NCBI GenBank assembly: GCA_016946835.1
Contig: JACVTC010000054.1
Coordinates: 1,042,501-1,096,863, forward strand
Origin: Neocallimastix lanati (nom. inval.)
Taxonomy: Eukaryota > Neocallimastigomycota > Neocallimastigomycetes > Neocallimastigales > Neocallimastigaceae
Reading direction: 5' to 3'
Length of the DNA: 54,363 nucleotides
Under the pieces are notes generated by a model. It searched no databases. It saw only the letters and a program-made list of their open reading frames with translations, and had not been told where the DNA came from. Shown piece after piece: positions 1 to 54,363 of the stretch; within the stretch, counting starts at the first letter, position 1; each line of letters starts with the position of its first letter. The position numbers and the translations under genes were made by a program.

Positions 1-240
1 TTGTTGAGAATTTTTCAAGAACGCTTTTTTTCGGAGTGTTTCTCCAGTTCCTAACTTCTCTTCGAAGGGAAGAAAATATAACCTAACCCGTTATAATGCA
101 TACTAGTTCCTTGGACAAATGCATAAACGTCAGAAAAATTACAATTTAGTAGAATATATCTACATCACTTAAGTATAATATATATATCTATATGGACACA
201 TGATATGTACCCAAATGCTAGTAATTCCATTGTAAATATA

Positions 241-480
241 TTAAATGACAGTACTTGCGTAACCCTCATCGGTCCACCGTCAGGAAGAACCAACAATATT
301 GGTGTGTATAACATTTAGTAGTTTGGTAATCTCAGGAGTTACTCTATTATTGAGCAATCTTTTCATTTTAGATATACCACAGGTAATGTAAGCAATGTTA
401 TTGTTAATATTACTGGTAATATGCTCTTTTATGAATTTTGATAAATCTTTGAGACAGAAATGGCCAAGTCTTCTGTATTA
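241..480 (-). pseudogene. Ty1/copia-like pol remnant (pre-integrase region)
   Basis: Read on the minus strand, 301-474 encodes a stretch starting RRLGHFCLKDLSKFIKEH, continuing through ITCGISKMKRL and ending TKLLNVIHTNIG. This matches the layout of the copia GAG-pre-integrase domain: an RLGH motif, a cysteine followed by G.SK, then the L..IHT.. entry into the integrase core. A TAA lies two codons before RRLGH and a TGA interrupts the reading just after NIGCSS, so no intact gene remains. The next bases (about 241-285) still read as RWTDEGYAS but no catalytic D,D-35-E core is visible. The asparagine-rich tracts at 785-1340 lie upstream in the same orientation and may be the degenerate gag side of the same element. 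No LTRs were found. Confidence 0.65.
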
Positions 481-821
481 AAGATTATTGTTATCAGTGT
501 TCAGAATTAAATTATTATATTTAATCTTGGTTTAATTATAAATGTATTGCATTCATCAATTGATCAATAAGTATTATTAATATTATTATCATTATCTGTA
601 ATAAGATATTGTTCATTGTCAATTAGTGTAGTAAGTGAAGTTAATTCCGTATGGTCAAATTAAATTTCATTAATTAAATATTTATTAGCATGTCTTGAGT
701 TGAATACTTTATTTAAGGTAATGTTATAATTGCTAAAAAGAGCCTTTGTACGGGCCAAATCCTTCGAATTCCATTTCAGAATTGTTAATTATGATTTTTT
801 TTTCCTAAATTATTATTTTCA

Positions 822-988
<167 letters not shown>

Positions 989-1159
989 TTCATCATTATC
1001 ATCATCATTCAATATCATTTATATTATTATTAATTATGTGACTTTATTTGCATAATTTATATCGTCATTATATTCAACAGGAAAATTATTCTTTTCAATA
1101 TTATATTTTTTTATTATTATTTCAGTAATTTCTATTAGTTTTCTTATCATAGTTATTGA

Positions 1160-1160
<1 letters not shown>

Positions 1161-1234
<74 letters not shown>
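1161..1234. repeat. (ATT)n microsatellite
   Basis: About 25 uninterrupted ATT units in the same neighbourhood as the larger run at 826-988. Confidence 0.95.
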
Positions 1235-1675
1235 CAAATTTGTTAATGAAGCTATTATTATTGTTAAATTTAGACATTCCATTTGTTCGGATTGGAAAAT
1301 TATTTTGTTGGTGGCTTCCATTTCTGATGCTTAAATACATTAGATAATTATAATTTCGATTATTATGAATATATTGTGGCTTTAATATTATTTACTAATA
1401 TGTACATTCGATAAATATATTCATTGATTTGGTTGAGTGTTGTATTTAAGAATGTGATATATTAATAAAAATTTAATTCGAAAATTTAACGCCCCACATT
1501 TTTAATTTTTTTTTTTTTCTAGAGTCATTTCCAGCATTAATAAATGATGAAATACATTTGTGTTAATATAAATAATAAATCAAATTTTTAATTGTTACAT
1601 ATATGTTTATATCCATGTATAAATATAAAAGGGTTATTTTTTATTTTTTTTTTTAAAAAAATTTTAAATGTGAGA

Positions 1676-1996
1676 GTTGCATTTCGCCAAAATGGCAACC
1701 TATTGATATAAATGAATGAATGAATAAATAAATAAAAACTCAAAATAATTTTTATTTTAAATTATATTTAATAATTAATTAAAGATATTTTTTAATATTT
1801 TGTAAAATAGTTATAAAATAATTATTTATAATATTTAATTATAAAAATATATTTAATTATAAATATATATTTTAATATTTAAATATTTACTTTAAAAATA
1901 TAAATGCATCAATATTAATAATATTTAATTTTATTTATTTAATTACATAATAATTTTCTGTTTGGCGAAATGCAACTTGGCGAAATGCCCACTCCC
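1676..1996. mobile_element. MITE-like element with 16-bp terminal inverted repeats
   Basis: GTTGCATTTCGCCAAA at 1676-1691 is perfectly inverted as TTTGGCGAAATGCAAC at 1961-1976. The right end carries a second half-copy (CTTGGCGAAATGCCCACTCC, 1977-1996). The interior is short, AT-rich and has no open frame. The ends share the GCATTTCGC core with the elements at 6323-6608 and 43723-43969, so this is a related but distinct subfamily of a non-autonomous inverted-repeat transposon. No clear target-site duplication could be fixed in the AT-rich flanks. Confidence 0.65.
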
Positions 1997-2720
1997 ATTT
2001 TAAACATCAAAAATTTTTTCTCATAAAACCTTTTTTTATAATTGCTAACATTTAAAGAAAAAAAAAAAAAAACAATTAAATAAATTTTACTTTTTAACTA
2101 TTAAAAAATGGAAAAAAAAAAAATATAAAAATTGAAAAAAGTGAAACAAATAAAACAAAATAATAAATTATTATAAATAAAAAAATATAAATATAATTTA
2201 TATCTTTAAAATTAAATAATATATATATTTTTTAAATATTAATTTGAAATTTAATTATAATGGCTTATTTCAATTTATTATTATTACTATTATTTTTTTT
2301 TTATCGTATTTCTTTTCATTATTTATTATTTTTCATATAGTTAAAAATAATATAATATAAAATAAAATAAAATACAATGATAAAAAATAAAAAAAAAAAA
2401 AAAAAGGAAAAAAATAAAAAAATAAAAAATTTTTATTTTTATATTTTTATTTATAAATATAAAATATTTTTACATTATTTATATATATGAATTTTGTTTT
2501 GAAATAATTATAGTAATTAAAAGTGTTATTTTTTTATTTTTAATTTTTTATTTATTTTATTTTTTATGATTGTTTGATGAATGCTTTAATTTTATTGAAA
2601 TTTTTTTTTTTTTTTTTTTTTTTTTAATTTTTTTAATTGTATTTTATTATTTTTGTTTTTATCATTATTATTTCTTTTTATTGATTTTGTATTATTTTAT
2701 ATAATTTTCCTTCAATTAAT
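1997..2720. other. AT-rich intergenic region
   Basis: Homopolymer A and T runs and low-complexity AT sequence downstream of the proteasome gene; no gene or other feature seen. Confidence 0.6.
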
Positions 2721-4834
2721 TTATTGATCTATTTCCATTTCGTTAGTTTCAACAACATCGACAAGATTTCTGATACTTTCCTTGATAACGGCTTTAAAAT
2801 TTTAATAAATAATTAATATTTCATAATATCATTTTAAATTATTTAAAATAAATATAATATATATAAATATAATAATAATAATTTACAAAATAAGTTATTA
2901 TTAATCATTTAATCCAAAATTTGCTATAATGTTGTAATTTTTTTTATTTATAATATATATATATATAATATTATATATTTACGAGTAACACCAAGCTTGA
3001 ATTTGTAGACTTGCTCCTTTTCTTTTCTTACATTTGGTTTTATGTAGTTTCTTAAGTAATCTACCTTACCCTTAGTAAGAACACAAACATCAACATTACT
3101 ACCAGAACCCATATCGTTGAAGATACCAGCTTGAATAGCTTCAGCAACAAGATCAATAGCTTCTTGACGCTAAATATTTAATATTTTATTTATTTATTTA
3201 TTATTTTATATTTAATTATTATTTTAATATTTGAACAAAATCATAGTGATTTAATTATTTATAACAAAAAAATAAGAAAAATTTATAATAAAAATTTAAA
3301 ATATTAATAAATAAATTGATGTTTTGATAAAAATTATAATAATACAAAATGTATTAGTGAATAAAATGAGTATACCTCTAAATTAGCTTTGTATTTAGAT
3401 TCGAAAACAGCCATAGCAGCTAATGAACCAGAACCCATAGTAACATATGGAAGTTTATCAGTACTACCATGTGGGTAAATAGTATATAAGTGTGGTCCGG
3501 TACAGTCTACACCACCTAAAATTAAAGCAGCACCAATATGACCTTGGTATCTATTATAATAAATTATTTTAATAACAATAATAGTAAAAAAAAAATAATA
3601 AAAAAAAAAAAAAAAAAATACAAATAAAAATATATATATATATATATAAATTTAAAATTAAATTCATATTCATTTGAATTTAAATATTTCAAGGTATAAC
3701 AATTAATAAAAGTATTAAGAAATATTTTATTTAAATTATAAGATAAATTAAATTATATATATATATTTCTTTAAATTTTTATATTTTGAAATTACTTGAA
3801 TAAAAGTTGTTTAAGCATTGTCATAGCAGTAACAACTCTGGCTTCTCTACCAGTGTTTAATCTATGTAATTCAATGTTAGAACTAATTAAAGCAGTGGTC
3901 ATTTCAGTATCAGCAGCTGTACCAGCACCACAACAATACATATTTGGAGCGATGTAGTGAATCTTTTCACAATTCTTATCAGCAACAATTGGTCCTTCAG
4001 TAGCACGAGTATCTGCACCTAAAACAATACCATCCTTTTGGAATGGTATATTTAGTTTTTACATTAATATATAATATTTATGTATTTTATTTTATAATAA
4101 TAATTTTATAATAATGTATTGTTTTCATATATATTTATACAAATTGCATTATATCTTTTTTTTTTTTAATATTTTTTTTTCTTATTATATTATTATTATT
4201 ATTTTATTTTTATTCCAATACTATTATTGCTAATAATTTGAATTTTCAAAAAAAAAAAAAAAATAAAAATAAAAAACATTTAATGAGTTATTTCTATCTA
4301 AATTTATTTATTTAGTTTATTATTATTATTATTATAATTATTATTTTTTGTTTGATCATAAATGTAGAATTTAAGTTTAAAAAATCTTTATTGCTTTAAA
4401 ATTCTATACTATCTAATTTTACTTAGTTCTGCGATCAAATATGTATATTAAATAGGAATTTTAGTGATAAGAATTGATTTGAATATTTAACGTGTGAATT
4501 AAAAAGAATACATTCCTAAATTAAATTTTATATACCTTAAACATTAAACCGACAATGGTAGTACCAGTTTTGGTTGCTTTTGGAAGTTTCATATTATTAC
4601 CATTTCCATATTTCAAAAATAAATTTCTGAAATTAATTATATTGAAATTTATTAGTATTTAAATATTTTTAGTAGCTTATAATATTGTATGAAATTGTTT
4701 TTAAAAAAAATCCATTCATTATATCTCATTTCTATAATAAATTTGTATGTGTTGAAATAAATATTTTTATTAAATCTTGATATTTATGCTAACCTTTGGT
4801 AATTATCAAAATTGAATCCAGCTTTTGTTGCCAT
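2721..4834 (-). CDS. PUP1: 20S proteasome subunit beta-2 (PSMB7/Pup1-type), six exons
   Basis: Exons on the minus strand are 4794-4834, 4536-4626, 3796-4034, 3376-3550, 2983-3169 and 2721-2791. They join to 804 nt, giving 267 residues and a TAA stop. All five introns are GT-AG (167, 501, 245, 206 and 191 bp). The start is [15 protein letters not shown] 35-residue propeptide ends KATKTG, after which Thr-36 becomes the N-terminal nucleophile. In mature numbering Asp17 (GADTRAT), Lys33 and Gly45 ([14 protein letters not shown]) are all present, the set expected of the trypsin-like beta-2 subunit. The [19 protein letters not shown] and [17 protein letters not shown] blocks and the C-terminal arm ([18 protein letters not shown]) also match the family. 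The protein cleaves after basic residues in the 20S core of the cytosol and nucleus. Intron 2 is unusually long and its acceptor (CCAAAAG) is weak in pyrimidines, so that junction is the least certain. Confidence 0.95.
4351..4439 (-). other. Two-arm inverted repeat inside intron 2 of the proteasome gene
   Basis: TTTGATC at 4351-4357 pairs with GATCAAA at 4433-4439, and nested inside it TAGAATTT at 4365-4372 pairs with AAATTCTA at 4399-4406. The intron transcript could therefore fold into an ~89-nt two-helix hairpin with internal loops. This sits in the one long intron. C/D boxes and an H/ACA layout were looked for and not convincingly found. Confidence 0.4.
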
Positions 4835-5369
4835 TTTATTAATTATATATAAACTATTTAAAATTAGATATGAAAAAAGAAAGTTAAATTAATATTAGAA
4901 TATTTATAATAAGGAGGAGAGACTCTAAATTTTATTGAAATTTCAATATAGGTATAATACATCTATTTGATAATAATAAATTTTTATATTTAAAACTTAA
5001 TTTTAAATTTAAATGAAATAATAAATATTTAATATTGAATAATATAATGTTTATGAACTGTTATTATTATTAATTTAAGTAATAAATATACTTTAAAATG
5101 ATTGTTATTAGAATTTATTGATACATTAAATTTTATGACATGGATCAATTTATAACCTCAATATATAAATGTAAAATTTATATCAATATATTTGTAAAAT
5201 ATATTTTTTAATACCTGTTATTAATTATTTTAATTCTTTGATGATTTTAAATTATTGTTTATTCTTTTATTTATTTTTATTTATTGATGGATCAAATTAC
5301 AAAGAAATAATTCTGTATTTGTATTTATATTATTTGATTAATAATAATTTTAAAATAAATATATTTTTA

Positions 5370-5400
<31 letters not shown>

Positions 5401-6316
5401 ATTTTTTATTTTTTAAATAATTTTCATATATTAAAAATTATTAAAATATTAAAAATAATTATATAATTATTAATTTATTTATTAATATAATATTTATATA
5501 TTTACTTAATTATTTTATTTTTTTAAAAAAAGTATTTTTATTTAATTATAGTTTATTAAAAAATCAATTAGTAACAAATTTTATTAAGAATGTATATTAA
5601 AAAATATCGGTTTATAAAGATTTTATTATAATTAATAATATTTCTTTCAATTATATAATAATAATATTATTAATAATAATATTATTAATACTAAATAGTG
5701 GACATTATAATAATAATAATAATAGTAATCATTAAATAATAAATAATAAATAATAAATAATAAATAATAAATAATAAATAATTAATAATAAATAATAAAT
5801 AATAAATAATTAATAATAAATAATAAATAAATAATAAATAAATAATAAATAAATAATAAATAAATAATAAATAAATAATAAATAAATAATAAATAAATAA
5901 TAATAGATAATAATAAATAATAAATAATAAATAAATAATAAATAAATAATAAATAAATAATAAATAAATAATAAATAAATAATAAAATAAATAAATAATA
6001 ATAAATAATAAATAATAAATAATTACTAATTAATATATTAAATAGTCAAAAATTTTTACTTTTTAAATAATATGTTTAGATGTAAATATAAAAATAATAA
6101 TACTAATAATAGTAATATAATTGCTAAGAATCGTGAAAATTTATATCCATTTTATTAATATGCTTTATGAAAAAAATAACTAGCACTTCATTATTCTAAA
6201 TTAAATGCTTTTTTTATTAATATATTGTGGCTTATATATTAAAAATATTACAATATGTTTCAATACATTTGAAGCTTATTTTTCATCCATTTCCCATATT
6301 TTAATAATAATAATAA
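4835..6316. other. AT-rich intergenic region with tandem AATAAATAAT-type repeat
   Basis: Region upstream of the proteasome gene. From about 5710 to 6035 it consists of interlaced AAT and AAAT/TAAA units. A short open frame at 5238-5420 is hydrophobic low-complexity translation of AT sequence and is not considered a gene. Confidence 0.6.
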
Positions 6317-6322
6317 GGGGAT

Positions 6323-6608
6323 CGTGCATTTCGCAATTGTGCATTTCGCAATGTGGCATATAAACTTTTTAAAATAAAGCCATACATTTTTAAGATATTC
6401 TATACAATAATAAATAAATATATATATAATAATATATTTTTCAATTAAATATTATTAAATAGCTATCTCAAAAGAAATAATAATATATTTTATTAATAAA
6501 GAAATATAAAAAATTATTTTTACAATTGAATATTAATAAATTATATATAAAAAAAGAAAATTTATTATTTATTTAATTATCAATACAAGCCACATTGCTA
6601 AATGCACT
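6323..6608. mobile_element. MITE copy, GTGCATTTCGCAATGTGGC family
   Basis: The left end reads CGTGCATTTCGC, repeated as GTGCATTTCGCAATGTGGCA. The right end, read inverted, is AGTGCATTTAGCAATGTGGC. The interior is 250 bp of AT-rich sequence including AAATAAAGCCATACATTTTTAA. The element at 43723-43969 matches this one in reverse orientation, including the GGGGATCGTGCATTTCGC start and the AAAATAAAGCCATACATTTT segment just inside. Two copies sharing ends and interior indicate a non-autonomous DNA transposon family. Confidence 0.75.
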
Positions 6609-6610
6609 AG

Positions 6611-6614
6611 ATTC

Positions 6615-6650
<36 letters not shown>

Positions 6651-6746
6651 CAATAATAATAATAATAATAATAATAATATATAATAATAATAATAATATA
6701 TAATAATAATATATAATAATAATAATAATATATAATAATAATAATA

Positions 6747-6808
<62 letters not shown>
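6611..6808. repeat. (AAT)n-rich simple repeat
   Basis: Triplet AAT runs broken by AATATAT units, directly abutting the right end of the MITE at 6323-6608. The small open frames across it are low-complexity translation. Confidence 0.9.
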
Positions 6809-8453
6809 GATCACTATTATTAAGTATATTTAATTATATGATATAATCTCAGTTAAATTCAGTTAAATGTTAATATTTAGAGCATTTAACTGAAAGGGAA
6901 AATTAATACTTTAATATTTTTATATAAAAATACGAAAAAGTTTTTTTCAATTGATATATGTATAGATTTTCTTACCAATTTTTATTGAATTGAGGGGTTT
7001 TTTTAACCATAAAACAATTAGATTTTTTTTTGTTACTTTTTTAGGGAATAATTAATATATAAGGGATAATAATAATATTTAAACTCTATTATACTTGGTT
7101 TTATTTCTATTTTTGTATATATAATGCCAAACAATTCTTTAACTTTTAACTTTTATTAAAATAATAATAGAAAATAAAATATTTTATTATGAAGTTAAAA
7201 AATAAAACTTAATATATATTTAATATATTTGATATATATATATGTTTATGTTATTTAATAAAATTTATTGTCATAATCCATGTATAATGATTTTAATAGA
7301 TATTATATACCTTTTTTCTATTCTATTTTTCTTTTAATAGTACTCTTATTTATATTATAAGCTACATGAATTTATTATTTATCTAGTGATTAAAGATTTT
7401 TTAAATTCATATTAAATATCACTTAATATTAAAAAAGTCGACTTTTAAAAAAAAAAAAAAAAAAAAGTTTGATCAACATTTTTAAATGTAATGTAATAAA
7501 ATTGTAATGTAATTCAAATTATTATAATTAAAATTATTTATTATTCGATTTTAATATTTAATTATTATTATTTATATTATTATTATAATATTTTTTTTAT
7601 TTAAATGATAATTTTTTTTTTAAATATATATTAAAAAAAAAGTTATTGAAATTATCAATATATATTAATATAATGTAATATATTGATTATTTGGATTGTT
7701 CAATCAGAATCAATTTTAAATTTTTTTTTTTTTTTTTTTTTTAAAAATCATTTTAATTACAATTGAGAATACTGAAAATATATATTAACTATGATATTAC
7801 TATTAAAATTTTAATCAAAATAAATTGTTAAAATATATTATTAATACATTAAAATACATTAGAAATATATATTAAATTTTAAAATTTAAAAAAAAAAAAA
7901 AAAAATTACATTTAAGAATTAAAAAAAAAAAGAATTAATATTTTCTATTTTTTTTTTTTATTTTGTTTTATTTAAAAATATAGATAAAATTTATAAGAGA
8001 TATAAAAAATAAATAAATAAAAAAAAAAAAAGGGAAAGATTTGCTAAAATTAATATATATATAAAAGTATATAAAATAGTAGTCTTCTTTTTTTTTTTTT
8101 TTTATATTTTTTTTTAATTCTTTTTTATTTTTTTAGAGCATAAAGATAAATTATTATTTAATTAGAAAAATAGTAATAGTATGAAACATTTAATATAAAA
8201 ATAAGTAATTTTTTAATTAGTTTAAACGAAAAATATATATTTAAAACTATCAAATAGAGATTAAAATTTTTTTTATAAAGCGAGAAATAAAATATATATA
8301 TATTTATTTTTTTTAAAAAAATATTTATTATTTATTAAAATTTAAAAATTAAATTAATTTTAAAATATATCCATTACGAATTATAGATATTACCTTTACA
8401 TTTATTTTAATTTATTTTTCACCATATTATTAATTTAATAGAATAGAAATAAA
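6809..8453. other. AT-rich intergenic region upstream of the ankyrin gene
   Basis: No gene seen. CAGTTAAATG at 6860-6869 and CATTTAACTG at 6883-6892 form a perfect 10-bp inverted repeat. Several long A and T tracts occur in the last 600 bp before the start codon at 8454, as expected for promoters in this base composition, but no specific element could be assigned. Confidence 0.5.
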
Positions 8454-11400
8454 ATGGAAAGCAAAAATAAAAGCTCAGGTTTATCAGAATTATTAAAGAG
8501 TGAAAATATTGAAGAACTTAGAAAATATTTCAATGAACATATCAATGAAATTAATAAGAAAAATAGACACGGTAATTCTTCATTATTATGGGCTAGTCAA
8601 AATGGAAAAATAAAAATTATAGAATTATTATTGGAATTCAAAGTAGATATTAATATTGTTGATAAACATGGTAACAATGCCTTAATTATTGCTAGTGCTA
8701 ATGGTTTCAAAGATATTGTTGAATTGTTATTAAAGAACAATGCTAATGTCAATGAAACTAATCATTATAAAAATACCGCACTTATACTTGCTTGTAATAA
8801 GGGTTATACCTCAATCGTTGAATTATTATTAAAGTATAATGCTGACGTTAACATAATGAATAGAGCTCATGATACCGCTCTTATTAGAGCTTGTGCTAAT
8901 GGTCATAAAAAGATTATTGAAATGCTCTTAGAACGTAACATTAACGTTAATGCTATTAATAGAAAGAACGATTCTGCTCTTTCATTAGTTTGCTTTAATG
9001 GAAATGATAAAATTGCTGAAATGTTATTAGACCATGGTGCTGACGTTAATATTACTGATGGCAACGATAATACCACACTCATGATGGCTAGTTTTAATGG
9101 TTATGAAAAGATAGTTGAATTATTATTAAAGGAAGGTCAAGGTATTGACATTAATAATACGAATACTGAAGGAAATACTGCACTTATGATGGCTTGTTAC
9201 AATGGTCATGAAAAAGCTGTTCAAACTTTAATCAAATATAATGCTAATATCAACTTAGAAAATGAAAATGGTGAAACAGCTTTAGAAATTGCTCAAGAAA
9301 GAGACTTTGAAAGTATTGCTAATTTATTACAGGATATTGATGATAAATGCACTTTATCATTTATTTCTGCCAGTAAGCATAATAAGACTGAAACTGTTAA
9401 ACAACTCTTAGAACAAATATCCGATATTGATGCTAAGGATGAAGAAGGTAATTCTGCTATCATCTACGCTTGTCAAAATGAAAATGAAGAAATTATCAAG
9501 TTATTAATTGAAAATGATGCTGATGTTGATGCTACTGATATTTATGGTAATACCGCTCTTATTATATCCTCTGCTAACGGTCATGAATCTATCGTTAAGC
9601 TTTTAATTGATAATGGTGCTGAAATTAACAAGATGAATAACTATAAGAACACTGCTCTTATTTTAGCTTGTAACAAGGGTTATATTGAAATTGTTGATTT
9701 ATTATTAAAGTCTAAGGCTGATCCAAATATTGAAAATAAAAGAAAGGATACCGCTTTATTACGTGCTTGTTCTAATGGACATAAGACCATTGTTGAAATG
9801 CTTCTCAAATATAATGCCAATGTTAATGTTATTAATAAGAAGAACGATACTCCATTAGCTTTAGCTTGTTTCATCGGTTACGAAGATATCGTTGATTTAT
9901 TATTAGATCATGATGCTGATATTCAAGTTATTGATGAAAATATGAATACCTCTTTAATGATGGCCAGTTACAATGGTCACAAGAATATTGTTGAACTTTT
10001 ATTAAAGAAAGGTAAGAATATTAACATTAATGCTCAAAATATTGATGGTAATACTGCTCTTATGATGGCTTGTTTCAATGGTCATGAAAAGGTTGTTCAA
10101 CTTTTAATTGACAATAATGAAGTGGATATCAATATTAAGAATAATGAAGAAGAAACAGCTTTAGAAATTGCTGGTGAAAAAGATTACAAGAATATTGTTG
10201 AATTATTGCAATTAGTTAATGAAGGAGATACTTCTACTTTCTTTAATGCAATCAAGGAAAGAGATATTCCTACCGTTCAAGCTACTCTTGCTAAGATGAA
10301 TGAAGTTCCACTTGACAAGATTCAAAATGAAAAGGATAATGCTCTTGTCTATCTTTGCCAAAACAATGACTATGAATTAGCCAAGATTCTTATTGAAAAC
10401 GGTGCTAATATTAATGCTCTCGATGAATATGATAATGCACCAATCATTCTTGCTGCTGGTAACGGTAATGAAGAATTAACTAGGTTCTTACTTGAAAATA
10501 ATGCTAATGTCAATGCTAAGAATAAGTATGGTAACACTGCTCTTATCTTAGCCAGTAATAAGGGTTTAGCTCCAATTACTGCTATTCTTCTTGAACATAA
10601 TGCTGATGTCAATATTGTTAATATTAAAAATGATAATGCTTTAATTCGTGCTAGTGCCAATGGCCATGTTGAAGTTATAAAGTTATTATTAATGAAAAAC
10701 CCAGATGTTAATATTAAGAATAAGAACAATGATTCTGCTTTCACTCTTGCATGTTATATTGGTTATCCAGAAATTGTTGAATTATTATTACAACATGGTG
10801 TCAACATTAATGAAAAGGATGAAAATGAAAATTCTGCTTTAATGATGGCTTGTTTCAATGGCCATGATAAAATTGTTGATCAATTCTTAAGTTTCAAGGC
10901 AAAGGCTACTGAAAATGGTGAAGGAAGTCCACTTCAAATTAATGCTCAAAATATTGATGGAAATACTGCACTTATGATGGCTTGTCTTAGTGGTCATGAA
11001 AAAGTTGTTAAATCTCTTCTTAATGATAAGGAAGTTAATGTTAATATTAAGAATGTTGAAGATTGTACTGCTTTAGATATTGCTGCAGAAAGAGGTTTCG
11101 AACCAATTGTTGAATTATTACAAAATGTTAACAAAAAGAACAATATGGCCTTCATTAATGCTGTTAAGAAGAGAGAAGTTAAGACCATTCAATCCTTACT
11201 TCAACAAATTGGTAATATTAATGTTAAGGATAGAAAGAAGAATACTGCTTTAATATATGCTAGTCAAAACGGTGATGAAGAAATTGTTAGGTTACTTTTA
11301 GATCACAAGGCTGATGTTAATACTATCGATAAATATGGTAATACTGCTCTTATTGTTGCTAGTGCTAGTGGTTATGAAAAAATTGTTAACCTTTTATTAG

Positions 11401-12065
11401 AAAGAGGAGCCAACGTCAATGAAATGAATAACTTTAAGAATACTGCACTCATTCTTGCTTGTAATAAGGGTTATGCTGGTATTGTTGAAGCTCTCATTAA
11501 GAATCATGCCAATATTAATGTAGAAAATGCTATTCATGATACTGCATTAATTCGTGCTTGTGAACGTGGTTACGAAAAAATTGTCAATCTTTTATTGGAA
11601 CAAAAGGCTGATGTTAATGTTATTAATAAGAAGAATGATTCTGCCTTAACCTTAGCATGTTTCAATGGCCACAGTAAAATTGCTCAAATTCTTTTAGACC
11701 ATGATGCTGATCCAAATGTTAAGGACAAGAATGATAACACACCATTAATGATGGCTTGTTTCAATGGATACCAAGCTATTGTAGATATGCTCTTAAACGT
11801 TAAGGATGGTAAGGTTGAATTAGATAATAAGAATGTAGATGGAAATACTGCTCTTATGATGGCCTGCTATAATGGTCATGAAACTATTGTAAAACAGTTA
11901 TTAGAAAAGGGAGTTAATGTTAACTTGGAAAGTAAACAAGGAGATACTGCCTTATCTATTGCAAAATATAAGAAAAATTATGCTATTATTGATTTATTAA
12001 TTCAACATGGTGCTACCAATGATGAATCTGATGATACCAATAGTGAAGAAAGCTTTGAAGAATAA
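8454..12065 (+). CDS. Ankyrin-repeat protein, 1,203 residues, four super-repeats
   Basis: A single intronless frame opens at AATAAAATGGAAAGC. Nearly the whole protein is ankyrin repeats of the form G.TALI.A...GH..IV..LL...A.VN. The repeats are arranged in four super-repeats of about 290-305 residues that start near residues 10, 300, 593 and 898. Each opens with a divergent repeat (for example TLSFISASKHNKTETVKQLL and MAFINAVKKREVKTIQSLL). Corresponding repeats in different super-repeats resemble each other more than their neighbours: ALILACNKGY, ALIRAC.NGH and ALMMAC.NGHEK recur in order. This implies duplication of an eight- or nine-repeat block. There is no signal peptide, membrane segment or catalytic domain; the C-terminal tail (DDTNSEESFEE) is acidic. 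It is probably an intracellular protein-binding scaffold; partner unknown. Confidence 0.93.
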   Translation: MESKNKSSGLSELLKSENIEELRKYFNEHINEINKKNRHGNSSLLWASQNGKIKIIELLLEFKVDINIVDKHGNNALIIASANGFKDIVELLLKNNANVNETNHYKNTALILACNKGYTSIVELLLKYNADVNIMNRAHDTALIRACANGHKKIIEMLLERNINVNAINRKNDSALSLVCFNGNDKIAEMLLDHGADVNITDGNDNTTLMMASFNGYEKIVELLLKEGQGIDINNTNTEGNTALMMACYNGHEKAVQTLIKYNANINLENENGETALEIAQERDFESIANLLQDIDDKCTLSFISASKHNKTETVKQLLEQISDIDAKDEEGNSAIIYACQNENEEIIKLLIENDADVDATDIYGNTALIISSANGHESIVKLLIDNGAEINKMNNYKNTALILACNKGYIEIVDLLLKSKADPNIENKRKDTALLRACSNGHKTIVEMLLKYNANVNVINKKNDTPLALACFIGYEDIVDLLLDHDADIQVIDENMNTSLMMASYNGHKNIVELLLKKGKNININAQNIDGNTALMMACFNGHEKVVQLLIDNNEVDINIKNNEEETALEIAGEKDYKNIVELLQLVNEGDTSTFFNAIKERDIPTVQATLAKMNEVPLDKIQNEKDNALVYLCQNNDYELAKILIENGANINALDEYDNAPIILAAGNGNEELTRFLLENNANVNAKNKYGNTALILASNKGLAPITAILLEHNADVNIVNIKNDNALIRASANGHVEVIKLLLMKNPDVNIKNKNNDSAFTLACYIGYPEIVELLLQHGVNINEKDENENSALMMACFNGHDKIVDQFLSFKAKATENGEGSPLQINAQNIDGNTALMMACLSGHEKVVKSLLNDKEVNVNIKNVEDCTALDIAAERGFEPIVELLQNVNKKNNMAFINAVKKREVKTIQSLLQQIGNINVKDRKKNTALIYASQNGDEEIVRLLLDHKADVNTIDKYGNTALIVASASGYEKIVNLLLERGANVNEMNNFKNTALILACNKGYAGIVEALIKNHANINVENAIHDTALIRACERGYEKIVNLLLEQKADVNVINKKNDSALTLACFNGHSKIAQILLDHDADPNVKDKNDNTPLMMACFNGYQAIVDMLLNVKDGKVELDNKNVDGNTALMMACYNGHETIVKQLLEKGVNVNLESKQGDTALSIAKYKKNYAIIDLLIQHGATNDESDDTNSEESFEE

Positions 12066-12557
12066 ATGTTTTTAAATTAAGCTAAAAGGAAAATAAAATA
12101 TATATGTAAAAAAAAAAAAAAAAGAACATAGGGAAAGTAGTAAGGAAAATAGTAATTATATATTTTTATTATGGTGGAATTAGATTTAATATAATTTAAA
12201 CATACATATATATATTTTTTATTTTTATTAATAATTTTTAGTATTTGTCAAAAAGTTCATATTATTATAATATATGCTTTATTTTTTCTTTATTAATTTT
12301 TTTCTTTATAAAATTTTTTTTTTTTTTTTAAATATTTATTTTTATTTTTATCATCAAAAAAAATTATTAAATAATTAGTTTTCATTTGTAATTTAATAAT
12401 GATATAAATCATTAGAAAGAAAAAAAAAAAAAAAAAATAAGTATATATTTATTATTACTAATAGTGCAATTTTAATTTAATTTAATTTTTTCTTTTATAC
12501 TGCTTTTTTTATTTCAATTTTCTACTTCATTATTTAATGGATACTCCTAAAAAAAAA

Positions 12558-12588
<31 letters not shown>

Positions 12589-12911
12589 TTTATTTCAATT
12601 TTTTTATATATTTATTATTAATATAAAATAATAATAAATATTTAAAATTTGAAGTGAAGATTTATTTTTTTTTTTAAAAAAAAAGTAAAATAGTACTAAA
12701 TATACAAGTTTTACTACTTAATAATATAAAAAGAAAAATTATAAAAAAAATATAAAAATAATAAAAAAAATTTTTTTCAAAAAAAAAAAAAAAAAACATT
12801 TATTGTAAAATTATTTTGTGTGTAGATAAATTAATCTATTTAAAATTATTATTATTATTATTATTTTTTTATATTTTGTTTTATATATTATTATTAATTC
12901 TAATTTATAAA

Positions 12912-12967
<56 letters not shown>
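12066..12967. other. AT-rich intergenic region ending in a ~46-bp poly(T) tract
   Basis: Homopolymer-rich spacer. The long T run at about 12922-12967 directly abuts the left edge of recognisable LINE-derived coding sequence. A small open frame over it is poly-Phe translation and was discarded. Confidence 0.6.
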
Positions 12968-12971
<4 letters not shown>

Positions 12972-13194
12972 CTTACCACTTTTTTAATAAGGTTATATCA
13001 GTTAAACGTATTGCTAATTTTAATGATGCATTCTTTAAAATTAAAATAATAGGTAATGAAGAAGAAATAACATCTATTACCGATTGTATTGTTAATAGTT
13101 TCATACGTGCTTCAATTAATATTATTGTAGCAAAAGGAATCATAAATACAGTTTTTCTTCTCTCAAAAGGAAACATTTTGCCTTATCAGAAAAA

Positions 13195-14365
13195 GTGAAT
13201 TCATCATATAATATCAACTTATTCACTACTTCAAATTCAAATGCAAATTCAAGTCAAAATTCAAATTCAAGTTCAAATACAGATTCATGTTCAAGTTCAA
13301 TTACAAGTTCAAGTACAAGCTCAAGTTCAAGTTCAAGTACAAGTTCAAGTACAAGTTCAAGTTCAAATTCAAGTTCAAGTATAAGTTCAAGTACAAGTTC
13401 AAGATCAAGTACAAGTTCAAGTACAAGTTCAAGATCAAGTACAAGTTCAAGATCAAGTACAAGATCAAGTTCAAATTCAAGTTCAAGTACAAGTTCAAGT
13501 TCAATTTCAAATTTATGTTTAAATTCTGTTTCAAGTTTAGATTCAAATTCAAATTCCAGTTCAATCAATTATAATAATTCCAATAATATTAATAACACTC
13601 ATATTAATAATAATACAGTTAAAGAATTTTCTCTATGTGTCAGTTGGAATACTAATGGATGGAACTTTGATAAAAAAGACAGTGTTGAATTCTTTATTTC
13701 AATGTACAAAACCACTTTTCTTATGCTTTCAAGAAACAGGAAATGGTTCAGGTTCTAGCAGTAAATATCCGTGTCGAGTTTCTTTAAAAAACTATAAACA
13801 TTTCTTCAAAAAAGCTAATAACGAAATTCCCGGTAAAAGAGGACTTTATATAGGGTTTCATAATTCTTGTCAAGCCTCTCTTGAAAACAACACTTATGAG
13901 TATATTATTTCCTTGTATACTTATAATTTTTGGAATTTCACTAAATGTTCTATTGGTAATGTGTACGTATCTCATAGTGGCCATAGCCTTCATGCTAGAG
14001 CTGCTAGAATTGAAATATTGTCGTGGTTAAATAGTCACTCTTCTCATCCTTCAATGTTGGTTGGTGATTTTAATTTACCTACTGAGAAATTAGGTAATTT
14101 GCTCTCTAAATTTAGTAATTGGAAAATTCTTCCCTTATGGGGCTCCCCAATTTCATGGAGTAGAGGTAATAGAGAATCTGATATAGATCATGCGATTGTC
14201 AATGATCATATGTTAGATTTACTTTCATATGGTACTTTTATTGACTTTCCCCCCATTTCGGATCATAAACCTTTATTAATAAAAGGTAAATGTTTTTTAT
14301 TAGTTAATTCAGATAATTCTTTCTCTCTGCCTAAAAAGACAGTTAAATGGGATAGATTAAAATGA
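13195..14365 (+). pseudogene. LINE endonuclease region (AP-endonuclease fold), frameshifted
   Basis: A Ser/Asn-rich leader (13195-13620) is followed by endonuclease motifs split over two frames. The first frame holds FSLCVSWNTNGWNF at about 13627-13668. After a one-base shift near 13700 the second frame has LCFQETGNG (the metal-binding Glu motif), SIGNVYVSH, LVGDFNLP, ESDIDHAIVN and ISDHKPL. These are the ordered core motifs of the exonuclease-endonuclease-phosphatase family that nicks target DNA for target-primed reverse transcription. The second frame ends in TGA at 14363, but coding-like sequence (ISEKESIFDNNYFSVLEE) continues in frame afterwards, so that stop is degenerative. Confidence 0.85.
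13240..13530 (+). repeat. Degenerate AAGTTC/AAGTAC tandem repeat encoding poly-Ser
   Basis: Hexamer-like AAGTTC, AAGTAC and AAGATC units encode a serine-rich linker (SSSSTSSRSS) in the LINE frame. All other frames stay open as Phe/Lys, Leu/Glu or Asn/Leu repeats, which are shadows. Confidence 0.9.
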
Positions 14366-14562
14366 ATAAGTGAAAAAGAATCAATTTTTGACAACAACTA
14401 TTTTAGTGTTTTAGAGGAAGTGATTCCAGATCCTAATATTAGTATTGATGATATTTCTAAGAGATTTATTTCAACTTCATTCAATATTGCTGAGGAACTT
14501 AATATCACGTCAATATCAGAAGTTAGAAAATCTTTTTTTCATATGTCACAAAAATTTTTAAT

Positions 14563-17055
14563 TTGCAAAAACTCAAAATGAAATTATATAAAACCATTAA
14601 AAGAAGAGGTTCTTATCATAATTTAGATGAATTTGAAGAATTAATTGAAAAATATAATAGAATGTGCAAAATTATTCATCATATGTATAATATTTATAGG
14701 AAAACTGAATACCAACAATGGATCAATACAGGATGTGAATATATGAAATCTCATAACCCAAAGAAAGCTTGGAAATGGCTTAAAACAACAGCAAAAGTAG
14801 ATAAATTTAAAAATAAGTCAAATTCTCCAGTAAAGGACAAAAATGGTAAACTAGCTACTTCTACTAAAGAACAGTTAGAAGTATGGCACAATCACTATAA
14901 AAAACTTGCTTCAAGCCATTCTGATATCAATAGTGCATTAATCGAATGGTCTAATAAATTTTCCAATGGTACAATTAGGTATACGAGACACAATGAATGG
15001 GATATAAATCAAGACATCAGTATAGAAGAAATTAGAGAAGCAATTTTAGTTACTCCAAATTATAAAGCTTCAGGCCCGGATGGAATTCCTATTGAATTTT
15101 ATAAAGCTTTAATTCCTCCGGATGACGAAAATTCAGTAAATAATTCTGCTTCTGGTTTAAATTGTTTACAGAAGATATACTCAAGAATTTGGAATGGAGA
15201 ATTTCCTAGCTCTTGGAATGAAGCAAGTATTATATCTATTCCTAAAAAAGGAGATGATCTATCTGATTGTGACAATTATCGAGGTATCTCTCTGATTAAC
15301 AATGGTATTAAACTCATTTCGAAAATAGTCTCCAAAAGAATTTCGGAATATGGACTTAAAAATAATTTTATTAAACCTGAGCAATTTGGATTTCGTACTA
15401 AAGAAGAATGTGTTAGTTTATTTATTTCAATTCGAGAAATTTGTCAAAGGCGAAAAAATGATAATAAAGAAACTTACCTTGTTTTTCTAGATTTAAAAAA
15501 GGCATATGATTCTGTTCCAATAGGTAATATTTTATATAAATTAGATGCTTTAGGTATTAGAGGTAAATGTTATCAATTTATTAAAAATCTATATTTGACT
15601 TCCAAAGCCAGTGTTAAAATTGATGATCAATATTCGGAATCTTTTAATATTATGAAAGGAGTTAGACAAGGTTGTCCACTATCACCAATTCTTTTCAATC
15701 TTTTTATTAATGACATTTTTAATGATTTTTCAGAACTTGAAATTCCTTTAAGCGAATCTAGATGTTGTGGTGGACTCTTTGCAGATGATATTGTTCTATG
15801 CGCACCATCAAGAACTAAGTTAAAAAAAATGCTTAAGAAGGTAAATGAATGGGCTAAATTTAATATGATGAATTTTGGAATTAACATGTGTGCAACGTTG
15901 GTGATTCGACCAGACACACCTCTTTTTCAAAATAAAAGAGATCCTACTTTTTATCTTGCTGGTCAACCAATCCCAATAACTAAATGTTATACCTATTTAG
16001 GCATACCATTTGATAAAAGCTTATCGTTGAACCCTATTATTAAATTACTTAACTCTAAAGTTACTAAAGCTCTCTTTTCTGTTAGTAAATTTTTTTCAAA
16101 TTCCAAAATTCCTATTCCGTTTAAGAAGATTATAATTAACTCTTATGTACTTAGTAAAGTCTCTTACTTTGCACCTTTACTTGGTTCAGATAAAGCTAGA
16201 ACAAATAATACTCAGAAATAAATTAATAAAGGATTAAGATGGATTGCAGGTATACAAAAAGCCAATAACTATTGGAAAAGAGATATGAAAATCAATTCTA
16301 TTAAAGCTGAGTTTTATGACAAAAACAAACTCGAAGAAACATCAAAATTTATAAAACTTTGTTATGAATATCCTGGTCTTTCATATGGTTTCTATTGGCT
16401 ATTGAGAGCACGAAGCGGATATAGATTAGATTCTAGAATTGCTAAAGCTGCAAAAATAATAGATCAAATGTGTCCTAATTTTTGTCCCTGTTGTAAAAGT
16501 AATAAACAATGGATAAGTCATTGGTTAATTGATTGTCCTTTTTTCAATCATATTCGTAATAAAGTTAATGATAAAATTTTATTTTTATATAATGCTTTTT
16601 ACCGTGGCAACCTAACAAATGATATAGTTAATAGTAATAATGATAATAGTAATAGTAATAATAGTAATAGTAATAATAGTAATAGTAATAATAGTAATAG
16701 TAATAATAGTAATAGTAATAATAGTAATAGTAATAATAGTAATAGTAATAATAGTAATAGTAATAATAGTAATAGTAATAATAGTTATAGTAATAATAGT
16801 TATAGTAATATTAGTAATAGTATTTTTAGTAATGTTAGTAATAGTATTGAAAATAATGTGTATATTGATTCTAGTGTGTGTGTAAAAGTGTTTAATTTCC
16901 TTCTTGGAGGTCGAAGTATTAATAACAGTACAAGGGAATGGAAGAATCCATTTAAGTGCCAGATGAAATCAGGTGCTTATTCTGATACTCCGTTCTTAGT
17001 GGTTACTGCGGCACTTCTCCAATCGATTATACCTATTGCTATTGGCAAGCAATAG
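14563..17055 (+). pseudogene. LINE reverse transcriptase with C-terminal knuckle, interrupted
   Basis: Reverse transcriptase motifs appear in order: SGPDGIPIEFYK, NYRGISLINNGIKLISKIV, EQFGFR, YLVFLDLKKAYDSVP, GVRQGCPLSPILFNLFIND, GLFADDIVLCA (the catalytic FADD box at 15778-15789), and YLGIPFD. An in-frame TAA at 16219-16221 falls between NTQK and INKGLRWIAGIQ; the same frame continues to 17055. The tail has a Cys/His cluster (CPNFCPCCKSNKQW then ISHWLIDCPFF) like other LINE C-termini, an Asn/Ser repeat, and FLLGGRSINNST followed by SIIPIAIGKQ. The latter two blocks recur in the truncated copy at 26099-26660. The shift near 14550 disconnects this frame from the endonuclease. Confidence 0.9.
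16628..16805 (+). repeat. 15-bp tandem repeat AATAGTAATAATAGT
   Basis: About eleven near-identical units inside the LINE C-terminal region, encoding (NSNNS)n. The opposite reading as Ile/Val repeats is a shadow. Confidence 0.9.
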
Positions 17056-17240
17056 TCTTTGTTCAATAGGCTCAAATCGAATTGTACTACTACTACCAAG
17101 AGCGTCAATGCTGAAGAAACAGTAAGACAGGCCAGCAGGGCTAGCGCAACTAATGAAGATCATAATTTTGTATCTTAAAATTATGATTAACATTGTGAAG
17201 TCAAAATTAATTATTATACTTCAGTATAATAATGCCCTTG

Positions 17241-17404
17241 TGAAGTCTTACAAATATTAATTAAATGAAACTAGAATATATTATACCATTATTTTATTTT
17301 AATTTGTGTTTTATTTTTTGTTTATTTTTTTATCTTTTTTTATTATTTTATTACATTTATTTTATCAAATATTTAATTAATAAAGATGAAACAAGTTTGC
17401 TGCC

Positions 17405-17442
<38 letters not shown>

Positions 17443-17453
17443 ATTTTTTTTAC

Positions 17454-17497
<44 letters not shown>

Positions 17498-17682
17498 TTC
17501 TTCTTCAGCTTTTTTTTTTTTTTTTTACTTTCTAATATTGTTCTTTTCTTTTCTATAAAGTTTTATAAAAAAAAATTTTTTTTTTTTGACATAACTAATT
17601 AATTAATTTGTTTTATTATTATTTTTATTATTATTAGTATTCAAAATGTAGAGAATATTTTAATAAAATATATTACTTTTAC
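17241..17682. other. Low-complexity region with adjacent poly(A) and poly(T) tracts
   Basis: About 34 A at 17407-17441 and a longer T tract at about 17458-17496. The A run follows TTTGCTGCCGTT, and might be a retrotransposon tail, but its distance from the LINE coding end is too great to be sure. Confidence 0.5.
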
Positions 17683-17760
17683 AAAATCCTTCCTTAATGA
17701 TTCTTCATAGGCTGATTCTTGTTCTTTTCTTATTATATGTGATTGTTTTCTTTTACGTCT
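17683..17760 (-). pseudogene. Isolated exon-like fragment of a FAF/UBX-domain protein
   Basis: The 78-bp minus-strand segment is bounded by TTTTTAG on its 5' side and GTAAAAG on its 3' side, as for an exon. It encodes 26 codons including SHIIRKEQESAYEESLRKD. The R.EQ..AY..SL..D signature is typical of the helical segment before the UBX domain in FAF1/FAF2-type p97 adaptors. No UBX domain follows towards lower coordinates. A candidate upstream piece of the same family lies at 25766-25838, 8 kb away on the same strand. Confidence 0.45.
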
Positions 17761-18040
17761 CTAAAAATTATTATTACAAAATTTATAATAAAGTTTAAAA
17801 AATTATAATTAAATATATATGTATAATTTAATTATTATATTTGTATTATTCCTGATATGTACTAAAATTTTTTTTTCATGAAGTATATATATATATTAAT
17901 GAGGAATAAATAAAAAAAAAAATTACCATTCAATTTAAAATAAATAAAATTTATATTATTTTCATTATGTCGTTTTATTATTTATATATATATAAGTTTT
18001 CCATTGAATCTATCATTTCTATTTATTATTTTTTAAAGAA
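17761..18040. other. AT-rich spacer
   Basis: Intron-like or intergenic AT sequence between the UBX-type fragment and the left end of the duplicated ankyrin segment; nothing else seen. Confidence 0.5.
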
Positions 18041-18061
18041 ATATTGTTTAACTCATTTTAC

Positions 18062-18100
<39 letters not shown>

Positions 18101-18344
18101 TTTATTTTTTATTTTAATAAATCAAAAAGTACTTTATATATAATTTTTATTTTTATTTTTTTTTTTTTAGAAAATATTATTATTAATAATGACAATTTTA
18201 CATTCTAAATAGTAATAATATTTATTATTGTTATATATATATATATATATGATTACTTTAATGATATTAATATAAAAAAAACAAAAAAAAAAAAAAAAAT
18301 TTAAAAAATATTTTACATAACTATTCAATATTCCAATTTTAATT

Positions 18345-18375
<31 letters not shown>

Positions 18376-18598
18376 TTATTATTTTTTATTTTTGATATAT
18401 TATTATTATTTTTTTTTAATAATAAATAGCAAGTAAAATAAAAATAAAAATAATAATTAAAATGAAAAAAATTAAAATTTTAATATTGAGATATTCGAAA
18501 TATTTATTTTTATTGTTTTTTTATTTGTTTCTTTAATTAATTTTATTAAAAATATTAATTTAAAATATATATTTTAAATATATTTTTTTACATTTACT

Positions 18599-19642
18599 TT
18601 ATTTTAATGGTAAATCATCATCAAGTTTTCTTTTTCTTAAATTCAATGGTAAATTATCTTCAAGTTTTCTTTTTCTTAAGTTATTATTATCTGAAAGAAT
18701 TGTCCCGTTTGAAATATTAACACTATCCAAATTATTTTTGATTTCATTCATTTTTTTTAATAACATACTTTCTTCACTGAATGTAATATTCATTTTATGT
18801 GTATTATAACTTTTATATAATAATTCAATTATTTCAGTATCTAATTTTGAAATTAAATATACTTCATCTTCTTTTAAATATAAAATGATATTATTTTTGT
18901 TGGCATAATCAATAAGTAATTTTACCATTTCTTTATTATTCCAAAAAAGTGCATATGAAATTGGATTTCCCTTTATCATGTTGTTGGTGTCGTTAATTGT
19001 TAAAATAATATTATTAGCATTGGCATAATTAATAATTAATTTAGCTACTTCAGTGTTATTAAATAATGTAGCAACCGAAAGAGGATAAGAATTACCATTA
19101 TCCTTTTCATTAATTTGTAAAATTATATTATTGTCATTGGCATAATTAATAATTGGTTTAATAAATTCATTTCCATGATAGGTAGCCATTAAAAGTGGAT
19201 AAACACCAGCATTATTTTTTTCATTAATATTTAAAATGATGTTGTTTTCTTTTGCATAATCAATAATAAGTTTAATTATTTCAAGATTTTTTCCATATAA
19301 TGCAGATAAAAATGGATACGATTCAGACTTATTTTTGTCATTTAATTGTAAAATAATTTTATTTTGATCGGCATAGTTAATAATTAATTTAAAGATTTCA
19401 ATATTGTTTTTTTCAATAGCGTTTAAAAGTGGAGACATTCCTGTACTATCCTTTTCATTAATATTTAAGATGATACCATTATTATCAGCATTTTTCAAAA
19501 TTTCTTTAACGGTTTCAATATCATCTTTAGATATAGCTGCTAACAATTTATAATTGTCATTTTTAGTTTCTTCATTTGTATCAGAGTTTATCTTTTTTTT
19601 AGAAGAATTATTAAATAAACATGAAAATAAAATATATTCCAT
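18599..19642 (-). CDS. Ankyrin-repeat protein, 347 residues, left paralogue
   Basis: An intronless frame with five clear 39-residue ankyrin units, roughly residues 55-250, of the form NIILNINEKD..G..PLL.A...NN.EI.KLIINYA. The units exceed the usual 33 residues because of an extended NNIIL.INEK finger. A serine/lysine segment near residue 13 (NNSSKKKINS) precedes them. The C terminus carries two tandem 13-residue basic units (LRKRKLEDNLPL and LRKRKLDDDLPL) that could act as nuclear-localisation or docking signals; this is inference. It differs from the right paralogue (23830-24873) at seven residues. No enzymatic domain or membrane segment is seen. Confidence 0.88.
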   Translation of the reverse strand: MEYILFSCLFNNSSKKKINSDTNEETKNDNYKLLAAISKDDIETVKEILKNADNNGIILNINEKDSTGMSPLLNAIEKNNIEIFKLIINYADQNKIILQLNDKNKSESYPFLSALYGKNLEIIKLIIDYAKENNIILNINEKNNAGVYPLLMATYHGNEFIKPIINYANDNNIILQINEKDNGNSYPLSVATLFNNTEVAKLIINYANANNIILTINDTNNMIKGNPISYALFWNNKEMVKLLIDYANKNNIILYLKEDEVYLISKLDTEIIELLYKSYNTHKMNITFSEESMLLKKMNEIKNNLDSVNISNGTILSDNNNLRKRKLEDNLPLNLRKRKLDDDLPLK

Positions 19643-19736
19643 TTTTAAATTTCCTTTTTATTCTTTTATTTTAAATTTTTAAAATGATTATATTTTATTA
19701 ATAATATATAATATTATAATAAAGTATTTATAATAA

Positions 19737-19930
19737 ATAAATGAATATACAAAAATAAATGAATAAACAAAAATAAATGAATAAACAAAAATAAATGAAT
19801 ATACAAAAATAAATGAATAAACAAAAATAAATGAATAAACAAAAATAAATGAATAAACAAAAATAAATGAATAAACAAAAATAAATGAATAAACAAAAAT
19901 AAATGAATATACAAAAATAAATGAATATGA
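19737..19930. repeat. 18-bp tandem repeat AAAAATAAATGAATAAAC, about 10 units
   Basis: Lies just upstream of the left ankyrin paralogue's start. The equivalent site at 24967-25022 has only about three units, so the array expanded or contracted after duplication. The minus-strand frame over it (IHLFLF repeats) is not a gene. Confidence 0.9.
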
Positions 19931-20789
19931 AAATAAATTAAAAACAATAATAATAATAATAATAATAATAAAATAAAAATAAAAAAAAAGAAAGAATTTT
20001 TCCCCTTTTTATAGTTTAAACAAAATTTTTTCATTTTAAAAATTAAATATAATTCTTATAATTCTATATTTAAATAAATTTATATTCATTATTATAGAAT
20101 ATTTCGGACCTACTAAATTTTTTATTGTTGTATATTTAAATATATTTATATTCATTAATATACTTTGGACCTTTTTTTATATATTAAATATTTTCTTTCT
20201 TATTGGTAATAACAGAAATGATTTAAATGATTTAATTTAATATTTTAATAAAAATGATAAAATCTAATTTTAATATTTATCTATATTTATATAAATATAT
20301 AAATATATATTTAAGTAATAAAAATGAATGTAATAACATTTTGTTTTACATTACTGTTTTAAAATATATTCAAATTGGACCACATTACTATTCTAAAAAA
20401 TGTCTAAAATGTCCAAATTAGACAGAGAATATTTAATTTATTTTATTTTTTTTATTAATTCTGATTTTTTTTTTTTTTTTAAAATAAAATTATTCATGTA
20501 ATTAATAAATGAATAAATAAAGTTTAAGGCTATCAATAATTTCAGTAAAAAAAAAAAAAAAAAAAAAAAAAGATAATAAAAAGATCTAATGATAATAATA
20601 ATAAAAAGATTTAATAATTATAATATTGATAATGTTAGTAATCATTAGAATAATTTTATTAATAAACTAGTAATTATATATAACATTTATTTTATATTTA
20701 TTCTATATTTATTTATATATAAATAAATATATTTAAATAATAAAAAAGACTTAATGAAAAAAATTATAATATTAATAATAAAAAGATTC

Positions 20790-20794
<5 letters not shown>

Positions 20795-20885
<91 letters not shown>
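20795..20885. repeat. (AAT)n microsatellite, about 30 units
   Basis: Uninterrupted AAT run in the spacer right of the left duplicated segment. Surrounding 20640-21030 has no other feature. Confidence 0.9.
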
Positions 20886-20886
<1 letters not shown>

Positions 20887-21034
20887 TTTAATAATAATAA
20901 TATAGCTATTCTAAACACAAAAATTCATATATATATATTAGAATATTGCAACTGTTTAGAAATATATAAATACTAGCAGAATACTTATATGTTTGCTATT
21001 TATTAAAATATTCACAGGTATGTTTTCTATATTT

Positions 21035-21260
21035 CTAACACTTTAAGAATCCCATTGCGTAAGCCTTGTCTGAGAGGATTACAGTTTCCAGCTCCTCTGG
21101 GATGGCAAGAACGTTACCTATAGCGGGCTCTGCTTTCCCTTGAGGATCGCGCAGGGTGCTTCTATATGGAGTTTCTTTGCTTATGTGGAGTTGAGAGCGC
21201 CGATGCCGTACAGGTATGGCAGTTAATCATACACCCATATTAACGGGGAGGTAGCATTAA
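21035..21260 (-). other. GC-rich islet with a 63-codon open frame of unknown origin
   Basis: About 230 bp near 50% GC in surroundings below 20% GC. The minus strand is open for 63 codons from 21226 to a TAG at 21035, including KAEPAIGNVLAIPEELETV and ILSDKAYAMGFLKC. It has no start ATG before the late Met and no family I recognise. Two other frames on the + strand also stay open for 25-30 codons. Composition and isolation suggest inserted foreign or mobile-element DNA, possibly a retroelement fragment; function not assigned. Confidence 0.45.
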
Positions 21261-21715
21261 GCCAATTTTCACGTGATATGTATAAATTTGTGGCTATAGA
21301 TATTTTATGCTACATAATATTTTTTTATCGTATTATTTTGTTATTTCAAATTTTAAATTAATTATTAAGTGAATAATTAAATAAATCATATAATGGTTAG
21401 ATTTTATGATTTTAATTCTTTTATTTAAATGCTATTAATAAAAAAATTATATAAAAATATAAATGTTATTAAAAATATAAATATTATTAATAATAATTCT
21501 TTTATTTAAATGTTATTAAAAAAAATAATAATTATAATGATAAAATTATTAATTATAGAGACGTATTTGAATATTTATTTAAACTGTATAAATTTAATAA
21601 GCTTTATAAATTAAATTTTTGAACAACAGAATTCTGATTATTTCGTTTGGTTATTCCTCATTTTTTAATTATTTATTATAAAATAATATTTATATTATAT
21701 TATTTAAATCAGTTA
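21261..21715. other. AT-rich spacer
   Basis: No gene or repeat family seen beyond low-complexity AT sequence. Confidence 0.5.
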
Positions 21716-21851
21716 AACAATCAAACCACAAATTAATAGTATTATTTCTATCACATTTAGTATCAATTAATTTGGTTTCAATATTTTTGTAGCGTTCAAT
21801 TAAGACATTGATTTCATTAGCTTTATTTATTGCTCTTTTTTTTATTTTCTA
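21712..21851 (-). pseudogene. Short coding-like fragment, 46 codons
   Basis: The minus strand, after an acceptor-like ATTTAG at about 21851, reads KIKKRAINKANEINVLIERY and then NIETKLIDTKCDRNNTINLW to a TAA just past FDCLTDLNNII. Mixed amino-acid use, unlike AT noise, suggests a real exon or a gene relic. No family is recognised and no neighbouring exon was found. Confidence 0.3.
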
Positions 21852-22103
21852 AATTCCTCTTATTTTTTTTTGATAATTTATATTCATATTTCTACTATTT
21901 ATTTTATTTTATTTTATTAAATCTGTATTATATATTCATATTTCTACTATTTATTTTATTTTATTTTATTTTATTCAATCTGTACTTTATATTCATATTC
22001 TACTATTTATTTTTATTTTATATACTTATTACATTCTTTATTTATTTATTTATTTGTTTATTTATTTATACATTTATTTTTTTTTACATATAATTTTATT
22101 AAA

Positions 22104-22212
22104 ATTTTTATGGCGTTAACAAAAAATTTTACAAGCCATTAAAATAAATGGCGTATTGAAAATTTGTATTATAAAAATTGGCGAAATGAACCAACATTCG
22201 ATATGTGGGACT
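22104..22212. mobile_element. Possible MITE fragment
   Basis: Contains ATGGCGTTAAC, AAGCCATT, ATGGCGTATTG and TTGGCGAAATGAACC, words resembling the ends of the elements at 1676-1996 and 43723-43969. No matching opposite terminus was found, so this may be a solo end. Confidence 0.3.
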
Positions 22213-22803
22213 TTTATGTGCTATATATTTTTAATAGTATAATTATATATTTTATTAATATTAATATTTTTTCCTAAAATTATAACAAAATTAACTTCTC
22301 TATAAATAAAAATATGAAGAATGGAATTAGGATTATTTACTTATAAAAATTATAATTGAATAATATAAATATATTTAATAATAATATATAAAAATATAAT
22401 ATATTATAAATATTAATATAATATATAATATCAACTATAAATATTTAATTATAATTAAAATAACTATATCTATTTCATTATATAATAATATATAGAAGTA
22501 TTATGTATATTTAATATAAACTTTAAAATAAATAAGAATATTTAAGTTATATATAATAATAATATTCTTATATATATTTAGAAGAAATTAACGATTTAAT
22601 TAAAAATATTTAATATATTTAATATTATAATTAATAATATATATATGAATATTGAATAATATATGAATAAGAAATTATTTCAAATATTATTATTGACAGA
22701 AGAGATATAAATTTAAATATTTAATAATGATTATTAAATATACAAATATGTTGCTACACATATTTGTTTTATATATAAACTATTATTATTATTTTTTTTT
22801 TTC

Positions 22804-23020
22804 ATAGGCTAAAGGCTTGCATTGATTTCAAGAGTTAATTGCTCTAATTACCAAACCACAACTTTATAATCAATGGAATAATTATTGGACTAAATGCTTT
22901 TATTTTTATTAAATTAGGACTCATCTAAAGACTAAAATTTCACTAGTTAATTTTTTTTTTCATTGTCAAAAGTTTTACATTAATTCCAAAAAGGTTAGCT
23001 GTTCCAGCTACCAAACCATT
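22804..23020 (-). repeat. Pair of diverged ~60-bp repeats
   Basis: Minus-strand reading from 22859 (TGGTTTGGTAATTAGAGCAA) and from 23017 (TGGTTTGGTAGCTGGAACAG) align over about 58 bp, both ending in ATGAAAAAAA. Within them AGCT-GGAAC-AGCT in one copy corresponds to AATT-AGAGC-AATT in the other, so a short stem is kept through two paired changes. They could be tRNA-derived SINE relics or repeated short exons (GLVAGTANLFG). Not resolved. Confidence 0.35.
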
Positions 23021-23484
23021 TCTATACATATTTAAAATGAATATTTTTATTTAATTTTTTTATTTATTTTTTTTTTTTAAAAGATATTTTTGTTATTCAA
23101 TAAAAAATAATATGTTAATATATTTTATTAGTATTAAAAATAATTATATTTATTTAATAGCTGGTTATTTTATTAGAATAAAAAAAAAAAAAAGAAAAGA
23201 AAAGAAAGTAAATCAAAATCTTTACATAAAATATAAAAAATTTTAATATATTATTTTATATTTATGAAAAATATAATATGCTAAATAAATAAAATATCCA
23301 AAAATTTAGTTTATTTATAAAATAAACAGCCTTTGGCAATTTTTTTCAATAAATTTTTATAATTATTAAATATATTTTTAAAGTTTTTTTTTTTATATTT
23401 TTTAAATTCAATTTTATTATTATTATTATTAATTATTAGTTGTAGTAGTAAAAATAAATAATATCTATATATATATATATTTTT

Positions 23485-23507
23485 TATAGAAAAATTGTTT
23501 AATTCAT

Positions 23508-23555
<48 letters not shown>

Positions 23556-25685
23556 TAATAATAAAAAATAAGAGTAAAAATAATAATTAATAAAAATAAA
23601 AATAAGATAAAAAAATAATAAAATTTAAATATTGAAATATTCTAAATATTTATTTTTATTATTTATTTATTTATTTATTTATATAATATATATATATATA
23701 TATTTATTTTTAATAGCTTTTGAATTTTTAATAATATAAAATAATTAATAGTACTTTTTTTTTTTTATTTAATTTTATAAAAAAAATAATTTAAAATATA
23801 TATTTTAAATATATTTTTATACATTTACTTTATTTTAATGGTAAATCATCATCAAGTTTTCTTTTTCTTAAATTCAATGGTAAATCATCCTCAAGTTTTC
23901 TTTTTCTTAAGTTATTATTATCTGAAAGAATTGTCCCGTTTGAAATATTAACACTATCCAAATTATTTTTGATTTCATTCATTTTTTTTAATAACATACT
24001 TTCTTCACTGAATGTAATATTCATTTTATGTGTATTATAACTTTTATATAATAATTCAATTATTTCAGTATCTAATTTTGAAATTAAATATACTTCATCT
24101 TCTTTTAAATATAAAATGATATTATTTTTGTTGGCATAATCAATAAGTAATTTTACCATTTCTTTATTATTCCAAAAGAGTGCATATGAAATTGGATTTC
24201 CCGTTATCATGTTGTTGGTGTCGTTAATTGTTAAAATAATATTATTAGCATTGGCATAATTAATAATTAATTTAGCTACTTCAGTGTTATTAAATAATGT
24301 AGCAACCGAAAGAGGATAAGAATTACCATTATCCTTTTCATTAATTTGTAAAATTATATTATTGTCATTGGCATAATTAATAATTGGTTTAATAAATTCA
24401 TTTCCATGATAGGTAGCCATTAAAAGTGGATAAACACCAGCATTATTTTTTTCATTAATATTTAAAATGATGTTGTTTTCTTTTGCATAATCAATAATAA
24501 GTTTAATTATTTTAAGATTTTTTCCATATAATGCAGATAAAAATGGATACGATCCAGACTTATTTTTGTCATTTAATTGTAAAATAATTTTATTTTGATC
24601 GGCATAGTTAATAATTAATTTAAAGATTTCAATATTGTTTTTTTCAATAGCGTTTAAAAGTGGAGACATTCCTGTACTATCCTTTTCATTAATATTTAAG
24701 ATGATACCATTATTATCAGCATTTTTCAAAATTTCTTTAACGGTTTCAACATCATCTTTAGATATAGCTGTTAACAATTTATAATTGTCATTTTTAGTTT
24801 CTTCATTTGTATCAGAGTTTATCTTTTTTTTAGAAGAATTATTAAATAAACATGAATATAAAATATATTCCATTTTTAAATTTCCTTTTTATTCTTTTAT
24901 TTTAAATTTTTAAAATGATTATATTTTATTAATAATATATAATATTATAATAAAGTATTTATAATAAATAAATGAATATACAAAAATAAATGAATAAACA
25001 AAAATTAATGAATATACAAATAAATTAAAAACAATAATGATAATAATAATAAAAAAATAAAAATAAAAAAAAGAAAGAATATTTTCCCCTTTTTATAGTT
25101 TAAACAAAATTTTTTCATTTTAAAAATTAATTATAATTCTTATAATTCTATATTTAAATAAATTTATATTCATTATTATAGAATATTTCGGACATTCAAA
25201 ATTTTTTATTGTTGTATATTTAAATATATTTATATTCATTAATATACTTTGGACCTTTTTTATATATTAAATATTTTCTTTCTTATTGGTAATAACAGAA
25301 ATGATTTAAATGATTTAATTTAATATTTTAATAAAAATGATAAAATCTAATTTTAATATTTATCTATATTTATATAAATATATAAATATATATTTAAGTA
25401 ATAAAAATGAATGTAATAACTTTTTATTTTACATTACTATTCTAAAATATATTCAAATTGGACCACATTACTATTCTAAAAAATGTCCAAATTAGACAGA
25501 GAATATTTAATTTATTTTATTTTTTTTATTAATTCTGATTTTTTTTTTTTTTAAAAATAAAATTATTCATGTAATTAATAAATGAATAAATAAATAAAGT
25601 TAAAAGTTATCAATAATTGTGGCTGTAAAAAAAAAATAATAATAATAAAAAGATTTAATAATTATAATATTGCTAATAAAAAATT
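23485..25685. repeat. Segmental duplication, right copy
   Basis: Direct-orientation partner of 18040-20640, offset about 5.2 kb. It has lost most of the 18-bp tandem units and the left-hand (ATTT)n runs. The distal right end retains AAAAGATTTAATAATTATAATATTG before diverging. Confidence 0.85.
23830..24873 (-). CDS. Ankyrin-repeat protein, 347 residues, right paralogue
   Basis: Same length and domain plan as the left paralogue: five 39-residue ankyrin units and a doubled LRKRKL basic tail. Over 1,044 bp I count nine base differences, seven changing an amino acid (F6Y, A to T and I to V near residues 35-42, E to G, E to K, K to T, and N to D in the tail) and two silent. The frame is intact. 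Both copies carry identical sequence immediately 5' of the ATG (AAATTTAAAAATGG on the coding strand), so they probably share a promoter type. Confidence 0.88.
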   Translation of the reverse strand: MEYILYSCLFNNSSKKKINSDTNEETKNDNYKLLTAISKDDVETVKEILKNADNNGIILNINEKDSTGMSPLLNAIEKNNIEIFKLIINYADQNKIILQLNDKNKSGSYPFLSALYGKNLKIIKLIIDYAKENNIILNINEKNNAGVYPLLMATYHGNEFIKPIINYANDNNIILQINEKDNGNSYPLSVATLFNNTEVAKLIINYANANNIILTINDTNNMITGNPISYALFWNNKEMVKLLIDYANKNNIILYLKEDEVYLISKLDTEIIELLYKSYNTHKMNITFSEESMLLKKMNEIKNNLDSVNISNGTILSDNNNLRKRKLEDDLPLNLRKRKLDDDLPLK

Positions 25686-25765
25686 TAATATAAATATTCT
25701 AACCTCAAAAATATATAATAAAGTTGGAATTTTTTATTAATTCTTTATATTTACATATTTTTTGT

Positions 25766-25838
25766 ACCTTCAATTTTTTCAGCAATAATTGATAATTGCT
25801 CTTTTTCTTTGATACGCAACTAAGCCAATAAATGGGTG
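25766..25838 (-). pseudogene. Fragment resembling the UAS region of a FAF-type UBX protein
   Basis: One minus-strand frame reads KHPFIGLVAYQRKRAIINY, and the overlapping frame reads LRIKEKEQLSIIAEKIEG, bounded by TTAG and GTACAA. Together they resemble the family's [T/K]-[Y/H]-PF-[hydrophobic]4 strand followed by a strand ending in EG. Either a frameshift in the middle or an exon start at 25819 explains the switch. It has the order and strand expected for the upstream partner of the fragment at 17683-17760. The match is from memory of the family pattern and is short. Confidence 0.35.
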
Positions 25839-25972
25839 TTTATATTTTAAATTACTATTTATTTTAACAATTATAAAGAAAGACATTAAATTTTAAATTC
25901 AATTAAAAGGATGTAAAAAATAAAATATTATTATAGTAATAAATATTAATTTCAGTATAAGCTTTTATTAGT

Positions 25973-26010
<38 letters not shown>

Positions 26011-26098
26011 AGGAATAAACTTTATTTAATAATATTTTTTTAAAAAATACATGAAGTTTAAATACATGAAATTTTTTTTTTATATTAATATTAAAAAA
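25839..26098. other. AT-rich spacer with poly(T) tract
   Basis: Contains a ~29-bp T run at about 25977-26005; no gene seen. Confidence 0.5.
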
Positions 26099-26660
26099 CT
26101 ACGTTATGAGTTTCGAGGACGAAATGGCCTCTAACTCTTCCCATTCATCGAAGATAACTCCATGTGGATGAAAATTATCATTCGAATCTGTATCAGAATT
26201 TCTTCTTTGCCTTATCGTTACGACGTCGACGCTCTTGACAACGGTAGGTCTAACACTATACAAATCGATCATGGTGTAAAAATCTCCAATCACAATAGGC
26301 ATAACGTTAGTAAGGAATTCCGCAAGCCCCACAAAATATGAAATCGGGAAAGAAGACTCGTTCGAAGGTGATTGAAAAATATTATTAATAAATCGCCTTC
26401 TTTCCCCCGAGCCGATCTTTAAGATTTCAAATACTGCATTTCCGCCAAGAAGGAGACACAGCACGTAAAAATTGATATTATCATCAAGATCTTCCTCTTT
26501 ATCATCAGGAATGTTCAATGATTTCTCATGAACAATTAGAGAAAAATTAATAAAAATTTCATCAACAAAGGGAATGAAATGTTGCCTAAATTCTTCAAAT
26601 TTAGGACATAAAAGTATCCAGTGTGTAAAACTAGGTATGCTGTTACTCTCAGTAATTAAA
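26099..26660 (-). mobile_element. 5'-truncated LINE 3' end (different subfamily)
   Basis: One minus-strand frame is open from about 26660 to 26099. It starts in ITESNSIPSFTHWILLCPKF, matching the ISHWLIDCPFF knuckle of the LINE at 12968-17240. It continues to FYVLCLLLGGNAVFEILKI and GERRRFINNIFQ, the counterpart of FLLGGRSINNST. It then reads FLTNVMPIVIGDF, the counterpart of LLQSIIPIAIGKQ. The reverse transcriptase is absent, as expected of 5' truncation during retrotransposition. The 139-residue piece usually predicted here (26099-26518) starts at TTG and is only part of the frame. Its GC is higher than the flanks. Confidence 0.75.
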
Positions 26661-27136
26661 TATATATAATATAATAAATAAGGATTATATTTATTTTAAT
26701 ATTATATTTAATGCTTATTTTTATATATATAGATATAAAACAAAATAAATTATTATATTAATAATAAAAGCTGTTTTTTTTTTTTTTTTTTTTTTTATTT
26801 TTAATCTTCATTATTTCATTTTTTAGAAAAATTGAAAAAATTTAAAAAAATTTTTATCTTAATCAATCATAAATTTTATTATTTTGATTAAATATTTTTG
26901 AATTAAATTAATATTAATACTTTATTAAAAAATAAGTAAATAAAAATAAATCAATAAAATAATTTGATAAAATTAAATATAAATTAAAAATTTAATAAAT
27001 AAATTATTAATCATATAGATAAATAGAAAATATTATATATAAAAATAAATAAATAGAATAAATAAATAACAAAAACAAAATAATTAATAACTATGAAGTT
27101 AAAATAAATTTATAATTATTAATTTTTTTTTAAATC
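26661..27136. other. AT-rich spacer
   Basis: No gene or structured element seen. Confidence 0.5.
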
Positions 27137-27436
27137 TATCTTCATAACAAATTTTTTAATACTTTTTTATATACAGCTTTAGTAAATAGTATTTAAAAAA
27201 GATAAATATTATATCTTCATAACAAATTTTTTAATACTTTTTTATGTACAGCTTTAGTAAATAGTATTTAAAAAAGATAAATATTATATCTTCATAACAA
27301 ATTTTTTAATACTTTTTTATATACAGCTTTAGTAAATAGTATTTAAAAAAGATAAATATTATATCTTCATAACAAATTTTTTAATACTTTTTTATATACA
27401 GCTTTAGTAAATAGTATTTAAAAAAGATAAATATTA
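27137..27436. repeat. Tandem array, 75 bp x 4
   Basis: Units begin TATCTTCATAACAA at 27137, 27212, 27287 and 27362. They are almost identical; one unit has ATGTACAGC for ATATACAGC. Each unit contains inverted AATACT / AGTATT and an outer TATCTT / AAGATA, so each could form its own hairpin. Confidence 0.95.
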
Positions 27437-27461
27437 AAGTCTTATATATAACCATAATAAA

Positions 27462-27868
27462 TAATATTTAATAACAATAAAGTCTAACTTATGAATAATA
27501 ATCTAAAAATAACTATAATTCAAGACACAAAAAATAAAAATAACCATTTAATAACAATAAAGTCTAACTTATGAATAATAATCTAAAAATAACTATAATT
27601 CAAGACACAAAAAATAAAAATAACCATTTAATAACAATAAAGTCTAACTTATGAATAATAATCTAAAAATAACTATAATTCAAGACACAAAAAATAAAAA
27701 TAACCATTTAATAACAATAAAGTCTAACTTATGAATAATAATCTAAAAATAACTATAATTCAAGACACAAAAAATAAAAATAACCATTTAATAACAATAA
27801 AGTCTAACTTATGAATAATAATCTAAAAATAACTATAATTCAAGACACAAAAAATAAAAATAACCATA
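27462..27868. repeat. Tandem array, 80 bp x 5
   Basis: AGTCTAACTTATGAATAATA recurs at 27481, 27561, 27641, 27721 and 27801, a constant 80-bp period with no difference noticed between units. It ends about 70 bp before the first structured element at 27939. Perfect identity in such AT-rich DNA implies recent amplification or ongoing homogenisation. Confidence 0.95.
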
Positions 27869-27938
27869 ATTTTCTTTTTTTTTTTTTTTATGTTTTTTTA
27901 TTATTATTAATGTTTATTAATAATATTTTTTTTTTTTA

Positions 27939-28740
27939 GGTTCAAGCGCTACGACAATTCACTTAATAAAAATTATATATATTCTAATTCAAATATATAT
28001 AATTCTTTATTATGAATCCGCTCTTGAGTTTGTACCTTCTATAAAAAAAAAAATTTTAAAAAAACAAGGCTCAAGCGCTAGTCAACCACTTCTAGTAGAA
28101 GTGGTTCGCTCTTGATAAACCTCGATTTCCTTAAATTCAAAATTTCAGGTTTAAGCGCTACGACAATTCATCTAGTAGAAAATATATCAAATACTTTCTT
28201 TATAAACTACTGAATCCGCCTTAAGTTTGTACCCAAAATTTTTCTTTATAATAATTCAGAAAAGATTTAAGATTTGGTTCAAGCGCTAGTCAATTCTATC
28301 TTCTTTGTTTTACTTTCTTTTTAATTCCATAGAATCCGCCTTGAGTTTGTACCAAACTTCTTTCCTTATTTTTGATCTTTATAGTTGTTTGGGGAGCAAG
28401 CATATGATTAAAACACATTTTTGAGAAATCTTTATTATTAGTACTAAAATAAACAAAAATAATATTAAAATTTCAATTAATCATTTTTTTAATAAAATAA
28501 TGTATTTCAAGGTAGTTTGGGTATAATTATAATTAAAATTTCATTATATTGAAATTTTATGGTATATAAACATCATCAAGAAAATACAAAACTATTCTAT
28601 TAATTTCATAATTAATAAAACTTAAAAATTCAGTTTTTTAATAATAAAAATGATTAATATAAAAATTACTTTATAAAAAATAGTTCGTGCTTTTATTTCA
28701 TAATTAAAATAAAATATTTATGAAATGAAAGCACGAAGAA
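27939..28740 (+). ncRNA. Structured repeat element, copy 1 (subfamily I)
   Basis: The element starts right after a T-tract plus AG. Four tandem hairpins follow: A 27937-28037, B 28066-28123, C 28146-28236, D 28273-28356. Each has an outer stem (GGT/ACC), an inner stem (TTCAAG/CTTGAG, or TTTAAG/CTTAAG in C), an asymmetric internal loop (CGCTACGACA or CGCTAGTCA facing CCGC) and an apical stem. Hairpin B has an 8-bp apical stem, ACCACTTC/GAAGTGGT. Next come block E (28391-28433, GGGGAGCAAGCATATGATTA), hairpin F (28501-28587, centred on AATTTCA/TGAAATT) and hairpin G (28682-28740, TTCGTGC.../GCACGAA). No open frame spans it. Strand is taken from U-G pairs, which only hold on this strand. Family and function unknown. 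Confidence 0.78.
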
Positions 28741-29946
28741 AAAAATAATTTTGGAATAATATTATCTTTTTTATATATTTTTTTTTTTTTTTTTTTTTTT
28801 TTGTTTTTACTTTTTTATATTATATATCATATAATAATTTTTTTTAATAATCAATTATAAATATTCAAAAACATTATTAATATAAATTAAAGTAATGAAT
28901 AATTCTATTTTTAAACTATTAATATATTAAAAATCTTTGTTTTTATCATAATGAATTATTATAATAAATTTAATTATTTAAATTATACAATAAATCTTAT
29001 TTATTATAAAATAATTTTTTTTTATAATTAAAAATTTTTTAATTCATTATTTACTTAACAAAAATTATTGAATAGTTAATTATAGTAATATCTATATATT
29101 TATATTAAAAATGATTTATGTTGAGTAGTTTTAATATGCTTAATACATATATAATGTATTAATTTAAATTATATAACAATGAAAAAATTATAAATATTAG
29201 TAATAATGCTAATTATTTATTATTAGAAATTTATTAATTAAAAGAGGGGAAAAAATAATGAATATATAATTTTAAGAAATATGTATTATATTAATAAATA
29301 AACATGTTTATTCATAAAATATTTTAAAAAATTATCTTCTCCTTGTAATAGCTAATTGACTTTAACTATTATAATGTAATAATATATTAATATATTATGT
29401 TTTCAAATTTATATAATTCTAGTAAATATATATATATAAATATGGTAATTAAGATTTTACTATATTATTATTCTTTATCTCCTTTCATTATAAATATAAT
29501 CTCTTAATTTAATAACAATTAAAATCATTAGTAACGAATATAATATGAATAATTTAATTCTATATTTATTTGGTAATTCATCAAAAAATGAATTATTTAC
29601 TATTATATTGTAAAATTAAAGTTCACTCCTGAAGATTATAAACTATTATTACTAAAAATTGTAATAGTAGATTATAATCCTACTAATACTGTAATGTTAT
29701 TTTTACAAAATTATTAGATTTTTTTTATAAAATATTTCGATCATTATTTATAATTGTAAGAATTGTAAAATTGTAAATAATTTAATTTCTTTAAATTAAA
29801 ATAATTATATTTTATATATTTAATACACATATATTTAATACACATATATTTAATACACATACATATATTTATAATTTTTTTTTTTTTTTATTTTTTATTT
29901 TTTATTTTTTTTTTTTTGCATTTTTATTAATCATTTTTTTTTTTTA
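28741..29946. other. Spacer between structured copies 1 and 2
   Basis: AT-rich, with four 17-bp units of the type ATATATTTAATACACAT at about 29815-29870 and T-tracts running into the AG that precedes copy 2. No gene seen. Confidence 0.6.
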
Positions 29947-30750
29947 GGTTCAAGCGCTACGACAATCATTTAATAAAAATCATATATATTCTAATTCAAA
30001 TATATATGATTTTTTGTTATGAATCCGCTCTTGAGTTTGTACCTTCTATAAAAAAAAATTTAAAAAAACAAGGTTCAAGCGCTAGTCAACCACTTCTAGT
30101 AGAAGTGGTTCGCTCTTGATAAACCTCGATTTCCTTAAATTAAAAATTTCAGGTTTAAGCGCTACGACAATTCATCTAGTAGAAAATATATCAAATACTT
30201 TCTTTATAAACTACTGAATCCGCCTTAAGTTTGTACCCAAAATTTTTCTTTATAATAATTCAGAAAAGATTTAAGATTTGGTTCAAGCGCTAGTCAATTC
30301 TATCTTCTTTGTTTTACTTTCTTTTTAATTCCATAGAATCCGCCTTGAGTTTGTACCAAACTTCTTTCCTTATTTTTGATTTTTATAGTTGTTTGGGGAG
30401 CAAGCATATGATTAAAACACATTTTTGAGAAATCTTTTTTATTATCATAAATAAAAAAAAAATAATTAAAAATATTATATATTTAAAATAATTTTTTTTT
30501 AATAAAATATTGTATTTCAAGGTAGTTTGGGTATAAAATATATTAAAATTTCATTATATTGAAATTTTATGGTATATAAACATCATCAAGAAAATACAAA
30601 AGTTAATAAAAAATATTATTTAATTATTTTTAATAATAAAAATGATAAATATAATAAATTTTCATATAGTTCGTGCTTTCATTTCATAATTACAATAAAA
30701 TTAATTATTATAATTATTTTCCTTTATTTTCGAAATGAAAGTACGAAGAA
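29947..30750 (+). ncRNA. Structured repeat element, copy 2 (subfamily I)
   Basis: Very close to copy 1 (802 and 804 bp; starts 2,008 bp apart). Informative differences preserve pairing: the apical stem of hairpin A is AATCATAT/ATATGATT here against AATTATAT/ATATAATT in copy 1, a T-A to C-G swap on both arms. In hairpin G the upstream arm has TTTC where copy 1 has TTTT, both compatible with G opposite, and GTAC opposite GTGC keeps a G-U pair. Hairpin B restores GGTTC where copy 1 has GGCTC. The open frame 30569-30994 crosses the F and G hairpins and is judged spurious. Confidence 0.78.
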
Positions 30751-30840
30751 AAAAAAAATTTTTTTTGAAACAATCTTTTCTCTTTTATACTTTTTAAAAA
30801 TTTTAATTATTAAATCAAAATATTACTATTCTATAAAATA

Positions 30841-30878
<38 letters not shown>

Positions 30879-31540
30879 CATTTAAAAAATATATTTTCTT
30901 AAATAATATTAGATATAATAATTTTTATTTATCAATTATGAAAGTAATTAATTTAAATAAAAATTTTAATTACTCAGCATATTATAATGTTTAAAGAATT
31001 ATTGTTAAATGTATTAAATTTATTTAATAATTACTATTATTTTATATTAAATCACTATTTTATTATCATAATTATTTAAATTTTAAAAATGCTTAGTCTT
31101 TTTAATTATACTAAAAGATGTTTATTTTTATATTTAATATAAATTATCCTATCAAGCTTTTGATATATTTATATTAAGCAATGAAATTAGTAATAAATGT
31201 TGATTAATTATTGTTTAATATCATATAAATGATATATTAATTTATCATTTTGGCCAATATATATATTTCTAACTTTTTTTTTAAAAAAAAAATATTTAAG
31301 ATAAGATTTAGTGGATCTTTATTAATATATTAATGGTATTTAAATAAAACATAAAATTTTTTAAAAAAAGTTTAATTTTAAAAATTTTATTTGTGAATAA
31401 ATATATAAATATTAAATTTTTTCATAGTAATCCATGTAATTAATATTACTAAATTTTTAATTGCAATTAATATATACAATTACTAAAAAACTATTGGCTA
31501 CATTTTTTTAGAAAGTTAATTTTATTTAGTGATTTAATAG

Positions 31541-31572
<32 letters not shown>

Positions 31573-32054
31573 AATCAAATTTTTTTTCCACATTTTTTTT
31601 TTTTTAATTATGTATAATTTTATTATATCATTTTATTTTTTTTTTTTTAAAATAATTTTATATATTATATTTAACTATTATATATAATTTTATTATATTA
31701 TTTTATATTATTTTATTTTTTTATTTAAAGTATTTTGCATAATTTTGTAAAAACAATAATATTTAATTTTATTATAAATCACTTTATATAATTTTATTTT
31801 TTTGGAGTTGGTTAATATTGTAAAATTCTTTATAATATTAACTAATTATTATTATTTTAATTTTTTTTTTATAATCATTATATTAACTTTAAAATTATTA
31901 TATTATTTAAAGGTTTATAATTTATGATATTGTTTATTATATTTATTTATTTATTTTAAAAAAATTACTGTTATGTAATAATTTTTTTTTATGTAATAAT
32001 AATAATAATAATAATAATATATATATATAATATTCAATTATAAATTTTTATTAT
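30751..32054. other. AT-rich spacer downstream of copy 2
   Basis: Low-complexity sequence with several T-tracts. It resembles the other copy-to-copy spacers only weakly. No gene seen up to the acetyltransferase stop. Confidence 0.55.
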
Positions 32055-32585
32055 TCAATTTTCAATTCTTTTAATGATTTTTGCTGGATTACCAGCAACA
32101 ACAACGTTGTCTTCAACATTTTTAGTGACTACACTACCAGCACCAACCACTGAATTTTCACCGATAGTTACTCCTGGTAAAATGGTAGCTCCAGCTCCAA
32201 TCCATGCGTTTTTTTTTATATGAACTGGTTTACAGGTGATGATTTGACGTTGTTTTAAGTCATGATTATTAGAAATAAGTTGAACATTGGCAGCAATCAT
32301 AGTATTATCATCAATTGTGATACCACCACCACCCATTATTAGGCAACCAGAATTTACATATACATTATCACCAATAGTTACATTACTGAATCTTGTACCA
32401 GAAACGGGAGCCTTAACTACTGAATTTTTTCCAAGTTTTCCTTCGAAAAGTTTTTGCATTAATTCGTTATATTCAGTTGTAAATGGCATTGCATGATTAT
32501 ATTTAAAAATAAGTATTTCTAAATCTTTAGCTTTTTGAATTTCTTCAGGAGATTGCTTTGTTAAATCAATTCTTATTTCTTCCAT
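32055..32585 (-). CDS. Hexapeptide sugar/maltose O-acetyltransferase-like protein
   Basis: An intronless 176-residue frame. After an N-terminal helical segment (residues 12-52, [20 protein letters not shown]) it is a left-handed beta-helix of hexapeptide repeats ([57 protein letters not shown]). The ISNNHDL loop supplies His-108, the expected catalytic base for transfer of acetyl from acetyl-CoA to a sugar hydroxyl. It ends with the conserved [13 protein letters not shown]. Length and plan match the bacterial maltose/galactoside/NodL acetyltransferase group (about 180-200 residues). Lack of introns and bacterial-type family suggest horizontal acquisition, common in rumen fungi; this is inference. 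The acceptor sugar is unknown. No signal peptide, so probably cytosolic. Confidence 0.93.
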
Positions 32586-32763
32586 TTTAAGTAATTATAT
32601 CTTATACCAATAAATCTATTTATCTATATAAGAATATATGTATAAAAGATTTTCGATACAAAAAATAAACAAAAAAAAAATAAATCAATATTTAATTGCT
32701 AATAAAATATATATATATATATTTATTCGTTTATTTTTTTTTTTTTTTAATATTTTAATATAA

Positions 32764-32829
<66 letters not shown>

Positions 32830-34036
32830 CAGCAACAACAACAATAATAATAATAATAATTTCAAAATTGAATAATATTTATGAAAAACAATTAAAAATT
32901 AATATTTATAAATAATATAATAATATAAAAATTAATAATTTAGTTTTCTTTATACCTTCTTATTTATTTACTTTTTTTTTTATTATTATTAGTTTTATGT
33001 GAAATTTCAATTTAAAAATAATTAAAAAAAAAAAACTTAAAAGATTAATTTATATTTGTTTTATTTAAATAAGAATATTTTTTCTAGAATTATTTTAAAA
33101 GTATATTATTGTTTTTATAATCTTTTTGTTTTTTATTGTTAATTAATTTTAATTAAATGAAAATTTATTCTCATTTTATTGGTTTTAGAAAAATGTATAT
33201 ACATTATACATTTAATTGAAATTTTTTATTTTTTTTATTATAATTTAGGTTTAGGTATAAAGTAAAATAACTCTAAGTAATAATTCTATTTTTTCTTTTT
33301 ATATAATCTATACTTTATATGTTATATTATATATATATTATATTAGGATAAATATATTGTTATATAATATTTTAGATTATTTTAAATAAACATATCAAAA
33401 TAAAATGGTTTAAACACATTTCCGCAATACTTTTGCGGGATTTTTTTCCAATAATAATAAATTGATTTAATATATGTATATATTTTTTATTTATTTATTT
33501 ATTTTAATATTTATTTTTTTATTTATATTTTTTATAATTTTTTTTTATTATTTGCATATAAAATTTTTACATAAACTTATAATTAATTTTTCATATAAAT
33601 TCTATTAGAACAGTATACTACATATATATCTAATAAAATTGAAATTTAAACTAGTAATAATATAGGTCTTAAAATTTTATAATTTAAAAATATATTACAT
33701 TTAAACTATTAATAAAAATAAATAAACATAAAATAAATATTAAATTATTAAATAAAAGTACTATAATATAGATATATATCTATATTTATATATATTATTA
33801 ATAAAATAAAAGAAATAATATTTATAATTGTTTATTATTGATATTATGATTGATATTAAAATTAATGAAATAAAGTAAAAAGATAATATGCAAAGTATAT
33901 TACATAATGCCTACATATATATATATATATATTTTAATAATATTAAAAATATTTTTTTAATAAATGCTTATTAGATAAATAAATAAATAAGAAAATATAT
34001 ATTTCGTGATACTTTATTGATTTGAATTTTATCAAC

Positions 34037-34080
<44 letters not shown>
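32586..34080. other. Intergenic region between acetyltransferase and giant ankyrin gene
   Basis: Contains (AAT)n at about 32768-32862 with a CAACAGCAACAACAAC insert, a short GC hairpin (CCGCAA at 33422-33427, TTGCGG at 33433-33438, followed by T7), and a ~45-bp T tract at 34040-34084 abutting the giant gene's stop codon. No gene seen. Confidence 0.6.
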
Positions 34081-34084
<4 letters not shown>

Positions 34085-37000
34085 CTAATGATTACAATCA
34101 ATTAAGCAATCAATCATATTTATATTTCTTTTCTTAAAGGTATAGTTCAAAGGAGTTTCACCATGACTTGTTTTTTTATTAATATCTGCTCCATATTCAA
34201 TTAAATATTTCACTAATTCTTCATTATTATGTTCAATGGCAATAATTAAAGGTAAACGTCCAAATTGATCCTCTTTATTAACATCAGCGCCACATTGAAT
34301 TAAATATTTTGCTGTAGTCAGGTAGTCATTTTGAAGGGTATTAATTAAATAAGTTTCACCAAAGGAATTTTCTTTATTAATATCCACACCACTACAATTC
34401 ATAAGATAGTTTATCATATCTTTATTATTATAACTGACTGCCATAGATAAACAATTTTCTTTATTTATATTTGCACCATTATTAATTAAATTCTTTAGCT
34501 TATCAATAACATTATCCTTTATTGAAATTTTTAGAGGGGTTAATTCTGCACCACTACCAATTAAATATTCTATTATATTTAAATTTTTGGGTATATGTTG
34601 AATAGCTATGGTAAGAGGGGTATCACCAAGGTTGTTTTTCTTATTTACATCAGCACCATTACCAATTAAATATTTCAAAATATTCAAATTATTAATTTCA
34701 ATTGCTGTATATATTGGTGTATCACCATTTTGATTGTCCTTTTGATTAATGGAGGCTCCATGTTCTATTAAAAATTTTATCAAAGTTAGGTTACAAGTTC
34801 GTACAGCAACCTTTAAAGGTGTATTACCATGTTGACCTTCTTTATTAATGTCTGCTCCATTTTCTATTAAAAATTTCACCATATCTAAATAATTGATTTC
34901 AATGACAGCATTGAGAGGGGTGATGCCATGCTTATTTTCTTGATTGATATCAGCACCCTGTTCTATTAAGTATTTGATCAACTTTTCATTTCTCATTTTA
35001 GCGGCTATAATTAATGGAGTATTTCCATTTTTATCTTCTTTATTAACATCAGCTTTTAATTGAATTAAAAATCTAGTCATATCCAAATAACCGTTTTTAA
35101 TGGTACTAATTAATAAGGTTTCTCCATGTTTATTTTCTTTATTAATATCTGCTCCATGTTCAATTAAATATTTTACCAAGATTTTATTATTATAATCCAC
35201 AGCAACAGATAAAGGTGTATCACCTGATTCATTAACTTTATTAATATCAATGCCGTGATTAATTAAATATTTTACTTTATTCACAATATTATAGGATATA
35301 GACTTATTTGTTTGAAGGGCTAAAATATCATTACTGGAAGAATTTTCATTAATATTAGCACCGCTGCCAATCAAGTATTTTAAAATTTTCATATTTTCGA
35401 ATTCTTGTTGAGTGGCTTTAACGAATGGGGTACTGTCATCTAGTGATGAATGACTTTTCTGATTTACGTCAGCCCCATTTCCAATTAAATATTTAATTAT
35501 ATTAAAATTATTCACTTCTATTGCTACCTTTAATGGTGTAATTCCATTTTTACATTCCTTATTGACATTAGCTCCAAGTTCAATCAAATATTTTATCATT
35601 TCAAAATTATTGGCTCTAATAACAGCATTTAATGGGGTATTTCCTGAGACATTTTCCTTATTAATATCAGCGCCACATTCCATTAAATATTTAACCAAAT
35701 ATTTATTTTTAAATTCGGCTGAAATAATTAATGGTGTATCTCCGTTGTTATCCTCCTTATTGACATCTGCTCCACATGTTATTAAATACTTAAGCATATC
35801 CATATAGCCATTTTTAATAGTACTAACTAAAAATGTTTCTCCTGATTTATTAACCATATTAATATCTGCTCCATGATCGACTAAATATTTTACAACTAAT
35901 TTATTATTATAATTAACAGCAACAGAAAGAGGGGTTTCACCATTTGTACTGGATTTATTGATATCTACGCCATTATCTACTAATTCTTTTACTCTATCAA
36001 GTAGATTAAGACAAGTCAATTTGGTTTCATTTTCTGATGTATTGGTCATAATAGCACCACTACCAATCAAATATTCGATAATGCCCACATTTTTTGATTG
36101 ATATTTAATCGCCTTACTTAATGGGGTAGATCCATTGAATGGATTCTTTTTGTTGACATCCGCTCCATTACCAATTAAATATTTTATAAGCTTTAAATTC
36201 TCATTCTTAATGGCAATCTTTAAAGGCGTTTTACCCTTTTTATTTTCCTTATTAATATCGGCTCCACAATTAATTAAATATTTCATGATGTACTTATTAT
36301 TACGTTTGGTAGCTAAAATTAAAGGTGTATTACCATTTTTATCTTCTTCATTAACATCAGCACCCCCACTGACTAAATATTTAATTAAATTCATATTATC
36401 GACATAGTTATTTTCGATAGCAACAATTAAAGGGGTCTCTCCGTTTCTATTCTTTTTATTTATGTTGGCACCATGATTAATGAAATATTGAGCAAGAAAT
36501 TCATTTCCAGTTTTAATGGAATAAATTAATGGGGTATCCCCTCTTTGATCCTCTTTATTGATATCTAAACCATAATTAACTAAATAATTCAACATTTTTG
36601 TATTGTTGTCGCAATTTAAATCTTTCAAGGATAAAAATAGTTCACTGAAATTAATTTCTTTATGGATATTTGCTCCAGACTGAATTAAAAATTTTACCAT
36701 TTCTAAATTATTAGCTTTAATAGCTAATTTTAAAGCTAAATTACCTTGATTATCTTCTCTGTTGACATCTGAACCATTATTAACTAAATATTGTATTATA
36801 TTAGTATTATTAAATTCTGATGCAATAATTAATGGAATTTCACCCTTTTTATTTTTCATATTGAGATCTGCCCCATGATCTATTAAATATTTAATAATAG
36901 TTTCATTTTGAAGTTCAGTGGCTACAATTAAGGGTGTGTTACCCTTTTCATCTTTTTTATTAACATTAGCTTTCTGATCAATTAAATAATTAATCATAGG

Positions 37001-40000
37001 AATATTTTCAACTCTAATTAAATAAATTAATAATGTATTTCCTCTACCGTCAATATTCTCTATATTAACATCGACATAATCTGGAATTAAAACTTTAAAT
37101 AAATCAATTCTATTCTTATCAATTATTTTTTTTATTACACACTTATCAATATCACCATTAATCCAAGTTTGAAGGATACATTTGAATAAAGAAATGGAAG
37201 TTATTTCGTGATCTAATATATAATCAAAAACAGTTTCACTTTTTTTATTACATTTGTTAACATCATATCCCTTTTGAATGAAATCATTTATTCTATTAAT
37301 TTTTTCTTCATCAGAATAATTTTGCATTTTAATTAATGTAAAGAGTGGCGATTCACCTTTTTCATTAAATATATCTGTATTCAATTTATTACTATTAAGA
37401 AGTATTGAAATAATTTTTTTATTTCTTATATAGAGTGAAATATCAATTGAGGAATAACCGCGTAACATATTATTTCGATGATAATTAACATTTGCACCTA
37501 CGTTAACTAAATACTTCACTGCTTCTATATCTTCTTTAATAATAGCATATTGTAAAATGCTATATCCATTATGATCTAATTTATTAACATTGAATGAATG
37601 AATCAATTCTCTTAAAATTTCCTTATGATTTAATATATACAACACCAATAATGGCTTACAATAATATATTGAAAAATCAATGAAATTCTTATTTTTATTC
37701 TTGTAATTGTTACCATTTTCATTCAATATTATAGACTTTATTAAATCTACATGTTTTTGATCATTATCATCATCTTCTATAAAAGATGAATAATTATTTT
37801 TAATTATTCGATCAAGCTTTATTGATTTATAATGATTAAAAATTTTTTGTAAAAGAATATAGTTTCCATTTTCAATAGAGGTTTGTAATAATGAAGGATT
37901 GCTAAGAATATTTTTATTATTACCATTTTTATTAGTAAATTTTAATAAATATTCAAATATGTCTTGTCCTCTACCATAATATTTTAAAAGAGTTGAAGAA
38001 ACAATAATAGGTGATTCCCCATTTTTATCTTTAATAGTTAAATTCGTAGGAATACTTTTATCGTTTTCAACAATATACTTGATAAGCTTTAGATGTCCTA
38101 TCTTGATAAGTACATTCAATATTAAAGCTTTATATTGAGAACTTTTAGTTTTAATGCTATATAAATGGAAAGAATCGGCTTTTTCTAAGGATTCTATATT
38201 TAATAATTTTTTTATAAATAATCTCATGGAATCTATATTTTCTATTTTACTCGAAGATAATAAAACTCTTTCATAAATTTTTGAATCTAAACTATTATTT
38301 CTTAGCAAACTATCAAAAATATAAGTTATCATAAAAGTATTTTGGCAACGATTAGCGGATAATAATATTTTTTTGAAATTTATTGAGGCAAGGTTTAAAT
38401 ATTTAGGATTATATCTTTTACTTTTGAAAGCTTCTTCCATGATAAATTTACTTTTTGAAATATCATTTGTTTTACTGGCAGCCATTAATATTCCTTCAAT
38501 TGTGTCATTGATATCATTATATTTTAAGGTACGATGATTTATAATTTTTTTGGCAAAATATTTAAATAGAGATTCATTCTCAATTTGATTTATAATCAAT
38601 AATACCTTTTTAATGTCAAGATTTTTATTAAAATTGAAAGATCTTTGATTTAATAGGCTTTCAGTGATAAATTCTATTATATAGATATTTTCTATCTTAA
38701 CTGTTTCTAATATAATATTTTTTACGTTATTATGATTAAGGTTAAATTGTCGGCAGTTAAATAGTTCCCGGATAAAGCTTTTATAAATATTAACATTATA
38801 AATTTGTCTTAAAGTAAATAATACTTTATGAATATTCATATGACTACAACTCAATGATTTATTGGAAAATGCTTTTTTAATAATCAAATTTATAAAGTCA
38901 TAATCATCATTTATATATACACTTTGACTCATGATGTATAATAATGTATCAAATCTATATTTTCTAAAATCAAAACTTTCATGATTCACTGACTTTTTAA
39001 TAAATGATTTAATGAAATGGCTACATTTATAGTCAAGATCAAATGTTCTCATTATTTTTATTGGAAACTCCATGATGGATAATAATACTTTTTCAAAGTT
39101 TATAATTGTAAAATTAAATGATCTATGGGCCATTAAGCTATCGATAATTAATTCCATGGAATTAAAATATTTTTCATATTTTGTATTTCCTATTTCAAGT
39201 TTACTATTTTTATCAGATTCGCTATTTTGGTCTCTATTTAATTCTTCATAATTATTATAATAATAAGTTTCTATATCCTCTAAGAAATTATCTATAATTT
39301 CATTCAATATTACTTCAAAATTGATTATTTTTAAATCAAATGAATCATTATTTATTATAAAATCAATATTATTAGCAAAATACGAAATCCAATCTTCTTT
39401 TTTATTTTTTAAAACATTTTTCAAGGAAATAACTTTAAAATCAAGCAATTTATGATCTAACAGCACTTTAATTGCTTCAGTATTATTATGATTAATGGCC
39501 TCATCAAACATTTTATATATTACTTCATTATTATTAGAAATTAAGCAATTTCCATGATCATAATAACTAAAGAATAATTTTAATAACTCAGCATCGTATT
39601 TTGCAGCATTAATATACCATTCATTTGCTATTGATTTCTTTGGATTTTTTTCCAAAATTGTTCTTACGACGTCTTTCATACCATTGGAGATCAGTGAATT
39701 CATTAATTCTGATGTTATTTCAAAACCATGATTTAACAGATAGGTAAGATGACCTTTTGTGAAATATTTTTCTTCAATTATCAATTTAAGAATATTATAT
39801 TTATTTTCAATAGTATAGTTTACTTCAGCACCATTTTCTATTAAGAAATCAATTAAGGCATAATCATTTTTTGAAAAAGCAAAGAATAATGGTGTCTCAT
39901 AAATATTAATATAATAATTTAAGTTTTTATATTGAGATATTATAAATTTTATCATTTCAAAAGAAATATCATTTTTAATTGAATAAATTAAAATATCGAA

Positions 40001-41842
40001 ATCATTCGTAGTAAAATAGGATAATTGTATTTCATTTTTAGATAGATAATCATTTAATTCGTTTATATTACCAATATTTATTTTTTCTAATATGGTCTTC
40101 AATTGTTCATTTTTTGTGTGCAAATTATTTATAAATTTATCATTTATTGGAATCTCCAAGTTTGAATTTTTAATACGATTAACAATTATAGATTGCTTTT
40201 CCTTCTTATTTTCAGAACTGTCATTATCTAATATCTTAAAAAATTCATTTAATATCAAATTTTGATCTCTTGAATCAATTTTTAGTAAATCAATAATTAG
40301 ATCAAAATTATTATTCGTTAATGCAACACTATAAAGAGATTGGTTAAATTTTATTTTATTTTTTTCATGATGTTTTTTAGAAATAATAGATTCTAATTGT
40401 TGATCTGATGTTTCTCTTTTATTTTCATATAAAGATAGTAAATTCAAAATAAAAAGAGTATCACTGGTAGCATATTTAATGATGATTTTTATGAGTTCAT
40501 TATTATTATTTTCAATTAGTTTAATTAAGAAATCGATATTTGAATGAATATCAATATTATGATGTAAAATATATTTTAAATTTTCAGTATTTAATAAGTT
40601 ATCTTCATATAACCAAGTTAACATGCAACCATGATTGATGTTTGCACCTACTTTTATTAAAAACTCGGAGATTTTAAATTTATTTTGTGAAATAGCATAA
40701 TAAAGAAAAGATCTTTCTTTATTTGTTTGTTTTTCCTTAATAATTATATTTAAATCAGTATATTGACATTCTTTAATAATATAATTAATTACTTCAATTG
40801 AAGAATTATTTTCGATGGCAAATTTCAACATATCTTCGTCGATATGATATTTAATATTAAAATCATCTAAATGAATTAAATTTTCACTAATATAATTTTG
40901 AAGTTGAATTAAATCGCAAGATTTAATTAAATTTAAAATAGTATCATAGCAAGAAAATAATTTAATAATACTATTTTTTAAGTTTTTATTTTCAATTTTA
41001 TTTATGAAATCATTTTTATCACTTTTATTATTTATAACTGCATAAATATCTTTTAATATGATTTTATTTTCTCTTATATCGTTATCATATAGAATAGAAA
41101 GGGCATTATAATTATTACTGCCAACCGTTATTTCATACATATGTTTATCAACTGAAACTTTAGTTTTTTCGCTATTAATAAGCTTTTTTAAATTTTTACT
41201 AGACAATGATTTTTTATATTTATATATATCGAGCAATTTTAAAATAAAGTTATTATTATAAATAAAGTAACTAAAAATTTGACTTAAAAAATAATTTGCA
41301 TTATCTACATTATAGGTAATATTAATATTGTTAATATTATTATTCCTATTGATTGGAGGATTATAGATTAATCTATCAATTAAATTTGAAGTTATTTTAA
41401 TCCCCTTGTCCAATATATATTTTGAATTTTTTTTATTTAAAATTTTTTTAATAACAGAAGGTTTTATATAATTAATATCAGCGCCATATTTAATTAAAAT
41501 ATTGGCTATTTTGAAATTATTTTTTTCTAAAGCCAAAGCTAAAGGTGGTTTTAAAAAATTGTCATTGGAATATTCATTTAATGTTTCAAATCTATTAAAC
41601 TCATATCCATAGTTTAAAGTACTATACTTAAAATGATTTATAATAAATTCTATCATTTCCACCGAAACATCATATTCTTCAATACAGTATTTTAAAAAGT
41701 CTTTACTAAAATTTTTTGTAAAATATTCTATTTCGATATTGTATAATTTAATAATATTTTTTAATTCATTTACTTTATCATTTTTAATTAATTCAGATAT
41801 AATTTTAGGCTCAATTGCCCTTTTCCCAAATCTTCTATCCAT
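34085..41842 (-). CDS. Giant ankyrin-repeat protein, 2,585 residues
   Basis: A single intronless frame from ATG at 41842 to TAG at 34085. Residues 1 to about 830 hold three ~290-residue blocks of divergent ankyrin-like sequence, each starting like ELIKNDKVNELKNII and later ALALEKNNFKIANILIKYGA. Residues about 836-1225 are a different repeat of about 45-50 residues with a SFNF..INFEKVLLSI...FIK..LLN pattern. From about residue 1410 to the end are canonical 33-residue ankyrin repeats (GNTPLI.A...N...IKYLI..GADVNKE), again in higher-order blocks of about 270 residues marked by NIIEYLIGSGA. There is no signal peptide, membrane span or enzymatic motif. It is likely a very large binding scaffold; partner unknown. 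The many repeats make assembly collapse or expansion possible, though the frame is intact. Confidence 0.92.
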   Translation of the reverse strand: MDRRFGKRAIEPKIISELIKNDKVNELKNIIKLYNIEIEYFTKNFSKDFLKYCIEEYDVSVEMIEFIINHFKYSTLNYGYEFNRFETLNEYSNDNFLKPPLALALEKNNFKIANILIKYGADINYIKPSVIKKILNKKNSKYILDKGIKITSNLIDRLIYNPPINRNNNINNINITYNVDNANYFLSQIFSYFIYNNNFILKLLDIYKYKKSLSSKNLKKLINSEKTKVSVDKHMYEITVGSNNYNALSILYDNDIRENKIILKDIYAVINNKSDKNDFINKIENKNLKNSIIKLFSCYDTILNLIKSCDLIQLQNYISENLIHLDDFNIKYHIDEDMLKFAIENNSSIEVINYIIKECQYTDLNIIIKEKQTNKERSFLYYAISQNKFKISEFLIKVGANINHGCMLTWLYEDNLLNTENLKYILHHNIDIHSNIDFLIKLIENNNNELIKIIIKYATSDTLFILNLLSLYENKRETSDQQLESIISKKHHEKNKIKFNQSLYSVALTNNNFDLIIDLLKIDSRDQNLILNEFFKILDNDSSENKKEKQSIIVNRIKNSNLEIPINDKFINNLHTKNEQLKTILEKINIGNINELNDYLSKNEIQLSYFTTNDFDILIYSIKNDISFEMIKFIISQYKNLNYYINIYETPLFFAFSKNDYALIDFLIENGAEVNYTIENKYNILKLIIEEKYFTKGHLTYLLNHGFEITSELMNSLISNGMKDVVRTILEKNPKKSIANEWYINAAKYDAELLKLFFSYYDHGNCLISNNNEVIYKMFDEAINHNNTEAIKVLLDHKLLDFKVISLKNVLKNKKEDWISYFANNIDFIINNDSFDLKIINFEVILNEIIDNFLEDIETYYYNNYEELNRDQNSESDKNSKLEIGNTKYEKYFNSMELIIDSLMAHRSFNFTIINFEKVLLSIMEFPIKIMRTFDLDYKCSHFIKSFIKKSVNHESFDFRKYRFDTLLYIMSQSVYINDDYDFINLIIKKAFSNKSLSCSHMNIHKVLFTLRQIYNVNIYKSFIRELFNCRQFNLNHNNVKNIILETVKIENIYIIEFITESLLNQRSFNFNKNLDIKKVLLIINQIENESLFKYFAKKIINHRTLKYNDINDTIEGILMAASKTNDISKSKFIMEEAFKSKRYNPKYLNLASINFKKILLSANRCQNTFMITYIFDSLLRNNSLDSKIYERVLLSSSKIENIDSMRLFIKKLLNIESLEKADSFHLYSIKTKSSQYKALILNVLIKIGHLKLIKYIVENDKSIPTNLTIKDKNGESPIIVSSTLLKYYGRGQDIFEYLLKFTNKNGNNKNILSNPSLLQTSIENGNYILLQKIFNHYKSIKLDRIIKNNYSSFIEDDDNDQKHVDLIKSIILNENGNNYKNKNKNFIDFSIYYCKPLLVLYILNHKEILRELIHSFNVNKLDHNGYSILQYAIIKEDIEAVKYLVNVGANVNYHRNNMLRGYSSIDISLYIRNKKIISILLNSNKLNTDIFNEKGESPLFTLIKMQNYSDEEKINRINDFIQKGYDVNKCNKKSETVFDYILDHEITSISLFKCILQTWINGDIDKCVIKKIIDKNRIDLFKVLIPDYVDVNIENIDGRGNTLLIYLIRVENIPMINYLIDQKANVNKKDEKGNTPLIVATELQNETIIKYLIDHGADLNMKNKKGEIPLIIASEFNNTNIIQYLVNNGSDVNREDNQGNLALKLAIKANNLEMVKFLIQSGANIHKEINFSELFLSLKDLNCDNNTKMLNYLVNYGLDINKEDQRGDTPLIYSIKTGNEFLAQYFINHGANINKKNRNGETPLIVAIENNYVDNMNLIKYLVSGGADVNEEDKNGNTPLILATKRNNKYIMKYLINCGADINKENKKGKTPLKIAIKNENLKLIKYLIGNGADVNKKNPFNGSTPLSKAIKYQSKNVGIIEYLIGSGAIMTNTSENETKLTCLNLLDRVKELVDNGVDINKSSTNGETPLSVAVNYNNKLVVKYLVDHGADINMVNKSGETFLVSTIKNGYMDMLKYLITCGADVNKEDNNGDTPLIISAEFKNKYLVKYLMECGADINKENVSGNTPLNAVIRANNFEMIKYLIELGANVNKECKNGITPLKVAIEVNNFNIIKYLIGNGADVNQKSHSSLDDSTPFVKATQQEFENMKILKYLIGSGANINENSSSNDILALQTNKSISYNIVNKVKYLINHGIDINKVNESGDTPLSVAVDYNNKILVKYLIEHGADINKENKHGETLLISTIKNGYLDMTRFLIQLKADVNKEDKNGNTPLIIAAKMRNEKLIKYLIEQGADINQENKHGITPLNAVIEINYLDMVKFLIENGADINKEGQHGNTPLKVAVRTCNLTLIKFLIEHGASINQKDNQNGDTPIYTAIEINNLNILKYLIGNGADVNKKNNLGDTPLTIAIQHIPKNLNIIEYLIGSGAELTPLKISIKDNVIDKLKNLINNGANINKENCLSMAVSYNNKDMINYLMNCSGVDINKENSFGETYLINTLQNDYLTTAKYLIQCGADVNKEDQFGRLPLIIAIEHNNEELVKYLIEYGADINKKTSHGETPLNYTFKKRNINMIDCLIDCNH

Positions 41843-42845
41843 TTTTAATTATGCTTATATGTTTTACTAATTAATAAATAATATAAAATAAAATATGATA
41901 TTTCTAAATAAAATAATAAATTAATTCAAAAAAAAAAAAAAATAAATAAATAAATTGTTTAATAAAATATTATAATATATTTTTATAATATTATTTTCTT
42001 ATTTATTATATTTTATATATTTATTTATATATTTATTTATATATTTATTTATCTATTTATTTATTTATTTATTTACAATGTAGATTGAATTATTTTCCAT
42101 TTTTTTCTTCTTTATTTTATAAAACAGATTACATTATAAAAAAAGAAAAAGTTCTTTTTCTTAGTAGTAAATTATTACTACTATATTATTTTTTTTTATT
42201 ATTATTTTTTTTAATTTTAATATTTTTTTCTTTTTAAATTTTTAATATTTCTTGAATCTCATTTTCCATTTTTGGAAATTTTTTCTTTTTTACAAATTTC
42301 TGATATTATTTTAAAGTTGTAAAAACTTTCATATATTTCTTTATATTGAAAATATATAAAATATATTATAATTATATACCAATAAAATAAAATATAATAT
42401 ATTTTGTTTAATATTTATTAATTTAATTTTAACTATTTTATATATATTATAATATATTTTATACATTTATCTTTAAAAATATTTTATGCTCGATTAAAGA
42501 ATTAATTTATTGCAGTATATAGTTATTATATTAATAATATATGTAAATTATATAGATTACATTTGTACTTTTTTAATTTATCATTCCTTTTTTTTTATTT
42601 ACTTAATGGTCCACAAGTAATTATATTCTAATATATTGTAATATATAATTTAATATATAATTTAATATATATGTTAAAGTATATTATGAATATATAATAA
42701 TATGTTATAAGTATTTTAAAAAATCAAAGCCATATTTAAAATATTTAAAAAAAATTTTTTTCTGTATATTAAATAAAAAAAAAAAAAGGAAAATATAAAA
42801 GATTAATAATAAAAAAAAAGTTACATTTACTGTCATATACATAAT
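41843..42845. other. AT-rich region upstream of the giant gene
   Basis: About 300 bp before the giant gene's ATG are two back-to-back perfect hairpins: AAGAAAAAG/CTTTTTCTT at about 42143-42162 and TAGTAGTAA/TTACTACTA at about 42162-42183. Otherwise low-complexity AT; no gene. Confidence 0.5.
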
Positions 42846-42849
42846 TAAT

Positions 42850-43175
42850 AATAAAAAAAAAAAAATAAATAATAATAATTTAATAATAATAAATAATAAA
42901 TAATATAATAAATAAATAATTATAAATAATAAATAATAAATAATAAATAATAAATAATAAATAATAAATAATAAATAATAAATAATAAATAATAAATAAT
43001 AAATAATAAATAATAAATAATAAATAATAAATAATAAATAATTGAATAATAATAAATAATAAATAATAAATAATAAATAAATAAATAATAAATAATAAAT
43101 AATAAATAATAAATAATAAATAATAAATAATAAATAATAATTAATAAATAATAAATAATAAATAATAAAAATTAA
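42850..43175. repeat. AATAAATAAT-type tandem repeat
   Basis: Long run of TAAATAA units with occasional slips, similar in kind to 5710-6035. The 181-residue open frame across it is Leu/Ile/Tyr low complexity and is not a gene. Confidence 0.9.
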
Positions 43176-43272
43176 AAAGAATAATATTTTATTTAATAAT
43201 AAATACGGCATTAATTTAAATGAAATATATTTGTTAAAATTATAAACCATATCAGTTGTTTTTAATGTTTAT

Positions 43273-43419
43273 TTACTTATTTTTTGAACTGTAATATATA
43301 TATTCAACAAATTGCTTTATGATCCTTCTCCTAGCAGAATTATCAATTGATGAAGAAATTAACAGACTCCCAATAATCATTTTCAGGATCAGAATCATCA
43401 TCGGTCTCCTATTTGTCAT
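43273..43419 (-). pseudogene. Possible LINE C-terminal scrap
   Basis: A 48-codon minus-strand frame contains SLLISSSIDNSARRRIIKQF. This lines up with LLGGRSINNSTREWKNPF of the LINE at 12968-17240 and with GERRRFINNIFQ of the copy at 26099-26660. Another frame over the same bases reads DDDSDPENDYWESVNF, so a shift may have occurred. Short and low-certainty. Confidence 0.3.
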
Positions 43420-43722
43420 TCATCGATATTATTGATCAACATAATTTTTTCGTTTTTATTTTTCATTAATCATATTTTTATTTTTAAAAAAAAAAAAAGA
43501 AAAAATAAAATTTATTAGTTTTATAATATCATTGTTAAAATTAAAATTAAAAAAAATATATATATAATTTGTTATAATTTATTATTAATATTATATTATT
43601 ACTTAAAAAAAAAAAAAAAAAAAAAAAAATTAAATATAGTTTGTTATTAGTATTTTCAAGTTAATTTTATTAAATAGTATTAGATATGGAATTGGAAAAA
43701 ATATATATACAATGAATCTAAT

Positions 43723-43969
43723 GTGTGGCGTATTTTCGTATGTGGCTTGCTTTTTTATAATAAATAATAAGTAATCTTCTATATATATAATTTATTAATA
43801 TTCAATTATAAAAATAAAAATATTTTATAATTCTTTTTTAATAGAATATATTATTTCTTTTGAAATAATAATTATTTATATATTTATTTATGATTGTATA
43901 AAATATATTAAAAATGTATGGCTTTATTTTAAAAACATTATAAGCCACATTGCGAAATGCACGATCCCC
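43723..43969. mobile_element. MITE copy, reverse orientation
   Basis: The right end, read inverted, is GGGGATCGTGCATTTCGC followed by AATGTGGCTTATAATG. The left end is TGTGGCGTATTTTCGTATGT with GTGGCTTGC. The interior matches the copy at 6323-6608 over much of its length. The left terminus has drifted more than the right. Confidence 0.72.
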
Positions 43970-44861
43970 ATTTATAATATAGTGTAATTGAAGCTTCTTA
44001 ACTTTTTTATTTCAAAAATCATTATTTTTATTAAATAGTATTGGAATTTCAAAATAAAATCTTATTTTAATAAAAATCGAAAAAAAAAAAAAAATTAAAA
44101 ATAATTTATTGTATTTCATTAATAATATAAATATTACTATTATTAACTATTATTTAATACCATTAATATATATATTTACTATTTATAATTATTATAGTTA
44201 TTATTTATTACTCATTATTTCAATTATAATTATTTAGTATTAAAATAGTTTTTAATACAGAATTTGTAAAAAATAATATATAATATAATGTGGTTGAAGC
44301 TGAACCTTTTTTATTTCATAAATGATTATTTTTACTAAATAGTAGAATTTCAAAATTAAATCTATTATTAAAAAGTATCTTATTTTAAAATTAAAGTTTA
44401 ACCCAAAATTACATTTTACAATAAACCAATAAAAAAATAATAAAAATTTATATTATTGTTTAATAATAATAATATCCTTCAAAAATATATATATATATAT
44501 TTTAATTATGTATTTACTATTAAAAAAATAAAATATTTTAATACTAACTTTTAAAATTAATTATTTTTAATTGAAATTTATATATAAATAAAGTTTTTTA
44601 TGTAAATAATTCATTATTATTATTTGATATTCTATTATTTAAAAATAAGTAATTACTATTATCTATTTTCATTTTACCATAATTAATTTTTAATAACAGC
44701 ATTTCATATTACAAATGATCATATCCCTTCAATAATGATTCAATAATACATAAAGATTTTAATAAATTCATTATTATCATATACTATAAATAAATTAATA
44801 ATAAATTCATTAAACTATTTTTTTTTCGTTTAAATTTTTATTTATTTATTATTATTTTAAA
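43970..44861. other. AT-rich spacer upstream of structured copy 3
   Basis: Low-complexity AT sequence; no gene. The last 40 bp (TTTTTATTTATTTATTATTA then TTTTAAA) are shared with the 5' flanks of copies 4-6. Confidence 0.55.
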
Positions 44862-45888
44862 GGTTCAAGCGCTACGACAATTCATTTAAATACATTAATA
44901 TTAAAATCATATAATTATTTTAAATCAAATAATTTATACAATTTTTATTATTATTAAAAAATAAAATAAAAAATAAATAAAATATAAAATAAATATGAAT
45001 CCGCTCTTGAGTTTGCACCTTTAAAATGTTTAATGATTTTAAATATTCCTTTATTATAATAAGGAATAAATTTTACTTTTTGGTTTATTGAAATAATTTA
45101 AAAAAAAATAAGGTTCAAGCGCTAGTCAATCAATTTATTTTATGATCCGCTCTTGTTTCACCTTCTTCTTCTTTTTTAAATGAAAATTTTAGGTTTAAGC
45201 GCTACGACAATTCATTCAGTTGAAAATATTTCAAATATTTTCTTTTTTTTATTTCACTTTAATTAACTAATGAATCCGCCTTAAGTTTGTACCCAAAATT
45301 TTTTTATTCCATCATTATTATTTGTTGTAAGAAAGTTTAAAATTTGGTTCAAGCGCTAGTCAATTCCTTGATTAGCTTTTCTATAATTCTTTACTATAGG
45401 AATCCGCCTTGAGTTTGTGCCAAATTTCTTTCCTTTTTATCCTTTTTTTCTTCAAAAGAAAATAATTTTATTGGGGAGCAAGCATATGATTAAAACACAT
45501 TTTGAGAAATCTTAAATTTAATTTAAAGATATATAAAAAATATATAGTATAAAATATGCATAAGATATATATAAAACATTATAATAAATTTAAAAAAATT
45601 AAAAAAATAAAAAAAATAAATTAAATAATATTTGTATTTCAAGGTAGTTTGGGTATATTTAATAAAAATTTCATTTTGTTGAAATTTTTTGGTATAAAAA
45701 CATCATCAAGAAAATACATTAAATTCAAATTATTTTTTAAATTTCTTTTATTACTACTATTAATATGCTTTTAATAGTAAAATGTTTTTTTATTATTGAT
45801 TTTAAATTTGTTTTAAATGATGCTTTCACCTCTTAATTATAATAAATACTTATTATATTTTATTTTTATGAAGTGAAAGCACGAAGAA
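44862..45888 (+). ncRNA. Structured repeat element, copy 3 (subfamily II)
   Basis: Longer than subfamily I because the apical part of hairpin A and the linkers between A and B and between E and F have grown. Order A-B-C-D-E-F-G is kept. Hairpin B has ATCA/TGAT as apical stem where copies 1-2 have ACCACTTC/GAAGTGGT: different bases, same pairing. Hairpin B's outer stem is AAGGT/ACCTT. Hairpin G has TTTCAC/GTGAAA where copies 1-2 have TTTCAT/ATGAAA. This copy alone lacks the poly(T)-AG seen at 16-40 bp upstream of copies 4-6; it has TTTTTTTTCGTTTAAA there. Confidence 0.77.
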
Positions 45889-46963
45889 AAAAAATTATAA
45901 ACAAATCAATCTTTTTTATACTTTCTCTTCAACTACAATAATAATATTATCTATTAAAATATATTATAATAATAATTTAAATAATGATAATAAATTTTAT
46001 CATTTAATAAATAGTAATATATTTACTGTTTATTTTACTAAATTTATTTTTATATTTTTAGATAAATTATATTTTTTTTATATAATTAATTTATAATATT
46101 TTTTATTATAATTTTGGTTGGATAATTTAAAAATTAATTAAATTAACGATAGAGTAATAATGTATATATTATTAAAATAAATTTATTAATTTTTTTCTCT
46201 TTTAAAAAACTTTAATACTGAATTAAAATAATGATAAGTAGTATTTTTTTTTTTTTTTTTTTTTTAAACTATAATGAATTTGTACTTAATAATATATTAC
46301 TTTTCTATATATATATTATAATTTGTATATGCTTTTTTTTTTTTTTTTTTTTTTTTTAATTTTGTTATTTTTATTTTTATTTTTTATTTTTAAATTATAA
46401 ATCCATTAATACTTATAATTTTAACACAAAATTATAAACTCTTTTTTTTTTTTTATTTTTAATTGTTAAATTTTATTTCATAAATTTAAATTTCATTATT
46501 ATTATTATTATTATTATTATAACTATTACTGTTATTATCATTATTATTTTTATTTTATTATTATTATTATTTATTATAATTATAATTTTATGACCAATTA
46601 AAATTTCATGAATTATGATATGTATATTGCACTAAATTTATTAACTATATACATATATAATAATTTTTTAATTAAGAATTAAAATCTTGTTTATTGTAAT
46701 TTTAATTTGTTTAAATAAATGTAAATTATATAAAATAAAATATTTTATGAATATGATTAAATATTTTTATAAATATAAATAGAATTATTTTATAAAATCA
46801 TTTACAAAGAACTTATTATTAATAAATTTTTAATAGAATATTATGTATTAAAATATATTTACAATCCACAAATAAATAAAATAAATAAAAAATCATATTA
46901 CACCCACTTTTTTTTTTTTTTTTTTTTTTTTTTAGGTTTTTATTTATTTATTATTATTTTAAA
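45889..46963. other. Spacer between structured copies 3 and 4
   Basis: Begins with a tail similar among copies (CAATC then TTTTTTATACTTTCTC). It includes GTTGGATAATTTA, related to TTGGTTGGAGAATTTAG downstream of copies 4 and 5, so the repeat unit extends past hairpin G. No open frame. Confidence 0.6.
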
Positions 46964-47958
46964 GGTTCAAGCGCTACGACAATTCATTTAAATATATTAA
47001 TATTAAAATCATATAATTATTTTAAATCAAATAATTTATACAATTTTTATTATTATTAAAAAATAAAATAAAAATAAGTATGAATCCGCTCTTGAGTTTG
47101 CACCTTTAAATGTTTAATGATTTTAAATATTCCTTTATTATAATAAGGAATAAATTTTACTTTTTGGTTTATTGAAATAATTTAAAAAAAAATAAGGTTC
47201 AAGCGCTAGTCAATCAATTTATTTTATGATCCGCTCTTGTTTCACCTTCTTCTTTTTTAAATGAAAATTTTAGGTTTAAGCGCTACGACAATTCATTCAG
47301 TTAAAAATATTTCAAATTTTTTCTTTTTTTTTTTTTGTTCACTTTAATTAACTAATGAATCCGCCTTAAGTTTGTACCTAAAATTTTTTTATTCCATCAT
47401 TATTATTTGATGTAAGAAAGTTTAAAATTTGGTTCAAGCGCTAGTCAATTCCATGACAATTTTCTATAATTCTTTATTTTAGGAATCCGCCTTGAGTTTG
47501 TACCAAATTTCTTTCTTTTTTATCCTTTTTTTCTTAAAAAGAAAATAATTTTATTGGGGAGCAAGCATATGATTAAAACACATTTTGAGAAATCTTAATT
47601 AAAGATATATAAAAAATATATAGTATAAAATATGCATAAAATATATATAAAACATTATAATAAATTTAAAAAAATTAAAAAAATAAATTAAATAATATTT
47701 GTATTTCAAGGTAGTTTGGGTATATTTAATAAAAATTTCATTTTGTTGAAATTTTTTGGTATAAAAACATCATCAAGAAAATACATAAAATTCAAATTAT
47801 TTTTTAAATTTCTTTCATCATTACTACTATTAATATGCTTTTAATAGTACAATGTTTTTTTATTATTGATTTTAAATTTGTTTAAAATGATGCTTTCACC
47901 TCTTAATTATAATAATTATTTATTATATTTTATTTTTATGAAGTGAAAGCACGAAGAA
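46964..47958 (+). ncRNA. Structured repeat element, copy 4 (subfamily II)
   Basis: Same order of conserved islands as copy 3, 995 bp. In hairpin C the outer stem is TTTTAGGT/ACCTAAAA, fully paired, where copies 3 and 5 have an A-C mismatch (ACCCAAAA). Preceded by a long T tract, AG, then GTTTTTATTTATTTATTATT and AAAGGTTC. Hairpin D keeps ATTCC/GGAAT around a changed loop. Confidence 0.77.
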
Positions 47959-49564
47959 AAAAAAATTTAAAGAATAATCAAGCCTTTTTATATTTTCTCT
48001 AAATACTTTTTTTAAATAATTCTAATAATAATAATATCTATTAAAATATTTTAATAATAATAATTTAAATAATAATAATAAATTATCGTATTACAATAAA
48101 TTAAATATATATATATTATATATATTAATATTCTTTTTCATAAATTCATTTTTAAAAAATTAATTAATATTTTTTTTTTTAAAATAAAAATTTATTAAAA
48201 ATATTTTTATTATTGTTTTGGTTGGAGAATTTAGTATTAATGAAAATCATGAATAATATCATGAATAATTTATAATTCCTTATATATATATATATATTTA
48301 TATCAAAAATTTTCTTATATTTAATTATTTTATATATATATATTTATATCAAAAATTTTCTTATATTTAATTATTTTATATATATATATTTATATTAAAA
48401 ATTTTCTTATATTTAATTATTATTTTTAAGATTTGTTTATAATTACTATTAGAAGTTTTACAATTTCATTAAACTAAAAATATATTCGAAATTGAATAAA
48501 AATTTTTAGTTTTTATCTAGTATTATTGATTATAAATTTCTACTTTTATTTATATTAATTATTTATAATAATTATTGTTTTTTCTAATACTAAAACATTA
48601 AAAGTATTAATTCCTTTATAATTATAAATAAAAAAAAAGAAATACAAAATAAATATACTTTTTAATAAAAATGTAAATACATTTTAATAATAGTTAATCC
48701 AAGTAAAAAAGAAAATAAAATGAAATTAATAATATTATTATTTAAGAAATAAGTATATTTAGGTATTTCTAATTTTAATATTTTAAAATGAACAATTTTT
48801 TCTTTATTATTAAAATATAATTCTAAATTTATTATTAATTATATTAAATTTTTTTGATAATATAATTATAATTACATTATATTTTAATAAAACAAAAATC
48901 AAAAATTATTAAAAATAGAAATTATTATAATGTTATCTTATCGCTACTATTTAATATATATATTTGAAATAAAAATATTATAAATTTCATTTTATTTCTT
49001 ATTTACTTTTATTATTTATTCTAAAAATGTAATTAATAATTTTATTTAAAAATATCCTCATTTAAAAATTAAAATTTAAATAAGTATATTTTATAAAAAT
49101 TCAATTAAATAAATTAATTAAAAATTTTATAATTATATAAAATAATTTAATAATTAACAATATAAACTATTAAAAAAGTAAAAAATTATAATATCATCTT
49201 TAAAAATATTAAATTTTTAAATATTAATGATATATATTTATAAAAAAAATTTATATAACAATTCAATTACTATTATATGATATCTATTATTCAAATAATA
49301 ATTTAATTTTTTTAAATAAAACATATTTTAATATATTTATACATATATAAATATAATTATTTTATATAATTATATTAATTCCATAAAAAGTTCAATTATA
49401 GTTTAAAAATACTTTCAAAATATATAAATATTTTAATAAAAAAATAAATTCTCATTTTAATTTATGATTATTATACACAAATAAATAATATTAATTAAAA
49501 TTATAAAGTCATTTACACATTTTTTTTTTTTTTTAGGTTTTTATTTATTTATTATTATTTTAAA
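47959..49564. other. Spacer between structured copies 4 and 5
   Basis: Longest complete spacer. Contains a 46-bp tandem repeat x3 (TATCAAAAATTTTCTTATAT at 48301, 48347 and, with one change, 48393) and the block ATGTTATCTTATCGCTACTA at 48930 that recurs near the right edge of the window. No gene seen. Confidence 0.6.
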
Positions 49565-50585
49565 GGTTCAAGCGCTACGACAATTCATTTAAATACATTA
49601 ATATAAAAATCATACAATTATTTTAAATCAAATAATTTATACAATTTTTATTACTTTAAAAATAAAATAAAAAAAAAAATGAATCCGCTCTTGAGTTTGC
49701 ACCTTTAAAATGTTTAATGAATTTAAATATTCCTTAATTATAATAAGGAATAATAAATTTTAATTTTTTTAATTTATTGAAATAATTTAAAAAAAAATAA
49801 GGTTCAAGCGCTAGTCAATCAATTTATTTTATGTTCCGCTCTTGTTTCACCTTCTTCTTCTTTTTTAAATGAAAATTTTAGGTTTAAGCGCTACGACAAT
49901 TCATTCAGTTGAAAATATTTCAAATATTTTCTTTCTTTATTTTCACTTTGATTAACTAATGAATCCGCCTTAAGTTTGTACCCAAAATTTTTTTATTCCA
50001 TCATTATTATTTGATGTAAGAAAGTTTTAAATTTGGTTCAAGCGCTAGTCAATTCCATGTCAATTTTTTGTAATTCTTTATTTTAGGAATCCGCCTTGAG
50101 TTTGTACCAAATTTCTTTCCTTTTTTCCTTCGTTTCTTTTTTACTTAAAAAAGAAAATAATTTCATTGGGGAGCAAGCATATGATTAAAACACATTTTGA
50201 GAAATCTTAAATTTAATTTAAAGATATATAAAAAAAATATAGTATAAAATATGTATAAAATATATATAAAACATTATAATAAATTTAAAAAAATTAAAAA
50301 AATAAAAAAAATAAATTAAATAATATTTGTATTTCAAGGTAGTTTGGGTATATTTAATAAAAATTTCATTTTGTTGAAATTTTTTGGTATAAAAACATCA
50401 TCAAGAAAATACATAAAATTCAAATTATTTTTTAAATTTCTTTTATCATTACTACTATTAATATGCTTTTAATAGTACAATGATTTTTATTGTTGATTAT
50501 ACATTGGTTTATAATGATGCTTTCACCCCTAAATTATAATAAATATTTATTATAATATATTTTTATAAAGTGAAAGCACGAAGAA
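49565..50585 (+). ncRNA. Structured repeat element, copy 5 (subfamily II)
   Basis: Close to copies 3, 4 and 6. Hairpin B reads ATCA...TGTTCCGC here, so its apical stem is one base weaker than in the others (TGATCCGC). Hairpins A, C, D, block E, F and G are otherwise conserved. Followed by the same tail (AATAATCAAGCCTTTTTATA) as copy 4. Confidence 0.77.
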
Positions 50586-51825
50586 AAAAAATTTAAAGAA
50601 TAATCAAGCCTTTTTATATTTTCTCTAAATACTTTTTTAAATAATTCTAATAATAATAATATCTATTAAAATATTTTAATAATAATAATTTAAATAATAA
50701 ATTATTGTATTACAATAAATTAAATATATACATATTATATATATTAATATTCTTTTTTCATAAATTCGTTTTTAAAAAATTAATAATATTTTTTTTTTTA
50801 AAATAAAAATTTATTAAAAATATTTTTATTATTGTTTTGGTTGGAGAATTTAGTATTAATGAAAATCATAAATAACAAATATATATATTAAAAAATTCTA
50901 TTATTTTTTTTTAATAAAAAAAAAGAAAATATTAATATTAAAAATTTATTATTTATAAAAAGCTTTGTTAATTAAATTATAATTATTAAAAGTAGTACAA
51001 TTTCATTAAATTCAAAATGTTGTTTATAATTGAATTAAAAATTTTGTTTACTATAATATTAATTATAAATTTCTACTTTTATGTATACTAATTATTTATA
51101 ATAATTTTTTTTTCTAATACTTTATTTATAATTAAATAAAGAGAAAAATACAAAATAAATTAATAAATATTTTTATAATAGATAATAATATTTTTCTTTC
51201 ATATATTAAATAGTAAATATAATATTATGATAATTTCTAATTTTAAGAATTTATAATTAAATAAAAAGAGAAATACAAAATAAATTATTAAATATTTTTA
51301 TAATAGATAATAATATTTTTCTTTCATACATTAAATAGTAAAGATAACATGATAATTTCTAATTTTAAGAATTTATAGTAAACAATATTAAATTAAATTT
51401 TTATTTCTAAATTTATTTTTCATTGCATAAAGTGTTTTGATAGTACAATTATTTAATAAATAATAATATAAATGCTGAAATACTAAAAATTGGAATATCA
51501 TCTTTAAAAATATTATTATTTTAATTATTTATATTTATAAAAAAAACTATTTATAAAGATCAATTATTATTGATTTTAAACGTTCGTAAAATATGTATTA
51601 TTAATTTTATAATTCAAAAATAAAAATATATATTATTTATTATAATAATTTAAAAATATGAATAATTTTATAAGAATATTCATTCTATAAAATTTCAATT
51701 ATAATTAAAAAATACTACCACAATATATAAATGATTTATTAAAAAAATATATTCTCCATTTAATTTATTATTATTGTTATTATACACTATTATATAATAT
51801 TAAATAAAAACTATAAAGTTACTAC

Positions 51826-51861
<36 letters not shown>

Positions 51862-51889
51862 GTTTTTATTTATTTATTATTATTTTAAA
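50586..51889. other. Spacer between structured copies 5 and 6
   Basis: Contains a direct repeat of about 124 bp (about 51125-51250 and 51250-51378; shared word ATAATAGATAATAATATTTT), and TTGGTTGGAGAATTTAGTAT shared with the copy 4 spacer. Ends in a long T run, AG and GTTTTTATTTATTTATTATT. Confidence 0.6.
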
Positions 51890-52908
51890 GGTTCAAGCGC
51901 TACGACAATTCATTTAAATACATTAATATAAAAATCATATAATTATTTTAAATCAAATAATTTATACAATTTTTATTATTTTTAAAAAATAAAATAAAAA
52001 ATAAATAAAATATAAAATAAATATGAATCCGCTCTTGAGTTTGCACCTTTAAAATGTTTATTGAATTTAAATATTCCTTAATTATAATAAGGAATAAATT
52101 TTAATTTTTTTAATTTATTGAAATAATTTAAAAAAAAAATAAGGTTCAAGCGCTAGTCAATCAATTTATTTTATGATCCGCTCTTGTTTCACCTTCTTCT
52201 TCTTTTTTAAATGAAAATTTTAGGTTTAAGCGCTACGACAATTCATTAAGTTGAAAATATTTCAAATATTTTCTTTTTTTATTTTCACTTTGATTAACTA
52301 ATGAATCCGCCTTAAGTTTGTACCTAAAATTTTTTTATTCCATCATTATTATTTGATGTAAGAAAGTTTTAAATTTGGTTCAAGCGCTAGTCAATTCCAT
52401 GACAATTTTTTGAAATTCTTTATTTTAGGAATCCGCCTTGAGTTTGTACCAAATTTCTTTCTTTTTTTCCTTTTTTTCTTAAAAAGAAAATAATTTTATT
52501 GGGGAGCAAGCATATGATTTTAACACATTTTGAGAAATCTTAAATTTAACTTAAAGATATATAAACAATATATAGTATAAAATATGTATAAAATATATAT
52601 AATATTATAATAAATTTAAAAAAAAATTAAAAAATAAATTAAATAATATTTGTATTTCAAGGTAGTTTGGGTATATTTAATAAAAATTTCATTTTGTTGA
52701 AATTTTTTTGGTATAAAAACATCATCAAGAAAATACATAAAATTCAAATTATTTTTTAAATTTCTTTCATCATTACTACTATTAATATGCTTTTAATAGT
52801 ACAATGATTTTTATTATTGATTTTAAATTTGTTTGAAATGATACTTTCACCTCTTAATTGTAATAAATATGTATTATAATTAAATTCTATGAAGTGAAAG
52901 CACGAAGA
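51890..52908 (+). ncRNA. Structured repeat element, copy 6 (subfamily II)
   Basis: Complete order A to G. Hairpin C outer stem is fully paired (TTTTAGGT/ACCTAAAA), as in copy 4. Block E carries the only change seen in its core (GATTTTAACAC for GATTAAAACAC). Hairpin G has a single mismatch (ATACTTTCAC opposite GTGAAAGCAC), so this copy may be starting to drift. Confidence 0.75.
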
Positions 52909-53765
52909 GAAAAAATTTTAGAATAATCAAGTCCTTTATACTTTTCTAAAAAACACTAATAATAGAAATATTTATAATATTAAAATAATAATTAATTATG
53001 ATAAAAATTATTAATAATACAATATAATAATAAATTAAATATAAATATATTTATTGTTAGGGTTACTTCAACTTTTCTTTTTTACATTTATTTATAATAT
53101 ATATTACAATAGCATTAGTTGGATAATTAATAATTAATAATTAATAAATAATATTAATGTATAATGAATTAATTATATTTATTAAAAAATAATAATATTT
53201 AAAATTCATTTAAAAATTTTAATTATTTTTTTTATAAATTTTATTTAATAAAAACAATTATAATGGTTGTACAATTTTTTTTTATTTTAATAATTCAAAA
53301 TAAAACTTATATATAAAAATTAATTGTATTAAATTTAAATAAACTTTTATTATTAAACTAAAAATATAATATGATTACTGCTAATTATATATAATAAAAA
53401 ATTAATATAAATTACTACTTTTATAATATATAATTTTTGTATTTATTTTGTTTTTAAGTCTACAATAAATTGTATCTTTTTTTATTTTTTCATTTATTTA
53501 TTTATTTATTAATTTATTAATTTATTTATTAATTAATTAATTTATTTACTTATTTATTAATTTATTTATTTATTTATAATCAATTTCTCTAATTTTATTA
53601 TTAATTAAGAGTTTAATTATAATTAAATAATATTTTAAAAATTAATTAATTAATAGTATAATTATAAATAAATAATATTTAAATAAAAATATTTTAATAT
53701 CTCACATCAAAATATACAATAAATATAATAAGATGAATACAATTAGAAGCATTAATTTAAAATTA

Positions 53766-53803
<38 letters not shown>

Positions 53804-54363
53804 ATTAGAAAAACCAATAATATAAATATAAATAATATATATATAGAAAGGAAGTAATTTATAATTAATAATATAATTTACAATTAAATTTTTTATTCGT
53901 AAATTTTTAGTTTAGTGATTTTTTTGTAAATATAAATTTTTAAATAATTAAAAATTTAATATTTTTAAAAGATGATATTCCATTTTTTTATTATTTCAAT
54001 AGTTATCAAAATATTTAATATAATGAATAATGAATTTAGAAATATAAAGTTATTTTAATATTAATCACTATAAATTATTAAAATTAAAAATTATCATGTT
54101 ATCTTTACTATTTAATATATATGTTTGAAATAAAAATATTACAATTTTTCATTTTATTCTTTTCTATTTGCATTAGCTATTAATAATATGTAATTAGCAT
54201 TTTTTTATTAAAAAGTATTTTATTTTGTATTTCTAATACTTTTATAAGTATTAGAAAAAAACAATAATTATTATAAACAATTAATATATACAAAAGTATT
54301 AATTTATAATTAATAATACCATATAGCAAATAAAACTTTTTATTCAATTATTAATATATTTTG
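52909..54363. other. Right-edge spacer after copy 6
   Basis: AT-rich with (ATTT)n at about 53490-53575 and A33 at 53766. From 54096, ATGTTATCTTTACTATTTAA and the following GTTTGAAATAAAAATATTA align with the copy 4-5 spacer at 48930. A hairpin CTAATACTT/AAGTATTAG lies at about 54232-54252. No gene seen. Confidence 0.6.

Follow-up and report, generated by a model that had tools for sequence, protein, structure and literature searches.

A candidate family of genes for a large structured noncoding RNA in Neocallimastix lanati

The locus and the copies of the family

The window, that is, the whole stretch of 54,363 nt analysed here, comes from the nuclear genome of the anaerobic gut fungus Neocallimastix lanati (JACVTC010000054.1, or C490, positions 1,042,501-1,096,863) and reaches the end of its contig. 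It holds six copies of one element (W1-W6, Table 1), all of them where a first-pass annotation had placed them, and searches of the 199-Mb genome bring the family to at least 21 copies at three places, both counts being lower bounds (one genome-wide candidate search scored 40 of 229 first-look candidates). The motifs of these elements are strongly concentrated in the window, in which GGTTYAAGCGCTA occurs 24 times with at most two mismatches (shuffled mean 0.39, largest 4), CCGCYTTRAGTTTGTACC 14 times with at most three (shuffled 0) and GGGGAGCAAGCATATGATT six times with at most three (shuffled 0.02). Isolated off-cluster matches to one motif numbered at least 22 on other contigs among 100 of the 113 matches listed (a control pattern gave 7 in total), and other motif searches gave 5 of 17, 5 of 24 (control 10) and 1 of 46. 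The start of another contig (C37) is 97.6% identical to the window's end over 421 nt, so that the cluster probably continues there, and the window's contig seems to stop at a break inside it. Retroelement genes lie near copies. A subtelomeric repeat was considered and rejected because, among 100 of 152 matches listed, TTAGGG arrays lay on other contigs and none on C37, C301 or C490 (C761 was outside those listed).

Each element is about 1,000 nt long and comprises, besides the terminal hairpin (F) and the D/E domain, a C box, which is missing from one copy, and an array of hairpin modules, four in number or, in some copies, six or seven. The C box is probably a hairpin too, as judged by eye; a resemblance to the 5' end of 18S rRNA is a mere conjecture. 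Genome-wide, 84 canonical modules were found together with seven strong and three weak extra ones (E up to 0.5), by a search with a model built from 30 of these same modules, whose 100 rows include five that repeat C301 modules and one partial chance match (L116).

Table 1. Coordinates of the elements and their parts in the window
Feature	Position	Strand	Remark
W1, whole copy	27939..28776	-	TATA box to last module
W1 TATA box	28770..28776	-	
W1 terminal hairpin F	28684..28737	-	predicted RNA 5' end; covariation, and folding of W1 alone
W1 D/E hairpin domain	28501..28588	-	
W1 C box	28391..28432	-	
W1 module M4	28276..28353	-	first in predicted RNA; 69.4 bits
W1 module M3	28148..28233	-	60.7 bits
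W1 module M2	28068..28121	-	60.3 bits
W1 module M1	27939..28036	-	last in predicted RNA; 68.4 bits
W2, whole copy	29947..30790	-	TATA 30784-30790
W2 modules	30280-30357, 30152-30237, 30072-30125, 29947-30043	-	
W2 D/E; F	30511-30598; about 30669-30748	-	
W3, whole copy	44862..45921	-	TATA 45915-45921
W3 modules	45346-45421, 45192-45293, 45112-45162, 44862-45019	-	M1 alone weak (E 0.0047)
W3 D/E; F	45633-45718; about 45819-45886	-	
W4, whole copy	46964..47993	-	TATA 47987-47993
W4 modules	47431-47504, 47273-47378, 47196-47246, 46964-47104	-	
W5, whole copy	49565..50619	-	TATA 50613-50619
W5 modules	50035-50108, 49881-49982, 49801-49851, 49565-49703	-	
W6, whole copy	51890..52941	-	TATA 52935-52941
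W6 modules	52377-52450, 52223-52324, 52143-52193, 51890-52047	-	M1 alone weak (E 0.0047)

Conservation and base pairing of the islands

The first-pass annotation had described seven conserved islands per copy; the conservation stands but the number does not, since we count eight module arms, the C box, the D and E boxes and two F arms. Module arms are retained in all 21 copies; in M3 all 18 aligned copies have the same arms, whereas the loop between them varies. Across nine near-identical tandem copies, 13 of 312 island columns carry substitutions versus 113 of 737 elsewhere, and gapped columns number 1 versus 110.

A module (Table 1 gives the arrays) is built on a basal GGU/ACC helix, paired in 90 of 90 cells across 30 modules, above which come a one-sided insert (6 nt, but 3 nt in M2), a UCAAG/CUUGA helix, a bulge of 1-2 nt, a CG/CG helix and a nearly invariant, strongly asymmetric internal loop of 7-8 nt. 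Opposite a single purine, this loop mostly reads UGUCGUAG in odd modules and UGACUAG in the even ones, the two types alternating across the four canonical modules. The outer helix and loop are unconstrained in sequence, loops reach 120 nt, and the arms match each other block by block, with spacers of differing length. A pairing of ACC with GGU of the next module, inspected by eye only, was set aside in favour of the supported basal helix within the module.

That the islands are complementary in pairs, as the first-pass annotation had proposed, is borne out by covariation, the very test it had named, and strongly so. Across 30 modules, 95.8% of 471 cells pair (86.1% when shuffled; slid controls do not exceed 47.1%) and 53 cells have changed on both sides (19.8 and at most 14, respectively), these being pairs of a structure derived from the sequences on which they were counted. 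In the larger set of 93 matches (76 distinct rows), double changes occur at 12 of 17 pairs versus 6.8, and in 105 cells versus 28.0 (slid controls at most 28). The F helix, in a register that is the best of seven, has 103 of 121 Watson-Crick pairs in 11 representatives (88.6 +- 3.2 expected from shuffles, none of 5000 of which reaches this value); it was counted separately in 19 of the 21 copies, P1 and S2 being excluded because their arms were unregistered. Among 10 representatives, with all 21 copies counted apart, M3 is without covariation because its arms are invariant (56 of 70 paired, 57.0 shuffled), and M1 alone, read on the plus strand with G.U allowed, does not rise above shuffles (2654 of 5000 reach it). 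The underlying alignments comprise 15 (A1, A7 and A2), 17 (A3) and 18 (A4) of the 21 copies, which are related by descent and are not so many independent events, and 25 (A5) and 30 (A8) of 94 modules, with 93 rows in A6, including three modules read twice.

Folding was also examined on single parts read on the plus strand. The W1 hairpin F has a folding energy of -25.5 kcal/mol (z -9.1) and about 20 continuous pairs; of seven single modules, six showed no clear gain over shuffles, their z-scores lying between -0.3 and -2.3, and M2 of W1 reached z -3.5. Consensus energies of the D/E domain are poor on both strands (-1.47 and -1.52). A rival helix, YAAGC/GUUUG on the plus strand, fits 312 of 315 cells without any compensatory change. 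Taken as a whole, the pairing patterns in these sequences indicate that the family is very probably a large structured RNA.

The claim that no open frame crosses the islands holds for the window's copies, for frames of at least 120 codons, with one exception, a 143-codon frame (30563-30994) over the D/E-F part of W2. A 150-codon frame also covers several islands of P1, a copy on C37. Since loops and linkers differ in length modulo 3, both look like chance, and protein exons were rejected on the same ground. The frame of P1 matched one JGI protein at 86 of 88 residues (P0121, 91 aa, from a contig of 971 nt), which places the sequence in another record, probably of a close strain, and a second chance frame had no match in the protein search.

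Strand and signals of transcription

The first-pass annotation had read the elements on the plus strand, which is not supported, since wobble pairs, a TATA box and a poly(A) signal favour the minus strand. Non-standard pairs in the modules are 17 G.U versus 2 A.C on the minus strand and 4 versus 34 on the plus strand (76 rows), and the F helix has 13 G.U versus 4 A.C on the minus strand (19 copies). On the minus strand, all 21 copies have TATAAA or TATATAA 32-41 nt upstream of the F arm. The narrower pattern [AG]TATAAA has its end 26-34 nt ahead of this arm in 20 of 21 copies; restricted to a fixed window of 11 nt, it is present in 17 of 21 copies versus 18 of 651 control windows. Past the last module, AATAAA follows within 120 nt in 20 of 21 copies (1009 of 2490 control windows) and an A-run of at least nine in 19 of 21 (382 of 2490). 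Together, wobble bias, TATA boxes, AATAAA and A-runs make it highly probable that these are minus-strand genes, so that the RNA 5' end would lie on the right of each element as drawn in the window, and they led us to reject a plus-strand gene.

Other measures are less one-sided. Varying pairs of the D/E domain give 5 G.U versus 1 A.C in the minus-strand fold and 3 versus 2 in the plus-strand fold, which does not decide the strand of that domain. Consensus folding favours the minus strand in four alignments and the plus strand in a fifth, A3. When the supported structure is used, energy is lower on minus in 17 of 25 modules and on plus in 8. Folding energy is lower or equal on minus in all 21 copies, but was not used as evidence because z-scores of W1 are alike on both strands.

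A TATA box at about -30 from the predicted start, a poly(A) signal near the predicted end and a fixed strand are what is expected of an RNA polymerase II lncRNA, and transcription is probably by this enzyme. Polymerase III is disfavoured by the U-runs of the seven predicted transcripts checked, the longest of which measure 6-12 nt; this, together with the lack of a tRNA-like head, also speaks against a tRNA-derived SINE or polymerase III gene; a scan with a bacterial setting gave no tRNA in the window. A putative promoter element that may be shared with U6 genes, ATTATCCAATCA, stands at -94 to -95 in four of four U6 genes (0-2 mismatches) and occurs with at most one mismatch in 10 of the 21 RNA genes, all of a single clade and at variable distance (control windows 6 of 660).

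A putative platform RNA and its alternatives

At the gathering score, Rfam matches neither the window nor any of seven further loci, in keeping with the first-pass view that no known RNA class is represented. OLE, ROOL and GOLLD, which we take to be in the library, are absent among Rfam matches up to E 10 for W1 and P3. Arm-like sequences occur in viral and prokaryotic contigs (a single 5' arm in each of nine viral and 79 genome stretches, a single 3' arm in each of two viral ones), 11 of these 88 5' arms having a 3'-arm-like sequence at most 250 nt away with at most six mismatches in 18 (two with five, none with fewer). The best module score across the 90 loci is 17.1 bits (E 0.2), and viral or prokaryotic relatives were rejected; D and C boxes were not found in viral contigs. 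Large RNAs so conserved in structure are rare in eukaryotes. The open-access literature searched yielded no description of one in Neocallimastigomycota, and we know of none, so described, in this phylum. The family is new and without a found relative, within the known broad kind of large structured noncoding RNAs.

We favour, with a probability of roughly 0.5, a multi-copy family of minus-strand genes, probably transcribed by RNA polymerase II, for a large structured noncoding RNA that acts as a multivalent platform. The transcript would open with hairpin F near the start site, continue with the D/E domain, the C box and four to seven modules, and finish with AATAAA and an A-tract. Its conserved internal loops would be repeated binding sites along one RNA, hence the multivalency. 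Several copies of one putative site per RNA are what a scaffold or sponge would display, and we tentatively suggest, at a little under even odds, that several copies of one putative protein are bound. If the modules bind protein or each other, this would be a new natural multivalent RNA. From this one genome come the 21 gene copies, the definition of the module, its likely strand and promoter, and a model (R2) suited to searching further gut-fungus genomes. That the family is a large ornate RNA class of eukaryotes, forming a defined RNA or RNP particle through its new, near-invariant module array, is doubtful.

The modules might instead pack against one another, or across RNA copies, into a protein-free particle as in GOLLD and ROOL. 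Repeated modules, near-invariant asymmetric loops and odd/even alternation would suit this, and PMC12286853 describes GOLLD, ROOL and OLE as homo-oligomeric complexes, but the sequence is very AT-rich and lacks any Rfam match to these RNAs, which leaves such an assembly unlikely. A Dicer-like enzyme could alternatively cut the hairpins into small RNAs, the products being the conserved arms, each about 23 nt long. Conserved arms with free loops, the long duplex of the W1 F hairpin and weak Rfam matches to mir-3747 (E 0.0084) and mir-1252 (E 0.016) point this way; against it, the scores (26.3 and 29.5) fall far below gathering cut-offs (63 and 70), the module arms are interrupted on both sides by conserved inserts, 6 and 7-8 nt long, that stay unpaired, and the F arm varies in sequence, so that we give this idea little credence.

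Even slimmer is the chance that the elements work as DNA, their inverted repeats extruding cruciforms or forming paired protein sites at an origin, a recombination site or a boundary. The arms are inverted repeats, and plus-strand wobble is unfavoured (3 G.U and 11 A.C of 1218 cells), yet DNA pairing does not predict the excess of G.U over A.C on the minus strand, transcription signals flank the element, and complementarity comes in blocks with unequal spacers and long loops. An origin as remnants of a transposon or virus, or as a protein gene in decay, is very improbable: the family is multi-copy and has retroelement genes close by, but the 21 copies sit at only three places seen (lower bounds), with none of the dispersal of a transposable element, and two of these places share the same two ankyrin genes, a synteny matching the tree in which P3 pairs with Q4 (1.0) and P2 with Q1/Q5 (0.997). 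The retention of module arms in all 21 copies, with loop and linker lengths varying modulo 3, speaks against both debris and a decayed gene.

The putative platform RNA shares with OLE, ROOL and GOLLD of bacteria and phages its length, many hairpins and conserved islands; unlike them, it has no Rfam match, is encoded in a fungal nuclear genome, repeats one module and carries TATA and poly(A) signals. Sponge RNAs of the CsrB/RsmZ type contain many copies of one hairpin motif in variable number, a likeness to the fungal family, which differs in its motif, eukaryotic host and unique 5' part, and whose partner is putative. Long nuclear-encoded lncRNAs of the roX and Xist type likewise contain repeated stem-loops; to our knowledge they have no sequence in common with the fungal family, which differs from them in having 21 gene copies with nearly identical islands.

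Copies and their descent

The six copies that the first-pass annotation had reported in the window are indeed there, at a frequency far beyond chance, and each is built from four hairpin modules (numbered M1–M4 along the plus strand) together with a C box, a D/E box pair and the terminal hairpin F. Searching the entire genome (199 Mb in 762 contigs, the window being the end of contig C490) with patterns and DNA queries brought the family to at least 21 copies (see table) and showed no others; what else matched elsewhere was either an isolated motif or AT-rich linker sequence. The end of C490 and the start of C37 are 97.6% identical over 421 nt in the same direction, which suggests that an assembly break falls inside the RNA cluster, the two contigs probably forming a single cluster of 16 copies.

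A separate contig, C761, harbours relatives (92.7% and 70–81% identity) of both large ankyrin-type genes of the window – the first assigned by Pfam scan, the second by similarity to the first – with RNA copies adjoining them, between and beyond, and the first gene inverted relative to the window block. The RNA tree joins P3 to Q4 with support of 1.0, and P2 to Q1/Q5 with 0.997. Together, the shared genes and these pairings mark C761 as an old copy of a portion of the C490/C37 block, so that the family most likely arose by block and tandem duplication rather than dispersal.

The annotation had recognised no known RNA class, which agrees with the lack of any Rfam match at cut-off for the window and seven other loci; below cut-off, W1 and P3 gave weak miRNA and other chance-level matches. 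Viral and prokaryotic collections yielded lone arms only and not the family, and no description of it was found in the titles and abstract beginnings of papers. A JGI record does contain a 91-residue chance protein, 88 residues of which align to the P1 copy at 98% identity, which shows that P1-type sequence is present in another sample.

Features of the RNA family and its surroundings (window coordinates unless a contig or locus is named)
Feature	Location	Details
Copies W1–W6	window (C490)	
Copies S1–S5 and P1–P3	C37	
Copies Q2, Q3	C490	
Copies Q4–Q7	C761	
Copy Q1	C301	
Near-identical end of C490	53946–54363	
Near-identical start of C37	L009 1–417	
Tandem repeat	27137–27436	75-nt unit, 4.0 copies, 99%
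Tandem repeat	27454–27867	80-nt unit, 5.2 copies, 99%
First large ankyrin-type gene	8442–12065	1207 codons
Second large ankyrin-type gene	34085–41848	2587 codons
Open frame	18599–19657, minus strand	352 codons; ankyrin repeats (Pfam)
Open frame	23830–24888, minus strand	352 codons
LINE-type retroelement	13120–17055	endonuclease and reverse transcriptase, each with its own open frame
Hexapeptide acyltransferase	32055–32594	bacterial type
U6 snRNA gene	C761:194571–194679 (L126)	within RNA cluster

Pairing and strand

That the conserved islands are complementary in pairs is borne out by covariation. Across 10 representatives, M1, M2 and M4 together hold 149 Watson–Crick pairs out of 210 in their outer helix, against 124.3 ± 5.0 with shuffled partners (0/5000), and the F helix holds 103 out of 121 against 88.6 ± 3.2 (0/5000, 11 representatives). 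M3 gave no signal in the 10 representatives (56/70 paired, 57.0 when shuffled) because its arms are invariant, without a difference in 18/18 aligned copies around a freely varying loop. In a 25-module alignment 88.7% of cells are paired (80.7% shuffled), and among 76 distinct module rows double changes occur in 12 of 17 pairs (6.8 expected). Adding five modules gave a 30-module minus-strand alignment in which 95.8% of 471 cells are paired (≤47.1% in slid controls), both sides have changed in 53 cells (19.8 expected, ≤14 in slid controls) and the basal helix is paired in 90/90 cells. Counting against structure, six of seven modules folded singly were not clearly better than shuffles, and for D/E the consensus fold is weak whichever strand is read.

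When the nine tandem copies closest to one another are compared, 13/312 island columns are substituted versus 113/737 outside the islands (Fisher p 7e-8), and gaps affect 1 column versus 110, a contrast partly built in, the islands having been delimited from the family's own sequences. Conservation is uneven: the C box is unrecognisable in P3 and divergent in several Q copies, and the F arms of P1 differ in sequence.

The plus-strand orientation originally proposed probably gives way to the minus strand. An A.C on one strand reads as G.U on the other, and plus-strand exceptions to Watson–Crick pairing are 3 G.U versus 11 A.C among 1218 cells (in a second count 4 versus 34, plus 71 other mismatches), whereas those of the 30-module minus-strand alignment are 17 G.U versus 2 A.C, plus 18 others. 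The F helix agrees (13 versus 4 on the minus strand), D/E exceptions single out neither strand, and consensus folding prefers minus in 4/5 alignments. As independent evidence, [AG]TATAAA on the minus strand ends 26–34 nt ahead of the F arm in 20/21 copies, P3 having TATATAA at the corresponding place; a fixed 11-nt window contains the motif in 17/21 copies versus 18/651 control windows, and a looser count made without control (TATAAA or TATATAA, 32–41 nt ahead) reaches 21/21. No TATA box was found at a constant place ahead of M1 on the plus strand. Past the last module of the minus strand, AATAAA lies within 120 nt in 20/21 copies (control 1009/2490) and an A-run of ≥9 in 19/21 (382/2490). All of these copies are related by descent, and we count them as about ten distinct lineages.

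Gene model and possible role

Read along the minus strand from its 5' end, the predicted gene would have a TATA box, a start site close to F, then F, E/D, C, M4, M3, M2 and M1, followed in some copies by extra modules and then by AATAAA and an A-tract. A model of the module (R2, E ≤0.5) recovered 84/84 canonical modules, seven additional strong ones (all at E ≤5e-9) and three weak ones, giving totals of six in P2 and Q4, seven in P3, and perhaps five in Q1 and six in Q5. The extra modules add fresh compensatory changes: those of P2, for instance, include a different stem-1 sequence, and those of P3 include CCCAT/ATGGG. Polymerase III transcription seems unlikely, since the seven predicted transcripts checked hold U-runs of 6–12.

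The most constant element is an internal loop, repeated along the RNA and adjoining an outer helix of free sequence, which is the anatomy of a repeated putative binding site. Because of this arrangement, the likeliest reading, to which we give a probability of about 0.45, is that the predicted RNA is a multivalent protein platform, acting as scaffold or sponge. Its rivals are an assembly made of RNA only, a small-RNA precursor and an element acting as DNA.

Neighbouring genes

Both tandem repeats lie just downstream of W1 on the RNA strand, and the two 352-codon frames are near-identical. Scoring 48 of 20569 candidates gave six U6 matches genome-wide, four of them above cut-off; in all four, a ATTATCCAATCA-like element with 0–2 mismatches lies at -94 to -95, and three have TATAAA at -26 to -30. 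The acyltransferase, found in other gut fungi too, has its nearest named counterparts in Piromyces finnis (77% identity) and in Neocallimastix 'constans' (76%), which identifies the host as a neocallimastigomycete. With 66–67% identity to named bacterial proteins among the matches listed, it looks like an old horizontal transfer.
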